This document shows, piece by piece, positions 1-64,000 of a stretch of 64,000 bases of DNA. The stretch comes from an uncultured Rhodopila sp. (GTDB lineage: Bacteria; Pseudomonadota; Alphaproteobacteria; Acetobacterales; Acetobacteraceae). Both the position numbers and the translations under genes were made by a program. Under the pieces are notes generated by a model. The model saw only the letters and a program-made list of their open reading frames with translations. It was not told the DNA's origin and did no database searches. Positions within the stretch are counted from its first letter, which is position 1. Each line of letters begins with the position of its first letter. The stretch is from the NCBI GenBank assembly GCA_903851415.1, contig CAINOE010000006.1, positions 1 to 64,000 on the forward strand, given 5' to 3'.

Positions 1-1559
<1,559 letters not shown>

Positions 1560-1601
1560 TTATTCAGTGTCGGGAAGGTTGATGCCGGAGCCTTTTGGCG
1601 C

Positions 1602-1916
1602 TCAGGCGGCCTTCTTCTTGGACTCGTGCACGTCGATGATGCCCATGATGTCGGACTCCTTCATGATCAGGAGCTCCTCGCCATCGAGCTTCACTTCGGT
1701 GCCGGACCACTTGCCGAACAGGATGCGGTCGCCGGCCTTGACGTCGAGGGCGACGAGATGGCCCTGTTCGTTGCGGGCGCCGGGGCCGACGGCGATGACT
1801 TCGCCTTCCATCGGCTTTTCCTTGGCGGTGTCGGGGATGATGATGCCGCCGGCGGTCTTTTCTTCGGCGGTCAGACGCCGGACGACGACCCGGTCATGCA
1901 GGGGACGGAATGACAT
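1602..1916 (-). CDS. groES: Co-chaperonin GroES
   Basis: This 104-residue, 10-kDa lid of the GroEL cage begins [20 protein letters not shown]. It contains the mobile-loop region [15 protein letters not shown] and the C-terminal [16 protein letters not shown] typical of the family. The frame is open for 44 more codons upstream, but that extension has no GroES similarity and runs through the operator and promoter, so the ATG at 1916 is the start. It is the first gene of the groESL operon. Regulation by the repressor HrcA is expected from the two CIRCE elements upstream. Confidence 0.98.
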
Positions 1917-2004
1917 TATGAACGCTCCTGAGTGCGATCTCAGCCAGTGATTGATCGGATGGCCAACAACGATGCCGGGCCTCCGATGAGCACCCGGTCG
2001 ATTG

Positions 2005-2031
2005 TTAGCACTCCCCGGTCGGGAGTGCCAG
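2005..2031 (-). promoter_or_regulatory. CIRCE operator 1 (HrcA site)
   Basis: TTAGCACTC, nine bases, then GAGTGCCAG. The left arm matches the CIRCE consensus exactly; the right arm has two mismatches. It begins directly downstream of the predicted -10 element of groES, covering the expected transcription start, so bound HrcA would block initiation. Confidence 0.93.
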
Positions 2032-2032
2032 C

Positions 2033-2061
2033 GATCTAGCCTCGTCACGACCGGAAGTCAA
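2033..2061 (-). promoter_or_regulatory. groESL promoter (sigma70 type)
   Basis: On the minus strand TTGACT (2061-2056) is followed by exactly 17 bases and TAGATC (2038-2033). This is a near-consensus housekeeping promoter about 115 bases before the groES start. It is flanked on both sides by CIRCE elements, which supports its being the working promoter. No sigma32-type promoter was recognised. Confidence 0.8.
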
Positions 2062-2068
2062 GCGTTTG

Positions 2069-2095
2069 GCAGCACTCTTTTCAGGCGAGTGCCAA
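2069..2095 (-). promoter_or_regulatory. CIRCE-like operator 2, upstream of -35
   Basis: GCAGCACTC, nine bases, then GAGTGCCAA. The inner arms GCACTC/GAGTGC and the nine-base spacer are exactly those of CIRCE; the outermost bases diverge. It lies just upstream of the -35 element. A second HrcA site here would allow cooperative or looped repression. Confidence 0.75.
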
Positions 2096-2217
2096 GTGGC
2101 TGAAAATATTGTGTTTTCTGTTGCGCTGGCCAGGTTTTGTCCGACATGATCCTGTCATCGGCCGGCATCTTTTTTCACGTTCGGCCGCGGACGCCCTCGG
2201 GAAGGAGGCTGGAACCC

Positions 2218-2478
2218 ATGAGCCTTGTTCGGCAGTTGCAGAATTACCGGTTGACCACCGCGGAGATCCTTTACCATTTGCCGGACCACCCGGCCTTGCT
2301 GCAGACGTATATCTGGCAGGATCTCGATATCGCGCCGCAATATCCCGTGCTGCACAAGTTCCTGGAGTTCTGGAAACGCGAGATCGAGGGCAACCTTCAC
2401 TCGGTCCGGGTGGCTTCGGCGAAGCTGATCAACCCCGGCAAGGTCCGCCACGCCGAGGCCCTGCTGCACCTGCACTGA
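2218..2478 (+). CDS. Usg-family small protein
   Basis: This 86-residue protein starts MSLVRQLQNYRLTTAEILYH and continues with LPDHPALLQTYIWQDLDIAP and a C-terminal HSVRVASAKLI. That matches the alphaproteobacterial Usg family (named for 'upstream of semialdehyde dehydrogenase gene'), whose biochemical role is unknown. I chose the ATG at 2218 because a strong GAAGGAGG ribosome site precedes it. An in-frame ATG at 2137 would add 27 residues that do not resemble the family. It is a single-gene unit divergent from groES. It has no signal peptide or membrane segment and is presumably cytoplasmic. Confidence 0.85.
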   Translation: MSLVRQLQNYRLTTAEILYHLPDHPALLQTYIWQDLDIAPQYPVLHKFLEFWKREIEGNLHSVRVASAKLINPGKVRHAEALLHLH

Positions 2479-2517
2479 TCGGCTCGCAGGGGGCGGCGGC
2501 AAGGGCGTTCCCGATGT

Positions 2518-2600
2518 GTCATGGCCGGCCTTGGGCCGGCCATCCACGACTTTGCTCACCTCAATACCGCGAGTCGTGGATGGCCGGGCCATGCCACAAG
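2518..2600. repeat. Dispersed inverted repeat (REP-like), copy 1
   Basis: GGCCGGCCATCCACGACT and its near reverse complement AGTCGTGGATGGCCGGGCC face each other around an approximately 20-base loop. The whole unit sits between the convergent Usg and methyltransferase genes. The same arms recur at 7937-8016, so this is a dispersed intergenic repeat. The hairpin may also help stop transcription. Confidence 0.75.
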
Positions 2601-2615
2601 CCCGAGGACGGCCGC

Positions 2616-3677
2616 TCACCCCGCCTTGTCGAACACCATCACCTTCGACACGAACGCCGGGACGTCCCGCCGGTGCACCAGCCCATGCTCCCGCGCCAGC
2701 CGGCCAAAATCCTCCGTCACATACGTGGAGAAATACGGCTCGTGGAAATTCTGCGGGAACAGCTCCAGCGACCCCTCATAGGCCGGGTTGTCGCCGGTTT
2801 GCAACGAGTCCACCAGCACCAGCCGACCACCCGGCTTCAGCACGCGCCCGAACTCGGCAAACGCGCCGCGGCGGATCTTCGGCGGCAGCTCGTGAAACAA
2901 AAAGATGCTGGTCACCGCATCCAGGCTTGCATCCGCCACGGGCAGAGCCTCGCACTTCGCCACCATCAGCCGCGTCCCCGCCCGCCCGCGCAGATGCGAC
3001 CGCGCCTCCCTGATATACGCCTCCGACAGATCAACCCCGACGACCGGCAGCCGGGGCCAGGTCTGCCTGACGAAATCGAGGAAGCGTCCGGTGCCGCAGC
3101 CGGCATCGAGCAGCCGCAGCCCGGCCGGATCGCGCCCGGCGAACACCTCGTGCAGCGGCGGCAGCGCCTGGCGGCGCATCACGTTGGCGGTGCCGCGGAA
3201 CAGCACCTCGACCTGGGTATCGTATCGCCGGGCCGATTCCCCGGTCATCCAGCCGCCCGACTGGAAATGGAAATTCTGCAGGTAATAGCGCGGGCGCTTG
3301 CCGCGAAAGCCGGACTCCAGCACCTCCGACGTCAGTCCGTTCTCGCGGCGCCGGTGAACCTCCGGCAGATCCGAAAAAAACAGCCGCGAGCGGTCGAGCA
3401 CCTCCCACAGCGCCCCGTCGCGGTCTACCGGGAACGGATAAATCCCCGCATCGACATTCTCCAGATCGGCTTTCAGCAGCTTCGCAATGTCCGCCAGCAT
3501 GCGAACGCGATCGGGTGTCGGCTTGTCGGTGCGGGCCGGGGGACGCGACCCCTGCGCGCGGGTGGCGCGCGCCAGTTGCCGCATGGCGATCCCGTGGCCG
3601 ACATACCACGCCATGCGCGGCAACTGGCTGGCGCCATAGGCGGCGCCCGTGGCGAGTCGGCTTATCGGGTTGCTCAT
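2616..3677 (-). CDS. Class I SAM-dependent methyltransferase
   Basis: This 353-residue protein has a C-terminal Rossmann methyltransferase domain. Motif I is LLDAGCGTGRFLDFV, the acidic end of strand 2 is VGVDLSEAYI, and the post-I/IV region runs DASLDAVTSIFLFHELPP, followed by LKPGGRLVLVDS. This is the Methyltransf_11/25 pattern. The N-terminal half (about residues 1-160) is uncharacterised but contains RYYLQNFHFQSGGWMTGESA, which recalls a methyltransferase subgroup with an extra N-terminal domain. The start at 3677 has GGTGGAG before it; the frame extends 23 codons further up. The substrate cannot be read from the sequence. It converges on the Usg gene and is divergent from the GT41 gene. 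Confidence 0.85.
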   Translation of the reverse strand: MSNPISRLATGAAYGASQLPRMAWYVGHGIAMRQLARATRAQGSRPPARTDKPTPDRVRMLADIAKLLKADLENVDAGIYPFPVDRDGALWEVLDRSRLFFSDLPEVHRRRENGLTSEVLESGFRGKRPRYYLQNFHFQSGGWMTGESARRYDTQVEVLFRGTANVMRRQALPPLHEVFAGRDPAGLRLLDAGCGTGRFLDFVRQTWPRLPVVGVDLSEAYIREARSHLRGRAGTRLMVAKCEALPVADASLDAVTSIFLFHELPPKIRRGAFAEFGRVLKPGGRLVLVDSLQTGDNPAYEGSLELFPQNFHEPYFSTYVTEDFGRLAREHGLVHRRDVPAFVSKVMVFDKAG

Positions 3678-3868
3678 GCTCTCCACCGTGAACACATCTT
3701 CATCATGCAGCGGATATGGCGCGGATCGGGCGCGGCGGAAGAGCAAGGTTTCGCCAATAACGGCGCGATTTGTCGCCTGCCGTTAAGGTCTCCTTAACAC
3801 GTGTCCGCTAACCTGCGCCCCGTGAACCCCGACGGGAGCCGGACCATCCTCATCGCCGGACCATCCGC

Positions 3869-6148
3869 ATGAACGACGCCGCCCTTGCCGAGGCTATGAC
3901 CTTGCGCCAATGCGGCCGCCTGCGGGAAGCGGCTGCGTTGTGCCACGACATCCTGGCGCGCGACCGGGACGATGCGGACAGTCTGCATTTGCTGGGCCTC
4001 ATCGCCGCCGAGCAGGACAGCCCGCATGCCGGTATCGCGCTGATCCGCCGCGCCATGGTGTTGAAACCCGGCTTCGCGCCGCATCGCAACAGCCTGGGGT
4101 TCGCCTGGCGCCGCCTGGGCCGGCTGGAGGACGCCGCGCGGGAGTACGAGGCCGCCGCGGCGTTGCGGCCGGAGTCCGCTGAAATCCACAGCAACCTGGC
4201 GACCACGCTGCTCGATCTCGGCCGTCTGGATGAGGCCGTGGCGGAATACCGCCTGGCCGCCGAACTTGCGCCGGACAACGCCGATGTCTGGTACAACCTC
4301 GCGAATGCGCTGGTGGCGACCGGTTCCCCGGCCGGGACGGATCAGTGCTACCGCACCGCCATCGCGCTGAAACCCGGTTTCGCCGATGCCCTGGCCAATT
4401 ATGGCCGCTGGCTGATGACCCGGGGAAGCTGGGCGGAGGCCGAGTCCCGATTGGCCGAATCGCTGACGCTGTCGCCGGGGCAGGCGGGAACCTGGAACAA
4501 CCTCGGCATCGTGTCGCACGAACTCGGCCGGGCGGAGGCGGAGTCGTGCTTCCGCAACGCCATCGAGATCGACCCGCGCCTGGCTGATGCGCACTACAAT
4601 CTCGGCTGCCTGCTGTCGGGGCACGGGCGGACGGACGAGGCGATCGCCTGCCATCGGGCGGCGCTGGCGGCCGAACCCGGGTTCGCCAGGGCGCGGCTGG
4701 CGGTGTGCATGGCGCAACTGCCGATCCTGTATGGGTCGGAGGCGGAGGTGGTGCAGCGCCGGCAGCGGTATGCCGCGGAACTGGACGCCCTGGCCGCCTC
4801 CGATGCCGCTTCGCTGGCGGACGCGATCGGGACCTCGCAGCCGTTTTTCCTGGGGTATCAGCAGCAGGACGACCGGGCGCTGCAGGCGGTTTACGGGCAG
4901 CTCGCCTGCCGCGCGATGGACGAAGCGTTCCCGCCGGTGATGCTGGCGGGGCCTCCGGCGCCGGGCGAGCGCATCCGGCTCGGCATCGTCAGCGGCTTCT
5001 TCTGCGATCATACATTGATGAAACTGTTTCTGGAGGGCTGGCTGACGCAGCTCGACCGCGGCCGGTTCGAGGTCACCGGGTTCCACACGGGCCGCACCGC
5101 CGATGCGATCACCGAACGCTGCGCCGGGTGGTGCGAGCGGTTCGTGCAGGGGCTTTCATCCATGTCCGCCTGGCGCGACGCCATTCTGTCCGCCGCCCCG
5201 CACATCCTTCTCTACCCCGAGATCGGCATTGACCCGACCGCCGGCGGGTTGGCGGCGATGCGATTGGCTCCGGTGCAGTGCGTGGCGTGGGGGCACCCGG
5301 TCACCAGCGGGATGCCGGCGATCGACCATTTTTTGTCCAGCGCGCTGATGGAGCCGGAGGACGCGGACGCGCGTTACACCGAGAAGCTGGTGCGGCTGCC
5401 CAATCTCGGCCTGTTCTACACGCCCGATCCGCCGGCTGGCGGGGGCGGGGCAGGGCGGGAGCGGTTCGGGCTGGCGGCGGATGCGCCGGTGTTCTGGTCG
5501 GGTCAGGCGCTGTACAAATACCTGCCCGAGTACGACAGCGTTTTCCCGCGCATCGCAGCGGAGCTGGGCGCCTGCCAGTTCGTGTTCATCGCGTTCGCCA
5601 AGAGCCGGGCGGTGACGGAGGCCTTCCGCGACCGCCTGTCGGCCGCTTTCTCCCGCGCCGGGCTGGACGCGGCGCGGCATGTGGTGATCCTGCCGCCGCT
5701 GCCGCAGCAGGATTTTGTCCATGCCGCCGGGCTGGCGGACGTGATCCTCGACACCATCGGCTGGTCGGGCGGCAAATCGACGCTGGACTGCCTGGCGGTG
5801 GACCCGGCCATCGTGACGCTGCCGGGCCGCTTCATGCGCGGGCGCCACACCGCGGCGATCCTGCGTCGCATCGGCTGCGAGGCGACGATCGCCGGGTCGC
5901 TGGCGGAGTATGTGTCGCTCGCCGTCCGCCTGGCCCGCGATTCGGCGTGGCGGGCGGAGGTGCGGCAGGCGGTGGCGGTGGGGAAGCACCTTGCGTTCGC
6001 GGATGCGGCGTATATCCGGGCGCTGGAGACTTTCCTGGCCGATGCCGCCGATGATTCGATTCCGCAAAAAGTCGCGGGGTACGCCGCCAGGGGGGCTTCG
6101 CCCCCCTGGACCCCCCTAAGATGTAAAGATAATAAGACTAAGGACTAA
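3869..6148 (+). CDS. TPR protein with GT41 (O-GlcNAc transferase/SPINDLY-like) catalytic domain
   Basis: This 759-residue protein has about eight tetratricopeptide repeats over residues 1-270 (for example WYNLANALVATGSPAGTDQC, HYNLGCLLSGHGRTDEAIAC). A two-part GT-B glycosyltransferase of the GT41 type follows from about residue 365 (ERIRLGIVSGFFCDHTLMKL). Diagnostic blocks are WGHPVTSGMPAIDHFLSSAL near 474 and IGWSGGKSTLDCLA with PGRFMRGRHTAAILRRIG near 630-670, the UDP-sugar binding part. Such bacterial proteins glycosylate proteins or surface structures in the cytoplasm; donor and target are unknown. The last 20 or so residues (from AARGASPPWTPLRC) are encoded by a GC hairpin and look like an unselected read-through tail. 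The 3' end overlaps the convergent TIR-FGE gene by 11 bases. Confidence 0.88.
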   Translation: MNDAALAEAMTLRQCGRLREAAALCHDILARDRDDADSLHLLGLIAAEQDSPHAGIALIRRAMVLKPGFAPHRNSLGFAWRRLGRLEDAAREYEAAAALRPESAEIHSNLATTLLDLGRLDEAVAEYRLAAELAPDNADVWYNLANALVATGSPAGTDQCYRTAIALKPGFADALANYGRWLMTRGSWAEAESRLAESLTLSPGQAGTWNNLGIVSHELGRAEAESCFRNAIEIDPRLADAHYNLGCLLSGHGRTDEAIACHRAALAAEPGFARARLAVCMAQLPILYGSEAEVVQRRQRYAAELDALAASDAASLADAIGTSQPFFLGYQQQDDRALQAVYGQLACRAMDEAFPPVMLAGPPAPGERIRLGIVSGFFCDHTLMKLFLEGWLTQLDRGRFEVTGFHTGRTADAITERCAGWCERFVQGLSSMSAWRDAILSAAPHILLYPEIGIDPTAGGLAAMRLAPVQCVAWGHPVTSGMPAIDHFLSSALMEPEDADARYTEKLVRLPNLGLFYTPDPPAGGGGAGRERFGLAADAPVFWSGQALYKYLPEYDSVFPRIAAELGACQFVFIAFAKSRAVTEAFRDRLSAAFSRAGLDAARHVVILPPLPQQDFVHAAGLADVILDTIGWSGGKSTLDCLAVDPAIVTLPGRFMRGRHTAAILRRIGCEATIAGSLAEYVSLAVRLARDSAWRAEVRQAVAVGKHLAFADAAYIRALETFLADAADDSIPQKVAGYAARGASPPWTPLRCKDNKTKD
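6087..6109. repeat. GC-rich perfect hairpin at the 3' end of the GT41 gene
   Basis: CCAGGGGGGC-TTC-GCCCCCCTGG is a perfect ten-base-pair stem. It lies inside the last codons of the GT41 frame and 29 bases beyond the stop of the convergent TIR-FGE gene. No T-run follows on either strand, so a classical intrinsic terminator is not shown. It may slow polymerase or act bidirectionally between the two convergent genes. Confidence 0.6.
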
Positions 6149-7622
6149 AAAGAGTTCTGGCCACGCGGAAGCCCGTGTACGTGTCGCGGTAGCCGGTGCT
6201 GTACCCGTCGCGGTTGCCGGCGCGGACGTTCCTTGGCCTGTTGTACCAGGACCCGCCGCGCAGCGCACGCAGCCCACTACCTCCGGTTGTCGTGGCGCTG
6301 CCGTCCAGCGGAATGTCCTTCAGATGATCGTTCCAGCAGTCCGCCGTCCATTCCCAGACGTTGCCAAGCATGTCGTAAAGACCGAACGGGTTCGGCCGAA
6401 CCGAGCCGACCGGCGCTGTAAAGGGATGCCCTGAGTCGCCATCGAAGTATCTCTCTGGATCGAACGACGCCTTCATGCGCGCCATCAGCGACCGGTCGGC
6501 AACCTTGGCGCAGCGCACCGCCTCTTCCCGGCCGTCGCCCCAGAACCGCGCGGTCGTCGTACCGGCGCGGCAGGCGTATTCCCACTCCGCCTCGCTCGGC
6601 AGCCGGTAGGTCTGCCGGGTTATTCGCGATAGCCATTTCACATAGGCTTCAGCGTCCGCGTGGCTGACGCAGACGACCGGGTGATCGTCGGTCTGCTCGA
6701 AGCCCGGATTGCGCCAGCCGCGTTTCTTGCGGAGGTCGTATGTCCACTCTCCCTTGGCGTCCGGCTCGTATGTATAAGCCTCGTCCGGCATTGTGAGGCC
6801 TTCATCGGCGATGAAGGCGGCGAACTGCCCGCGCGTCACCGGGTAGCGTCCGAGCCAAAAGGGTTGCGCAATCGTGACGCGCTTTTGCGGCGACGACCAG
6901 CGGAACTGTTGCGGTACGCCCTCCCGGTCCTCCTCCCCCGGCGGCACGCCCATGGTGAACGTGCCCGCGGGAACCAGAACGAGTTCAGGGCCGTTGGGCA
7001 CATCCCGGATAACTGTCCCGGGCGCCGGGCTGGCGGCCAGCGCGGGCGTCGAGGCCGGCGGCGGATCGGCCTCGGGTGCCGGCTTCACCACCGGCTGGCT
7101 GCGTCCGAGCGCGCCCCTGACCGACTTTGCCAATGCGCCCAGCCGCCGCGACACGTCGGGACCTTCGACGTCATGGTACCGGAGATCGCAGAAATCGGCG
7201 TGCTGCCGGCTGCGGAGAAGATGAAACACCTCCGGACTGAAGCATTCGTCGTCCCGGTCGGGGCCGACGTCGCCCGTATCGATATAAAGGAACGGGAAAA
7301 TCAGGTCGGATCGCCCCAGTTCGATTTCACGCTTGCGGAACTGAAGAACTTCCCGGCAGCACCACTCGCTTTGCAGGAAGCCCGGGGTGACGATCGGGAT
7401 CATGAACGAGGACGCGCCGATGGCCGCGTTGATCGCCTGCTCCCACTCGGCGCCGTGCGGGATGGCGGCGATGTCCTGGAAAATCTGCACTTTGGTCCGG
7501 CCGACGAGCAGTTGCAGCTCGTCCGCCAGCCGGACCCGCAACCGGCTGAGGCGGTTGCCGGCGGCGCGGTCGTCGATCGTCGAGTAACTCCAGAACCCCG
7601 TCGGCTCCAGGCGGTCCGCCAT
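6138..7622 (-). CDS. TIR domain fused to formylglycine-generating-enzyme-like (SUMF1/FGE) domain
   Basis: In this 494-residue fusion, residues about 9-160 form a bacterial TIR domain: GFWSYSTIDDRAAGNRLSRL, then VQIFQDIAAIPHGAEWEQAI, IPIVTPGFLQSEWCCREVLQ. The glutamate in WCCREV sits where TIR NADases carry their catalytic Glu. A Pro/Ala-rich linker (about 195-225) leads to an FGE/SUMF1 fold: FTMGVPPGEEDREG, YRLPSEAEWEYACRAGT, YDMLGNVWEWTADCW, LRGGSWYNRPRNVRAGNRDG, GFRVAR. The catalytic cysteine pair of true formylglycine enzymes is not seen near RAGNRD, so this half is more likely a binding or sensor module than a sulfatase activator. The frame extends 20 codons upstream of the chosen ATG. 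TIR-containing effectors act in defence or signalling by consuming NAD+; that function is inferred. No companion defence gene is adjacent. Confidence 0.85.
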   Translation of the reverse strand: MADRLEPTGFWSYSTIDDRAAGNRLSRLRVRLADELQLLVGRTKVQIFQDIAAIPHGAEWEQAINAAIGASSFMIPIVTPGFLQSEWCCREVLQFRKREIELGRSDLIFPFLYIDTGDVGPDRDDECFSPEVFHLLRSRQHADFCDLRYHDVEGPDVSRRLGALAKSVRGALGRSQPVVKPAPEADPPPASTPALAASPAPGTVIRDVPNGPELVLVPAGTFTMGVPPGEEDREGVPQQFRWSSPQKRVTIAQPFWLGRYPVTRGQFAAFIADEGLTMPDEAYTYEPDAKGEWTYDLRKKRGWRNPGFEQTDDHPVVCVSHADAEAYVKWLSRITRQTYRLPSEAEWEYACRAGTTTARFWGDGREEAVRCAKVADRSLMARMKASFDPERYFDGDSGHPFTAPVGSVRPNPFGLYDMLGNVWEWTADCWNDHLKDIPLDGSATTTGGSGLRALRGGSWYNRPRNVRAGNRDGYSTGYRDTYTGFRVARTLFSP

Positions 7623-7836
7623 GCCAGGCTGTCCCCAAGTGCCCGCCGCATGTTGGGGGCAAGTCGAATCAATTATGGGCAATCAACGGCCGCCTGCAAA
7701 CCCGCATAGTGATGCCTTGGCACGAGGACCGCACGGGCGCTTTGCGGGAACGTTGCGGCTGGTGAGCGGCGGCCGGCGGATGGACCGCCGCCGATAGAGC
7801 CTTTTCAGGCTGGAATCGCGGCGGTGACCCCAATTA

Positions 7837-8016
7837 GTCATGGCCCGGACAAGCCAGGACAAGCCGGACCATGACGAGGAGAGAACGACGTCCCGGCCAA
7901 ACTTTTCTCTCGATGCCCGCTATCCTGATACGCATGGGGCTTGTCCCGGCCATCCACGACTTGCGGTGCTGATGGAACCAAAGTCGTGGATGGCCGGACC
8001 AAGTCCGGCCATGAAA
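7837..8016. repeat. Dispersed inverted repeats, copy 2, in a 474-base gene-free gap
   Basis: The gap 7623-8096 between the TIR-FGE and tssG genes holds GTCATGGCCCGGACAAGCC near 7837. It then holds CCCGGCCATCCACGACTTGC (7945-7964) facing AAGTCGTGGATGGCCGGACC (7980-7999) and GTCCGGCCATGA to 8014. These are the same arms as the repeat at 2518-2600. Translations across the gap show nothing protein-like. Confidence 0.7.
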
Positions 8017-8096
8017 CAACGGGACGGGCCGCCGACTTCCAGCTTATCTTCGGCGACGCCCAAGAACGACCGCTTCTCCCGCGATCAACGTGCTGT

Positions 8097-9194
8097 TCAT
8101 TTCGATGCGCGCGAACGGGCCTCCACGCGCGCCTCAACCACCTCGGCATCGAACATCGCCTCCGCAGCGTCCTTCGACCGGCTGCCGCCAGGCGCCGTCA
8201 TCCAGGTATTCCACCCCAGCAAAGGCGCAGGATCGGCATCCGCCCGCAGTTGCAGATCCGGCACCGCGGCGGCCGAGGCAATCGGATTGATCGCCAACCC
8301 CGTCGCATACCCCAGATACGCACGCACCAGCGCAACCAGACGCTCCAGCCGCGGCCGATCCGGCAGCAACGCCCTGAAATCCTCGCGGTCCAGCGGCCCG
8401 ATCCGCAGCACAATGCCGGCCTGCTGATCCCAGGCGCGAACCCCGATCGTCGCATCCGCCCTCGTGCCGTCATCGTCGCCACCCGGCACCGCGCCCAGCC
8501 GATTGAACTGCCCCGCGATCCCGCGGCCGCCAAGACGAGTCCGCTGATCGGCCGGCAGAGGTAGCCACGCGCCGGCGAACTCGCACACCTCCACCGGCCG
8601 CCCCAGCCAGTCGGATACCAGTGCGCGCAGCCGCTCCGCCGAGCGCGGCTGGGTGGTCAGGAACCCGGCATAGTGCATCAGCGGGTCGCGCCCCGCCGCC
8701 AGCCGATCAACCAGATGCGCGGTGCCGTATCCGGTCAGCGACAGCAGCACGCCGGTCAGCGGATTGTCCCGATGATCGCCGTCCCCGGCCGCGAGCAGCC
8801 CGATCTCCGAGATGCGGTTGGGCCGGTATTTGGTGCCGGCTTGCGCGAACAGGGCGACCATCCGGTGCGACAGCATATCCAGAAAGTCGCGCAGGGACCC
8901 TGAGCGCGCGCGCAAGGTCGTATTCAAGGTTTCCGTGAGGCTGCGGGGCAGCACGCCGGACGGTCCGGTCAGGCCCATGACACTGACGACCATGTCGGGC
9001 CGATGGCCTTCCTGCTTCGCGGTCAGTTCCAGGACATCCGCCGGGGGATACGCAAGACCGGTCATCGACCGGAACCGCGCCACCTCGCCCGGATCGGTTT
9101 TCCCCGCCGCCAGCATCAGGAGCCGCACCGCGGCGTCAAAACCGAACCGCTCCGGTTCGGCGGCCAGCCGCGCCAGGGGTGAGGCGGGTTTCAC
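8097..9194 (-). CDS. tssG: Type VI secretion baseplate protein TssG (ImpH/VasB)
   Basis: TssG forms the baseplate wedge with TssF and TssE. The predicted protein is 365 residues and contains family landmarks: the N-terminal LARLAAEPERFGFDAAVRLL, RFRSMTGLAYPPADV, VSVMGLTGPSGVLPRSLTE and a C-terminal VRAYLGYATGLAINPI. I chose the GTG at 9194, which overlaps the tssF stop (GTGA). The frame stays open 53 codons further upstream, but that stretch is antisense-like inside tssF. It is the last visible gene of the tssB-to-tssG operon; the order continues no further into tssK/L/M. Confidence 0.93.
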   Translation of the reverse strand: MKPASPLARLAAEPERFGFDAAVRLLMLAAGKTDPGEVARFRSMTGLAYPPADVLELTAKQEGHRPDMVVSVMGLTGPSGVLPRSLTETLNTTLRARSGSLRDFLDMLSHRMVALFAQAGTKYRPNRISEIGLLAAGDGDHRDNPLTGVLLSLTGYGTAHLVDRLAAGRDPLMHYAGFLTTQPRSAERLRALVSDWLGRPVEVCEFAGAWLPLPADQRTRLGGRGIAGQFNRLGAVPGGDDDGTRADATIGVRAWDQQAGIVLRIGPLDREDFRALLPDRPRLERLVALVRAYLGYATGLAINPIASAAAVPDLQLRADADPAPLLGWNTWMTAPGGSRSKDAAEAMFDAEVVEARVEARSRASK

Positions 9195-11026
9195 AGCAGC
9201 ACGCGTGTTCCGGCCCGCGCCGGCCACGACGCTGTCACGCCACCCCGGCCGCGCAGCACGGCGCGCGTGCGCACAAAGCTGTTGACCGTCGCGTGCAGGG
9301 CGAGAAACCGATCCAGCACAGCGGCGAGCAGATACAGCCCGGAAGCCTGCCAAACCCGCGCGTCGAACTCCAGCGTCACGTCGATGCCACGGCAGAATGA
9401 CCCGCCGCGTCCGCCCGGCACGCGCGCGGCACCGGGCTTCGACGTGACGCCAAGCAGGCCGTCGATCATCGCCCGCGTTTCAGGGGAGTCGCGCATGTCA
9501 TACAGGCGGAGGACCTCTTTCAAGGCATCGGCACCGGCCGCGCCGCCCGCCAGCGACAGGTGGCCCAGCGACAAATGCGAGACCAGACGCCAGAATCCGC
9601 GTTCCCGCAGCGGCGCGCGCAGCGGGATCGTCGGCGCCGTGAGGCAGGCGATACGGGCGATGCCCGCCACACCGTCAACCAGCTTCAGCCGCGGATGGCC
9701 TCCGCCAAATGGCAGGTCCGCCGGGAGGTCGCGGTTGGTGCACAGCGCATCGACCGAAAGCACCGCATCCGCCGGGCGTTCAGTATTGAAGTCCGGGTCG
9801 AAAGGGGCCAGGAACAGATCGACCCCGGTCAGCGGCGCGGGAGACTGCCGCCGGACCGGATGATAAAAGCCGCCGGTTTCGCTGCCGGCCTGGCCGCGGT
9901 CCGGCGTTCCCTCGGCGAGGCGGTAGAATGGTTCCCACTGCCGGAACGACCCGTCGGGCCGGGTTTCCCGTACCCGCGTCACAGTCCACACCTCCAGCGC
10001 CCCGGTGCGGCGGACATCAGGCTCGACGCGGTATTCGGTGGCGGCGTGAGTCAGGCTTATCGGCTCGCAGCGCTGCGGGAACAAATTGACGACCGGCGTG
10101 CAGCCAAGGACCATCGCATCGTTGCCGATGGCGCGCTCCAGTTCCGGGATGGCGCGATCGAAATAGACGAAGATCTCCATCCGGTTGCCGCCGGACACCA
10201 GCGTCTTGGCATCCAGTCCCGTGACGTCGAGGAACAGGAATTTCTCCGGAAAGGCGAAGTATTCCGATAACAGCCGGAATCCGGCGAAGCTGCGTGCCGG
10301 CCACGGGAACAGCGCCTCATGCGCCGCGAACCCGACGGGCTCGATCGAGCCGGCGGGGATCAGCACCGGCTGAGGATCATTGGGGCCTTCCGCCAGCGCC
10401 ACGCCGACGACATTGCGGCACAGCAACTCATAGAGCGGCAACGAGATATTGGCCCCCGCGCGAAGGAAAACGCGCAGCCGGTCCACCCCGAGCGCGGTCA
10501 GCGTCGCCTCTGCCGACGCGCATTTAAGGCCGATCCGAAGGACGCTGACGGCACCGGCGGCGCGCGGATTGGACGGGGCGGCCAGCGGCAATCCCGACAG
10601 CCGGACGCTGTCGATGTCCACCGGCCACAGCGTGGTGGGATACACCGTGCGGAAACGGCAGGTTTCGCCGCGCACCGGTTCGGTATCCAATGCCAGGTTG
10701 GCGGGGACCTGGCACGGCCCCTTCAGGTCCGCCTTGCAGCCCAATTGCACGATCGCGCTCGATGGCAGCGGCGCCAGGTAGTGCGGATACAGCACGCCCA
10801 GCAGCGCGTCGGTCAATTCAGGGAATTCGTCGTCCAACCGGTGGTGCACCCGTGCCGCCAGGAATGCGACGCCTTCCAGCAATCGCGCCACATGCGGGTC
10901 ATCCACCGAATCTTCCGATAGCCTCAGCCGTCCGGCGATCTTCGGATGCGCCTGCGCGAACTCGGCTGCCAGCGTACGGATCGCGTTCAATTCTCGATTG
11001 TAATAAGGCAGCAGGGCATCCGACAT
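9191..11026 (-). CDS. tssF: Type VI secretion baseplate protein TssF (ImpG/VasA)
   Basis: This 611-residue protein begins MSDALLPYYNRELNAIRTLA and continues EFAQAHPKIAGRLRLSEDSV. DPHVARLLEGVAFLAARVHH and LLGVLYPHYLAPLPS follow, the standard TssF N-terminal signature; further family blocks include FAAHEALFPWPARSFAGFRL and CTNRDLPADLPFGG. TssF is the large wedge subunit of the cytoplasmic baseplate. The ATG at 11026 lies seven bases after the tssE stop. The frame continues upstream, but that part overlaps tssE. Length and composition are normal for the family. Confidence 0.96.
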   Translation of the reverse strand: MSDALLPYYNRELNAIRTLAAEFAQAHPKIAGRLRLSEDSVDDPHVARLLEGVAFLAARVHHRLDDEFPELTDALLGVLYPHYLAPLPSSAIVQLGCKADLKGPCQVPANLALDTEPVRGETCRFRTVYPTTLWPVDIDSVRLSGLPLAAPSNPRAAGAVSVLRIGLKCASAEATLTALGVDRLRVFLRAGANISLPLYELLCRNVVGVALAEGPNDPQPVLIPAGSIEPVGFAAHEALFPWPARSFAGFRLLSEYFAFPEKFLFLDVTGLDAKTLVSGGNRMEIFVYFDRAIPELERAIGNDAMVLGCTPVVNLFPQRCEPISLTHAATEYRVEPDVRRTGALEVWTVTRVRETRPDGSFRQWEPFYRLAEGTPDRGQAGSETGGFYHPVRRQSPAPLTGVDLFLAPFDPDFNTERPADAVLSVDALCTNRDLPADLPFGGGHPRLKLVDGVAGIARIACLTAPTIPLRAPLRERGFWRLVSHLSLGHLSLAGGAAGADALKEVLRLYDMRDSPETRAMIDGLLGVTSKPGAARVPGGRGGSFCRGIDVTLEFDARVWQASGLYLLAAVLDRFLALHATVNSFVRTRAVLRGRGGVTASWPARAGTRVLL

Positions 11027-11033
11027 GGCGTGT

Positions 11034-11585
11034 TCAGTCGCTGTCAAGCGCTCGGACGAGAACATCGGCCGTCGCCGGATCGACTGTCGTGTCGAAGGCA
11101 ATCGGTTCGGGTGCGGGCTCGGCACGCAGAACCGCGTCGATGCGCAGCCGCAGGGTCGTGTCGGGCCGCTCCTCCTGCGGGGTCAGCCGGACGCGCACGG
11201 AGCGGAACCGCGGCTCGAACCGGCGGATCGTTTCCTCGATTTCCCGCCGCAGCAATTCGCGCTCGGCGATGCCATGGAAGCGTCCGCCGCTGCAGTCGGG
11301 AATGCCGAAATTCAGCGGCGAGACCGAGATCTCCTTCAACGCCGCCGGCCAGGACCGCCAGCGGCGCCGGGAATTGAGCAGGGCCTCGACATCGCGCCGC
11401 ACCGACCGGCGCAGGATGGCCATCGCCTCGCCCGGCGATATCGGCGTGTCATGCTCCGCCTCAGGGGCCTCATCGATCAGCCGATCGAGCAGCGGCAGTT
11501 GTGCCCGCATTGGCAGGCGCTGCACCGCATTGCCGCGGCCCGGGGCAACCTGTCCGCGAGACGGCCGGCCGCGGACATCGCTCAT
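11034..11585 (-). CDS. tssE: Type VI secretion baseplate protein TssE (gp25-like)
   Basis: This 183-residue homologue of phage T4 gp25, a baseplate wedge protein that nucleates the sheath, contains LLDRLIDEAPEAE, ILRRSVRRDVEALLNSRRRW, the conserved SPLNFGIPDCSGG and the C-terminal IRRFEPRFRSVRVRL, all typical of gp25/TssE. The start at 11585 overlaps the tagJ stop by ATGA. The open frame extending upstream lies in tagJ and is an artefact. It sits between tagJ and tssF as in the rhizobial imp operon. Confidence 0.95.
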   Translation of the reverse strand: MSDVRGRPSRGQVAPGRGNAVQRLPMRAQLPLLDRLIDEAPEAEHDTPISPGEAMAILRRSVRRDVEALLNSRRRWRSWPAALKEISVSPLNFGIPDCSGGRFHGIAERELLRREIEETIRRFEPRFRSVRVRLTPQEERPDTTLRLRIDAVLRAEPAPEPIAFDTTVDPATADVLVRALDSD

Positions 11586-12418
11586 GCCGTGGACGCCGGA
11601 GCGTTGAACACGAGTTCGGTGACATCCATGATCGAGACCAGATCCTGACCGGCAAGGAACATGCGCTGGCCGACACCGCGTATCGGCCCGGCGCTGTCCT
11701 CGGTCCAATCCGTGGCCCGGCCCAGACGGAGTTCGTCGGTGGTCGCCGGATTGTCGTCGCCGTAGATCGCCGGAAGATACACCACGCCGTCCGGGCCGCT
11801 GCGCACCGACATGTTGGCCCGGCGCCAATACAGATCGCGTGCGCGCTTCGGTTTATCGAACTGAATCGTCTCGACCCGCTCGGTCGGGATCCAGAAATAT
11901 TTCCCGGTGCTGGTCAGGACTTCGAAATACCCGGCATTCAGGTCGTCCGCATCGCGGAAATCGTCGAATGCGATGCCATCCACCGTGCCGGCGACGCGGG
12001 GCCGAAGTGCCTCGGCATGCGCCGCCATGACCGCGGCTTCCGCCGGATCGCCGGATCGGACGGCAACGCAGGCCCGCAGGACAGCAGCCAGAGCCGGGGT
12101 GGGTTCGCCGAGGAACTCCGGCAAGCGTCCGTCGCGCCGCAGTTGCCGCCGCGCGACATCGGCGCGCAGCAACTGGCGGAATTCGGCGATCACGACGGCC
12201 GCCTGTGGATCGATCACACTGCCCGCATCCAGGACCACGTCCGCACGGTCCAGGTTGCCGCTGAACAGCAGCAGTTCGGCCAGCAGCACGCGCGGCGCCA
12301 GATCGGCCGGCGCCTTGCGCACCGCGGCATTGGCCGCGGCGACCGCATCGGCCAGCCTGCCTGCCTCGAACAGCGGTCCGGCGGTCTCGTTGTCGGCCTT
12401 TCCGTTACTCTGGCTCAT
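11582..12418 (-). CDS. tagJ: Type VI secretion accessory protein TagJ (ImpE)
   Basis: This 278-residue ImpE-family protein opens with a TPR-like helical part (LFEAGRLADAVAAANAAVRK, PRVLLAELLLFSGNLDRA). It ends with the family's FDDFRDADDLNAGYFEVLTS, GKYFWIPTERVETIQFDKPK and PAIYGDDN blocks. TagJ binds the TssB N-terminus and modulates sheath disassembly in some systems. Its position between tssC2 and tssE matches impE of Rhizobium/Agrobacterium. It is translationally coupled to tssE. Confidence 0.93.
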   Translation of the reverse strand: MSQSNGKADNETAGPLFEAGRLADAVAAANAAVRKAPADLAPRVLLAELLLFSGNLDRADVVLDAGSVIDPQAAVVIAEFRQLLRADVARRQLRRDGRLPEFLGEPTPALAAVLRACVAVRSGDPAEAAVMAAHAEALRPRVAGTVDGIAFDDFRDADDLNAGYFEVLTSTGKYFWIPTERVETIQFDKPKRARDLYWRRANMSVRSGPDGVVYLPAIYGDDNPATTDELRLGRATDWTEDSAGPIRGVGQRMFLAGQDLVSIMDVTELVFNAPASTA

Positions 12419-12438
12419 GGCCCGGCTTCCCCAACCTG

Positions 12439-13986
12439 CTATCCGCGCTGTTGCGGCGATACGACTTCGGTGACGAGGCGGAACGTGGCCCCGACCTCAT
12501 CCAACTGAAAATGCGGCTGCAAATGGATGGTGCAGCCATACGCCCCGGGCCGGCCCGGCCGCTCTGCAATCGTCACCCGCCCGGCCGCCAGGGGCTGGCG
12601 CGCCCTGGTTTCCGGCCCGGCGCTGATGGCGGAGTTGACGTAGCCATTGAGCCAGGCCTGCAGGCGTTGTTCGATCTTCGCCGGCGTTTCCAGGGTGCCC
12701 ACCATGTCGCGGACGATCACCTTGATGTAGTGGGCGAAGCGGGAGGCGCACAGCATCCCGTTGATTTGCGACGATAGCCGAGCATTCCTGGCCGCGGCCT
12801 CCCCGGCCGGGCCGAAGTTCTTCGGGCGCTGCATGGTTCCCACCGATACGAACGCCGCGTCCACGCTGTACGGAAGTGCCGTCAGCGGGATCAATCCCGC
12901 CTCCACCAGCACACGTTCCTGACCATCGTGCAGCACCAGATCAAGCGGCGGCCGAACCCAAACCCCTGGCGGATCGGTTGAAAAACCCTCCACCGGCAGG
13001 TCGGTGACGACGCCGCCTCCCTCGCGGTCCGTGTCGATGCCGCGGATGTCGGCCGGCCAGGCATGATCGGCGAAAGCGCGGGCGACCACCGCGGCGAACG
13101 CGTAAGCGGATGACATCCACACGCGCTGTGCAACCGCTGGCGCATGCTCGGCATAGCGGAACCCGTCCGCTCGCCCCGCGTCGTCCGTCCAGGGCGGCCG
13201 GGCCAATACGCGCGGCAGGACGAAACAGACAAAGCGCATGTCGTCGCGCCCCGCCAGGTTGCGCCACCGCTCATGCAGCGGCTGACGCAGCGGCGATGCC
13301 GGATCGGACGCCATCGCCAGATCCGCGAACTCGTCCACGTCGAGCAGCGCCGGTGAGGCCGGCAGCACGACGATGGCAAACGCCGCCGCGGCGACTGACG
13401 ACAGCGCCGCTATGGCCGCGACATCGTCGGTCGGTGCGTCCTTGGTGCGCCGGTGGCGCACTTCATGGTCGACCAGCAGCACGCCGAACGGCTCCCCGCC
13501 CGGCATGCCGAACTCATGCTCATAGATATGGCTGAACAGATTGCTTTGATCGAATTCGGAGGCACGCTCGAGATCGCGGCAAATCTCGGCCCAGGACACG
13601 GTCAGCACCCGCACCCTGACCCGGCCGGCGGGTTCCAGTCCGCCGACAAGCCATGCCAGACCGCGCCAGGATCCTTCCAGCTTGCGCATCCGCGGCGCGT
13701 GCAGGATCGCGTCGACCTGTTCTGACATGAGCGCATCGATCGCGGCGATGTCACGATCGAGCATGCAGCGCATCGCATCGGGGTCCAGCAGCAAACGCGA
13801 TGCGGCAACCGGGCCGAACCAGCGGCACAATGCCGCGCCCGGCTTTTCGACCGCGAGTTCGGCCACTTGCGCGGCCTTATCGGCAAACCGGCCGCTGAAG
13901 TATCGGCCTGCCAATACGGCATCCCGCAGCGGCAGGCCGGTGGTTTCGTCGGTGGAACCGGACGGTTTGGCAAGGGTCGCGGACAT
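12439..13986 (-). CDS. Second TssC-family protein (ImpD/TssC2-like)
   Basis: This 515-residue TssC paralogue is clearly related to the neighbouring sheath gene: LHAPRMRKLEGSWRGLAWLV, FDQSNLFSHIYEHEFGMPGG, FVLPRVLARPPW, MQRPKNFGPA, CASRFAHYIKVIVRDMVGTL. It is more divergent and carries a long unrelated N-terminus. Tandem tssC genes (tssC40/tssC41, ImpC/ImpD) are a hallmark of imp-type T6SS loci in alphaproteobacteria. It probably forms part of the contractile sheath or a specialised sheath end. It begins 55 bases after the tssC stop. Confidence 0.9.
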   Translation of the reverse strand: MSATLAKPSGSTDETTGLPLRDAVLAGRYFSGRFADKAAQVAELAVEKPGAALCRWFGPVAASRLLLDPDAMRCMLDRDIAAIDALMSEQVDAILHAPRMRKLEGSWRGLAWLVGGLEPAGRVRVRVLTVSWAEICRDLERASEFDQSNLFSHIYEHEFGMPGGEPFGVLLVDHEVRHRRTKDAPTDDVAAIAALSSVAAAAFAIVVLPASPALLDVDEFADLAMASDPASPLRQPLHERWRNLAGRDDMRFVCFVLPRVLARPPWTDDAGRADGFRYAEHAPAVAQRVWMSSAYAFAAVVARAFADHAWPADIRGIDTDREGGGVVTDLPVEGFSTDPPGVWVRPPLDLVLHDGQERVLVEAGLIPLTALPYSVDAAFVSVGTMQRPKNFGPAGEAAARNARLSSQINGMLCASRFAHYIKVIVRDMVGTLETPAKIEQRLQAWLNGYVNSAISAGPETRARQPLAAGRVTIAERPGRPGAYGCTIHLQPHFQLDEVGATFRLVTEVVSPQQRG

Positions 13987-14041
13987 GTTCAGGCTGCACC
14001 CGGTTCAGCCGCGGTCCGGCAACGTACTTGTATGCCGATGC

Positions 14042-15532
14042 TCAAGACTTCTTCGGAATGCTGGCGACCAGCCGCATGCTGGTCGTCAGTTCTTCCAATT
14101 GCAGCCATGGGCGCATATGCGCGACGGCGTTGTAGGAACCCGGCTTGCCGGGAATTTCCCGCACTTCGACCCGCGCTTCGCGCAACGGCTTGAGCAACTT
14201 CGACTCCGCACCGGATTTTTCGTTGCCGTTGACATAATTTCCGATCCACCGGTTGAGCCAGATCTCGCAGTCCGACGCTTCCATCAGGCTGCCGATTTTG
14301 TCGCGCGCCATCACCTTGAGATAATGCGCAAAGCGCCCGGTCGCCATGATGTAGGGCAGACGCGCGGAGATTGCGGCGTTCGCGGTGGCTTCCGGCCGAT
14401 CGTATTTCTTCGGCTTCTGCACCGTCTGGCTGCCGAAGAAGACTGCATAGTCTGTATTCTTATAGTGCGAGAGAGGCAGGAACCCGAGATTCGACAGTTC
14501 GAATTCGCGCCGGTCGGTAATGCCGATTTCGGCCGGGCACTGGCTGTCGCGATCGCCGTCGTCCGACTGGAAGACGTGCATTGGCAGGTTTTCCACCTTG
14601 CCGCCGCCCTCGGCGCCGCGAATGGCGACGCAGAAGCCGGTCCTGGCGAACGCGTCGGTCATCCGCGCACCCATCACATACGCGGCGTTCATCCAGCAAT
14701 AATCGTGGTGCCCCATGCTCTTGGCGGCACCGGACGCATCGGTCGGCGCTTCTTCGTAGCCGAATTCGTCGATTGCCTTGGTCTTCTCGCCGTACGGCAG
14801 GCGAGCGATGACGCGTGGCATGACCAGGGAAACGAAGCGCGCATCCTCGCTCTCGCGGAAGCTGCGCCATTTCATATATTCGGCGGTTTCGAAAATCTTC
14901 GCCAGATCGCGGGGCTTGCTGAGTTCGGTGTAGTCGTTGAAGCCGAACATTCCGGGACCGGCGGCGGAAATGAACGGCGAAAAACCGGACGCGGCGACGT
15001 TGGAAAGCAGCCGCAGGGTTTCGACGTCGTCCGGCGAGTTGGTCCATTCGTAGTCGCCGATCAGCGCGCCATAGGGCTCGCCGCCCGGGGTGCCGAATTC
15101 GTTTTCGTAGATCTTCTTGAACAGTTGGCTCTGGTCGAATTCAACGGCCTTGGTCAGGTCGCGGGTCAGCTCCCGCTTCGCGACATTGAGCATGCGCAGC
15201 TTCAGGCTGGTGCCGGTTTCGCTGTTCATGACCAGGTAATGCAGTCCGCGCCACGCCCCTTCGAGCTTGGTGAACTTCGGCGCATGCATGATCGCGTTGA
15301 GCTGATCCGACAGCTTGCGGTCGATTTCGGCGATCGCCCGGTCGAAGGTGCGTGACAGGTTGCGGTCGAAGGTGACCGTCCCGGTCAGGGCTTCCGCGAC
15401 CAGCGTTTTCACCAGATCCTGCGCCCGGTCGCGTTCGGTCTGCTTCGTTGCGCCTAAGACCTGTTCGAGCAGGCTGACGCCTTCGGTTGCAGACGCTTCC
15501 GCTGCCGGGGCCGCCGATTGTGCGCCGGACAT
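14042..15532 (-). CDS. tssC: Type VI secretion sheath protein TssC (ImpC/VipB)
   Basis: This 496-residue large sheath subunit shows [101 protein letters not shown] and [19 protein letters not shown]. All of these are conserved in TssC. It starts three bases after tssB with an AAGGAGG ribosome site inside the tssB 3' end, so TssB and TssC are made together as the sheath heterodimer requires. Confidence 0.98.
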
Positions 15533-15535
15533 GGC

Positions 15536-16045
15536 TCACTCCTCCTTTTTGTCGAGGCCGAGCTGGCCGGATAGCGACTTCAAATCGCCCTGGTTCTGGA
15601 GCACTTGCTCCAACAGGTTTTCGAGTTCTTCGGAGCGGTCTACTTTGCTCATGAGGTCGCGCAGCTTGTTGCGCGTCTCCATCAGAGCCTTCAAGGCCGG
15701 GACCTGCTCGACGATACGGCCGGGTTCGAAGTCTTCAATCGCGTTGAACTTCAGGTCGACCGCCATCTGGCTGCCGTCGCCCGCCAGGGTGTTATCGACT
15801 TTGAGGTTGAGGCCCGGACCGATGCGAGCCATAACGTCATTGAAATTATCACGGTCGATCTGGACAAATTTACGCTCGGACAAGGGAGGCAAGGGTTTTG
15901 TCGGGTCGCCGGAGAATTCACCCATGATGCCCATGACAAACGGAAGTTCGCGTTCGACCTGAGCGCCTTCCGTCTCCACCTCATATTTAATATGCACGCG
16001 CGGCTTGCGCACTCGGCTAAGCTTTTCGTGGATGCTGGCACTCAT
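15536..16045 (-). CDS. tssB: Type VI secretion sheath protein TssB (ImpB/VipA)
   Basis: This 169-residue small sheath subunit contains [53 protein letters not shown] and a C-terminal [15 protein letters not shown], matching TssB. The start ATG has GGGGGAAA shortly upstream. It heads the visible tssB-tssC-tssC2-tagJ-tssE-tssF-tssG unit, whose promoter should lie in the 336-base gap above it. Confidence 0.97.
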
Positions 16046-16381
16046 GACATTTCCCCCGGCTCAGACAGGAGTAAAACGTTGTATCTTTGGAGTAGGGCGG
16101 AGCAAGGTTTATCCAGGCGGACTTGAACACTTATTCGTAAGCCGGGACCGGCCGGGGGCTTGAGTTCGGGTAAAGAACCTATTCCGATACACCATTATTA
16201 TAACCCGGCAGTTTGGAGCTCTATCACAGGCGCCTGCTGACACCGCCCTTGCTGCCGTTCCGCACCGTCATGCCCGGACGAATTCATGCATATCAGTATC
16301 CATATCAGTACGCAAGGCCGGCAATCCGATATTTGTTGCGCCCTGCGATAAAGACCGCCCGTTCCGCCGGCTCTGAACGAT
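16046..16381. other. 336-base gap upstream of tssB
   Basis: No convincing reading frame is present. The stretch around 16260-16330 is locally less GC-rich, with repeated CATATCAGTA/CATATCAGTAC units (16288-16312). It presumably contains the promoter of the sheath operon, but I could not assign -35/-10 elements with confidence. Confidence 0.5.
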
Positions 16382-16717
16382 CTACGCCGGGGGCGCGGGC
16401 CGAATGCCGAGCATGACCAGCATGGCGCCGCGCGCCTTGTCATCCGGCACCACCTCGGACAGGAGTTCCGGCCAGGTCAGGCGACCGCGCCGCACCGCTT
16501 CTTCCAGCGTATAGGCCAATGGCGAGTGCGGTTCGGTCCGCCGGAAAAAATCCGCGATCCGCCCCAGTTCCCGCAGCATGTCATCTCGGGTAACCGGACG
16601 CTGCGCCTGGCCGGACACGGGCGCAGCGGCGGGCGTAATGTCAGTTTCGGCCACGCGTTTCTCCCGGGCAATGGTGTCGCCGGCCGCCATATCCGGCTCG
16701 GGCGGCGCATAGAGCAT
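16382..16717 (-). pseudogene. TssA (ImpA)-like C-terminal remnant
   Basis: The 111-residue frame ends with RDDMLRELGRIADFFRRTEP, HSPLAYTLEEAVRRGRLTWP and ELLSEVVPDD...LVMLGI. That is the C-terminal part of ImpA/TssA proteins, the T6SS cap/baseplate-recruiting subunit. Full TssA proteins are about 340-530 residues, and the N-terminal ImpA domain is absent here and in the other frames just upstream. It lies exactly where impA precedes impB in imp operons. The same frame stays open to 16939, but the added residues look non-coding. It is either a decayed tssA or a genuinely short TssA-like protein. Confidence 0.6.
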
Positions 16718-17084
16718 CCGCCACTGAACTGGAACAGCAGCATCGACCACAGGATCGTGATTAACTCTTCGTTCAACTTCCCGTGCTTCAGTCCTCGCGC
16801 CGCACAGCCTGAAATGCGGCGATCGCGGCGAAAAGTCCTGATGCAAGTCGGATCCCGTAAGCGCGTCACGGGCAGGAAGTGCGGCCGGGGCTGCCGGATT
16901 ACTTGCCTGACCTGCCTGACCCATCGGCCTGCTCCGCAAAAATCATTCCGAACCGCATTGCGCGGCGATAACGAACCCGGATTGCCCGTAAAGCAAGCTG
17001 GACAGCAACGGCTTGAAAACATAATGTCTGAAGCCTAGCAGGCACAACCCCGGCCTGGTAAAACCGGAACGTAAGCGACATGAA
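16718..17084. other. Divergent gap between the tssA-like remnant and tssH
   Basis: These 367 bases separate the minus-strand sheath side from the plus-strand tssH side. Open frames on the minus strand extend through most of it, but their translations (Arg/Pro-rich, no family match) give no support for a gene. They could be relics of the lost TssA N-terminus. The tssH promoter should be here; no clear sigma70 pair was found. Confidence 0.45.
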
Positions 17085-19721
17085 ATGGCGGCGGTAGATC
17101 TCAAATCCCTGGTCGGAAAGCTGGATGACCACTGTCGCCGGGCGCTGGAGTCCGCGGCAGGGCTGACGGTATCGCGCAGTCACTATAATATTGAGATAGA
17201 GCATTGGCTGCTCAAGCTCGTGGACGGCGCCGGTACCGACCTTCCGCTTATCCTGCGGCATTTCAATGCGGATGAGGGACGGTTCCGCAACGACCTCAAC
17301 GCCGGTCTGGACAAGATGCGCACCGGCAGCGCGCGCGCACCGGGCCTGTCGCCGGAAATTATTGAACTGGCCAAACAGGCGTGGTTGTTCGCGTCGATCG
17401 AGCAGGGCCTGTCGCAACTGCGCTCCGGCCATCTCATTTGGGCGTTGCTGGCTGATGAAAACCTGGCGCGCCGGGGCCGCGACATGTCCGCGCAACTGGC
17501 ACGCGTGCAGCCGGATACGCTGAAGCGCGATTTCGTTGCGATCCTGGGTGATAGTGCCGAGGCCGCGATGGTCCGGACCGATGCCGGAACAACGGCCGGT
17601 TCGGCCGATGCCGTTCCGTCCGGTGCAATCGGAACGACAGCGCTGGATCAGTTCACGACCGACCTGACCGCGCAGGCGCGCGCCGGCAAGATCGACCCGA
17701 TCCTCGGCCGCGATCATGAAATTCGCCAGGTCATCGACATCCTGACGCGCCGGCGGCAGAATAATCCGATCCTGACCGGCGAAGCCGGCGTCGGCAAAAC
17801 CGCGGTGGTGGAGGGCTTTGCGCTGCGCATCGCGGCCGGAGACGTGCCACCGGCGCTGAAGGACGTTACGCTACGTACGCTCGACCTCGGCCTGCTGCAG
17901 GCTGGCGCCGGCGTGAAAGGCGAATTTGAGAACCGGCTGAAATCGGTCATCGCGGAAACCCGGGCCAGCCCGAAGCCGATCATCCTGTTCATCGACGAGG
18001 CGCATACACTCATCGGCGCCGGCGGTTCGGCGGGGCAGGGGGATGCCGCCAATCTGCTGAAGCCGGCGCTCGCGCGTGGTGAATTGCGCACGATCGCGGC
18101 GACAACCTGGGCTGAGTATAAGAAGTACGTCGAAAAAGACGCTGCCCTGACAAGGCGTTTTCAGACCGTGAAAGTCGAGGAACCGGCCGAAGCGGTTGCG
18201 GTCGCGATGATCCGCGGGCTTGTGGGCACGCTGGAAGCGCACCACAAGGTCCGGATCCTGGACGAAGCCGTGATCGAGGCCGTGCGGCTGTCCGCCCGCT
18301 TCATTCCCAGCCGCCAGTTGCCGGACAAGGCGGTGTCACTGATCGATACCGCCTGCGCCCGCACCGCCATGAGCCAAACGACGGTTCCAGCTCCGATCGA
18401 GGATCTGCAACGCCGGATCGCGCTGATCGACACGGAAATCGAAATCCTGCAGCGCGAGGCCGCGTCCGGCGCCGAACACGCGCCGCGGATTGCTGAGCTG
18501 GCCGAAGAACGCCTCGCAGCCAGCGATCGCCTCGGCACGCTGGATTTGCGCTGGCAGCGTGAGCGCGAACTCGTCGCCGAAGTGGCAAAGGCCCGCTTCG
18601 CGCTGGAAGACACCAGCGGTCCGGCCGATCGCAACCTGGAACGGGCCCGGCTGACCGGGCTGATGGATCAGTTGCACGAGGTTCAGGGCGAACATCCGTT
18701 GATCTTCCCGGTCGTCGACGCGCAGGCGGTCGCCGAGATCGTGGAGAACTGGACCGGCATTCCGGCCGGCCGGATGCGTTCCGATGAAATTCGCACCGTC
18801 CTCAATCTGAAGCAGGCGCTGGAACGGCGCATCATCGGCCAGCCGCATGCCCTGGAAGCCGTTGCCCGGGCCGTTCAGACCAGCCGCGCCAAGCTGACGG
18901 ATCCGCGCAAGCCGATCGGCGTCTTCCTGATGGTGGGAACCTCGGGCACCGGCAAGACGGAAACGGCACTGGCTCTGGCCGATTTGCTCTATGGCGGTGA
19001 GCAGAACCTGACGACCATCAATATGACCGAGTTCAAGGAAGAACATAAGGTCAGCCTGCTGATGGGCAGCCCGCCGGGTTACATCGGGTATGGTGAAGGT
19101 GGCGTCCTGACCGAAGCGGTGCGGCGGCGGCCCTATTCCGTCCTGTTGCTGGACGAGATGGAAAAGGCTCATCCCGGGGTGCAGGACGTGTTCTTCCAGG
19201 TGTTCGACAAGGGCAACATGAAGGACGGCGAGGGCCGGGATATCGACTTCAAGAACACCGTCATCATCATGACTTCCAACGCCGGCACCGACCTGATCAG
19301 CAAATTGTTCGCCGATGCCGAGACAGCGCCCGATGCCGCGGGCCTGGCCGACGCGCTGCGGCCGGAACTCATGAAATACTTCCGCCCCGCGTTCCTTGGA
19401 CGGGTCACGCTGGTGCCGTATTTCCCGCTGTCCGATGCGGTTATTCGCCAGATCGTCGATCTTCAGATGCAGCGCATCAGGCGGCGGGTCTGGGGCAGCT
19501 ACCGTGCCGCTTTCGATTTCGACGAATCCGTCGCGGACACGATCGCCGCGCGCTGCAAGGAAAGCAGCTCCGGCGCGCGCAATATCGAAGCCATCCTGTC
19601 GCGAACGCTGCTGCCCGAGCTGTCAGCCGAGGTGCTGGCACATTTGGCGGCCGGTTCGTCGATTTCCCGTGTGACCGTGGTCACACAATCCGGCGGCTCG
19701 TTCGGCTATGCTGTTTCGTGA
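17085..19721 (+). CDS. tssH: Type VI secretion AAA+ ATPase TssH (ClpV)
   Basis: This 878-residue double-AAA+ disaggregase of the ClpB/ClpV class recycles contracted TssB/TssC sheath. The N-domain begins LKSLVGKLDDHCRRALESAA. AAA-1 has Walker A GEAGVGKTAVVEG and Walker B IILFIDEAHTLIGAGG. The middle domain is coiled-coil rich (EDLQRRIALIDTEIEILQRE). AAA-2 has GTSGTGKTETALALA and VLLLDEMEKAHPGVQDVFFQ. The ADP-binding part LRPELMKYFRPAFLGRV follows. The N-terminal residues fit ClpV rather than ClpB, and the hcp genes follow 36 bases downstream. Confidence 0.96.
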   Translation: MAAVDLKSLVGKLDDHCRRALESAAGLTVSRSHYNIEIEHWLLKLVDGAGTDLPLILRHFNADEGRFRNDLNAGLDKMRTGSARAPGLSPEIIELAKQAWLFASIEQGLSQLRSGHLIWALLADENLARRGRDMSAQLARVQPDTLKRDFVAILGDSAEAAMVRTDAGTTAGSADAVPSGAIGTTALDQFTTDLTAQARAGKIDPILGRDHEIRQVIDILTRRRQNNPILTGEAGVGKTAVVEGFALRIAAGDVPPALKDVTLRTLDLGLLQAGAGVKGEFENRLKSVIAETRASPKPIILFIDEAHTLIGAGGSAGQGDAANLLKPALARGELRTIAATTWAEYKKYVEKDAALTRRFQTVKVEEPAEAVAVAMIRGLVGTLEAHHKVRILDEAVIEAVRLSARFIPSRQLPDKAVSLIDTACARTAMSQTTVPAPIEDLQRRIALIDTEIEILQREAASGAEHAPRIAELAEERLAASDRLGTLDLRWQRERELVAEVAKARFALEDTSGPADRNLERARLTGLMDQLHEVQGEHPLIFPVVDAQAVAEIVENWTGIPAGRMRSDEIRTVLNLKQALERRIIGQPHALEAVARAVQTSRAKLTDPRKPIGVFLMVGTSGTGKTETALALADLLYGGEQNLTTINMTEFKEEHKVSLLMGSPPGYIGYGEGGVLTEAVRRRPYSVLLLDEMEKAHPGVQDVFFQVFDKGNMKDGEGRDIDFKNTVIIMTSNAGTDLISKLFADAETAPDAAGLADALRPELMKYFRPAFLGRVTLVPYFPLSDAVIRQIVDLQMQRIRRRVWGSYRAAFDFDESVADTIAARCKESSSGARNIEAILSRTLLPELSAEVLAHLAAGSSISRVTVVTQSGGSFGYAVS

Positions 19722-19757
19722 TGCTGGCTGCGTTCACCACAATTCAGGGAGATTTTG

Positions 19758-20240
19758 ATGCCTATTTACATGAATTACGATAACAAATCTGTCAAAGGCG
19801 ATGTGACGGCGACCGGCTGGGAAGGTTGGATAGAGCTCAATTCATTCCAATTCGGTATAGGCCGGGGCATTTCGTCACCGACCGGCGGTTCCGCCGACCG
19901 CGAATCCTCGGCGCCGAGCGTGAGTGAGATCACCGTCACCAAGGATCAGGATACCTCCACGGGCCCGCTTCTGACGGCGGCGCTGCAGGGCGAGGGCGTG
20001 ACCGTCATCATCGACTTTGTCAAGACGTCGTCCGGTCAGTTGACCAAGTACATGGAGTATACGCTGACGAACACGATGATCAGCGGGTTTTCAACCAGCA
20101 GCGGCGGCGATCGGCCGACTGAGAGCTTTTCGCTGAACTTCACCAAGGTGCAGGTGGATCCTACGACAATCGACGCGACGGGCGCGATCAGCAACGCCAA
20201 CCCGATCACCTACGACATCGGGCTGGCAAAGGTGGTCTGA
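19758..20240 (+). CDS. hcp: Hcp family tube protein 1 (TssD)
   Basis: This 160-residue Hcp-type protein (PIYMNYDNKSVKGDVTATGW, EGWIELNSFQFGIGRGISSP, SAPSVSEITVTKDQDTSTGP, FVKTSSGQLTKYMEYTLTNT, FSLNFTKVQVDP) has the order and lengths of strands expected for the hexameric ring that stacks into the T6SS inner tube. The ATG at 19758 has AGGGAGA upstream. It follows tssH by 36 bases. It is followed by a diverged copy, suggesting either a tube/effector-carrier division of labour or a simple duplication. Confidence 0.95.
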   Translation: MPIYMNYDNKSVKGDVTATGWEGWIELNSFQFGIGRGISSPTGGSADRESSAPSVSEITVTKDQDTSTGPLLTAALQGEGVTVIIDFVKTSSGQLTKYMEYTLTNTMISGFSTSSGGDRPTESFSLNFTKVQVDPTTIDATGAISNANPITYDIGLAKVV

Positions 20241-20395
20241 CACCCGGTTAGCCTATGCAGAGGAAACCAGTGCCGCAGACGCCATCACCTGAGGTTAACT
20301 TAATCTCGGGCATCAAGTGCCGTAAAGACAGGGGGGGTGCGGCATGACCGGCGCATCGCCCTTGAACGACTATGGACCAGGCGGGAAAGTCCTGT

Positions 20396-20872
20396 ATGAG
20401 CATCTTCCTTAAGTTCGACAGCGTGCTTGGCGACGTGGAAGATGCCGGTCATGTCGACTGGATCGACGTAAAGGCGGTTAACTGGAAGCTGGTGCGCCCG
20501 GTCAGCAATCCGGCGGGATCCACCGCGGGGCGCGTGTTGTCAGCCGCACAGGTTTCCGAACTGACCATCGTCAAGGACCAGGACGTCGCCAGCATCCCGC
20601 TGATCCAGGCCGCGTTTGAGGGCTCGCCGGTGGCTGCGCAGATCGATTTCTGCACGACCGGAACAGGCCAGCAAACGGTGTACTACACCATAACGATGAC
20701 CAACGCGCTGATCACCGCTTTTGGCCAGGCTGGATCGGACGGCCGGCCTTCGGAAAGCGTGACCTTCAACTTTACACGGATTTCATTTTCAGGGACGCAG
20801 ATGGACCCGGACGGCAGTGCGGCTTCGCCCGCGAGCTACGGCTGGGACCTCAACACAAACGCCTCGGCCTGA
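20396..20872 (+). CDS. Hcp family tube protein 2
   Basis: This 158-residue second Hcp-like protein is colinear with the first: MSIFLKFDSVLGDVEDAGHV, DWIDVKAVNWKLVRPV, SAAQVSELTIVKDQDVASIP, DFCTTGTGQQTVYYTITMTN, SVTFNFTRISF. Identity to hcp1 is clearly partial, so the duplication is old. The start at 20396 is chosen over an in-frame ATG at 20372 because the family begins at this residue. A 155-base spacer from hcp1 could carry a separate promoter. Confidence 0.93.
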   Translation: MSIFLKFDSVLGDVEDAGHVDWIDVKAVNWKLVRPVSNPAGSTAGRVLSAAQVSELTIVKDQDVASIPLIQAAFEGSPVAAQIDFCTTGTGQQTVYYTITMTNALITAFGQAGSDGRPSESVTFNFTRISFSGTQMDPDGSAASPASYGWDLNTNASA

Positions 20873-20902
20873 GGCGGGTATGATGCTGGCGGATGGCGTG
20901 AT

Positions 20903-22825
20903 GTGTCGGATGGAGTTGCGTGGAAAGGGGTGGGGTCAGTGAGCAGCGATTTGCGATCGACCGTGAGTCGTGTCGGCAAGTACGATCTGAAAGCGGTGAT
21001 CGCCCGGACCGCCTTGTCCGTCGTCTACGAAGGCTGGAACGCCGACATCGCCAAGCGGGTGGCCATCAAGCTGATCCCCTTGCGGCAAGGCAACGATGAA
21101 GATGCGCGGGAAGCCCTGGCGCGTTTCAAACGCGGTGCTCAGGCGGCCGGGCAACTGAACCACCGCAACATCGTGTCTGTTTATGATTACGGCGAAACCG
21201 AAGATTCCGCGTACCTGGTCATGGAATACATCGACGGCCCGACGCTGAAAGCATTGTTTGATAATCAACATAGATTCGGTCCGGCGGAGATTGCGGATAT
21301 CGTCGGCAGTATATTGGATGCCTTGCAGTACAGCCATGACCGCAAAGTCGTGCACCGTGACATGAAGCCGGCCAATGTCATGTTTACGAGTGACAAAACG
21401 GTGAAAATAACGGATTTCGGCATCGCAAGGCTTGAAGACAGCGAAATGACGCAGGCCGGCATGGTGATTGGCACCCCGGCCTACATGTCGCCCGAGCAAT
21501 TTCTCGGTGAGAAGATAGATTTCCGGACCGACATCTACTCCACGGGCGTCCTGCTCTATCATGTCCTGACCGGGGAGCGTCCGTACGAGGGCACGTTAGC
21601 GACCATCATGCACAAGGTGCTGTATGGCGCACCGCTGCTTCCGTCGCGGCTTTCAACCTCTGTTACGCCCGCCCTGGATAAGGTCGTTACCCGCGCAATG
21701 GCACGCAAGCGGGAGGACCGCTTCGAAAGTGCCGCGCAGTTCAAAAGCGAATTGCTGAAGGCATTGCAGCCGGCGCGCCCCGGGCCGGAACGGCTACTGC
21801 CGCCGATCCCGGCAATCTCCGGTTACGCGTCCTCGCGGAACCTGATTCTCGCCGGACTCGCGGCCGTGCTCATCGGCACGGGAACTGTTGCCGGCTTGCT
21901 CCTGCGCAGCGCGCCGGAAACAGCACCGGTATCCGATGTCCGACCCGAGCCCCGCGGAACTGCCGAAGCGTCGCATGCCGTTCCGACAGCACAACCAGCC
22001 GCGGATGTCACTGCGCCGCTGCCGCTGCCGTCCGCTGCCGGCGTAGTGCAGCCGAGCCTGCCGCCCGTCGACCAACGCGATGCTATCGCAACCCCATCTA
22101 CCGATACCACACCGCAACCACCGCTGTTCGGGCCGGAGGTCAGGCCGCCGGAGCCGGAAGCCGGCTATCCGCCTCCGCGCGCTGGCGCTGCGATCGGGTC
22201 AGCAGGGAGCGCCGAGCCTGCCTATCCGGCTCCGGCGGGCACTTCGTCCGACAAAAAACCGGCAACGACGCGCTCTCCACCGAAATATAGCGGCAGCGAT
22301 ACGTCCTCCGCGTCCGTTCAGGATCGGCGTGCGCCGCCACCGGCCGCCAAAGGCGCCAGACCGTTCCCTGAAGCAACCAATCGCCTTGTGCCGCCGCCTG
22401 ACCGCCCGGCCGCCAAAGGCGATGATGGCAGTGGCGGTGGTTGGCGAGAAAGGATCGAGCACAACACCGGCCCGGCCGATGCTTCACCAGAACCCGTCCT
22501 GCCGACGGTCTATCCGGTCACGTCTGTCAGTACCCTCGTCGGGCTGGTCTGTCAGTCCGTCACGCCGGATCGTGCCGCCGCGCTTGGACTGGATGGCGCT
22601 CACGGCATGGTTGTTACTGGCGTGGCCGCCGGTAGCGCTGCATCGCTTGCCGGAATCCAGCTGCAAGATGTGATCATCAAGGCAGCCGGTGTGGACGTCA
22701 GCAACCTGTCGGCCCTGGCCAAGATAGCCTCGGACACGCCCGCCGGCCAGGATGTGCCGGTCGAGATCGTCCGGCACGGCAACCGCCGGGTGATTGGTCT
22801 CAAGATCGATCAGGCCCATCGTTGA
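20903..22825 (+). CDS. Membrane Ser/Thr protein kinase with C-terminal PDZ domain
   Basis: This 640-residue protein has an N-terminal cytoplasmic Hanks-type kinase domain (about 25-285) with VAIKLIPL (ATP-binding Lys), LVMEYIDGPTLKAL, VVHRDMKPANVMF (catalytic loop), ITDFGIARLED (DFG) and VIGTPAYMSPEQF. The glycine-rich loop is degenerate (VIARTALSVVYEGW), which is notable. One transmembrane helix follows near 315-335 (LILAGLAAVLIGTGTVAGLL), then a long Pro/Ala-rich periplasmic linker and a PDZ domain at about 555-640 (GMVVTGVAAGSAASLAGIQL). PpkA/ImpN-type kinases control T6SS assembly by threonine phosphorylation; the location suggests that role. The start is a GTG; another GTG at 20939 with a GGGGTGGGG site is equally plausible. 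Confidence 0.88.
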   Translation: MSDGVAWKGVGSVSSDLRSTVSRVGKYDLKAVIARTALSVVYEGWNADIAKRVAIKLIPLRQGNDEDAREALARFKRGAQAAGQLNHRNIVSVYDYGETEDSAYLVMEYIDGPTLKALFDNQHRFGPAEIADIVGSILDALQYSHDRKVVHRDMKPANVMFTSDKTVKITDFGIARLEDSEMTQAGMVIGTPAYMSPEQFLGEKIDFRTDIYSTGVLLYHVLTGERPYEGTLATIMHKVLYGAPLLPSRLSTSVTPALDKVVTRAMARKREDRFESAAQFKSELLKALQPARPGPERLLPPIPAISGYASSRNLILAGLAAVLIGTGTVAGLLLRSAPETAPVSDVRPEPRGTAEASHAVPTAQPAADVTAPLPLPSAAGVVQPSLPPVDQRDAIATPSTDTTPQPPLFGPEVRPPEPEAGYPPPRAGAAIGSAGSAEPAYPAPAGTSSDKKPATTRSPPKYSGSDTSSASVQDRRAPPPAAKGARPFPEATNRLVPPPDRPAAKGDDGSGGGWRERIEHNTGPADASPEPVLPTVYPVTSVSTLVGLVCQSVTPDRAAALGLDGAHGMVVTGVAAGSAASLAGIQLQDVIIKAAGVDVSNLSALAKIASDTPAGQDVPVEIVRHGNRRVIGLKIDQAHR

Positions 22826-22898
22826 GCGTTCACCCGGTGAAGCGATCAGTCTGTGAGCATCCCGGCCAGAGATCCCAACTCCGTTCAAACTCGGGTTT

Positions 22899-24977
22899 AT
22901 GATCAAAGATACCAACAGGGACGAGGCACCATGGCCCAGCTTCGCACTTCCGCGCGACACCGCCGTTAACGGCTACCGCATTGACCGCGTGCTCGGAAGC
23001 GGTGGGTTTGGCATCACGTATCTCGCGCACGATATGCTGCGGCAACCATTCGCGATTAAGGAGTATTATCCGCGCCAGCTCGCGGCGCGCCGGCAGCTGA
23101 ACGTGATGGCGGCGTCAGCCGAAGACGAGAAGCTGTTCGAGGAATGCCGGGAACGCTTCCTGCGCGAAGCACAAGCGCTGGTGGTGGTCAGCCGTGTCGC
23201 TCCGCCGGGCACCGGCATCGCGCGTGTGCGGACCTACTTCGAGGCGCATGGCACCTGTTTCCTGGTGATGGACTACGTCGAAGGGGAAACGCTCGCGAGC
23301 GTGCTGCGGAGGGAGCCGGGTGGGCTATCCGCCGCGCGTGTAAGCTCCCTGCTGTCCCAATTGCTGTCGAGCATTCGCGTCGTGCATCGGGCCGGGCTGA
23401 TGCATCGCGATATCAAGCCGGCGAACATCATCGTGCGCGACGATGGCGGGATCGTGCTGATCGACTTTGGCTCCAGCCGGCCGGCCGCAAACACCGAATT
23501 AGCCACCTATACCCAGATCTATTCGGGTGGCTTCGCTCCACCGGAGCAGATGCTGGGCATGGATCAGGGCGAATTCTCCGACATCTACGCAATCGGCGCT
23601 GTGGCCTATCAGGCGATTGGCGGCAGTGTGGTGGACGCGCTTGCGCGTCAAAGCGCACTGGCGGCGGGGAAGCCGGATCCCCAGCCCTCGGCCGAGCGGA
23701 TTGGGGCAGGCCGATATCCAGGATCTCTGCTTGCGGCAATCGATGCGGCATTGGCACCCGATCCGGCGCAGCGACTGCAAACCGTGGAGGCCGTGCTGGC
23801 GGCGCTCGGTCGCGGCGACCCGTCCGGGGAGCCGACAGTTGTGCAATCGCGCCGTGCGGCGCCGGCCGCTCTGCCGCCGCCGCGGCGGCGGCGCGGTGTG
23901 TGGGGTTTCGTGGCGGGAGCTGGCGCACTGGCCTTGTGCGTAGCGGCGTATTTCGAAACGCGTGGCCCGGTCCCATCGCCGGTCGCCAGCCGTCAAGATG
24001 TCGTTGCCAGCCCGCCATCTGATGCCGCGCCGCCGCAACCGCTGCCTGAAACGACGCAGCCGAGCGCGGCGGGGGTTGCGGTGCAGCAGTCAACCACCGC
24101 GAATGACCAGCCCGCGGCCGCACCCACGGTCTCACCTCCGCCGTTGGAGCAAGCGCAGCGAGAGGCGATTGCGATACCGCCACCGGAGTCGCCGTCCGTG
24201 CCAATTCCGCCTCCGCAAACCGCCCCCTCGCCGCTCGAAATGTGGCAGGCGGCGGCGCAGTCCTTGCCATGCGCGGTGTTGAACATTGCGAGCGGGCAGG
24301 ACGGCATACGCGTCTCGGGGATCGCCGCGGCCGGGCCGGAACTCGATCAGCTCCTGGCGGACCTGCACCATGCGGGTCATTTGGCCGACGACATCGCGCG
24401 GACCGATCACTTTGCCTGCGCGCCAATGGCGATGGTGAGGGACTTCGTCCAACGGACCTGGAACAGCGCGGCGCCAACATTTGCTATTCGACTCGATCAG
24501 CGGAGCGTAGCGAGCGGCGCACGGCTCGGAATCCGAGTGACGACAACACCGCCCGCGCTGTATGTCGATCTCTACCAGGGAGACGGATCGGTCCGTCATC
24601 TATCGCGCCCAACCCGCTCGGCCTCCGGCAAGCCGGGGGTGGAGTGGGTTGCCACGCCACCGGCCGGCCCGGGCGTGATCGTTGCAATCGGTGCAACAGC
24701 GCCTCTCGATCTTGGCAGCCGCCCTGAAACGGAACGGGCCTCCGACTATCTGGCGGCTCTGCGGCCCCGCTTGCAGCATGCAGCGGAGCCACCGGCCGCG
24801 GACGTGGCGATCGTGACGGTGCGCGCCGCCGAGCCGGTGGTTGCAAGGATGCCGCAGCCGCAGCGCGCAATACCTGTGCAATCGGCCTTTTGCGCAAATA
24901 TAAATAGCAGAGCACAACTAGGAGAAACATTGTCCCATGACGAACTCGCGGCATTACGGACCGAATGCCGGTTCTGA
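22899..24977 (+). CDS. Second membrane Ser/Thr protein kinase with periplasmic DUF4384-like region
   Basis: This 692-residue protein has a kinase domain over about residues 25-295 with an intact Gly-rich loop (VLGSGGFGITYLAHD), QPFAIKEYYPRQLAARR, catalytic loop LMHRDIKPANIIV, VLIDFGSSRPAA (DFG) and GGFAPPEQM. A transmembrane helix near 330-350 (GVWGFVAGAGALALCVAAYF) leads to a Pro-rich linker. A periplasmic domain then includes SVASGARLGIRVTTTPPALY and VDLYQGDGSVRHL, resembling the DUF4384 domains often fused to bacterial kinases. It is 73 bases after the first kinase and overlaps the next gene by 41 bases, so all three are probably cotranscribed with tssH-hcp. No PP2C phosphatase or FHA gene is nearby. 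Confidence 0.87.
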   Translation: MIKDTNRDEAPWPSFALPRDTAVNGYRIDRVLGSGGFGITYLAHDMLRQPFAIKEYYPRQLAARRQLNVMAASAEDEKLFEECRERFLREAQALVVVSRVAPPGTGIARVRTYFEAHGTCFLVMDYVEGETLASVLRREPGGLSAARVSSLLSQLLSSIRVVHRAGLMHRDIKPANIIVRDDGGIVLIDFGSSRPAANTELATYTQIYSGGFAPPEQMLGMDQGEFSDIYAIGAVAYQAIGGSVVDALARQSALAAGKPDPQPSAERIGAGRYPGSLLAAIDAALAPDPAQRLQTVEAVLAALGRGDPSGEPTVVQSRRAAPAALPPPRRRRGVWGFVAGAGALALCVAAYFETRGPVPSPVASRQDVVASPPSDAAPPQPLPETTQPSAAGVAVQQSTTANDQPAAAPTVSPPPLEQAQREAIAIPPPESPSVPIPPPQTAPSPLEMWQAAAQSLPCAVLNIASGQDGIRVSGIAAAGPELDQLLADLHHAGHLADDIARTDHFACAPMAMVRDFVQRTWNSAAPTFAIRLDQRSVASGARLGIRVTTTPPALYVDLYQGDGSVRHLSRPTRSASGKPGVEWVATPPAGPGVIVAIGATAPLDLGSRPETERASDYLAALRPRLQHAAEPPAADVAIVTVRAAEPVVARMPQPQRAIPVQSAFCANINSRAQLGETLSHDELAALRTECRF

Positions 24978-26208
24978 CTGTTCACTCGTCCGCCGCCGAC
25001 TGATCCGCCATTCATGGCTGGCCGCCGCAATCATCACCTTGCTCGCCGGCTGCGCAGCGCCTGCTCCTCCTCCTCCTCCGGTTGCAACCGCGTCACCGGC
25101 GCCGGTGCAGGCGTTGCCGTTTGCGGATGCCGTGCTGAAGGCCGCCAACACCGTGTTCTCCGGCGCATCCGCAAACGCCCGGCAGGGCGGCCAGCGCCAG
25201 GTCGTGGTGATAGATCCGCTGGTCAACGGCGTCACGGGAGAACAGTCGGCGGCTACGCAACAGATTCAAAATCGTATAGTGTCGCTGGCGCAAGACAAAT
25301 ATCCGCAGTTCGATATCCGGCCGTTCTCCGCGGCTGCCGTCAGCCAGGCGCCGTATGTGATGGTCGGCACATTCACTCCGGTGAATGCGCAAGGCCAGAC
25401 CGCCGGCACGCGGGAGGCTTACCGGTTTTGCCTGGTGATGGTTGACCTGCGCGCTGGAAAGACGGTCGCCAAGGGTGTGGCACGAGCCCGCCCCGACGGT
25501 GTCGATACCAGTCCGACGGGCTTCTTTCGTGACAGTCCGGCCTGGATCAACGATCCCAGCGTCAAGAGCTATATCGACACCTGCCAGGCGACCAAGGTCG
25601 GTGATGCAATCAGCCCGACCTACCTGAACGGCATCCTGACCGCCTCCATCGTCTCCGAGGCGATCGACGCCTATGACGCGAGCCGCTACCGCGACGCGCT
25701 GGAGCTTTATCAGACAGCCGAGAAGACGCCGGCGGGCAATCAGTTGCGGGTGTACAACGGCCTCTATCTGACCAACTGGAAGCTTGGCCACCGCGACCGG
25801 GCGGCGGAGGCATTCGGCCGGGTGGTCGAATACGGCCTGGACAGCAACTCGATCGGCGTCAAGATCTTGTTCCGGCCGGGATCGACCGCGTTCGACACCA
25901 CGCAGGAGACCGTTGGTCCTTACGATATGTGGCTGCGGCAGATCGCCGATCGAAGTGCGAGCAAACATGCTTGCCTGCAGGTGACCGGCAACAGCAGCCC
26001 GTCGGGTTCCGCCGCGCTCAATGATCAACTGTCGCAGTTGCGCGCTGATTATGTGAAAACGCGGCTGGAGGAGGATGCACCTGGCTTGCAGGGGCATATC
26101 ATTGCCACAGGCGTGGGGGCGAAGAACAATCTGGTCGGAACAGGGGCTGACAACCTGTCGGATGCGTTGGACCGCAGGGTCGATTTCAAGGTGATTCCGC
26201 CCTGCTGA
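24937..26208 (+). CDS. OmpA-like lipoprotein, probable T6SS/kinase partner
   Basis: This 423-residue protein has an N-terminal lipoprotein signal (WLAAAIITLLAGCAAPAP; lipobox LAGC). A region QRQVVVIDPLVNGVTGEQSA plus IVSLAQDKYPQFDIRPF follows, then a TPR-like pair (SRYRDALELYQTAEKTPAGN, KLGHRDRAAEAFGRVVEYGL). The C-terminal OmpA/peptidoglycan-binding-like domain runs from about 300 (IGVKILFRPGSTAF to SDALDRRVDFKVI). The start ATG lies inside the upstream kinase gene with AGGAGA 11 bases before it, a clear sign of coupled expression. It probably sits at the outer membrane and touches peptidoglycan. It may sense or anchor for the two kinases; it is not a TssJ or TssL by sequence. Confidence 0.8.
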   Translation: MTNSRHYGPNAGSDCSLVRRRLIRHSWLAAAIITLLAGCAAPAPPPPPVATASPAPVQALPFADAVLKAANTVFSGASANARQGGQRQVVVIDPLVNGVTGEQSAATQQIQNRIVSLAQDKYPQFDIRPFSAAAVSQAPYVMVGTFTPVNAQGQTAGTREAYRFCLVMVDLRAGKTVAKGVARARPDGVDTSPTGFFRDSPAWINDPSVKSYIDTCQATKVGDAISPTYLNGILTASIVSEAIDAYDASRYRDALELYQTAEKTPAGNQLRVYNGLYLTNWKLGHRDRAAEAFGRVVEYGLDSNSIGVKILFRPGSTAFDTTQETVGPYDMWLRQIADRSASKHACLQVTGNSSPSGSAALNDQLSQLRADYVKTRLEEDAPGLQGHIIATGVGAKNNLVGTGADNLSDALDRRVDFKVIPPC

Positions 26209-26840
26209 GCGCTGTTGCCGGGGCGGCGATGTCTTTGGACTGGTCCCGGTGGTTTGGACAGGTTCCGGGACCATTGCAGCCGGTGAAACTGCTATCGTTA
26301 CGTCAAAGTAAAGCTAAAGGCCCGGCCCGGGGGCGCGATCGCCGGGTCCAGGCCGCGGCAGCCTGCACCAATGCAGGCCGCGCCTTGCGGCGCTGAGCGA
26401 AGCGCGGTTCGGCGCGCGCCGCTTATAAGCCGATATCGAACTGAACGGTCCCGGCAATGCCGTGGACGAATTTGAACGCGTCAACGGCATCGCATTTTCG
26501 ATGCAGGAGCGCGTCGCCGGCGCGCGCCGGTGAAAGTTTGCACTCGAAAACGACTATGGTCTCGACGATTCGGCAACCTTAAGCCGGTCCGGATTGACTT
26601 CGCCCCACCGAGCTCGTCCCCGCATATCGTCGTGGCCCGGCTTGTCCGGGCCACCTGTCGCCGCGCTTGCCGGACCAGGCGGCCCGGACAAGCCGGGGCA
26701 GGGCCACGACAATCTATGGGGCGAGTCGCTCTCATCACGGCCCGGGATGACACCTGAAGCTGCAGCGGTGATGAGGTATACGAGTTCGCCGGCACATGGG
26801 CGCTCGCCTCCGCGGCGTCGCGGCAGGACGGGGTACGCAC
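26209..26840. other. Gene-free stretch of about 630 bases
   Basis: Only short frames without family resemblance are present. The region holds GC-rich palindromic sequence (for example GCCGCGCCTTGCGGCGC near 26389) and the inverted repeat listed separately. No intrinsic terminator for the OmpA lipoprotein gene was identified with confidence. Confidence 0.5.
26629..26710. repeat. Long imperfect inverted repeat
   Basis: GTCGTGGCCCGGCTTGTCCG (26629-26648) faces CGGACAAGCCGGGGCAGGGCCACGAC (26685-26710) around a 36-base centre. The arms share the GGCCCGGACAAGCC word with the repeat near 7838, so this belongs to the same broad set of intergenic REP-like elements. Confidence 0.65.
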
Positions 26841-26870
26841 GAAGCGCCCTGCCGGCTGGCAGGGCGCTTC
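26841..26870 (-). terminator. Hairpin terminator downstream of the PEP-CTERM gene
   Basis: GAAGCGCCCTGCC-GGCT-GGCAGGGCGCTTC is a perfect 13-base-pair stem with a four-base loop. It lies 27 bases beyond the stop of the minus-strand PEP-CTERM gene. The T-run is weak on both strands, so termination efficiency is uncertain. Confidence 0.75.
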
Positions 26871-26897
26871 TTGCAGTCTCGGACGTGGCGTTTCGGC

Positions 26898-27602
26898 TCA
26901 GACGCTGCGGCGGTGGCGGCGGGCGAACACCGTTCCGATCATGGAAACCGCGAGCAGGCCGAGGCTGGCGGGCTCAGGAGCCGGCGTACCGGAGGCACCG
27001 AGGCTCGGAACGGTGACGGGACTGCCGTTAACCGTGGCGTCGGCATAGACCGTGAACGTGTTCGCAATTTCGTAGCCACCCGTCGTCTGCGAGATGGTAA
27101 CCGTGCCGGTGGTCGAGGGGGTGCCGGCCAGCGACGCGGTAAGGGCGTTGCTGTTGGAGTCCGTGCCTTCGAAGGACGCCGAAACCAACGTTTCCGGGAA
27201 GGTCCCGACGTTGTTGGTGAGCGGATTAAAGCCGCCCAGGACGTCCACCGTGAAATAGGTACCGGGTACCAGCGAGAGGGTCGCGGTCCCGGACGGATTA
27301 CCTGTATTCGGGTTGACGAAATTGGCACTGAACGTGGCGGTCAGTTCCTCCTGAGTGCCGCCTGTGATTTGCTCGTAGTTGTAGAGCGACAGGTTCGAAA
27401 TGTAGACTTCCTGGGTGGCTTCGGTCGGGGAGACTTCAATGTAGCCCGGCGCCGAGTTGAGGGTGAAGCCGCTGCCCTGGGGAAACGGGTTGGCGGTGGT
27501 GGAGAAGATGGCAGCGTGGGCGCCGGTGGCGGCGAAAGCTGTGCCGATAGCGATGGTGGCGATCGCCGTGATCGCTCGCTGGGTTGGGGACTTGGTCAGC
27601 AT
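26898..27602 (-). CDS. PEP-CTERM sorting-domain exoprotein
   Basis: This 234-residue secreted protein has an N-terminal signal peptide (AITAIATIAIGTAFAATGAHA). The body is Ser/Thr/Asn/Gly-rich and beta-type with no recognised enzyme motif. The C-terminus is the classical tripartite PEP-CTERM tag: PAPEPASLGLLAVSMIG, a hydrophobic helix, and an Arg-rich end FARRHRRSV. Such proteins are processed by exosortase (EpsH/XrtA-type) and usually accompany exopolysaccharide. No exosortase gene is in the window. The start at 27602 has GAGGTTTT upstream and fits the signal peptide; the frame extends 36 codons further. Confidence 0.88.
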   Translation of the reverse strand: MLTKSPTQRAITAIATIAIGTAFAATGAHAAIFSTTANPFPQGSGFTLNSAPGYIEVSPTEATQEVYISNLSLYNYEQITGGTQEELTATFSANFVNPNTGNPSGTATLSLVPGTYFTVDVLGGFNPLTNNVGTFPETLVSASFEGTDSNSNALTASLAGTPSTTGTVTISQTTGGYEIANTFTVYADATVNGSPVTVPSLGASGTPAPEPASLGLLAVSMIGTVFARRHRRSV

Positions 27603-27917
27603 GAAAACCTCGATGGTTAGGAGCACGGGGACAACCACTGTTTCTGCCGCTGGCTCCGGACCTTTCCGCGATCCGATCGCCCAGCGTGAACAACCATCAT
27701 CGTGTACCACATATCAGAACGTTGCGTAAGATTAAATTATACGGAATCGCACTCGATTTTAACTTTATTGGCTCCCGGCGCAGCTGGCTCGGCATCGCCG
27801 TTACTTTTTCGCGGCATGGTTGTGAACCTCGGGACGTATTATAGACACGTCCAGGCAACCAGCCGATCGGGGCAGCTCGGACCATCCCGTCGCCGGCGGT
27901 GCGCCGTTCCCGGGCGG
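27603..27917. other. 315-base AT-richer spacer
   Basis: This lies between the PEP-CTERM gene start and the DUF3102 gene end. It includes an AT-rich block at 27729-27775 that carries the probable PEP-CTERM promoter. No reading frame has support. Confidence 0.5.
27736..27741 (-). promoter_or_regulatory. Perfect -10 hexamer for the PEP-CTERM gene
   Basis: TATAAT on the minus strand, about 135 bases upstream of the ATG, within the only AT-rich block of the spacer. The matching -35 region is weak (GTTAAA/TTAAAA at 16-18 bases), so activator help is possible. Confidence 0.5.
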
Positions 27918-28637
27918 TTACGGCTTCCAGGCAAGCAGCAGATCGCGCGCCCGGATCCAGTCTTCCGGCGCCGTGTGCCGGATCGCTTCCTGCAACAGCG
28001 ACGGTTGGCCGGCGAACCGGTCGATGATCAGCGCGGCCAGGTTGGTGGCAGGCGACCCTGACCGGCTGGTTCCGGCCGGGCGGCCGGGCGCCGCCGTGGT
28101 TGCCGCCGTCGCCGGACCCCTCGCGTCCGATCCGTGTTTCAGCTTCGCGTGCTGGATGGTTTCGTTTACCAGCGTATCGGTAACGGGCTGGCCCGCCTCG
28201 GCGATAGCGATGATGCTGTCGCGCGCTTCCGGCGGTGTGCTGGGGGCGGCGAGGCGGTAGAGGTGGGATGGACGCAAATCGGCAATTATTTCCTTTTTGC
28301 CACCAAATGCCGCCGCGACGTTCATGTAATTGCGGGCGGTTCGCTCGTTCCACGAAAATTCCGCCACCAGCCAGTTGGTGAACTGGCCGTGCGGCAGCGC
28401 CGCCTTCACGGCGATCAGCTCGCGGCCGATATGCACGATGTCCTCTATCTGGCGCTTGAGCCGCTGGCGGATACGTTCCGCGGTCTCGCGCAGCGCGGTT
28501 GCGCTGGCTGCGCTTATCGCCTCGTACGGGAACTCCGCAGGAAGAATGCCGCCGGCCGCGGCAGGGGGCGGTTCGTCATACTCCGCCAGCGCCCCTGGCG
28601 CCCGCGAACTCCCGGCAAAACCTGCTACCGCACCCAT
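27918..28637 (-). CDS. DUF3102-domain protein
   Basis: This 239-residue cytoplasmic protein has a central block RIRQRLKRQIEDIVHIGREL, IAVKAALPHGQFTNWLVAEF and SWNERTARNYMNVAAAF that matches DUF3102. The block contains a helix-turn-helix-like 'NERTARNYM' segment of the kind seen in ParB/Noc-like and plasmid- or phage-derived DNA-binding proteins. The C-terminal half is low-complexity Ala/Pro/Thr, then a helical end. Function is unknown. It stands divergent from, and 240 bases upstream of, the eleven-gene envelope operon, so it may mark an island boundary or regulate it; both are inferences. Confidence 0.75.
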   Translation of the reverse strand: MGAVAGFAGSSRAPGALAEYDEPPPAAAGGILPAEFPYEAISAASATALRETAERIRQRLKRQIEDIVHIGRELIAVKAALPHGQFTNWLVAEFSWNERTARNYMNVAAAFGGKKEIIADLRPSHLYRLAAPSTPPEARDSIIAIAEAGQPVTDTLVNETIQHAKLKHGSDARGPATAATTAAPGRPAGTSRSGSPATNLAALIIDRFAGQPSLLQEAIRHTAPEDWIRARDLLLAWKP

Positions 28638-28877
28638 GCCAACCCCACATTATTCTATCCCGCCCGTTCCTGTTGTGATATCGGAACGCTGAGATCAAGG
28701 CAACGACGTATTCGCCAATCCGGGCGGGAGGAGGTTCCGCCACGACGCGCCGCCGATCGTCATCCGCATCCTTATCATGCCTATCCGCCGATGTTGGAAA
28801 CCGGACATTGCTTCAACCAGACCGCGGCGCCCGCCACGTAAGCCGGGGATCGCCGGAAATCATGACAATAGATCAAC

Positions 28878-30692
28878 ATGCCGGGCGGTGAACGAGCCGT
28901 GCCGGTGGCGCAACGGGTCGCGCTGCTTGCATCAGTCGCCTGGGGGGCGAGCACCCTGCCGGCAGCGGCAGCCTTGCTTCCGCCCGCGGAGACGATTGTC
29001 AGCTCGGTGGTGGCTGACAACGATCCGGCGCGCGCCGCGGCGGCGCTGGATGAACACGCCGCGGACGACGGACCATGGCTCAACAGCGTCCGCCTCGGCC
29101 TTAAGTCGCAGGGCCACCCGAAAGACGCACGCGTGCTTCTGGAAGCCCTGGCGCAGCGGCGGCGGTCCGATGCGGTACTATATAATGTGGCGCTGTCCTA
29201 CGTGGATCAGCTTCCCGGCCACAATCTTCTCAACAAGGGGTATCTCTCGACCGCCTCGGTCCGCGCGATCGACGAAATCCTCGAGCGGCACCCGCAGGAC
29301 TGGCTCGCCCTGCATATTCGCGGATTGAACAACCTCTACTGGCCGGACTGGTTCGGCCGGGCGCCGACGGCACGGGTCGACCTCGGCCGCGCCGTCGAGG
29401 CGGGACAGCGATTGCTGTCGGAACGTCCGGATGAGGATGGCCTGGCGTGGACCTATCTGGCACTGGGCGATGCGCTGGCGCTGACCGACCATCCGGCCGA
29501 CGCCAGGACCGCCTGGACGGCGGGCGCGGGCGCCTATCCCTATTTTCCGGCTTTCGCCGCCCGCATCGCCCTCACCGATGCGGAGCAGCACGCAAGCGTC
29601 CGCGCGGAGCGCGACTCCGAGAAGCCGATCGACACGGATCTGGGTCATTTGGCAAACAGTTCGGATCGCGGGCACGCGCTGACGCTGACCGGCGGCACAT
29701 TGTTCGGACCCGGACCGTTGGACGATCAGCCGCTGCCGCACGGCGGACTGATCAATCTGCACCTTGCCAGGCCGTTCACCGGAACGATCCCGCAATTTAA
29801 CAACGGCACCGGCGAGCCGCACATGCCGGGCGAGATCGCCGTCGGAAAGGCCCTGGATGGCAGGTTTTCCGATGGCACGCCGGTGAACAAGAACATCGAC
29901 GTCGGTCACGTCATCCTTATGAACGGCAAGTTCAAGCTGTTCCTGGCGGCCACCGATGGCGGACCCAACCGCGGGGCCGTCCATTTCTACCTCGATCGCT
30001 TCTGGAACTGGACGATCCAGGACGATATCGGGATCGATCCGGGATTCACGCAGGGTGTCATCAAGTTCCAGAACTTCACCTTCTCCACCAGTCCGCGGAT
30101 TCTGCCCGCCTCGACGCAGACTGAGAGCAGGGAGCCAGGCGGCGTCGATCGCGCCGGCAGCCTGCCCAGCGGCACGGTGGTGCCCGGACTGCTGGGCGAT
30201 GACGATGGCGAGGGGAGGCTCGCCGGCACCTTCAACGCCATCGGCAGCTTCCCGTTGGATTCGGTGCTGCTGCCGGGCGCGCCGTTCGCCCAGACCCGTG
30301 TCTTCCGCACCGATATCGTCGTTTCGCCGCAAGTGGCCGGTTTTCTCACCCTGGCCAACGCAGTAAGCTTTCTTCGCGCCGAGGTTGCCCTGGCTTCCGA
30401 CATGGAAGCCGATGAAACCCGGCTCGATCAGACGTTCCGGGATCGGCTTAAATTGGCGATCGGACATTTCGGCAAGGCTGACGCGTGGATTCAGTCCTTG
30501 GACGACAAAGTGCGGCTCGCGTATCAACGGCTGACCGCTCCCCCGGAGGCGTTCGCCAGCCCTTCGGTCCGGATGCATTACATTTGCGAGTCCGCCGCAG
30601 ATCTGTCGGTTGTCGCCTCGGCATTGAACCTTGTGCGGAGCGAGACGGACGGATCGCGGCTGGGCGCACGGCTGAGGTGCGAAGCCCCATGA
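28878..30692 (+). CDS. Exported TPR protein fused to a 'GPG/GSLPSG' family domain (member 1)
   Basis: This 604-residue protein has a signal-like N-terminus (VALLASVAWGASTLPAAAA). Residues about 40-250 are TPR-like (LYNVALSYVDQLPGHNLLNK, AWTYLALGDALALTDHPADA). The same arrangement, with matching words (NYLHWP/NNLYWP, LxNKGYLS/FLSKRAI), occurs in the TPR-DUF1702 protein downstream. From about 265 comes the unrecognised domain: LTLTGGTLFGPGPL, MPGEIAVG, NKNIDVGHV, DGGPNRG, GIDPGFTQGVI, AGSLPSGTVVPGLLGD, VLLPGAPFAQTRVF. A helical tail ends the protein. It is probably periplasmic. It heads the operon and is coupled to the next gene by an ATGA overlap. No enzyme motif was recognised. Confidence 0.75.
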   Translation: MPGGERAVPVAQRVALLASVAWGASTLPAAAALLPPAETIVSSVVADNDPARAAAALDEHAADDGPWLNSVRLGLKSQGHPKDARVLLEALAQRRRSDAVLYNVALSYVDQLPGHNLLNKGYLSTASVRAIDEILERHPQDWLALHIRGLNNLYWPDWFGRAPTARVDLGRAVEAGQRLLSERPDEDGLAWTYLALGDALALTDHPADARTAWTAGAGAYPYFPAFAARIALTDAEQHASVRAERDSEKPIDTDLGHLANSSDRGHALTLTGGTLFGPGPLDDQPLPHGGLINLHLARPFTGTIPQFNNGTGEPHMPGEIAVGKALDGRFSDGTPVNKNIDVGHVILMNGKFKLFLAATDGGPNRGAVHFYLDRFWNWTIQDDIGIDPGFTQGVIKFQNFTFSTSPRILPASTQTESREPGGVDRAGSLPSGTVVPGLLGDDDGEGRLAGTFNAIGSFPLDSVLLPGAPFAQTRVFRTDIVVSPQVAGFLTLANAVSFLRAEVALASDMEADETRLDQTFRDRLKLAIGHFGKADAWIQSLDDKVRLAYQRLTAPPEAFASPSVRMHYICESAADLSVVASALNLVRSETDGSRLGARLRCEAP

Positions 30693-33600
30693 CAACCCGT
30701 TACACAGCGTGCCTGCTCCTTGCGGTGGTTCTGTCGGCCCCTGCGACGGCGCTCGCCGCCGGGGCGGCGGATGTCCGCTTCGAGGACGTCGCGGTCTCAC
30801 CGTCGAGCGGCATTGTGTTCAAGCACGAACGCGCCACGTTCGACCCCAAACTGAAGAAGATCATGCCATGGCTGACGGCGGGCGGCGCCGCCGTTGCCGT
30901 GGGCGATTTCGATAACGACGGCCTTGACGACTTTTACGTTACGACAAGCAAGACCGGCGCCCCCAACAAGCTGTTCCACAACCTGGGCAACTGGCACTTC
31001 AAGGACGTCGCGCCCGAAATGGGCCTGGCGGACGTGAACCGTCCGGAAACCGGCACGTCATCCTTCGCGCTCTGGCTGGACTACGACAACGATGGCTGGC
31101 GGGATCTGCTGCTTGTGCGCTTCGGCAAGCTGTCGTTGTTCCGCAACATCGAGGGCAAGCGGTTCGAGGAGGTCACGGACAAGGCGGGCCTGAATCTGCT
31201 GGTGAACTCCACATCGGCCGCGGCCATCGATTACAACCATAGCGGATACCTCAGCATTCTTATCGGCGGATATTTCCCCGAAAAAGACCTTCACCATATG
31301 CCGGATTCGAAGATCCTTTTCGACTCCTGGGAGACGGCGAAAAACGGCGGCCGGACCTATTTGTTCCGTAACAACGGCAATGGCACGTTCACGGACGTCA
31401 CCAAAGAGGCGGGGCTGTTCGACCGGGGCTGGACCATGGCCATAGGCGTTGGCGATCTTGACAACGACGGTTGGCAGGACATCTATCTCGCCCGCGATTT
31501 CGGCACCGACAAGGTCTACCGGAACCTGCACAACGGCACGTTCGCCGATGTCTCCGAACAGGCCATCGGTGTTGATACCAAAAAAGGTATGAACGCCGAA
31601 ATGGGCGACTACAACAACAGCGGCCGGCTGGGTGTCTATGTGACGAACATGACCGAGCCGTATCTGCATGAATGCAACATGCTGTGGCAGAACAACGGCG
31701 ATTTCCGTTTCACCGACGTGTCGGAGGAGACCGGCACCTGCGATACCGGCTGGGGCTGGGGCGCGAAATTTCTCGACGCCGACAACGACGGGCAGCTGGA
31801 TCTCTACGTAGTCAACGGCTTCATCTCGTCCGGCCCGTCGGACTACATGAAGATCCTGCTGGATTTCATATTCCGGGAGGATGTCGATCTGCGGGACGCC
31901 AAGGACTGGCCGGACATGGGCGGCTACAGCATGGCGGGCTACGAGCACCACGTGCTGTTCCATCAGGAAGGCGGCGCGTTCAAGAACATCGCCGCATCAG
32001 CCGGGGTCGACGATACCCTGGATGGCCGCGGCGTGGCGATCGCCGACTTCGATCATGACGGCAAAATGGACATGATCGTTTCGAATGTCGACGGCCCGGT
32101 CCGGCTTTACCGCAACATCTCCACAAACACCGGCAAATGGATCGGCTTCAACCTGCATGACCGGAAAGGCCGGCCGGAACCCATCGGCGCCAGGGTATAT
32201 GTCACCACCGGGATCGATCAGCAAATGCGGGAGATTTCCCCCGCGAACGGATTCGAGTCGCAAAGCAGCCTGGCGGTCCATTTCGGGATAGGCAATTACA
32301 AGGCGGCCGAGAACGTCGCGATCGTCTGGCCGGACGGGCAACGTCAGGAATTCAGCAACCTCGCCTGCTGCAAGTATTATGACGTCACCCACGAGGGACT
32401 TGCCAAGGCCGCGCAGGCCGCGCCGCCGCCCAAGCCGGAGCATAAGCTGGCTTTCCGGGAGGCTGCGGTGCAATCAGGTGTCGTTGCCCGGCATCATCCC
32501 CCGGTTTTCGACCCGAAGCTGGGCCATATCATGGCGATGGTGTCGGCCGGCGCGGCCGGCGGCGCGATCGGGGAAGTCAATGCGAACGGCCGCGATGACA
32601 TCTTCATCACCGACTCCCGCGCGGGCTATCCCAATCATCTCTTTATCAATCTCGGAAACGGCAAGTTCGAGGACCGTGCGGTTGAAGCCGGTGTGGCGAA
32701 TTTCAATGACGAATATAACGTTTCGACCGGCGGTCTGTTCTTCGACTATGACGGCGATGGGCTGGACGACCTGCTGATCTTCCGCTTCGGCAGCCAGGTC
32801 CTGCTGCACAACCTCGGCAACGGCCGCTTCGAGGATGTCAGTGCGAAGTCGGGCATCGGCGCGATCAAAGGCAACTTTCTCTCCGCGATCGCCTTTGATG
32901 CCGATCGCGACGGTTATCTGGATCTGTATCTGGGCGCGTATTTCCCGGAGGCGGATCTGTTCCACCTGAAGGATGACCACGTTCTGCACGAGAGCTGGGA
33001 GAATGCGCGCAACGGCGGCAGGAAGGTGTTCCTGCACAACAATGGCGATGGAACGTTTACCGACAGAACGGCCGAGGTCGGGCTGCAGGACACCGGATGG
33101 ACGATGGCGCTGGGTTACGCGGACATCGACAACGATGGCTGGCAGGATGTGTACGTCGCCAACGACTACGGTCCGGACATGCTTTTTCATAACGAGCATG
33201 GGCATTTCCGCAATATCACCCCGACGGCGATAGGGTTCGACACGAAAAAGGGAATGAACGCCGAATTCGGCGATTTCGACAATGACGGCTTTCCGGACAT
33301 CTTCGTCACGAACGTCACCGAGCCTTTTCTGCACGAATGCAATATGCTGTGGCACAACAACGGCGACCTGACGTTCACCGACATTGCCTCGGAGATGAAC
33401 GTGTGCGACGGCGGCTGGGGTTGGGGCGGAAAGTTCGCCGATGTCGACAACGATGGTTGGCTCGATATCTACCAGGTCAACGGTTTCTTTACGGGACCGA
33501 AGTCGGCCGACTACCTGACCGTGCTGCTGCCCTCGCTGTGGAATAACGGCGGCGAGGACCCGTCCAGCGCCAGCAAATGGCCGCCGATCAACGGCATGAG

Positions 33601-34096
33601 CATGGTCAACAAGGAGGTTCACCGGCTGTGGATGAACGAAGGCGGCCTGGGTTTTCGCCGCGACGATTCGACGGCACTGGCGAGCACGCTGGATGGCCGG
33701 GGGGTGTTTACGGCGGACCTGAACGACGACGGCCGGATCGACTTCGTAGTAACGAACAACGACGGCCCGGTGCAGGTGTTCTTTAACGAGACCGAGTCGG
33801 GCAACAACTGGATCGAGTTCCGCCTGAAGGGGCGGCCACCGAATACCGATGCCGCGGGCGCGAAGGTTACTATTGAAACGTCTTCCGGAAAGCAGTATCG
33901 GGAGGTGAATATCGGAAACGGCTTCGCTGGCGGCAGCAGCAGGCGGGTCCATTTCGGTCTTGGCACCGCGCAAAAGATCGACGCTATGACCATAAGGTGG
34001 CCCGACGGCTATGAGGAGCGGACAGGTCCCATGGGTGTCAACAAGATTGTCGCGATCAGAGAGCAGGATCAGGTGGCCAGCCATGCGCCGCATTAG
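30689..34096 (+). CDS. Secreted tandem FG-GAP/ASPIC-UnbV (CRTAC-type) protein, two modules
   Basis: This 1,135-residue protein has a signal peptide (TACLLLAVVLSAPATALAAG) and two complete modules, about 25-570 and 590-1,130. Each module is a beta-propeller of FG-GAP/VCBS blades with Ca2+-loop sequences (GDFDNDGLDDFYV, GDLDNDGWQDIYLA, ADIDNDGWQDVYVA) closed by an ASPIC/UnbV domain (FESQSSLAVHFGIGN...VWPDG; GGSSRRVHFGLGT...RWPDG). Both carry a conserved Cys pair (LHECNMLW...TCDTGWGWG; LHECNMLWHNNG...VCDGGWGWGG), probably a disulfide. UnbV proteins are associated with enediyne clusters; their biochemical function is not established. The start at 30689 overlaps the previous stop. An open frame upstream of it is antisense-like and excluded. 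Confidence 0.88.
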   Translation: MTTRYTACLLLAVVLSAPATALAAGAADVRFEDVAVSPSSGIVFKHERATFDPKLKKIMPWLTAGGAAVAVGDFDNDGLDDFYVTTSKTGAPNKLFHNLGNWHFKDVAPEMGLADVNRPETGTSSFALWLDYDNDGWRDLLLVRFGKLSLFRNIEGKRFEEVTDKAGLNLLVNSTSAAAIDYNHSGYLSILIGGYFPEKDLHHMPDSKILFDSWETAKNGGRTYLFRNNGNGTFTDVTKEAGLFDRGWTMAIGVGDLDNDGWQDIYLARDFGTDKVYRNLHNGTFADVSEQAIGVDTKKGMNAEMGDYNNSGRLGVYVTNMTEPYLHECNMLWQNNGDFRFTDVSEETGTCDTGWGWGAKFLDADNDGQLDLYVVNGFISSGPSDYMKILLDFIFREDVDLRDAKDWPDMGGYSMAGYEHHVLFHQEGGAFKNIAASAGVDDTLDGRGVAIADFDHDGKMDMIVSNVDGPVRLYRNISTNTGKWIGFNLHDRKGRPEPIGARVYVTTGIDQQMREISPANGFESQSSLAVHFGIGNYKAAENVAIVWPDGQRQEFSNLACCKYYDVTHEGLAKAAQAAPPPKPEHKLAFREAAVQSGVVARHHPPVFDPKLGHIMAMVSAGAAGGAIGEVNANGRDDIFITDSRAGYPNHLFINLGNGKFEDRAVEAGVANFNDEYNVSTGGLFFDYDGDGLDDLLIFRFGSQVLLHNLGNGRFEDVSAKSGIGAIKGNFLSAIAFDADRDGYLDLYLGAYFPEADLFHLKDDHVLHESWENARNGGRKVFLHNNGDGTFTDRTAEVGLQDTGWTMALGYADIDNDGWQDVYVANDYGPDMLFHNEHGHFRNITPTAIGFDTKKGMNAEFGDFDNDGFPDIFVTNVTEPFLHECNMLWHNNGDLTFTDIASEMNVCDGGWGWGGKFADVDNDGWLDIYQVNGFFTGPKSADYLTVLLPSLWNNGGEDPSSASKWPPINGMSMVNKEVHRLWMNEGGLGFRRDDSTALASTLDGRGVFTADLNDDGRIDFVVTNNDGPVQVFFNETESGNNWIEFRLKGRPPNTDAAGAKVTIETSSGKQYREVNIGNGFAGGSSRRVHFGLGTAQKIDAMTIRWPDGYEERTGPMGVNKIVAIREQDQVASHAPH

Positions 34097-35846
34097 GTTT
34101 GCCGCCTTGGCAATGATCCTCTCATGCGGGGCCGCCGGTGCGCAGCCGCCGGTCAGAACCGCCGCTGAACCGGTGTTCAAGGACGTGACCGGTGCTTCCG
34201 GCCTGCATTTCCGCCACTACGGCCCGGCGGTGAACGAGAAGCTGCGCAATCTCGGTCCGTGGTTTACGGCGCTGGGGGCCGGGGGCGCCACCGGCGACAT
34301 CAATAACGATGGTCTGCTCGATATTTACCTGACAAACAGCCTTTTCGGAAAGCCCAATGCTCTGTTCATCAACAAGGGCGGGATGAACTTTGAGGAGCAC
34401 GCCGCCGACTACGGCGTTGCCGATCTCAATGACGATGACAACTATTCGATGACCGCGTTGCTCGTGGATTTGGACAATGACGGCTACAAGGATCTGGTGG
34501 TCGTCCGGTTCGGTCGCAGTCTGATCTTCCGCAACATCCGTGGCGAGCGGTTCGAGCTTGTGGCCGACGCGCTGGCCAAAGCCCCATCGCCGAGGAATCC
34601 CGTTTCGGTTGTTGCGTTTGACTACGACAGAAGCGGCCTGCTCAGCCTGTACTTCGGGTGCTACTTCCCGGATGTGGACCTGCGGACCGTCAAGACCGGC
34701 AAGGGGCTGCTGCACGACAGTTGGGAAAGCGCCCGTAACGGCGGAACCAACTTCCTTATGAAGAACATGGGCAATTTCAAATTCGAAGACCGCACCATGG
34801 AGGCCGGAGTCGGCGATACCGGCTGGTCTCTGGCGGTGGCATCCGGCGACATCGACAAGGACGGTTGGCCGGACCTTTATGTGGCTAACGACTTCGGCGC
34901 CGACACGGTTTATCATAACAACGGCAACGGAACATTTACCAACATATCGGCCAAGAGTATCGGGATCGACACGAAAAAAGGCATGAACGCCGAATTCGGC
35001 GATTTCGACAACGACGGCCTTCCGGATATATTCGTCACGAACATCACCGAGGCATACCTGCATGAATGCAACATGCTATGGCACAATAATGGCGACCTGA
35101 CCTTCACCGACATGGCGTCGGACCTGGGGGTCTGCGACACCGGTTGGGGCTGGGGAGGGAAATTCCTCGACTACGACAACGACGGCTATCTGGACCTGAT
35201 GGTCATGAACGGCTTCATTTCCGCTGGAAAGAAGGATTACATCGATATTTTGATGCCGATCATGCTGGACGGCGATGTCGATCTGTCGAACACGATGAAC
35301 TGGCCGGCGCTGGGCGATATGAGCTTCAGCGGATACGAACGGAAGAAGCTGTTCCACAATGTCAACGGGCTTTCGTTCGAGGATGTCAGTGCCAAAGCCG
35401 GGGTCGACGTGCAGACCGATGGGCGCGGCCTGATCATCGGGGACTTCGACAACGACGGGCGGGAAGACATGTTGTTCCTGAACGCGAACCAGAACGCGAT
35501 CCTGTTTCAGAACCTGACCCGGGGCGGCAATTGGATCCAGATCGATCTGGAGGGGAAAAAGAGCAACCGTGACGGCATCGGCACCAGGGTCACCGCTTAT
35601 ACCGCGGACGGCAAGTTGTTCTACCGTGAAACCAATGCCGGGAATGGTTTTGAGACTCAAAGTTCCCCACTTGTGCACATCGGTGTTGGCAACCACAAGT
35701 CGATAGATGATCTGGAGGTCATCTGGACGAGCGGGATCGTCCAGCATTTCCACGATGTGCCGGTGAACAGGCGTTTTCATCTCACGGAGAACGCAGATCT
35801 GGTTGAGATGAACCCCGACAAGCGCCAGGCCGGAGCCGCGAAATGA
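34083..35846 (+). CDS. Secreted FG-GAP/ASPIC-UnbV protein, single module
   Basis: This 587-residue protein has a signal peptide (FAALAMILSCGAAGAQ) and one module closely similar to those of the preceding gene: GDINNDGLLDIYLT, VDLDNDGYKDLVVVRFG, SGDIDKDGWPDLYVAND, IDTKKGMNAEFGDFDNDGLP, LHECNMLWHNNGDLTFTDMA, CDTGWGWGGKF. The ASPIC/UnbV end is at about 498-570 (RETNAGNGFETQSSPLVHIG). The DNA of the KGMNAEFGDFDNDG region is nearly identical to that in module 2 upstream, suggesting recent duplication or gene conversion. It overlaps the upstream gene by 14 bases. It is probably a periplasmic or extracellular Ca2+-binding scaffold. Confidence 0.88.
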   Translation: MRRIRFAALAMILSCGAAGAQPPVRTAAEPVFKDVTGASGLHFRHYGPAVNEKLRNLGPWFTALGAGGATGDINNDGLLDIYLTNSLFGKPNALFINKGGMNFEEHAADYGVADLNDDDNYSMTALLVDLDNDGYKDLVVVRFGRSLIFRNIRGERFELVADALAKAPSPRNPVSVVAFDYDRSGLLSLYFGCYFPDVDLRTVKTGKGLLHDSWESARNGGTNFLMKNMGNFKFEDRTMEAGVGDTGWSLAVASGDIDKDGWPDLYVANDFGADTVYHNNGNGTFTNISAKSIGIDTKKGMNAEFGDFDNDGLPDIFVTNITEAYLHECNMLWHNNGDLTFTDMASDLGVCDTGWGWGGKFLDYDNDGYLDLMVMNGFISAGKKDYIDILMPIMLDGDVDLSNTMNWPALGDMSFSGYERKKLFHNVNGLSFEDVSAKAGVDVQTDGRGLIIGDFDNDGREDMLFLNANQNAILFQNLTRGGNWIQIDLEGKKSNRDGIGTRVTAYTADGKLFYRETNAGNGFETQSSPLVHIGVGNHKSIDDLEVIWTSGIVQHFHDVPVNRRFHLTENADLVEMNPDKRQAGAAK

Positions 35847-38800
35847 CAGTTCACGTGACGATGCAATCTTGCCGGCGGCGAATACGCAAGCTGGCCGCGC
35901 CGGCGGTTGCTATCTGCTGCATGTTGACGGGTTCGGCGCTGGCCGACGAACCGCTCAATCCCAAGGACGCGTTGGCCCCGATCTTCAGAGAGAATCCGAA
36001 GCTGGCCGATCCGCAAGCGGACCGAGCGAGGCTGCGTAACGAAGGCATTGCGCACTATGAAGGCGGCCTGACGCTTGACCGGGCGATTGCATCGTTTCAG
36101 GCGGCCTATGACATTGGTCATCAGCCGGTTGACGCCTTCAATATGGCGCTTGTGCTCATCAAGCAGAACAAGCTTGGCGAGGCGCGCGTCTGGACCGAAA
36201 AGGCGCTGGAGGGAAACGCCGGGTTTGCCAACGCCCAATACACCATGGGCTTGATCGAAAAGCTGGACGGACATGCCGATGCCGCGCGGGAGCGTTGGAC
36301 GGCGACCAATAAGCTGCATCCGACGGATGCAAATCTGCATTACGAACTGGCTATGCTGGCGAGCGCCGACAAGGACGAACACAGCTTCCTGCAGGAACTG
36401 TTGCGGGCGTTGGAGCTGGACCCTGACCATAAGTCCAGCCTGTATCAGATGTATCGTTACTACCAAACTACCGGCAACAAGGAGATGGCATCGGCCACGC
36501 TCAAGCATTTCAACGCGGTCAAGTCGGCGGAGCGGTTTTCCCGCAAGGAACGGCCGCTCGACGAAAGCAGCTTTACGAAACCGCTGCGCGACGATCAGCT
36601 TCACGGAACCGGAGGTTTTCCGTTCATCGACTCCGTCATCTCAGCGCAGGTCGTCCGCACACGTCAAACCTGCGCCTTGGTTCGCCTGGCCCGGATGACA
36701 GTCATCGCGTCGCCAGCCAGGGAGAATCTTGTTGGCATCTGCGCTGACGGAACGATACTGCAAATCGCCGATGGCAAGGCCGAGACGCTGGGTAAACTCG
36801 ACGCGCCGGCCGACGACCTTCGGGTTGAGTGGCTGGACCCCCAAGGTCCCCGGGTCATTGCGGCCGGCCCCTCCGGTGTCCGGCTGTCGACGCCGATCGG
36901 CAAGCCGCCGCTTGCGTTTGAAACGATTGACGATACGCCTGCGCGGCGGTTTGTTCTCGCTGATTTTGAGCACGACGGATCGCTCGACATTCTTACGGAT
37001 GCGGCGCCCGCGCCGCTGGCCAAGCACGATGGGAAATACGGCCGCCAGCCGGCGGTTTATGCGAACAGCGCGCTTGCCGGGGTCCTCCAGGGGGACAGCC
37101 CGGTCGGCGTTGCCGATGCGCAACGGCGGGGTATGGCGGATTTGGTCAAGGCGGCGGGCCAGGACGTCCAGTTCGTCGTGGATGGGGCGGCGGGTTACCG
37201 GAACGGGCCGCGTATCCACCTGACAGACCAGGGGACCGTTTCTCAGATCGAAGTGGCGGATCTCGACAATGACGGCGTGCTCGACCTCGTTGCGGCGGCG
37301 AGCGACGGCATTTCCATCGTTTGGGGTTCCGCCAATCCTGATGCCCCCGTCAACATCGCCCGTCTGCCGATCGGCCCCGTCCGCTTCGTCGTTGCCGACA
37401 TGAACAACGACGGCCGGCGCGATATCGTCACCATCGATTCCGGCGGGACCGCCTCCATTCTGGTAAACAGTGGGCCCCGCAAGTTCGACAAGAAGATCCT
37501 GGGTACCGTTCCGGTGCCGGCCGGCGAACTCATCGCGTTTGACGAGAATCGGGACGGCTTGCTCGATATCGCTTATATCGACGGGACCGGCGCGCTGGTC
37601 GTGCTGCGCAACAGCAGCCGGAACGTCGGCGCATCGATTGACGTTTTGCTCAACGGCAAGCGCAGTCCGCCGGCAGGTCAGCTCACGCAGGTGGAGGTGC
37701 GGAAGGGACCGCTCTTTTCCTACGCGCAGTCGGCGGGGGGCCTGGTGCATTTCGGTCTCGGCAAGGAGGAGTATGCCGAAATCGTTCGCCTCGAATGGCC
37801 CAACGGCTTTGTCGAAAACAAGATCAAGGTGGACGCCGCACACGATCCGTACGTGTATCAGGAATCCGAGCGCATCGCCGGCTCCTGCCCGACGGTTTTC
37901 GTGCGGACGGCGGACGGGTTCCACTACGTAACGGACGCTTTGATTACGACCGCTATCGGAATCCTGGAACAACGCGGAGTCTATTTTGGCTTCGGCGATG
38001 AAGAACACGTGGTGATACCCCCCGGCCTTTTAACCGAAGCGGACGGCCGCCTCGACATCAGGGTGACAGAGGAATTGCGGGAAACCACCTATATCGATCA
38101 TGCCGCTCTCCTTGTCCTTGACCATCCGGCCGGGGCGCGCTTGGGCTCGACGGAGCGTCTGGCCCCGCCGGCGCCTGAGAAGGGGCCTTATTATCTCGCC
38201 CGCCATCTCATTCCTGCAGCGCATGCATCCTTCGAGGGGCGGGACGTGACGGAACTGTTGGCGCAACAGGACCGCCGCTATGCCGACACGGTGTTCAGGA
38301 CACGCAATCCGGGCTTCGCCGAACCATCGGTCATCGAATTGACGCTGGCAGACGACGTCGATCCCGGCAGCGTGGATGCAGTCTTTGCAACCGGTTGGTT
38401 CCAGGCATTCGATTCGACCGCGGTGATCGGCGCATTCAAAGGCGAATCTCCTGATTTCCAGTTTCCCGAGCTGCAGGAAAAGGTCGGCGGCGCCTGGTAT
38501 TCGGTTGGCTTCATTGGCATCCCTGCCGGCCAGAACCGAACCGCCGTGCTAACCTTGCAAAAGCCGTTGCGCTCGCGCCAGCTCAGGTTGCTGTCAAACT
38601 TCTCGGTTTATTGGGACGAGATCGCGTTCAGCGTCGCCGGCGAGGCCGTCGCTACCGTTGCGGAGCTGCCGCTTCTGGAAGCGACTCTGAGGTTTCATGG
38701 ATTCTCCGGAATCAAATCGACAGAGCCCGAGACGTTCGATTATGAAAACGTCCGTTACGGGATGATCTGGAGTCCGATGCGCGGTCATTTCACGAACTAT

Positions 38801-39133
38801 GGCCCGGTCGAATCACTGATCGCTGAGAAAGACGGGAAATATGCGGCCATCGGCGGAGGAGACGAACTGGCCCTGTCATTCAGGGCGCCCGCGACACCTC
38901 CGGCGCCGGGGTTCGAGCGCAGCTTCATTCTGGTGCTTGACGGGCACGTGAAAGATGCCGATCGATACACGGCAAACTCCGGGTCGGTGGAACCCATGCC
39001 CTACGCGGCGATGACGGTATTTCCCGGGCTGCCGAAACCAGAAGATCCGATGTCGGCCGCCATGCGACAGCGGGAGGGACTCGACTTCACGCTGACAACC
39101 GTTTCCAGCGGGAAGGCACCGAACCATGATTGA
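35843..39133 (+). CDS. Exported TPR / FG-GAP / UnbV-like multidomain protein
   Basis: This 1,096-residue protein has a signal peptide (APAVAICCMLTGSALADE). TPRs span about 60-235 (FQAAYDIGHQPVDAFNMALV, NAQYTMGLIEKLDGHADAAR). A degenerate beta-propeller lies at about 265-600 (ADFEHDGSLDILTDA, ADLDNDGVLDLVAAASDG, ADMNNDGRRDIVTIDSGG). A UnbV-like segment (SAGGLVHFGLGKEEYAEIVR, LEWPNGFVENKIKVD) follows. A 400-residue C-terminal region (FHYVTDALITTAIGILEQRG, VTEELRETTYIDHAALLVLD) is of unknown fold but is seen in TPR-CRTAC proteins. It is translationally coupled on both sides (ATGA upstream; eight-base overlap downstream). No catalytic residues are evident. Confidence 0.82.
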   Translation: MTVHVTMQSCRRRIRKLAAPAVAICCMLTGSALADEPLNPKDALAPIFRENPKLADPQADRARLRNEGIAHYEGGLTLDRAIASFQAAYDIGHQPVDAFNMALVLIKQNKLGEARVWTEKALEGNAGFANAQYTMGLIEKLDGHADAARERWTATNKLHPTDANLHYELAMLASADKDEHSFLQELLRALELDPDHKSSLYQMYRYYQTTGNKEMASATLKHFNAVKSAERFSRKERPLDESSFTKPLRDDQLHGTGGFPFIDSVISAQVVRTRQTCALVRLARMTVIASPARENLVGICADGTILQIADGKAETLGKLDAPADDLRVEWLDPQGPRVIAAGPSGVRLSTPIGKPPLAFETIDDTPARRFVLADFEHDGSLDILTDAAPAPLAKHDGKYGRQPAVYANSALAGVLQGDSPVGVADAQRRGMADLVKAAGQDVQFVVDGAAGYRNGPRIHLTDQGTVSQIEVADLDNDGVLDLVAAASDGISIVWGSANPDAPVNIARLPIGPVRFVVADMNNDGRRDIVTIDSGGTASILVNSGPRKFDKKILGTVPVPAGELIAFDENRDGLLDIAYIDGTGALVVLRNSSRNVGASIDVLLNGKRSPPAGQLTQVEVRKGPLFSYAQSAGGLVHFGLGKEEYAEIVRLEWPNGFVENKIKVDAAHDPYVYQESERIAGSCPTVFVRTADGFHYVTDALITTAIGILEQRGVYFGFGDEEHVVIPPGLLTEADGRLDIRVTEELRETTYIDHAALLVLDHPAGARLGSTERLAPPAPEKGPYYLARHLIPAAHASFEGRDVTELLAQQDRRYADTVFRTRNPGFAEPSVIELTLADDVDPGSVDAVFATGWFQAFDSTAVIGAFKGESPDFQFPELQEKVGGAWYSVGFIGIPAGQNRTAVLTLQKPLRSRQLRLLSNFSVYWDEIAFSVAGEAVATVAELPLLEATLRFHGFSGIKSTEPETFDYENVRYGMIWSPMRGHFTNYGPVESLIAEKDGKYAAIGGGDELALSFRAPATPPAPGFERSFILVLDGHVKDADRYTANSGSVEPMPYAAMTVFPGLPKPEDPMSAAMRQREGLDFTLTTVSSGKAPNHD

Positions 39134-41063
39134 CTTTGTAAAGCGGCGGCGGGCGGCGCTTGCGCTCGTCGCGCTGTCGGCAATGGTCATCGTTGCTGTC
39201 GGCCTCTGGTTCGCGCTGCGCCCACCCAACGGCCGTGCGTTCGACCACAAGGCCATGGCCGAGGCGACTGCGCTGCTGAAAGACGGCAAGCGGGAGCAGG
39301 CTCTGGACGTGGTCGAAAAGCGGTTGACCGCGAACCCTGATAGCATCGAACTCGGCAATTTTTATCGTGCCGCGGCGGTTTCCGTTAAGCTGCACGATCG
39401 GCCGATTAAATTCTTTGCCGGCCAGCTTGAAAGTCTCAAGGTTCTACCGGATGGGCTGCGGTTTAATCTGGCCTTTGCATACATCGACAAGATCCCGGTG
39501 GTCGGCCCGATGGGCGCCGGTTTTCTCTCGAAACGGGCGATCAAGCAGTTTCAGACCGTAGTCGATAAGGACCCGGACAACTGGATCGGGAACTATGGCA
39601 TCGGAATGAACTACCTGCATTGGCCGGAATACTTTGAAAAGAATGATGACTCGATGCATTACTTCGAAAAATGTCTCGAGATCCAAAAGAACCAGACGAT
39701 AAAGCCTAATTTTGTCCTGACTTTCATCAGGCTTGGAGATGCCTATGCCAAGGTCGGGCAGGTCGACAAGGCTCGGCAGGCCTGGCAGGCTGGCTTGCTC
39801 GTGTTCCCGGGCTTCTCGGATCTGACCACCCGGCTTGCGCTAAGCGACGCCGAAACGGTGTCTCTCATTAAGGAAATGTATAACCCGAACAACTCCATCG
39901 GCGAGATCAATACCGATATCAGCATCCTGTGGGCGGAGAAGCTGCCGGAGAGCACATTGCCGTTGAAGCGGATGACGGTCGCCAACGGCGGGCGCGGCAT
40001 TGGCGGCCAGTTTGTTGCCGAAAAGGCCGATGATTCGGACGCGCGGTACTTTGCGTGGTTCAAGAAGAACCTGCCCTTTCTGGTGCGGCGCACGGAGGCC
40101 GCGAAGGTCGACATGCGGGGCCTGGGTTCGACCGAGGAATCCGATCGCCGCGGAATCAGCTTCGTTGCCAACGACATGGTGCGCGGCTTCATCACCCAGT
40201 TTCAGGATGAGGATCATGCCGCGACCTTGGCGACGCTCGATCGTGCCACACCGTTTGACCGCCCGTTCCTGCACGAGGGTATCGGCATGGGGCTGGCTGC
40301 CAACCTCGACACCGACGGCGACGGGTCTTTGGCAAGGTTCGAAGACCAAATAGGCGCATTCGATCCAGCTTTCCGTCGGCTACATTATGCCGGCCTCGGA
40401 ATGTGGTACGGCCTTTCGCCCACGGTCAATCTGGTGCGTATACGGAAACAATTCGCCGAACTGAGTCTGCGGGCTCAGATATATGCTTATGAAGGGCTTG
40501 GGTTTTCCGTTTCGCTTTTCCACAACAGCGGCAACGCCAGCGCGCTGGAGGTTGCCGATCGGCTTCCCTTCGCGGCAGCGTCTGCTTTCGCGCATGGCGC
40601 CGGCCGCGCAATGTGGGTCAAATTCGGTCCAGACATGAATGCCTTCAGCCAGGGACTGGCCGGTTTGCCGGAACGCCTCCGGCCGGATGCGATCTCCGGG
40701 TTCGGTATGGGCGTCAGTTTCACTCGTATCAACCATCCGGAAGAATTTTTGCCGATCGGCGACTCAGTCAGTATCGCGACGGGCAGGGCGTGCACCGACT
40801 TTCTTGCAGGCCTTGCCATGGGCCTGAGCGTTCGTAACGCGGCCGACCAGGACTACGTTGAACAGTCGCTCCAGGCCGCGGCCAATCCCGAGGCGACTCG
40901 GGCGGCGCAGCGTCTTCGGATTGTCGGCCAGACCGCTCTGCAAACGCTGCAGGACGGCCAGGTGGAGGAACTACATGGCAATTGGCGCAAGGCGATGCGC
41001 GAAGCTATCGGAAGCACGCCCGTCCCGGCCGACCCCAACCATCCGTGCCAGGTGCCATTATGA
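39126..41063 (+). CDS. Membrane-anchored TPR protein with DUF1702 domain and an EF-hand
   Basis: This 645-residue protein has an N-terminal uncleaved anchor (AALALVALSAMVIVAVGLWF). TPR-like helices span about 40-250 (NYGIGMNYLHWPEYFEKNDD, RLGDAYAKVGQVDKARQAWQ). A DUF1702-like domain follows from about 300: RRGISFVANDMVRGFI, FLHEGIGMGLAANL, RRLHYAGLGMWYGL, IYAYEGLGFSVSLFH, FAHGAGRAMWVKFG, FGMGVSF. DUF1702 proteins are neighbours of PKSE genes in enediyne clusters. Residues 395-406 (DTDGDGSLARFE) form a textbook 12-residue EF-hand calcium loop inserted in the domain. The partner operon gene at 28878 shares the TPR part. It is likely inner-membrane bound, facing the periplasm. Confidence 0.8.
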   Translation: MIDFVKRRRAALALVALSAMVIVAVGLWFALRPPNGRAFDHKAMAEATALLKDGKREQALDVVEKRLTANPDSIELGNFYRAAAVSVKLHDRPIKFFAGQLESLKVLPDGLRFNLAFAYIDKIPVVGPMGAGFLSKRAIKQFQTVVDKDPDNWIGNYGIGMNYLHWPEYFEKNDDSMHYFEKCLEIQKNQTIKPNFVLTFIRLGDAYAKVGQVDKARQAWQAGLLVFPGFSDLTTRLALSDAETVSLIKEMYNPNNSIGEINTDISILWAEKLPESTLPLKRMTVANGGRGIGGQFVAEKADDSDARYFAWFKKNLPFLVRRTEAAKVDMRGLGSTEESDRRGISFVANDMVRGFITQFQDEDHAATLATLDRATPFDRPFLHEGIGMGLAANLDTDGDGSLARFEDQIGAFDPAFRRLHYAGLGMWYGLSPTVNLVRIRKQFAELSLRAQIYAYEGLGFSVSLFHNSGNASALEVADRLPFAAASAFAHGAGRAMWVKFGPDMNAFSQGLAGLPERLRPDAISGFGMGVSFTRINHPEEFLPIGDSVSIATGRACTDFLAGLAMGLSVRNAADQDYVEQSLQAAANPEATRAAQRLRIVGQTALQTLQDGQVEELHGNWRKAMREAIGSTPVPADPNHPCQVPL

Positions 41064-42142
41064 CGAACAAACGACTGCTTTTTCCGGCGATCCTGCTGGC
41101 GGTCATTTTGGCCGGCCGCGCCGGCGTTGCCGAGGAGGAACACCATTTCCATCTTCACGGCGGCTTTTTCTATGGCCCGGGTCCGATTAAGCCGGACACG
41201 GCATTGCCGGACGGCGACATAAAAGGCATCGCTTTCGACACAACGGCTTGGCGCGGAGAGGCGAAATTCGTCGCCGGAACGGCCCCGCTTTCGGACGGCA
41301 AGACTTACGTCAACGCGAACATCGATGCCGGCCGCCTCGGTATAGGCGAGAACGGGCGGACCAAGACCTTCTGGCTGACCGCGGTGGATGGCGGACCGAA
41401 CAAGGGCACGGAAAAGTACTCGTTCGACAGCGCACGGAACTTCGTTTGGCAGGTCGATCTAGCTCTCGATCCCGGCTTTGCCGAGGGCATCATTCGTGTC
41501 GATGACTTCCGCCTGACAACAGGATGGGTCCAGGTGCAGCGCTCTTTGCAGACAGTGGCTGGCGCGCCAGGGGGATACGATAAGGCGGGTTCGCTGCCGA
41601 GCGGAACGTTTCTCGTCGGCCGCGTCGGCGATTTTGACCGGAATGGATTCCTGGACGGCGTCCTTGTCGCGTCGGCGAACGTTCCGATGCAGGCTGACAT
41701 GCTGCCGGGTGCGCCTGTCGCCAATCTCCGGGGCTTTACCACCGATATACCCGTTGACCCGCTGAGCGCCGCGGAGATGACCTTGGCGGGCGTCGACGGC
41801 ATGCGGCCGGTCGTTTCGCGGTTGATGGCTGATGCCGATCTGCCGCAGTTGAAGTCGATGCTGGGCGACATCGGCGGCCGTATCGACGCAGCAAGCCGCA
41901 ATTACGAAGATGCATTCCTGAAGGCGGACGGAGAGGGTAAGCAAAGGCTTCAGGCCATCGGTTGGCGTATCGAAACCGCTCGCAAATTGTTCTTTATCCC
42001 TTGGGCGTTTCTCGCGGGCTACGAGAATTCCACCGGAAAGCCGTCCACTTCAGTGCGGGATAGCGTCCAGCTTGGATTCGAAATAATCAGCCAGCTCCTG
42101 CCGGTCATGAGAGACTTGCGCGCGGTGGAAAAACGGCGATGA
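41060..42142 (+). CDS. Secreted 'GPG/GSLPSG' family protein (member 2)
   Basis: This 360-residue protein has a signal peptide (LLFPAILLAVILAGRAGVAE) followed by a His-rich EEHHFHLHGGFFYGPGPIKP. It shares the colinear family blocks VDGGPNKGTEKY, LALDPGFAEGIIRV, AGSLPSGTFLVGRVGDFDRN, GFLDGVLVASANVPM and MLPGAPVANLRGFTTDIPVD. A helical C-terminal tail (about 270-360) follows. The GDFDRNGFLDG segment resembles a Ca2+-binding loop. ATGA overlaps at both ends show strict coupling. The HxHxHG cluster just after the signal peptide could bind a metal. The function is unknown to me. Confidence 0.72.
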   Translation: MTNKRLLFPAILLAVILAGRAGVAEEEHHFHLHGGFFYGPGPIKPDTALPDGDIKGIAFDTTAWRGEAKFVAGTAPLSDGKTYVNANIDAGRLGIGENGRTKTFWLTAVDGGPNKGTEKYSFDSARNFVWQVDLALDPGFAEGIIRVDDFRLTTGWVQVQRSLQTVAGAPGGYDKAGSLPSGTFLVGRVGDFDRNGFLDGVLVASANVPMQADMLPGAPVANLRGFTTDIPVDPLSAAEMTLAGVDGMRPVVSRLMADADLPQLKSMLGDIGGRIDAASRNYEDAFLKADGEGKQRLQAIGWRIETARKLFFIPWAFLAGYENSTGKPSTSVRDSVQLGFEIISQLLPVMRDLRAVEKRR

Positions 42143-43239
42143 GGCAGCGATTCCGTGCCACGACCCTGGCGATTATTCTTTGTCTGAGCGGGCCATTGGC
42201 TCGCGCCTATGATCTGACGATAACCGGCGGCACCGTGCATGGTCCCGGCCCGATGCCCGACACGCCGCTTCCCGTAGGGAAGCTGGGTTCAATCGTGTTG
42301 AACAATGAACTTGGAGGCGCGTCGGAGTTTTTCAATAACGGCGCGGAGCCGCCGAATGTTCCGGGCGAGCTGGAGATCTACGGGCATCTCGGCGGCAGGC
42401 TGAGCAACGGCGCACCGTTCAACGAGCACGTCTACGGCGGCGTCGTGTCCATCGGCCAGGGTGCACTTAAGATGCTTTCCGTTATCGCCGGCGACGGCGA
42501 AATGAAAGGCCGGGAGACATACCGCCTCAATGAACGTCTCAATTGGATCATACACACCGATCTGGCGCTTGACGCCGGTTTCCCGCAAGGTTTGGTAATC
42601 AGCCGCAATATTACTATCACCAGCGGCGTTCTGCTGGTGGCGCCGTCGTTGCAGACCGAAGCCGGCCTCAACGGAGGAATGGATGAGGCGGGGTCGCTTC
42701 CGAGCGGCGCTCCCATCTACGGAATGCTCGGCGACATGGACAATCGAGGCTTCCTTGACGGCCGCATCGTCGGGGTCGGCCGGGTGCCGCTGGGCTTCAT
42801 GTTCGTTCCGGGCAGTCCACTCGTTATGCAGCGCGACTTCAAATCGAATATTCCGATCACGCGGGAAGAAGCCGGAATTCTTACCTTCGCCGGTCTGTTA
42901 AATCTCCGCGACATCCTTGCGGTGGCGCGCAATGGAAATCCCGCCGCGCGCTCCTATGTTCTTGCCCACGCCAGGTCCTACTTCGACGACTTCGCTGCAC
43001 GCGCGCGGTCTGCCCAATCCCATCTTTCCGCCGCAGGTCCCGCTCGTTCCGGACAAGCGGCGCAGGCGGCGCAGATTGAGGCGGTCTTGAAACAAGAGAG
43101 CCACGATGCCGACGGTTGGGTAACCGCCGGTGCCATCCCTGAAGCAAGCCTTACAGCTATCGACGTACTTCTACAGCAAATCGACCAGGTCACGCCTGCG
43201 CTTCGTGCCGAACTGCATTTCACCCGAGTCGGAGGATAG
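42139..43239 (+). CDS. Secreted 'GPG/GSLPSG' family protein (member 3)
   Basis: This 366-residue protein has a signal peptide (TTLAIILCLSGPLARAYD). The family core is ITGGTVHGPGPMPDTPLPVG, EPPNVPGELEIYGHLGGRLS, FNEHVYGG, DLALDAGFPQGLVI, PSLQTEAGLNGGMDEAGSLP, YGMLGDMDNRGFLDGRIVGV and MFVPGSPLVMQRDFKSNIPI, then a helical C-terminal tail (LTAIDVLLQQIDQVTPALRA). Its middle part (PGELxxxGxLxGRxSNGxPxNExV) aligns with member 1. It follows member 2 with an ATGA overlap and precedes the cytochrome gene by five bases. It is predicted to be periplasmic. Confidence 0.72.
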   Translation: MRQRFRATTLAIILCLSGPLARAYDLTITGGTVHGPGPMPDTPLPVGKLGSIVLNNELGGASEFFNNGAEPPNVPGELEIYGHLGGRLSNGAPFNEHVYGGVVSIGQGALKMLSVIAGDGEMKGRETYRLNERLNWIIHTDLALDAGFPQGLVISRNITITSGVLLVAPSLQTEAGLNGGMDEAGSLPSGAPIYGMLGDMDNRGFLDGRIVGVGRVPLGFMFVPGSPLVMQRDFKSNIPITREEAGILTFAGLLNLRDILAVARNGNPAARSYVLAHARSYFDDFAARARSAQSHLSAAGPARSGQAAQAAQIEAVLKQESHDADGWVTAGAIPEASLTAIDVLLQQIDQVTPALRAELHFTRVGG

Positions 43240-43244
43240 GACGT

Positions 43245-46121
43245 ATGTTCGGCAGCAGAAGAACGCCTTGGCTTTCAGGGGCTTTCGCGGCAATCCTGCC
43301 CGCACGACAGCGGCGCTGGCATGCTGCCGCCTTCGTGGTGTTGGCGCTGCTTTGCGCCGACACCCTGTTTTTGCTGGCGCATCGCGGCCTGGGTCAGATC
43401 GATGGCTGGATCGGTTGGGGCCGGGTCGCAAGCCGATTCTATCAAGCTACGGTTTTGCTGCACAGTGCGCTTGGCTATCTGTTGACATTGATGCTGCTTG
43501 GCTTCGTCGTCTTCCATGTGCCGGCGGTGCTGCGCCAACTCCGCCGGCGTTGGTTTCTCGCGCTGTCCGGCGTTGTCGTCGCCGGCTCCTTCGGGTTCCT
43601 GCTCTACTCCGGAAACTACTTTCTTCTTCACTCGAAGACCGCCGGCAACGAATGGCTTTATTGGGGCCACATGGCTCTGGCGGTTTTGTTCCTCGTTGTC
43701 TATGCGGGACACCGTCTGTTCGCAGCCGGACGGTTCCCGTTGCGCCCGGTCGGCGTCCTGCTCACCGCGTCTTTCGCGATCGCTCTCTTGATGATCGGCG
43801 GCGAGGTGACGGAGCGCACTCTCAGCATCCAGAAGGTCGCCATCAAGCCATCGCTTACACCTTTTGCCGACGCCTCGGGTTTCGCTCCCGTCAGCGGCAT
43901 AAATCCGGCGGCGCCTTTCTTTCCTTCTCCCGTCTCGATGGCCAGCGGCGCCGCCCGGATAAACACAACGGCGCTGACCGGAACTTATGACGAAGCAATG
44001 GCTGCCCAGGTTCGCGAGGAGGTTGCGCGCAAGGGATTCGCAAATACCCGCCGTATTGGCGCTGAGGACTGCGCGCGCTGTCACGCCGATACGGTCGCCC
44101 AGTGGGAGTCGTCCGCGCACCGCTTTTCGTCATTCAACAACCCGTTCTACGCCGCGGCTTTGGAAGATCTGCGCGCCAGTGACGGGGTACCTAACGACAC
44201 TGTGGCGAAACACCTTGAGACATTTGGCTATAAGAACATCCGCACCGGGCAGCTCAAGTCGCAGTTTTGCGCCGGCTGCCACGATCCGGCGCTTTTGTTT
44301 GAAGGCCGCATGCGAGATGAGATCGACACCGGCGAGATCAGGGCGCAAGCCGGGCTCGCTTGCCTTGCTTGCCATCAGATCAAGGACGTTCCGGGCCACA
44401 CCGGCAATGCAAACTATGTTTGGGATGACGAATTCAAGGACCCTTACCTCTTCAGTGCCAGCAGCGGCCCGTTTGCGACTTTGATACACGACCTGTATCT
44501 GAAGGCGAACCCGGAGCAGCACAAGCGCGACATGCTAAAACCGGTGTTCGGCACAGGAGAGTTTTGCGGAACCTGTCACAAGGTTGCGCTGGAGACGCCG
44601 CTGAACGAATATCACTACGTACGCGGCCAAGATGAATACGACGCCTGGAACAACAGCGGCGTGCCGCTCAACGCGGCCCGGACCTTCTATCAGCCCCCGA
44701 ACGCAAGCAAGTGCCAGACCTGTCACATGCCCGAAGAACCGGCGGTCCTCGGTGACGTTGCGGCGAAGAACGGCAAGATCAAGTCGCATCGCTTCGTCGC
44801 GATCAACACCGCGCTGCCGTTTGTGCGGGGTGATAACGACATGATCGCCCGCACCGAAGCGTTCCTGCGCGACAAGAAGCTGCGCATCGCCTTCGCCGGC
44901 CTTAGGGCCGGGACTCAGATTGGATTGACGACAGAAGATCCGCAGGCATCCTTGACCGTTGGACCCGGCGAATCGCCCGAAATCAATGTGGTGGTCCGCA
45001 ATCTTGGCGTAGGCCATACTTTCCCCGGAGGAACGAACGATTCAAATCAAGGGTGGATCGAAATAACGCTGCAAGATGAAAGCGGCCACCCTCTGCTTCG
45101 CGCAGGCGGGCTGGACGAGCAGGGCAACGTGGCCGAGAACACGCGCATTTACAATGCGGTTTTCATCGACCGTTTCAGCAACCGTGTTGCCAAGCGAAAT
45201 GCCCAGGCTATCGCGGCACTTGTTTATGTGGCGGTGATCCCGCCCAGTTCCTCCGATGTTGTTCGCTTTCGCATACCCGTCGACGCAATTCCGCCGGGGG
45301 TTGGAAAAGTGAAGATTACGGCGAGGCTGCTCTGGCGGAAGTTCAATCGTGACTTCTCAGAGTTCGTTCGAGCGAAGGAGCCGAAGGCGTTCAAGGATCT
45401 CGGTCCGGATTTACCGATTACCGAGATCGTCAAGGCGACTGCCGAGATGTCGATCGATCGCAGCTCGGCCGGATGCACCTTCACGCTGCGACCGGACAAT
45501 GACGTGCCGGTGGCGCAACGCTACACCGTTACGCACGACTATGGCGTGGGCCTGCTTCTGCAGGGCGATACCGTCATCGGCCGTTCCGTCATGGAAGGTC
45601 TGGTGGCCCGCGCGCCCGACTGCGCGACCTGTCTGAGGACGCTGGCCCGGTTGTATCTCGCGGATCGTGACTACCCCGCGGCACGAAAGATTTTGCTCGA
45701 ACATGAAAAACGCTGGCCCGGCGATGCCCAAGCCGCCTGGGTGTGGGCTGGCGTCCTGCGAGGCGAGGGGGCCGACGACGAGGCGGTCGAGGCGCTGGAC
45801 CGCGTGATAGATGTCTATCCGCAGGACAGGGACGCGTGGCGCCTGATGACCGAAATCAGCTACCGGTCCGGACATTTCCAGAAGGCCGCCGACGCGGCCG
45901 GGCAGTTGCTTTCTCTCGATCCCGAGGACGCGACCGCTCATTACTACGCCATGCTTGCCAGGCGCTCGCTGGGCGATGTCGACGGCGCCAGGCGCGAAGA
46001 GTCTGCTTATCGCTGGTATCAGCGCGACGAGAGCGCTCAGCAAATGACACTCGATTTTCGTAAGCGCGATGCTGCGTCGAATTTTGCGTCCCAGCCGATC
46101 AGGGTATACAACCTGCAATGA
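43245..46121 (+). CDS. Membrane b-type/pentahaem c-type cytochrome with C-terminal TPRs
   Basis: In this 958-residue protein, residues 25-195 hold five predicted membrane helices. His73 and His91 lie in one, His142 and His156 in another: the bis-His spacing of a two-haem-b membrane cytochrome. Five CXXCH c-haem sites follow at residues 276 (CARCH), 342 (CAGCH), 373 (CLACH), 441 (CGTCH) and 490 (CQTCH), in a cytochrome c554-like multihaem context. Residues about 560-720 look like a beta domain (VRNLGVGHTFPGGTNDSNQG). The end is TPR (LARLYLADRDYPAARKILLE, WAGVLRGEGADDEAVEALDR). It probably moves electrons from the quinone pool across the inner membrane to a periplasmic acceptor in this operon; the acceptor is unknown. 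It is coupled to the next gene by ATGA. Confidence 0.83.
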   Translation: MFGSRRTPWLSGAFAAILPARQRRWHAAAFVVLALLCADTLFLLAHRGLGQIDGWIGWGRVASRFYQATVLLHSALGYLLTLMLLGFVVFHVPAVLRQLRRRWFLALSGVVVAGSFGFLLYSGNYFLLHSKTAGNEWLYWGHMALAVLFLVVYAGHRLFAAGRFPLRPVGVLLTASFAIALLMIGGEVTERTLSIQKVAIKPSLTPFADASGFAPVSGINPAAPFFPSPVSMASGAARINTTALTGTYDEAMAAQVREEVARKGFANTRRIGAEDCARCHADTVAQWESSAHRFSSFNNPFYAAALEDLRASDGVPNDTVAKHLETFGYKNIRTGQLKSQFCAGCHDPALLFEGRMRDEIDTGEIRAQAGLACLACHQIKDVPGHTGNANYVWDDEFKDPYLFSASSGPFATLIHDLYLKANPEQHKRDMLKPVFGTGEFCGTCHKVALETPLNEYHYVRGQDEYDAWNNSGVPLNAARTFYQPPNASKCQTCHMPEEPAVLGDVAAKNGKIKSHRFVAINTALPFVRGDNDMIARTEAFLRDKKLRIAFAGLRAGTQIGLTTEDPQASLTVGPGESPEINVVVRNLGVGHTFPGGTNDSNQGWIEITLQDESGHPLLRAGGLDEQGNVAENTRIYNAVFIDRFSNRVAKRNAQAIAALVYVAVIPPSSSDVVRFRIPVDAIPPGVGKVKITARLLWRKFNRDFSEFVRAKEPKAFKDLGPDLPITEIVKATAEMSIDRSSAGCTFTLRPDNDVPVAQRYTVTHDYGVGLLLQGDTVIGRSVMEGLVARAPDCATCLRTLARLYLADRDYPAARKILLEHEKRWPGDAQAAWVWAGVLRGEGADDEAVEALDRVIDVYPQDRDAWRLMTEISYRSGHFQKAADAAGQLLSLDPEDATAHYYAMLARRSLGDVDGARREESAYRWYQRDESAQQMTLDFRKRDAASNFASQPIRVYNLQ

Positions 46122-47899
46122 TCAAGACACATACTGCGGCATTTTCGCTTGGCCTGCTGGCGGCAACGGCGCTGCTGGCCTCCTGCAAGGAGAAGAAGCA
46201 AGCGGCGATCCCGAAAAAAGCCGACTACGCCGTAACGGCGCCCAAGCAGGAAACTGCGGTTAACGTTCCGGTTCCGGTGTTCAAGGACATTACGCAGGAG
46301 GCGGGAATAACGTTCGCCGGCGTCACCGGCGCGGACGGCCGCAAACTTATGCCCGAGACGATGGGCTCGGGTGTGGGGCTGATCGACTACGACGGCGACG
46401 GCTGGCTTGACCTTGTTCTTGTCAACGGCCGCCCCTGGGACGCAACCAAGAAATGTCCGCCGTTGCTCACGGTCTACCACAACGAAAGGAACGGAAAGTT
46501 TCGGGACGTGACCTCCGAGCTTGGTCTCGAGAATCTTTGCGGCTATGGCATGGGGGTCGCGATCGCCGATTACGACGGCGACGGCCGTCCGGACATTTTC
46601 GTAACGTCCTTGGACGGCAATCACCTTCTGCACAATGACGGCAAGAGCTTCACCGACGTGACCGAACGTGCGGGGCTAAATCCGCCTAAGGATCTCGCGC
46701 AGAGATGGAGCACCTCGGCTGCGTGGCTCGATGCCACCGGCGACGGACGTCCCGACCTGTTCATAGCCAACTATGTGCGATGGACGCCGGAAACGGACGT
46801 ATTCACCACGCGCGACGGCACCACCAAGTCCTATGCCACTCCCACGGTTTATAAGGGGGTTTCAAATCGGCTGTTCCGGAACCGTGGCGATGGAACGTTC
46901 GAGGACGTGACTGTACAGTCGGGAATCTACGACGATCACAACAAGGCGCTCGGAGTCGTCGTTCTCGACATCAGCGGTGATCGACATCCGGACCTTTTCG
47001 TATCCAACGACACTCAACCCAATAAGCTTTATGTCAATGACGGACACGGCCATTTTGTGGACCGCGCCCTCGAATACGGTGTCGGTTACGACGAAATGGG
47101 ACGGGCGAAGGCCGGGATGGGCACCGATGCGGCCGATATCGGGGGCGGCGTTCTGGCAATCGGCGTGGGCAACTTCAGCGATGAGGCCGTTTCGCACTTC
47201 GAACTGCCGCCGGCCGGCGCGAATGCCTTCACCGATGGAAGCCCGAGACGGGGACTTGCAAGCGCGACGCTCGCCGATCTGACGTTCGGCACGCGATTTG
47301 CGGACCTGAATAACGATGGACGCCCCGACCTTATCCTTATCAACGGGCATATCGAGCCCGACATCGCAAGAGTGCAGGCGGGAACGACATATGCGCAATT
47401 GCCGCGGTTGTTTCTGCAGGATGCGTCGGGCCGTTACCAGGAATATTCCAGGCTCGCGGGAAAGCCGTTGATGCAACCGGTCGTCGGACGCTCCCTCGCG
47501 ATCGGCGATGTCTTCAATGACGGCAACCTGGACTTGCTGATCAGCACCAACGGCGGCCCGGCGCATCTGTTGCGCAATGTCAGCCCGCCGCGTGGCTTTG
47601 TCGAGCTGACGCTGGTGGGAAAGGGCGGCAACCGGGACGCCCTGGGTGCATCGGTCGTCGTGGAAGCCGATACCGGTTGGCGCTGGACCGACACCGTCCG
47701 GAGCCGCGGGTCCTATTTAGCCAGCAGCCCCTACACGTTGCACACCGGCGTCCCTGACGGCGTCGCCAAGGTCGCGCTGCACGTCGTCTGGCCGGACGGA
47801 AGCAAGAGCGATGAGCAGGAGGTCGCGGTTGGCCATTGCTACCGCCTGACACAGGACGGTGTCCTGACCTCAGTTGAATTTCCAAAGGTCGGAGGCTGA
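46118..47899 (+). CDS. CRTAC-type FG-GAP/ASPIC-UnbV lipoprotein
   Basis: This 593-residue lipoprotein has the signal SLGLLAATALLASCKEKKQ (lipobox LASC). The classical CRTAC1/ASPIC-UnbV architecture follows: FKDITQEAGITFAGVTGADG, GLIDYDGDGWLDLVLVNG, AIADYDGDGRPDIFVTSLDG, LDISGDRHPDLFVSNDT, ADLNNDGRPDLILINGHIEP. The UnbV end is at about 505-590 (DALGASVVVEADTGWRW, SSPYTLHTGVPDGV, VVWPDGSKSDEQEV). It differs from the modules at 30.7-35.8 kb: it lacks their LHECNMLW/GWGWG cysteine block and resembles the widespread CRTAC type. It pairs with a multihaem cytochrome immediately upstream. It is probably membrane-tethered in the periplasm. Confidence 0.88.
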   Translation: MIKTHTAAFSLGLLAATALLASCKEKKQAAIPKKADYAVTAPKQETAVNVPVPVFKDITQEAGITFAGVTGADGRKLMPETMGSGVGLIDYDGDGWLDLVLVNGRPWDATKKCPPLLTVYHNERNGKFRDVTSELGLENLCGYGMGVAIADYDGDGRPDIFVTSLDGNHLLHNDGKSFTDVTERAGLNPPKDLAQRWSTSAAWLDATGDGRPDLFIANYVRWTPETDVFTTRDGTTKSYATPTVYKGVSNRLFRNRGDGTFEDVTVQSGIYDDHNKALGVVVLDISGDRHPDLFVSNDTQPNKLYVNDGHGHFVDRALEYGVGYDEMGRAKAGMGTDAADIGGGVLAIGVGNFSDEAVSHFELPPAGANAFTDGSPRRGLASATLADLTFGTRFADLNNDGRPDLILINGHIEPDIARVQAGTTYAQLPRLFLQDASGRYQEYSRLAGKPLMQPVVGRSLAIGDVFNDGNLDLLISTNGGPAHLLRNVSPPRGFVELTLVGKGGNRDALGASVVVEADTGWRWTDTVRSRGSYLASSPYTLHTGVPDGVAKVALHVVWPDGSKSDEQEVAVGHCYRLTQDGVLTSVEFPKVGG

Positions 47900-47906
47900 G
47901 GCTGCC

Positions 47907-48779
47907 ATGCGGGATCGTTCGTTACGCCACCGCCGGGCCGGCCTCGGCATCGTCGCATTCGCCGCCGCCTGTGCCTTGGCCGGGGCGGCGGCATCGGCTT
48001 TCACGGTTTACAGCAACCACGCATCCTACATGAAATCGGGCACTTTCTTCGGCCCCGGAAAGCTGCCGGACTCTACGATTTTCGACATAACAATCCGGAA
48101 CGTTGTTTTTCTCAGCGATGGCACGTTCGTTACGCCTTTCGTGAACGGCGGCACGGACGGTCCCCACACAGCCGGAGAGATCGCGACCGAATCCGCTCCC
48201 AACGGAATGTTTTCCGATGGCGTCACGATGATCAACGAAAACGCCGATGCCGGCCCGTTTTCGCTCAACGGAACGACCTTTCTGGCCGGCATTTCCGACG
48301 GCGGCCCGCACCATGGCGAGCAGCTTGCGCTGATGCACGACGGCACGATGATCATGACCATGGATCTGGTTCTCGACATGGGAATTGGCGGGGCGGGCAT
48401 CGTGAAGATGCCGTTTTATGGAACGACGGGGGAGGTGGTCGTGCCTTTATCGTTACAGACGCAGATGGGTTTGCCCGGGGGTATCGATCGCGCGGGATCG
48501 CTTCCTTCCGGCACGAAACTCAGCGGCCGCCTGGGCGACTTCAACCACGACGGATTTCTCGACGGTGCCATCGTCGTTGCCGGAAACCTGCCGCTGACCT
48601 CGATCTTCATGCCGGGCGCCCCGTACGCCCTGATTCGCTACTTCGAAACGGATATGCCCGTTGGCGGCCAGCGCGTTGGCCGCCTGCCGGGGGCGCAGGC
48701 CGACCGTGAGGCCGCGCGGGCAAAGGCGGATTTGCGCTTTCCCGAGGACAGCGCGCGGTTTGAGGCCGCGGCGCGATGA
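47907..48779 (+). CDS. Secreted 'GPG/GSLPSG' family protein (member 4)
   Basis: This 290-residue protein has a signal peptide (GIVAFAAACALAGAAASAFT). The mature part has YMKSGTFFGPGKLPDSTIFD, HTAGEIATES, GMFSDGVTMINENADAG, SDGGPHHGEQL, VLDMGIGGAGIVKMPFYGTT, PLSLQTQMGLPGGIDRAGSL, GRLGDFNHDGFLDGAIVVAG and MPGAPYALIRYFETDMPVGG. It is shorter than members 2 and 3 because the helical tail is reduced to a charged end. The ATG at 47907 follows GGAGGCTGAGG; the frame extends 11 codons upstream into the previous gene. It is coupled to member 5 by ATGA. Confidence 0.72.
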   Translation: MRDRSLRHRRAGLGIVAFAAACALAGAAASAFTVYSNHASYMKSGTFFGPGKLPDSTIFDITIRNVVFLSDGTFVTPFVNGGTDGPHTAGEIATESAPNGMFSDGVTMINENADAGPFSLNGTTFLAGISDGGPHHGEQLALMHDGTMIMTMDLVLDMGIGGAGIVKMPFYGTTGEVVVPLSLQTQMGLPGGIDRAGSLPSGTKLSGRLGDFNHDGFLDGAIVVAGNLPLTSIFMPGAPYALIRYFETDMPVGGQRVGRLPGAQADREAARAKADLRFPEDSARFEAAAR

Positions 48780-49615
48780 GGTGCAGCTTGTATTCGATGC
48801 GCACGTTCCGTGGTCCGATCATTCGCCTGCGCATGATGATCGCGGCCGGTCTTATCGGGCTTGCATCAACCGTACCGGCGCACGCCTTTACTCTCTGGAG
48901 CGATGAGCGAACGACGCCGGGAGGTGCCGGGTTGTTTTTCGGTCCGGGAAGCTGGACGCAGGTGTCTCCGCTTTTTCCGGTGGTCATCCGCGGCATGGGC
49001 TTCGTCAGTGACGTAGATTTCGCGACACCTTTCTTCAATAACAATGGACAGGGGCCTGCCACCATCGGCGAGAAGGAGCTTGGTCTGAAGGACGGCAGGA
49101 CTTCCGACGGCTCGTTGATCAACGAGAATGTTGATACCGGAACGTTCACCGTTGCCGGAACCCGCATGCTGCCGGTGGTTGCCCGGTCGGACGGAAAATT
49201 TGGCGGCAGCCAGGCGGCCGTGTCATTGCGGGGCGGCGACGTCGTCATGGCGATGGACCTGACGATCGATCTTGGCATCGGTCCCAGGGGGATCATCAAG
49301 ATCCCGTTCTATGGCACGACCGGAACGGTGACCGTGCCGCCCTCGCTACAAACCCAGAGCGGCGGAAAAGGTGTCGACCAGGCCGGAAAGCTGGCATCGG
49401 GTACGACCATCGCCGGCCGGGTAGGCGATTTCAACCACGACGGCTACATCGACGGCACGCTCGTTGCAGTTGGTGTAATGCCGATGACATCGCCCATCTA
49501 TCCCGGTCAGCCCTTCGCAATGGTGCGAAACTTCGCAACGGATATCCCGGTGGCCGGCGTCGTGGTCGGTGCGTACAAGCCGGGAGCCGAACCGTCTGTG
49601 CGTTCGGGACGATAG
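48776..49615 (+). CDS. Secreted 'GPG/GSLPSG' family protein (member 5)
   Basis: This 279-residue protein has a signal peptide (MMIAAGLIGLASTVPAHAFT). It is closest to member 4: GGAGLFFGPGSWTQVSPLFP, DGSLINENVDTGTFTVAGTR, LTIDLGIGPRGIIKIPFYGT, PPSLQTQSGGKGVDQAGKLA, GRVGDFNHDGYIDGTLVAVG, YPGQPFAMVRNFATDIPVAG. The GSLPSG word has become GKLASG. Members 4 and 5 look like a local duplication. It is the last of the eleven coupled genes; 11 bases separate it from the DUF2461 gene. Confidence 0.7.
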   Translation: MRCSLYSMRTFRGPIIRLRMMIAAGLIGLASTVPAHAFTLWSDERTTPGGAGLFFGPGSWTQVSPLFPVVIRGMGFVSDVDFATPFFNNNGQGPATIGEKELGLKDGRTSDGSLINENVDTGTFTVAGTRMLPVVARSDGKFGGSQAAVSLRGGDVVMAMDLTIDLGIGPRGIIKIPFYGTTGTVTVPPSLQTQSGGKGVDQAGKLASGTTIAGRVGDFNHDGYIDGTLVAVGVMPMTSPIYPGQPFAMVRNFATDIPVAGVVVGAYKPGAEPSVRSGR

Positions 49616-49626
49616 GGGGGCACTTC

Positions 49627-50289
49627 ATGTTCGATCACGCAACGTTCGACTTTCTGGGCGCCCTGTCGGCCGGCCAGGATAAGGCTTGGTTCGAATCGAA
49701 CCGGCCGCTTTACGAAGCCAGGCTGCTGGGCCCCATGCGCCACCTCGTGCGCGTCGTCGGTGATCGGCTGGTGAAGTTGGACGCAAAGTTCGAGACGACC
49801 CCCCTGGTGAATAAGACGCTGACGCGGCTGAACCGCGACATGCGGTTTGCGAAGGGGGGAAGTCCCTACAAGGACCATATGCTGGCGCTGTTCTATCGCC
49901 AGGGCAGAAAAAAGCAGGATCCGCAGCTTTTTGTCGGATTGCAGCCGGCGGAGGCCTGGGTGGGGCTGTACGTTGGTCCTCATTTGCTCGCGGACGGCGC
50001 ACCGATCCGTGGAGTTATCGAACACAACCCTGAAAAGCTGCTCGATGCGGCCCGGCGGGCCGGGGTCGGCGCGCCAGACGGGAATCTGCTCGCGACCTGC
50101 GAACGTTACGGAGAAGTGAAAACGGTGCTCGCCGGCAGGGATGCCGCGGACTTTGCGCGCGGGCCGCATCTCGTCGCCATGCGCCGTGTGCCGGCGGAAG
50201 AAATCGTCAGGGCGGGAGACGGCTTTGTCGCCGACTGCGCGGACCGCCTGGAGGCGCTGTTTCCACTGTGGGCCGTTTACGCCGGTTAG
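49627..50289 (+). CDS. DUF2461 (TIGR02453) family protein
   Basis: This 220-residue cytoplasmic protein matches DUF2461. It starts FDFLGALSAGQDKAWFESNR, has the signature NRDMRFAKGGSPYKDHM, then LFVGLQPAEAWVGLYVGPHL and a C-terminal EEIVRAGDGFVADCADRLEA. The family is widespread and biochemically uncharacterised. It lies 11 bases after the last secreted protein gene and in the same direction, so it is probably in the same transcript, though it is not an envelope protein. Confidence 0.87.
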   Translation: MFDHATFDFLGALSAGQDKAWFESNRPLYEARLLGPMRHLVRVVGDRLVKLDAKFETTPLVNKTLTRLNRDMRFAKGGSPYKDHMLALFYRQGRKKQDPQLFVGLQPAEAWVGLYVGPHLLADGAPIRGVIEHNPEKLLDAARRAGVGAPDGNLLATCERYGEVKTVLAGRDAADFARGPHLVAMRRVPAEEIVRAGDGFVADCADRLEALFPLWAVYAG

Positions 50290-50332
50290 TCCAACCCGGT
50301 AAACACCAACTCCTACTTGATCGGGATATTCA

Positions 50333-51226
50333 ATGCCAGCCGCAAGCGTCAGGCCGTCATGGCTTTCTTCGGAACTTTACCCTTTCGAGTCGCGTTTCTT
50401 CAGCACGGCGGCAGGGTCAGTTCATTATATCGATGAAGGCGAGGGAAAGCCGCTGGTCTTTGTTCATGGCAACCCGAGCTGGTCATTCGAATTCCGCCAC
50501 ATCGTCAAGGCGTTGCGTAACGAATATCGCTGTATAGCAATCGATCATCTCGGCTTCGGCCTGTCGGGAAAGGATTTGGCTCCGGAAGAATGGCCGCCGC
50601 AAAGGCATGCCGCGAGGCTGGGCGAACTGCTGAGACATCTCGGATTGGAACGCGTCACGCTGGTGCTGGCAGACTGGGGTGGACCCATTGGTTTGGACTT
50701 CGCGGTGAAGCATCCCGATCTCATCTCCGGTCTGGTACTGTTCAACACGTTCGCCTGGCCAGTTAACGACGATCGTCATTTCAGAATGTTCAGCAGGATG
50801 ATGGCGAGTCGGCCGGGTCAGTTCCTGATCCGCCATGGCAACATATTCGTCAATTTCGTTCTTCCAGGATCAGTCGGCGTCAAGAAAGCCCTGACGCCCT
50901 GCGTGATGAAACACTATCGTGGCCCTATGGCGACACCAGCCGACCGCAGCGCCAGCGCGGCGCTGCCGCGGCACATTATGGCTGCCGGTCCGTGGCTGGA
51001 CGAGATCTGGCGCCAGCGCGACAGGTTCGCGGACAAACCCGCCCTTGTCATCTGGGGCGGGTCCGACATCGCGTTCCGGTTGAAGGAGTTCGATGTTTGG
51101 AAAGCCGCGCTCCGACACGGAACGTTCCATTATCATAAGAGCGTCGGCCATCTTGTAGCGGAAGAAATCCCGGACGTATCGACTGGACACATCCGGGATT
51201 TTCTCAATACAATGTCAGCATCCTGA
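50333..51226 (+). CDS. Haloalkane dehalogenase-like alpha/beta hydrolase
   Basis: This 297-residue alpha/beta hydrolase has the haloalkane-dehalogenase signature set. The HGNPSWSFEFRH oxyanion/halide-binding motif comes first. The nucleophile elbow VLADWGGPIGLDF has Asp114 followed by Trp as in dehalogenases and epoxide hydrolases. An acid is in VIWGGSDIAF, and the catalytic His273 is in KSVGHLVAEE. It has no signal peptide and is cytoplasmic. It could dehalogenate, or open an epoxide in, the product of the adjoining polyketide pathway; this is inferred from location only. Its TGA directly abuts the stop of the convergent amidase gene, with no spacer. Confidence 0.83.
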   Translation: MPAASVRPSWLSSELYPFESRFFSTAAGSVHYIDEGEGKPLVFVHGNPSWSFEFRHIVKALRNEYRCIAIDHLGFGLSGKDLAPEEWPPQRHAARLGELLRHLGLERVTLVLADWGGPIGLDFAVKHPDLISGLVLFNTFAWPVNDDRHFRMFSRMMASRPGQFLIRHGNIFVNFVLPGSVGVKKALTPCVMKHYRGPMATPADRSASAALPRHIMAAGPWLDEIWRQRDRFADKPALVIWGGSDIAFRLKEFDVWKAALRHGTFHYHKSVGHLVAEEIPDVSTGHIRDFLNTMSAS

Positions 51227-52714
51227 TTACGTCAAGCCGATTGGCCGTTTGGCACAGAGACGGTACGTAGACTCCCACGGCATCATGCGTTGAAAGCACG
51301 CGCTGGCGGCAAAAACATCAGCGTCGTTCCAGCGGCGGCCGACGATCTGCATCCCGACCGGCCAACGCCCTTCAATCAGCCCCGCCGGCACCGACGCTGC
51401 GGGATGGCCGGTGAAGTTGAACAGATAGGTCAGACACCAGCCGATCAGCGTATCGACCGTCTCGCCGTTTATTTCAGACGGGCCGACCGTATTGCCATTT
51501 GTTGCGTTGTCCACCGGGAGGCAGCCCAGGGTCGGGGTGACCAGAAGGTCATACTCATCATGCACAACGCGCAAAAGGTCATAGATTTCCGCCCGAATTT
51601 CCTGATCCCGATAGAGATCGTCCGCGCTCATTTTCCGCCCGATCTCCAGCCACTGAAGGTACTCCGTCGGAAAATCGTCCCGATGTCGTCCCAGCAGATC
51701 AACCCCGTTGGCCTTCATGTCCGCCATGAAGCGCAGATTGATCGGCATGAACAAACGGCACCACAAGTCGCTTAATTCCCGTTGACTGCGCTTAATTCCG
51801 AGCTTGACCGGAACAACAGTTGCCCCGGCGCTCTCAAACGTCCGCACGGCACGCTCGACGGCATCGGCGATGCGCGGATCGACCGGAAAAACATCCAGAT
51901 CAGCGCTGTAAGCGATCTTCATGCCGCGAATCGAACGCGTGGTTGCCGCAAGGAAATCCTGCCGGTCATCGATACTGTAAGGGTCACGGGAATCGTATCC
52001 GTGCAGCGCGTTCAGCGCCAAAGCAGCGTCCTCGACGGTCCGGGTCAACGGCCCTTCAACGAGGAATGGGGTGTCGTGCCCGAAGGCGTTCGGACGGACG
52101 AAGAAAGGAATCCGGCCGAACGACGCCTTGTATCCGAACACCCCGCACCAGGACGCCGGGATTCGGATCGATCCGCCGCCATCCGTACCCTCCGCGATCG
52201 GCAATAGCCCGTCGGCGACCGCAGCGGCGCTGCCGCCTGACGAGCCGCCGCTATTCTTACTTAAGTCAAACGGATTGCGGGTGGGCCCAAACAGGAAGTT
52301 GTCGCAGGTGCCGCGAAAGCCCAATGTGGGACTATTGGTTTTCCCGACGATGATGGCACCGGCCCGTTCGGCCCGTTCGGCAAACGCGCAATAAATCGGC
52401 GGTTTGAAATTGGCCAGCGCGCGAACGCCGCCGAATGTCGCCGGCCAGCCGGGTTTGAAGTCGAACAGATCTTTGATCGCGATCGGTATTCCATGCAGGG
52501 GCCCGAGCGCGTCTCCCGACCCAACCTTCGCCTCAGCCGACCGCGCCGCTTCGATCGCTCCTTGCCGGTCGAGGTGGACGAACGCGTTCAGGCTTGGATT
52601 GCGGGCCTCGATGCGATCAAGCAATGACACGACGACCTCCACCGGTGAGATCGCACGCCGCCGGATCAGCGATGCCAACTCGGTCGCGGGCAAATACGAA
52701 AACTCATTTGACAT
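51227..52714 (-). CDS. Amidase-signature hydrolase
   Basis: This 495-residue amidase-signature enzyme has the Ser-cisSer-Lys triad. The Lys is in PLHGIPIAIKDLFDF. The Gly/Ser-rich loop is NSGGSSGGSAAAVADGLLPI, and the nucleophile Ser is in GTDGGGSIRIPASWCG. The C-terminal GHPAASVPAGLIEGRWPVGM is also typical. The family hydrolyses amides or sometimes transfers acyl groups; the substrate is unknown. The ATG at 52714 lies within the last codons of the PKS gene (11-base overlap), so it is translationally coupled to the synthase and likely acts on its product or a conjugate. Confidence 0.92.
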   Translation of the reverse strand: MSNEFSYLPATELASLIRRRAISPVEVVVSLLDRIEARNPSLNAFVHLDRQGAIEAARSAEAKVGSGDALGPLHGIPIAIKDLFDFKPGWPATFGGVRALANFKPPIYCAFAERAERAGAIIVGKTNSPTLGFRGTCDNFLFGPTRNPFDLSKNSGGSSGGSAAAVADGLLPIAEGTDGGGSIRIPASWCGVFGYKASFGRIPFFVRPNAFGHDTPFLVEGPLTRTVEDAALALNALHGYDSRDPYSIDDRQDFLAATTRSIRGMKIAYSADLDVFPVDPRIADAVERAVRTFESAGATVVPVKLGIKRSQRELSDLWCRLFMPINLRFMADMKANGVDLLGRHRDDFPTEYLQWLEIGRKMSADDLYRDQEIRAEIYDLLRVVHDEYDLLVTPTLGCLPVDNATNGNTVGPSEINGETVDTLIGWCLTYLFNFTGHPAASVPAGLIEGRWPVGMQIVGRRWNDADVFAASACFQRMMPWESTYRLCAKRPIGLT

Positions 52715-55700
52715 TGGCAAATATCCTGTCGTCGATGATTTGCGGACACGGTCTGCTCGCTTTGACTGCAAGCTCGTTCAGCACCGCGGCGGGCACGGCT
52801 TCCGCCAGAAGTGCGGAGTCCCGTTGCCGTGGAACCCAGGCCAAAGCAAGCCGGGCAACGGCGAGTTTCCGGCCGAGGACGGCACCGTTCTTCAGATAGA
52901 GTTCGCAACGCAAATCCAGACCTTTGCGAAGCACGCGATCGAGATGCAAGCGCACCGAAATCTCGTCGTAAGGCATCGCTTCCTGAAGATGATCTATGTC
53001 GCAGACCAGCGTGAACCATTCGCCGCTGCCGGAAGGTCCGAATTCCGCCGCGAAGGTCTTATGGAAAAACAGGTCGCAGGTTCGGCCGATCCATTTCGGG
53101 TAGCCGGAGAAATAGACGTTGCCAACGACGTTTGAATCTTCGAGGGCGGTTTGGAAGTGCTCTTCATGAAGCAGGGGGCAGTCGCCGGCTGCCTGAAGGC
53201 ATGAGAAAATTTCCTCGCCGCGCCCGACGCGTTCGGTTCGTGCATCATAGGCGTCGATCACCTCGTATGCATCTCGTGCCGCGCCTTCCGGGGCGATGTC
53301 GAGCAGGAATGTGCGAAGGAAGTCGGGCGGTGGGCTGAGCCGGGCTTCACCGTGGCCGGTTATTTCGATATGCGACGCTCTCATCGCAGTATACGCCAGG
53401 GATTCCGTGGCGCCGCCCGGCAACAGTTTTGACCATTCCGCACTGAAATCCACGATCCCGCCATCCGGCGAAACGGCATCGATCCAGAGCCGAGCCTCGA
53501 TGACGTCGTCAACCTTGGCATCGCCCCAGACTCGCATATAGAAATGATTTGTCGCGAGCGCGAAGATGCCGCCGGCAAAGCTATCCGTCAGCCGGGCTCG
53601 AACCGGGGCCAGGGCGAACTCGCGCACCGTCCCCAGCCAGTCGGCATAGTTGGTGAAATACACCTTACCGCCAAAGGATTGGGCGTTCCTGAAGCTGACG
53701 GGGAATCTCTGGTGAAAAGCGAATTGTCCGCGCGGGCCGCCGTTGGTGGCGGCGATGCCGATTCGGTCCGGTTCGTAGCCCAATCCCGCGAGCGTCTGCG
53801 GGACAATGTGGTCCGCCAAGGGCATCGCCGCCGAAAGTGCCAGGAGTACGCCCGGTTGCCCCGGATGGCATACCACTACAGACAGGACTCTGATGGTATC
53901 CGTTCTGAAGGCGACCCAGGTCGATCCCAGATCGGAATCGAATGCCGGTATCAATTGTTGCGATCCCTGCGCCTTCCTTCCCGCCTCGAACAGAGTCCAC
54001 ACGCGCGTTGCGGCTGTGTCGAAAGTTTCGCCGGTTTCGCGCTCGACCCGCAGAGCGAGATCGTATCCGTCTACGCCCAGCAACCCGAGCCACGTCTCGC
54101 AGTTTCGTGGCTCAACCGCCTCGATATCAACGCCGATCGGCGGAAGGCCAACGACTGAGACGGACAGGCCAACGGCGTCGGCCATCGTAACGTCGGCACC
54201 CCGCAGCTCGGCACCGGTGATGCACAGTTCCGGCTTGCCGTCCCGGCGTCGCATCAAATCGACTTTGGCAGGATCGAGAAGCCGTTTCTGCTTCGTTCGC
54301 GCGAAGTCAACCGCGGCACGGCGTGTCGCCAGTAGACCTGCCACCCGCGACACCCGCCTCGGGTCCGCGACGTCCCGACATTCCGTGTGGGCCGCAGTCG
54401 CCATCGCGACAGGCGCGTAACCACTGAACCGCTGTAGTTCGGCAACCACGTCCGCCAGGACACGCGGCTCGGCGGCGGGCAATCGCCTGATGCCGCCCAG
54501 GGCGGTTTCTTTCAGTACCAGATCGGCGACCGTTTCGACCAGATACCCCTGGCTGTCCCAGATGGTAAGATTTCCCCGGTAGCCCTCCGCCGTCCTTGCG
54601 ACGACGACCCGGCAATGCAAAATCTCCCCCGGCACCGGCCTGCGAAACAGCCGGAACTCAGCCGCGCTCACAGGCAGACACCCGGGCGGCAGAATGATTG
54701 CTCCGCTCTGCAGGAAAGCGTCCTGGACCGCCGGGCACGTAACAATCGGACTCGGATGCACACCGCTGCGGAAGTACGCTTCCGCCGACGGCACGGCAAT
54801 GTCGGTCACGCAGCTATCTTCCATCGCATGTTCCCGCACCGCCACGATGCGGCGGAAGAGTTTGCCTTGGAACAACGGCGACGGGCTGAAGTCCTCAGGG
54901 TTCAGGTCAAGCGGGTCACCCGGCGGCGGTATCTCGGCCGGCAACTCCGGGGACAGCCCGAACCAACACTCGGCGGCAAAATGATCCTGCCGGAAGTTAT
55001 CCTGATCGGACCGCACCACAACCCGCACCCGCACCGTTCCGTTATCAGGAAGATCGGCTTGTGCCTCGATCCGCAAAGTGACCTTGTCGTCGCCCGGCAT
55101 CGCCAGCGGACGAGAAAAAACAACATTCCGCAGAACCGGAATATCCGGCCGATCGGCGCATGCCATCGAGGTCTGTATCATGGCCTCGATTGCCATGACA
55201 CCGGGAAACAGCGGCGTTCCGGCGAAGACATGCTCATCCAGATACAAATCGGTCGACCGGGACAGCACCGACTCGGCGGCCAACTCGACACCGGGAATAT
55301 AGCGGACAATCTTCTCCAGGAACCTGCTGCGGGGCGGGTGGCCCTTCGCATGAAGTTCCACTTCAAAGGCGGCAGGCAAGCTGCCCGTAATGACAAACCG
55401 GCTAAAGTCGCAGGTTTGCTCCAGCAGGCCGCCATAGATGCCGACCCCGTCGGCAGCGCTGATGGGCGCGACGCCAAAGGAACGAAGTCCGTCCACGAGA
55501 TTGGCCTTGTGACCCAAGCCGGTTCCCGACCAAACCGAATAACCCAGGGACAGGCAATGAACGGAAGGATGGCGAGCCTTCACCCCTCGCACTGCTTCAT
55601 CGAGCCATGCGTTGGCGAACGCATAATCGGTCTGGCCACGCATCCCGGTGTGGCCCAGCACCGATGAAATGACATGCAGCGCCTTGAGGCTACCGGCAGG

Positions 55701-58700
55701 CGCAACTCGCAACAGGTTATACAGCCCACGCGCTTTGACCCGAACGCATTGCAGAAACTCCTGCAATGGCTTGTCGCGAAAGTCACGCGGAACAGAGACA
55801 CCTGCGCCATGCAACACGGCCGTCACCGGCCCCAGCCGATCCACTGCCCGGGCCGCGGCTCGCTGAACAGCAGAAAGATCGGTAATGTCTGCCTGAAGAT
55901 AGATATGATCGACGCGCTCATCCCGCAGACGCCGCAGGTTCGCCGCGTGCTCCCCCTCCGCATCCCGCGGTTCAGGCGAGGAACCTATCAGTGCGAGTTT
56001 GCAACCTGTTCTCCGTGCCAGTTCCAGGGCTAATTCGAAGGTGATGCCCTTCGCGCCGCCGGACACCAACGCAACATCGGCGGAAGACAGCAACCGCAGG
56101 CCAGCCGCCCCTGCAGGTTGGGCAAGGCACGCCATATCCGCGACACGCTCGCCGTCAGGTTCATAGGCAACCGCCGCCCGTCCGCCATGCGCCAACTCTC
56201 GCAACACCTGATCAGCCCACGCCGCCGGGGGCCAGGCCGCCGGCACCGCGACCCATTTCCAATCCGCACCGCTGTGTTCCTGCCGCAACGACCTGACGAA
56301 GCCCGCTCCGGCATCAAGTTCCGCTGCCGTATCGCCGTCGTTGCATGCCGGTCGCAGCATCAGCCCAAGCAGCGGTGGAGCGTCTTCCCGGCGCGCCGCC
56401 AGGGCCCATCGGGACAGCCCGAACAACCGCGAGGCGAAGCCTTCCACGCGCAAATCGAAGCCATCCGGATCAAGGTCGAGCGAGGCCATTCCGGCGTCAG
56501 TCTCCAGCACCATGATCAGCACAGCCAGGTTGGCCGGCGCGTCGCCCTGTTCGATCAGATAGGATTCGGAAGCGATCCGGACGGCCAATCCTGTTTGCCG
56601 CAGAACATCGGCGATCGCATCGACGCGGGGGCTGTCCGATTTCGCAACCACAATCGCCAGGCCACTGGCGGGAAACGCTCGCGCCGGGTCTCGCTCGATG
56701 GGTGCCGGCATCCGCATCATGCGGAATGGCCGAACCCAGTCGCCCAAACCGCGGCCGTCAGCCGGCGAGCCACAATATTCGCCGGGGTGCAACGAAGCGA
56801 CCAACTGTGCCAGGGTTGCATTGGCCAGCGTACCCGGGTCGGATCTGACGCGCTGCTTCGACTTTCGGGATAACAGAACGACCAGCTCACCCACTTTGAT
56901 GGAATCGAGGTTCAGGTCATCGCGAAACCTCTTATCGTGGCCGATCGCAGACTTTGGAAAACCTGTCCGTTTCGCGATCCATTCGACAGCGAATTCCAGC
57001 AGCGCCGCTTCGCCGGTCAAAGCCGCATCGGTGTCCGGCCGAACCGCCGCAACGGCCGCAGACCCGGCGGCGGCCAGACCAGCCGAAGCCAATTGCACGT
57101 TGCCGGGCGCGGGCTCAACGAGCCGCTCGCACGGGTTGGTAATGAAAACCGGATGATACGATGACACATCAAAATCGCGGTGAAACCGGTATTCGAACAA
57201 TCTCTCCGTCGCGACCGGGAAACCAAGAACGAAAGCCCGCGCCAGGACCTGGTTCAAAAGCAAGAACCCGTCTTCGCCGGCAACATCGGTCCGCAGGCTC
57301 GTCGCGCCATCGGCTTCCGGTATGGCCCGCAGAAACTCCGTCAGCACACCGCCCGGACCGATTTCAATCCACAAATCAGGCGCGTCACGCTGAGCGGCGG
57401 CGACCGCGCCGACGAACCGGACCGGGTGGCGAAGCTGCTCAGACAGCAGATCCTTCAAATCCGCATCCGGCGGGACGGCGCCGCCGCGACAGGTGGAGAT
57501 GCACGACCCGTCCAACGGATGGAACGTCATCGGCTGCATCGCCGAACGGAGCGCCGCGGCGGCTGGCGCCACGATGTCGGAATGGAACGCGTGAGAAACC
57601 GGAAGCAGGGTGCAGCGCAGGCCCTTGGCAGCGCAGGCCGCCCGCAGCGCGGCGATGTCGTCGCTGCCCCCCGAAACCACGGTTTGCCGGCGGGAATTGA
57701 AATTCGAGACGCTCAGCGAAGATCCTGCCGCGGCCAACAGCCGCTCCACTTCCCCCGCTGGCGCCGCGATCGCCAGCATCGCCCCCGGATCGGCGACCCG
57801 CAGCTCGCTCATGGCCATGCCGCGGGCACCCGCCAGCGCCACTGCCGTTGCGGCATCGAAAGCGCCCGCCGCATGCAGTGCGGTGATTTCTCCCAGGCTG
57901 TGGCCGATGCAAACCGAAGGCTTCAATCCGAAAAAGGCCAGAACCTGAAGCATCGCAATTGACGAAACCACAATCGCCGGCTGGGCCGCGCGGGTATCGC
58001 GCAGGTCGAGTTCCCACTGCCGCCTGATCGCCTCATCGGCGCCGAGCAGATCCCGGAACACCAGGCCTGAAACATTCCGTCCGGCGCCGTCGTGCAGGTC
58101 ACGCACGAACGGAAAGCGCCGCAGCAGGTGCTCGCCCATATTCAGCCTGTGCGTACCCTGGCCCGGGAACAGCGCCCCCAACCGCGGCGCCGGTCTTGCG
58201 ACGCCGATGAGGACAGTGTCGTCCTCGATCTCGCTAAAATCGGTCCCATCTCGAAGCTGCTGCAACAGACGCCGCAACGCCGCCGCCAGATGCCATGGCG
58301 AATCGGTCACCAGTGCGGCCCGCACCGCTGCCGCCCGGTCCGAAGCAGCGAGCGCCGCGGACAGGTCGGTCAACTCCGCCCGGCTGATCCGATCCGCGAT
58401 CGGGATGAGATCTTCGATACGACCCGCCAACGCGTCGCGCGTGGCCGCGCTCAGCAGGATCAGTTCGGAGGATTGCGCGCTGGCCAGCAATGCCAGGTCA
58501 TCCGGCGAAGCGCCGCCGTCCGGATACGCTTCTTCCAGGGTGACGTGCGCGTTCGCCCCGCCGAACCCCATCGCGCTCACCGACGCGCGCCGCTTCTCCG
58601 CTCCGGTTTCCCAAACCGAACCAATCAGGCTCGGCCGCAGCTTTCCCAACGGCTGGCCGAACGCCGGGCTCGGCCGCACGCAATTAAAAGTCGGCGGCAG

Positions 58701-59906
58701 GATTTTTCGCTTCAGGGCCATCACCGCCTTGATCAGTCCGGCGGAGCCGGCGGCCGCCTTGCAGTGGCCGATCTGCGCCTTAATGCTGCCGATGCGGATG
58801 GGGTCGGGGGGCGCGGCGTCCTGCAGCAGCCCGAGGACAGCGGCGATCTCCACCTTGTCGCCCAGTGCCGTTCCGGTACCGTGTCCTTCGATCAGCCCGA
58901 CGCTGCCAATCGGATAGCCCGCCCGCCGATAAGCGGAGTTCAAAGCGCGCATCTGGCCTTCGACTTCGGGCGCGGTAATGCCTCCGGCCCCGTCGGAGGA
59001 AATCCCCCAGCCGCGCAGGACCGCATGAACCCGCAGCCCTTGCGCGCGCGCATCCTCCTCGCGCATCAGGACGAAGATGCCGCAGCCCTCGCCCGGCAGC
59101 ATGCCCTCGGCGGCTTCGTCATAGGGTCGGATGTCGTCGCGGGCGAGCGCGAATGCCTTGGCGAAGCCGACGACCTCGAACGGATCGAGGCTGACATCGA
59201 CGCCGCCTGCCAGCGCCACATCCATTTCGTTATCGATCAGCGCGCCGCAGGCCCGGGCGATGGACAGCAACGACGACGAACAGGCGCCATCGACGATATA
59301 TCCGCCGCCGCCGAGATCGAAATAGCCGCAGATGCGCCCGGCGATGGTGTTCGCCATGTTGCCGGCCAGCGAATCTTCGGTGATCTGCGGCAGCGGGCCT
59401 TCGTAACCGTTGCGGATCGCCAGCAGCAGTCCGTCCGTGCGGGCCTTGTCCAGGCCGCTCGCGTCAAGCACGCGGCGAATGGATCGTTCCGTGTAGGGCC
59501 AGCGGTGGCGCATGTTGTGGCTGCGCGAAAATTCGCCGGTCAGCGTATTGCCCAGCACGACGCCGATCCGGCTCCGATCGGCCGCGCTCAGATCGATGCC
59601 GGAATCCTGTATCGCAGCGCGGGCGACATAAAGCGCCAGCCAATGCGCCATGTCGGACGCCTCGAACGACACGGGCGGGATGCGGAACTCCAGCGGATCG
59701 AATTGCCAGCCTTCCAGCACCGCCATTTTGTCGGCGTAGGACGTGCCCGGGGTCGCCGGGTCGGGATCAAAATATTCCGGCGGAAGCCGCTCCTTCGGTG
59801 CCCGGCGGAAGTGGCGGCGGCCGGCGAGGACGTTTTGCCAAAGCTGTTCCGGCGAGTGGGCTCCGGGAAACTCGCACGCCATACCAATGATCGCAATCGC
59901 TGCCAT
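52704..59906 (-). CDS. Enediyne-type iterative polyketide synthase (PKSE) with fused PPTase and double hot-dog thioesterase-like end
   Basis: This is a 2,400-residue megasynthase. The KS spans about 1-450: VDGACSSS with Cys209, EGHGTGTALGD, IGHCKAAAGSAGL. Its N-terminal part (KMAVLEGWQFDPLEFRI, LGNTLTGEFSR, GWGISSDGAGGITAPE) is of the enediyne KS type. The AT follows at about 550-870 (FPGQG; Ser670 in GHSLGE), then the ACP (Ser1002 in DLNLDSIKVGEL). KR is near 1280-1430 (VSGGAKGITF, QTDYAFANAWLDE), DH near 1559 (DEHVFAGTPLFPG), and a phosphopantetheinyl transferase near 1922-1975 (PPIGVDIEAVEP, WTLFEAGRKAQG). After it come two hot-dog-like regions (VYFTNYADWLGTVREF near 2080; NVYFSGYPKWIGRTCDLFF near 2264) resembling the stand-alone E10 thioesterase of enediyne pathways. 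The ATG at 59906 has AGAGGA. The predicted product is a linear polyene or enediyne precursor. Confidence 0.9.
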   Translation of the reverse strand: MAAIAIIGMACEFPGAHSPEQLWQNVLAGRRHFRRAPKERLPPEYFDPDPATPGTSYADKMAVLEGWQFDPLEFRIPPVSFEASDMAHWLALYVARAAIQDSGIDLSAADRSRIGVVLGNTLTGEFSRSHNMRHRWPYTERSIRRVLDASGLDKARTDGLLLAIRNGYEGPLPQITEDSLAGNMANTIAGRICGYFDLGGGGYIVDGACSSSLLSIARACGALIDNEMDVALAGGVDVSLDPFEVVGFAKAFALARDDIRPYDEAAEGMLPGEGCGIFVLMREEDARAQGLRVHAVLRGWGISSDGAGGITAPEVEGQMRALNSAYRRAGYPIGSVGLIEGHGTGTALGDKVEIAAVLGLLQDAAPPDPIRIGSIKAQIGHCKAAAGSAGLIKAVMALKRKILPPTFNCVRPSPAFGQPLGKLRPSLIGSVWETGAEKRRASVSAMGFGGANAHVTLEEAYPDGGASPDDLALLASAQSSELILLSAATRDALAGRIEDLIPIADRISRAELTDLSAALAASDRAAAVRAALVTDSPWHLAAALRRLLQQLRDGTDFSEIEDDTVLIGVARPAPRLGALFPGQGTHRLNMGEHLLRRFPFVRDLHDGAGRNVSGLVFRDLLGADEAIRRQWELDLRDTRAAQPAIVVSSIAMLQVLAFFGLKPSVCIGHSLGEITALHAAGAFDAATAVALAGARGMAMSELRVADPGAMLAIAAPAGEVERLLAAAGSSLSVSNFNSRRQTVVSGGSDDIAALRAACAAKGLRCTLLPVSHAFHSDIVAPAAAALRSAMQPMTFHPLDGSCISTCRGGAVPPDADLKDLLSEQLRHPVRFVGAVAAAQRDAPDLWIEIGPGGVLTEFLRAIPEADGATSLRTDVAGEDGFLLLNQVLARAFVLGFPVATERLFEYRFHRDFDVSSYHPVFITNPCERLVEPAPGNVQLASAGLAAAGSAAVAAVRPDTDAALTGEAALLEFAVEWIAKRTGFPKSAIGHDKRFRDDLNLDSIKVGELVVLLSRKSKQRVRSDPGTLANATLAQLVASLHPGEYCGSPADGRGLGDWVRPFRMMRMPAPIERDPARAFPASGLAIVVAKSDSPRVDAIADVLRQTGLAVRIASESYLIEQGDAPANLAVLIMVLETDAGMASLDLDPDGFDLRVEGFASRLFGLSRWALAARREDAPPLLGLMLRPACNDGDTAAELDAGAGFVRSLRQEHSGADWKWVAVPAAWPPAAWADQVLRELAHGGRAAVAYEPDGERVADMACLAQPAGAAGLRLLSSADVALVSGGAKGITFELALELARRTGCKLALIGSSPEPRDAEGEHAANLRRLRDERVDHIYLQADITDLSAVQRAAARAVDRLGPVTAVLHGAGVSVPRDFRDKPLQEFLQCVRVKARGLYNLLRVAPAGSLKALHVISSVLGHTGMRGQTDYAFANAWLDEAVRGVKARHPSVHCLSLGYSVWSGTGLGHKANLVDGLRSFGVAPISAADGVGIYGGLLEQTCDFSRFVITGSLPAAFEVELHAKGHPPRSRFLEKIVRYIPGVELAAESVLSRSTDLYLDEHVFAGTPLFPGVMAIEAMIQTSMACADRPDIPVLRNVVFSRPLAMPGDDKVTLRIEAQADLPDNGTVRVRVVVRSDQDNFRQDHFAAECWFGLSPELPAEIPPPGDPLDLNPEDFSPSPLFQGKLFRRIVAVREHAMEDSCVTDIAVPSAEAYFRSGVHPSPIVTCPAVQDAFLQSGAIILPPGCLPVSAAEFRLFRRPVPGEILHCRVVVARTAEGYRGNLTIWDSQGYLVETVADLVLKETALGGIRRLPAAEPRVLADVVAELQRFSGYAPVAMATAAHTECRDVADPRRVSRVAGLLATRRAAVDFARTKQKRLLDPAKVDLMRRRDGKPELCITGAELRGADVTMADAVGLSVSVVGLPPIGVDIEAVEPRNCETWLGLLGVDGYDLALRVERETGETFDTAATRVWTLFEAGRKAQGSQQLIPAFDSDLGSTWVAFRTDTIRVLSVVVCHPGQPGVLLALSAAMPLADHIVPQTLAGLGYEPDRIGIAATNGGPRGQFAFHQRFPVSFRNAQSFGGKVYFTNYADWLGTVREFALAPVRARLTDSFAGGIFALATNHFYMRVWGDAKVDDVIEARLWIDAVSPDGGIVDFSAEWSKLLPGGATESLAYTAMRASHIEITGHGEARLSPPPDFLRTFLLDIAPEGAARDAYEVIDAYDARTERVGRGEEIFSCLQAAGDCPLLHEEHFQTALEDSNVVGNVYFSGYPKWIGRTCDLFFHKTFAAEFGPSGSGEWFTLVCDIDHLQEAMPYDEISVRLHLDRVLRKGLDLRCELYLKNGAVLGRKLAVARLALAWVPRQRDSALLAEAVPAAVLNELAVKASRPCPQIIDDRIFANVK

Positions 59907-59950
59907 GCTTTCCTCTGGACCGCCAACATCCGGCTCAGACGATATAGGCA

Positions 59951-59965
59951 ACGCGAAACAGTTTC
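59951..59965. promoter_or_regulatory. Small palindrome in the PKS/RND divergent region
   Basis: GCGAAACAGTTTCAC contains the inverted GAAAC-A-GTTTC. It lies 45-59 bases upstream of the PKS start, in the 161-base region shared with the divergent efflux genes. It could be an operator or chance; no regulator gene is present in the window. Confidence 0.35.
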
Positions 59966-60010
59966 ACTATTAAACACCCTGTTCTCCCACTGCATGGCAT
60001 CAATGAAACC

Positions 60011-60039
60011 TTGACCCGCCAAAAACTGGTGATTATTCC
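60011..60039 (+). promoter_or_regulatory. Probable promoter of the RND efflux genes
   Basis: TTGACC (60011-60016), exactly 17 bases, then TATTCC (60034-60039), 29 bases before the adaptor ATG. This is a reasonable sigma70-type pair. It overlaps the TTG that would otherwise extend the adaptor frame, which favours the later ATG as the start. Confidence 0.55.
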
Positions 60040-60067
60040 CACGCTACACCAACCGTGCGAGGCGTTC

Positions 60068-61150
60068 ATGCGGCGATCGAACATCCCGGCATTCGTCGCA
60101 ACGGCCGCTTGCGCGGTGCTGACGCTGTCGGCCTGCAAACCGTCGGAAACGGCCGACGATCCGCGCAACAAGACGCAACTGGTGCGCGTCACGACGGTCC
60201 GGCCCGCCAGCCAGGCCGCGCAGGGCTTCACCGGCGTGGTCGCCGCGAAAGTCGAGAGCAATCTGGGATTCCGCGTGCCCGGCAAGGTGGTCGAACGCCT
60301 GGTGGACACCGGCCAGACCGTGCAGGCCGGCCAGACGCTGATGCGCATCGACCCAACCGATCTGGCGCATGCCGTCACGGCGCAGGCCGGCAACGTCGCG
60401 GCGGCGAAAGCACATGCTCTGCAAACCGCATCGGATGAGGCACGCTACCGTGGCCTCGTAAAGACCGGCGCTGTCTCGAAATCGGTCTACGATGAGGCCA
60501 AGGCGGCGGCCGACAGCGCCCGCGCGCTGCTCTCGGCCGCCCAGGCGCAGGCGCGGGTTGCGGAAGACGAGGCGGTCTACGCCGTCCTGCTCGCCGATGC
60601 CGACGGCACGGTCACGGCGACATTGGCCGAACCGGGCCAGGTCGTCGCCGCCGGCCAGACCGTCCTGCGTCTGGCGCATGACGGCGCGCGGGAAGCCATC
60701 GTCGACCTGCCGGAGACGCTGCGGCCGGCCATCGGCTCGACCGCGGAGGCCAGGCTTTACGCAAACGGCGGGGCGCAGGGGCGGGCGGTCCTGCGCCAGC
60801 TTTCCAACGCCGCGGATGCGCGGACCCGGACCTATGAGGCGCGCTACGTGCTGGACGGCGATCTGGCCTCCGCGCCGCTCGGCGCAACGGTCACGCTGCG
60901 CATCGCCACGCGGCCACCGGACACCGAGGCCGAGGTGCCGCTGTCGGCGATCGGCGACGAAGGCAAGGGGGCCGGGGTCTGGATCATCGATTCCGCGACG
61001 TCCACCGTCGCTTTCCGCCCCGTCCAGCTTCGCCGCATCGGCGATGAGACCGCCGTTCTGGGCGGCGTCCGTCCCGGCGAGACCATCGTGGCGCTCGGCG
61101 GTCATCTGCTGCACGAGGGGCAGCGCGTGGAAGTTGCATCTACAAAATGA
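60068..61150 (+). CDS. RND efflux membrane-fusion protein (periplasmic adaptor lipoprotein)
   Basis: This 360-residue HlyD/AcrA-type adaptor has the lipoprotein signal FVATAACAVLTLSACKPSE (lipobox LSAC). A beta-barrel/lipoyl half follows (GFTGVVAAKVESNLGFRVPG, LVDTGQTVQAGQTLMRIDP), then a helical hairpin (AVTAQAGNVAAAKAHALQTA, ARALLSAAQAQARVAEDEAV). The second lipoyl half is VTATLAEPGQVVAAGQTVLR, with a C-terminal VALGGHLLHEGQRVEVA. It links the inner-membrane pump to an outer-membrane channel; no TolC-type gene is in view. It overlaps the pump gene by ATGA and is divergent from the PKS gene. Confidence 0.93.
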   Translation: MRRSNIPAFVATAACAVLTLSACKPSETADDPRNKTQLVRVTTVRPASQAAQGFTGVVAAKVESNLGFRVPGKVVERLVDTGQTVQAGQTLMRIDPTDLAHAVTAQAGNVAAAKAHALQTASDEARYRGLVKTGAVSKSVYDEAKAAADSARALLSAAQAQARVAEDEAVYAVLLADADGTVTATLAEPGQVVAAGQTVLRLAHDGAREAIVDLPETLRPAIGSTAEARLYANGGAQGRAVLRQLSNAADARTRTYEARYVLDGDLASAPLGATVTLRIATRPPDTEAEVPLSAIGDEGKGAGVWIIDSATSTVAFRPVQLRRIGDETAVLGGVRPGETIVALGGHLLHEGQRVEVASTK

Positions 61151-64000
61151 CCGGCTTCAACCTGTCCGCGCTGGCGGTGCGGGAACGCGCCGTCACCCTG
61201 TTCCTGATCGTCGCGGTCACGCTGGCGGGCATCTACGCCTTCCTCCAGCTCGGCCGCGCCGAGGACCCGTCCTTCACGATGAAGGTGATGTCGATCAGTG
61301 CCGTATGGCCCGGTGCCACGGCGCAGGAGATGCAGGACCTCGTGGCCGATCCGCTGGAAAAACGGATGCAGGAGCTGCGTTACTACGATCGCGTGGAGAC
61401 CTTCACCCGTCCGGGCCTGGCGCTGATGGCGCTGACGCTGAAAGACACGATGCCGCCGTCGCAGGTGCCGGATCAGTTCTATCAGGCCCGCAAGAAGCTG
61501 GGGGACGAGGCGCATAACCTGCCGCAGGGCGCGCTCGGGCCGTTCTTCAACGACGAATACAACGACGTCACCTTTGCCTTGTACGCCGTGGAGGCGCACG
61601 GCCTGCCGCCGCGGCTGCTGACCCGGGAGGCGGAGGCGCTGCGCCAGCGCCTTTTGCATGTCCCCGGGGTGCAGAAGGTCTCCATCCTGGGCGAACGGCC
61701 GGAGCGGATTTTCGTCAATTTCTCCTATCCGCGGCTGGCGATGCTCGGGGTTCAGCCGGGCGAGATCTTTGCCGCGTTGCAGCGGCAGAACGCCGTCACG
61801 CCCGCCGGGTCGATCGACACCAAGGGACCGCAGGTCTTCCTGCGGCTGGACGGCGCCTATAACGACATCCAGCAGATCCGCGACACGCCCATCGTGGCGG
61901 GCGGCAGAACGCTGAAGCTGTCCGAGATCGCGGAGGTGGAGCGCGGCTACGAAGACCCCGCCACCTTCCTGATCCGCCACAACGGCGAGCCGGCGATGCT
62001 GCTGGGCGTCGTCATGCAGGCGGGCTGGAACGGCCTCGACCTAGGCCGCGCGCTAGACGCCGAGGCGGCGCGGATCACCGCGGGGCTGCCGGCCGGCATC
62101 AGTTTCGCCAAGGTCAGCGACCAGGCGGTGAACATCCGCGGCTCGGTCGACGAGTTCATGCTGAAGTTCTTCGTCGCGCTGACCGTCGTCATGGTCGTCA
62201 GCCTGGCCACCCTGGGCTGGCGCGTCGGCATCGTGGTCGCCGCGACGGTGCCGCTGACCCTGGCGGCGGTGTTCGTCATCATGCTGTTCACCGGCCGCGC
62301 GTTCGACCGTGTCACGCTCGGCGCGCTGATCCTCGCGCTCGGGCTGCTGGTGGATGACGCGATCATCGCCATCGAGATCATGCTCGTCAGGCTGGAGGAG
62401 GGGCTGGAACGGACCAAGGCCGCCGCCTATGCCTGGAGCCACACCGCCGCGCCGATGCTGGCCGGCACGCTGGTCACCGCCATCGGGCTGATGCCAGTCG
62501 GCTTCGCGGCATCCTCGGCCGGGGAGTATGCCGGCAACATCTTCTGGATCGTCGGTTTCGCGCTGCTGACGTCCTGGTTTGTCGCGGTGGTGTTCACCCC
62601 GTATCTCGGGGTGAAACTGTTGCCGAACATCAAGCCCATCCCGGGCGGCCACGCGGCGATCTACTCCACGCCCCGCTATAACCGGTTCCGCAGCCTGGTG
62701 GCGCTGTCGGTGCGCCACAAGACGGTGGTGGTGCTGGCGGTCGTCGGCGCGTTCGTGCTCGCGGGCGCCGGCATGACCGTGGTCAAGCAGCAGTTCTTCC
62801 CCACCTCCGACCGTCCCGAATTGCTGGTCGAGGTGCAGATGCCGGAAGGCACCGGCATCGACATCACCAGCGCCGCCGCCGCCAAGGTCGAGACCTGGCT
62901 GCGGCAGCAGCCGGAAGCCACAATCGTGACGACCTATGTCGGCCAGGGCGCGGCCCGATTCTTCCTGGCGTACAATCCGGAGCTGCCCGACCCGTCCTTC
63001 GCCAAGATCGTCATCCTGACACCGGATGCGGATGCACGCGACCGCCTGAAGCTGCGGCTGCGCGAGCGCATTGCCGAGGGGCTGGCGCCGGAGGGGCGCG
63101 TGCGGGTGACCCAGTTGGTGTTCGGGCCGCCCTCGCCATTCCCGGTCGCCTTCCGGGTCATGGGTCCGGACCGCGATACGCTGCGCACGGTCGCCGCCCG
63201 GGTGCGCGACGTGATGCGGGCCAACCCGCATATGCGGGAGGTCAACGAAGACTGGTCCGAGCGCGTGCCCTCGGTCCATTTCGTGCTCGACCAGGATCGC
63301 CTGCGGCTGATTGGGCTGTCTTCGCAGGACGCCGCGCTCCAGTTGCAGTTCCTGCTGAGCGGCATCCCGCTGACCCAGGTGCGCGAGGACATCCGCACGG
63401 TGGAGGTGGTGGCGCGCGGCGCCGGGGAGGATGTGCGCGACCCGGCCAAGCTCGGCAACCTGACGCTGATCAGCGAGGACGGCCGCGCCATCCCGATCAG
63501 TCAAATCGGCCGCGCCGAGATACGCGCGGAAGAGCCGATACTGAAGCGGCGCGACAGGACGCCGACGATCACGGTGCAGGGGGATATCGACGAGTCGCTG
63601 CAGCCGCCGCAGGTCTCGACCGAGATCATCCAGGCGCTGCAGCCGATCGTGGCGGCGCTGCCGGAGGGGTATCGGATCGAGACGGGCGGGTCGATCGAGG
63701 AATCGGCAAAGGCGAATGCCGCGCTGCTGCCGGTGCTGCCGATGATGGTGGTGCTGACGCTGGCGGTGATCATCCTGCAGGTGCGGTCTTTCTCGGCGAT
63801 GATGATGGTGTTCCTGACCGCGCCGCTGGGCCTGATCGGTGCCGTGCCGGTACTGCTGCTGTTCCAGCAGCCGTTCGGGTTCAACGCCATCCTGGGTCTG
63901 ATCGGCCTGTCCGGCATCCTGATGCGCAACACGCTGATCCTGATGGGGCAGATCCGCACCAACCAGGCGGAGGGGCTCGACCCCTATCACGCGGTGGTGG
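61147..64000 (+). CDS. RND efflux pump, inner-membrane transporter (3' end beyond the window)
   Basis: About 951 codons of a Resistance-Nodulation-Division transporter (usual length about 1,020-1,050) are present. It starts MTGFNLSALAVRERAVTLFL. Helix 1 and the first porter domain (WPGATAQEMQDLVADPLEKR, VPGVQKVSILGE) are followed by the proton-relay helix with paired aspartates (LALGLLVDDAIIAIEIML). Helices 5-6, a second hydrophobic start (VVVLAVVGAFVLAGAGMTVV) and the second porter domain come next. The frame is cut in the late membrane part (GLIGLSGILMRNTLILMGQI). It probably exports small hydrophobic compounds by proton antiport. Its position divergent from the PKS suggests product export or self-protection. 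Confidence 0.95.
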   Translation, partial: MTGFNLSALAVRERAVTLFLIVAVTLAGIYAFLQLGRAEDPSFTMKVMSISAVWPGATAQEMQDLVADPLEKRMQELRYYDRVETFTRPGLALMALTLKDTMPPSQVPDQFYQARKKLGDEAHNLPQGALGPFFNDEYNDVTFALYAVEAHGLPPRLLTREAEALRQRLLHVPGVQKVSILGERPERIFVNFSYPRLAMLGVQPGEIFAALQRQNAVTPAGSIDTKGPQVFLRLDGAYNDIQQIRDTPIVAGGRTLKLSEIAEVERGYEDPATFLIRHNGEPAMLLGVVMQAGWNGLDLGRALDAEAARITAGLPAGISFAKVSDQAVNIRGSVDEFMLKFFVALTVVMVVSLATLGWRVGIVVAATVPLTLAAVFVIMLFTGRAFDRVTLGALILALGLLVDDAIIAIEIMLVRLEEGLERTKAAAYAWSHTAAPMLAGTLVTAIGLMPVGFAASSAGEYAGNIFWIVGFALLTSWFVAVVFTPYLGVKLLPNIKPIPGGHAAIYSTPRYNRFRSLVALSVRHKTVVVLAVVGAFVLAGAGMTVVKQQFFPTSDRPELLVEVQMPEGTGIDITSAAAAKVETWLRQQPEATIVTTYVGQGAARFFLAYNPELPDPSFAKIVILTPDADARDRLKLRLRERIAEGLAPEGRVRVTQLVFGPPSPFPVAFRVMGPDRDTLRTVAARVRDVMRANPHMREVNEDWSERVPSVHFVLDQDRLRLIGLSSQDAALQLQFLLSGIPLTQVREDIRTVEVVARGAGEDVRDPAKLGNLTLISEDGRAIPISQIGRAEIRAEEPILKRRDRTPTITVQGDIDESLQPPQVSTEIIQALQPIVAALPEGYRIETGGSIEESAKANAALLPVLPMMVVLTLAVIILQVRSFSAMMMVFLTAPLGLIGAVPVLLLFQQPFGFNAILGLIGLSGILMRNTLILMGQIRTNQAEGLDPYHAVV

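What the first reader, a model, noticed from the sequence alone, without database searches (positions are those of the whole stretch)
28878..49615. Eleven-gene, translationally coupled envelope operon of UnbV, DUF1702, multihaem cytochrome and an unrecognised secreted family
Seen: 20.7 kb of one-direction genes. Most junctions are overlaps (ATGA at 30689, 35843, 41060, 42139, 46118 and 48776; longer overlaps at 34083 and 39126), and almost every product has a signal peptide, lipobox or anchor. Known: UnbV and DUF1702 proteins accompany PKSE genes in enediyne clusters with unassigned roles. Inference: the products may form one stoichiometric periplasmic assembly that acts on, binds or protects against the neighbouring polyketide. 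I know of no described system with this composition.
Basis: partly seen in the sequence, partly recalled or inferred. Interest (0 to 1): 0.93.

Follow-up and report, generated by a model that had tools for sequence, protein, structure and literature searches.

The report
Haem-bearing relative of the enediyne cassette
This is a rare block of bacterial genes, most of them for predicted exported proteins, that includes relatives of the enediyne-antibiotic helper proteins E3 and E4 and lies next to the same kind of polyketide synthase; a membrane haem protein is predicted to carry off electrons while the others likely oxidise the synthase's product, possibly into carbon-carbon triple bonds.

Summary
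In detail: eleven + strand genes (28878-49615), most with export signals, eight or nine of ten junctions overlapping. g1 (C-terminus), g6, g7, g10 and g11 share one family without a Pfam or NCBIfam model. g2, g3 and g9 are UnbV proteins (enediyne E4 type), g4 is a borderline one, and g5 ends in DUF1702 (E3 type). The opposite-strand PKS downstream is PKSE-type, with two fused E10-like thioesterase stretches. No NQR2/RnfD-like protein (E5 type) was found among g1-g13; g8, a membrane protein with five CxxCH motifs, is the evident membrane redox protein. The gene order recurs in Burkholderiales, Methylococcaceae, Chromatiaceae and Thiosymbion genomes. In three of these four a PKSE lies directly upstream on the same strand; in the fourth, contig ends hide it. 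None of 32 congeners has the block's UnbV or DUF1702. The window's PKSE is of another lineage than those of the relatives, which weakens the local pairing. Best explanation: an exported, haem-coupled relative of the enediyne cassette that oxidises a PKSE polyene. The chemistry is inferred, no product is known. New variant of a known kind.

The parts
28878..30692 (+). g1: TPR module shared with g5, then a domain of the unnamed secreted ('GPG') family
30689..34096 (+). g2: double FG-GAP/UnbV protein (E4 type)
   Evidence: PF07593 134.5 bits, 2 stretches
34083..35846 (+). g3: FG-GAP/UnbV protein (E4 type)
   Evidence: PF07593 67.3 bits; 25-28% identity to classical E4
35843..39133 (+). g4: TPR-like, FG-GAP and borderline UnbV, plus an unassigned C-terminal part
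   Evidence: PF07593 20.4 bits (cut-off 23.4), 24.0 bits
39126..41063 (+). g5: N-terminal anchor, TPR module, DUF1702 (E3 type)
   Evidence: PF08012 60.7 bits; profile match to classical E3, E 2.7e-15; anchor
41060..42142 (+). g6: GPG family; predicted beta domain (27-231) and helix bundle (232-360)
   Evidence: model with pLDDT 94
42139..43239 (+). g7: GPG family
43245..46121 (+). g8: five hydrophobic stretches, five CxxCH motifs, TPRs
   Evidence: five CxxCH in the 3 full-length proteins compared, membrane-region histidines kept in 4 of 4 sequences
46118..47899 (+). g9: UnbV protein with a lipobox
   Evidence: PF07593 37.4 bits, LASC
47907..48779 (+). g10: GPG family without the helix bundle (TTG at 47874 is the other possible start)
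48776..49615 (+). g11: GPG family without the helix bundle
49627..50289 (+). g12: DUF2461
   Evidence: PF09365 104.3 bits; follows g11 in G059, G062 and G558
50333..51226 (+). g13: alpha/beta hydrolase near haloalkane dehalogenases; not found in the relatives' loci
   Evidence: no hit
51227..52714 (-). amidase-like gene by eye (not scanned); its stop abuts that of g13
52704..59951 (-). PKSE-type synthase: KS-AT-ACP-KR-DH-PPTase-like region, then two thioesterase-like stretches

Best explanation
The block is built on relatives of the enediyne cassette proteins E3 (DUF1702) and E4 (UnbV), here predicted to be exported or anchored, which would oxidise a polyene made by a PKSE, likely to alkynes, while the membrane haem protein g8 is predicted to take the electrons, a task I would assign to E5 in the classical cassette. 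Shown: E3-, E4-, PKSE- and E10-type parts are present; no NQR2/RnfD-like protein was found among g1-g13; g8 has five CxxCH motifs and conserved histidines in its membrane region; in three relatives the block sits directly behind a PKSE. Inferred: the PKSE with its thioesterase stretches releases a linear conjugated polyene; it reaches the periplasm; UnbV and DUF1702 proteins dehydrogenate it; the secreted GPG proteins hold the greasy intermediate or product; TPR modules hold the parts together. Which protein is catalytic is unknown.
For: Fused stretches best match the enediyne thioesterases 4i4j, CalE7 and DynE7. KS in one 39-row group (100/100) with classical-type PKSEs, catalytic motifs kept. 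g5 matches the classical E3 profile, g2 and g3 match classical E4 at 25-29% identity. Classical cassettes read here have an NQR2/RnfD-like E5 (3 of 5 scanned over cut-off); this block has none but has g8. PKSE directly upstream in 3 of 4 relatives. PKSE-type synthase in 10 of 12 genomes with DUF1702 over cut-off in two orders.
Against: The window's PKSE is of lineage A, those of the relatives of lineage B, and it lies on the other strand; no trace of a lineage-B PKSE upstream of g1. g8 and E5 are not alike in sequence, so the swap is analogy. Fold searches show no catalytic site. G065 has a PKSE-group synthase without DUF1702, and G558 a decayed block without a PKSE-type hit. No product is known.
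Confidence: 0.48

Rival explanations
1. Self-protection and export: secreted GPG and UnbV proteins bind a reactive PKSE product in the periplasm, the haem protein quenches radicals, and the neighbouring RND pump expels it.
For: Many binding-type exported proteins; an RND gene at 61150-63999; g6 is predicted with a confident beta domain that could hold a ligand.
Against: Two parts are relatives of E3 and E4, which belong to the core set common to the enediyne clusters compared in PMC5181780 (passages), not to the resistance genes. No RND-type gene lies inside the block in the relatives.
Confidence: 0.2
2. An envelope pigment or lipid system: the PKSE polyene is set into the membrane as a protective or redox-active lipid, and the block delivers and tunes it without making alkynes.
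For: The cluster region shows none of the tailoring genes I would expect (recalled) for a finished enediyne; the thioesterase stretches suit release of a free polyene.
Against: E3- and E4-type proteins are conserved with enediyne PKSEs; why a lipid carrier would need several UnbV proteins is unclear.
Confidence: 0.17
3. In the window the PKSE is only a neighbour: the block has lost its own PKSE and the lineage-A gene next door is unrelated to it.
For: Other lineage and strand; no remnant upstream of g1; a PKSE-less, decayed copy exists in G558.
Against: All window genes are intact; the two units abut, stops at 51226 and 51227; no other PKSE-like match in the genome comes near (next best 212 bits).
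Confidence: 0.15

Closest known systems
Enediyne PKS cassette E3/E4/E5/E/E10 (PMC5181780, passages); read here in six Methylococcales-order genomes
   Same: DUF1702 (E3), UnbV (E4), a PKSE-type synthase and E10-like thioesterase sequence
   Different: Thioesterase fused to the PKSE; E3 domain joined to TPRs and an export anchor; several UnbV genes; no NQR2/RnfD-like E5 found; a haem protein and five GPG-family members added; GPG family found in none of the six classical genomes
Putative enediyne cluster of the methanotroph Methyloprofundus INp10 (PMC8788690, passages)
   Same: A Gram-negative host with homologues of E3, E4, E5, E and E10
   Different: Described there as the five-gene set; the passages mention no haem protein or extra secreted family
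Multihaem c-type cytochromes of the MtrC/OmcA and ExtKL kinds
   Same: A run of CxxCH motifs in g8 (PF22113, 38.7 bits)
   Different: Five motifs joined to membrane stretches and TPRs; NCBIfam matches far below their cut-offs

Membership tests
Enediyne PKS cassette | PKSE with KS-AT-ACP-KR-DH-PPTase | tested here: met
   KS, AT, KR, DH by Pfam; ACP and PPTase only by aligned motifs, no Pfam match for either; KS tree group. Which tree rows make enediynes is by source name or recall, not tested
Enediyne PKS cassette | E3, DUF1702 protein | tested here: met
   as the C-terminal half of g5
Enediyne PKS cassette | E4, UnbV protein | tested here: met
   g2, g3, g9 over cut-off
Enediyne PKS cassette | E5, NQR2/RnfD-like membrane protein | tested here: not met
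   no PF03116 match in g1-g13; the rest of the genome was not searched for it; two of five classical E5 also fall below the cut-off
Enediyne PKS cassette | free-standing E10 thioesterase | tested here: not met
   E10-like sequence is fused to the PKSE; no separate one seen among the genes of the block
Enediyne PKS cassette | PKSE and helper genes clustered | tested here: met
   same strand, directly upstream in G059, G060, G061; in the window adjacent but convergent
Enediyne PKS cassette | makes an enediyne | not testable with these tools
   no product data
Multihaem c-type cytochrome (g8) | several CxxCH motifs in an exported or membrane protein | tested here: met
   five motifs, five in each of 3 full-length proteins; haem itself not tested
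OmcA/MtrC decahaem cytochromes (g8) | ten haem motifs | tested here: not met
   five CxxCH; TIGR03507 22.1 bits against a cut-off of 209.3

The most novel reading that the evidence does not exclude
Alkyne formation moved to the envelope and plugged into respiration: a PKSE polyene leaves the cytoplasm, E3/E4-type proteins with the secreted GPG proteins turn it into a polyyne in the periplasm, and a membrane cytochrome b/c hands the electrons to the quinone or cytochrome pool. By analogy, classical E5 would be the electron outlet of the enediyne cassette.
Probability: 0.28. Interest if true: 0.9.

Novelty: new variant of a known kind. Interest (0 to 1): 0.73.

Why it matters
A 2024 paper still calls the exact roles of E3, E4 and E5 uncertain (PMC11069151, passages). 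A natural variant that keeps E3-, E4-, PKSE- and E10-type parts but has a haem protein in a block without E5 makes a direct prediction: E5 and g8 do the same redox job. It also offers exported, anchored relatives of E3 and E4 to work with, and the GPG family as a marker for finding such clusters in uncultured Gram-negative bacteria.

Full report
Observation. The eleven genes are real and placed as described. Pfam gives FG-GAP and UnbV for g2 (two UnbV stretches), g3 and g9, a borderline UnbV match for g4, DUF1702 for g5 (60.7 bits, cut-off 25) and an MtrC/MtrF-like domain for g8. g1, g6, g7 and g11 have no Pfam or NCBIfam match, and g10 only a 17-bit NCBIfam match against a cut-off of 100. They align with one another, and one profile finds five places in the genome, all in this block. 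I call this the GPG family after its GPGP motif, seen in 65 of 87 rows; 79 of 87 rows carry GD-x-(D/N)-xx-G-xx-DG, which resembles the loops of FG-GAP repeats (a calcium role is inference).

The synthase. The - strand gene at 52704-59951 has KS, AT, KR and DH domains by Pfam. Catalytic motifs of these and of the ACP are kept, and a PPTase-like region aligns with that of classical PKSEs. Its last 428 residues match, in two separate stretches, the enediyne thioesterases 4i4j, CalE7 and DynE7 best among PDB entries. A search with residues 1280-2415 gave 377 hits; among the 120 listed many are named 'enediyne polyketide synthase' by JGI. In a KS tree of 48 chosen rows it falls in one group of 39 (100/100) that also holds actinobacterial rows such as Salinispora and Micromonospora; that these are enediyne synthases is by source name or recall. 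The group has three parts: A (16 rows, the window's gene), B (8 rows, the synthases of G059-G062, G065 and three others) and C (15 rows, classical type). B and C are sisters (99/98).

The classical cassette as yardstick. DUF1702 was sought in 301 genomes of the order of G060: 8 have it. Six of the eight have a near full-length match to a Salinispora PKSE (E=0). In the loci read from them a free DUF1702 protein, an UnbV protein, an NQR2/RnfD-like protein and a PKSE of about 1940 aa stand in a row, with a free E10-like gene seen in three genomes. PF03116 is over its cut-off in 3 of the 5 E5 proteins scanned. I take this order, E3/E4/E5/E/E10 as named in PMC5181780 (passages), to mean E3=DUF1702, E4=UnbV, E5=NQR2/RnfD-like; JGI names one relative of g5 'enediyne biosynthesis protein E3'. 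The profiles of g5 and classical E3 match over 283 columns (98.5%, E 2.7e-15). Of the eight genomes only G060 has the GPG family.

Distribution and linkage. The one scan of the species-genome collection with a g6 profile, by two short exact patterns and so an undercount, gave 4 loci: Burkholderiales (G059), Methylococcaceae (G060), Chromatiaceae (G061) and a Thiosymbion symbiont (G062). Gene order is the window's where contigs allow. Best-stretch identity to G059 is 58-73%. G060, G061 and G062 read g2 and g3 as one frame. G062 has an extra 364-aa frame between g4 and g5, and g7-g10 were not found on the contigs read. A PKSE lies directly upstream of g1 on the same strand in G060 and G061 and, by its thioesterase end, in G059. 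In G062 it is on another contig that ends 82 nt past its stop. Among metagenome protein clusters, 33 of 114 TPR-DUF1702 clusters share an exact longest-contig length with one of 119 GPG clusters; 102 shifted controls gave a mean of 0.38 and a maximum of 2. The same comparison gave one TPR-DUF1702 match and no GPG match to the 120 listed PKS rows, as typed.

Co-occurrence. In the orders of G060 and G061, 12 of 511 genomes have DUF1702 over cut-off (8 of 301; 4 of 210). Ten of the 12 have a PKSE-type synthase; three of the ten (G060, G061, G062) are the seeds that led to these orders, so 7 of 9 without them. In G374 the synthase is a fragment on a short contig. The misses are G351, whose DUF1702 match is a 97-aa frame, and G558, a decayed copy of the block. 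A fifth genome of the second order, G422, matches below the cut-off and has no such synthase. Of 32 genomes without DUF1702 used as controls (27 from the two orders, 5 congeners), 6 have some PKS match at E<=1e-40 and one, G065, at E<=1e-100. G065's synthase falls in lineage B, so a synthase of this group can do without E3.

Host and island. The assembly is an unnamed draft. None of 32 congeners has DUF1702 or UnbV; four genomes of other families in the class have UnbV. The left flank is at home in the genus, and similarity to the three congeners read ends at 26199-26236. G+C is 0.608 over g1-g13, 0.649 to the left and 0.648 to the right. A horizontal acquisition is likely; its right edge was not found.

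Mechanism. PKSE with a thioesterase gives a linear conjugated heptaene in E. coli (as cited in PMC8725005, passages). The exact roles of TnmE3/E4/E5 were called uncertain in 2024 (PMC11069151, passages). I recall, from a paper not held, that the five-gene cassette makes iodinated polyene and polyyne products, which would call for oxidation by E3-E5. In the present block E5 is missing and g8 is the evident membrane redox protein: five hydrophobic stretches in residues 27-184, His 26, 73, 91, 142 and 156 kept in 4 of 4 sequences, one of them partial, and five CxxCH motifs in 3 of 3 full-length ones. Haem b in the membrane part is inference. The economical reading is that g8 does E5's task; the two are not alike in sequence, so this is analogy. 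E3 is here likely exported: 63 of 73 relatives of g5 have a hydrophobic N-terminus and 36 a lipobox-like motif, while four classical E3 proteins stay below that hydropathy threshold; of five classical E4 frames three pass it and two do not, perhaps because their starts are set too far upstream. The oxidation would then lie outside the cytoplasmic membrane.

What speaks against. The window's PKSE is of another lineage than the block's usual partner, on the opposite strand, and nothing of the usual partner remains upstream. Either one PKSE replaced another, which fits a shared chemistry, or the neighbour is incidental. The models point to no catalytic site. No product is known.

Verdict. It is not filed as a classical enediyne cassette (E5 and free E10 not met), but it is built on E3-, E4- and PKSE-type parts and adds export signals, a secreted family and a haem protein: a new variant of a known kind.

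Noticed in passing
window 12439-15532 and 17085-19721: Two type VI secretion sheath genes side by side and a ClpB/ClpV-like AAA gene; a second copy at 80-81% DNA identity lies on G000:C147.
   Followed up: no
window 20903-24977: Two serine/threonine kinase genes in a row, one with a C-terminal PDZ domain, next to the secretion genes.
   Followed up: no
window 50333-51226 (g13): Alpha/beta hydrolase close to haloalkane dehalogenases (best PDB match 8ooh, 246 bits; named dehalogenases up to 117 bits). With iodinated intermediates reported for enediynes, a dehalogenase here is suggestive, but it was not found in the relatives' loci.
   Followed up: partly
L070 (G558:C338): A decayed copy of the block: g4, g5, g8, g9, g10, g11 broken or shortened in the same order, g12 intact, no PKSE-type hit in the genome.
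   Followed up: partly
L036-L042: Classical enediyne-type cassettes in six of 301 genomes of the order of G060, in part with a MMPL transporter nearby (L036).
   Followed up: partly
L071 (G065): A 2928-aa synthase of lineage B in a genome without DUF1702 or a match to the block beside it.
   Followed up: no
L004, L022, L073: g2 and g3 are read as one frame in G061, G060 and G062, so three UnbV units sit in one protein.
   Followed up: no
L018 and L021, upstream of the PKSE: A 232-239-aa gene without a Pfam match, and a sigma-54 activator gene further upstream, are shared by G061 and G060 at 40-41% identity: possible regulators.
   Followed up: partly
window 27918-28637, - strand: A DUF3102 gene in the otherwise gene-poor stretch between the end of genus-wide similarity and g1.
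   Followed up: no
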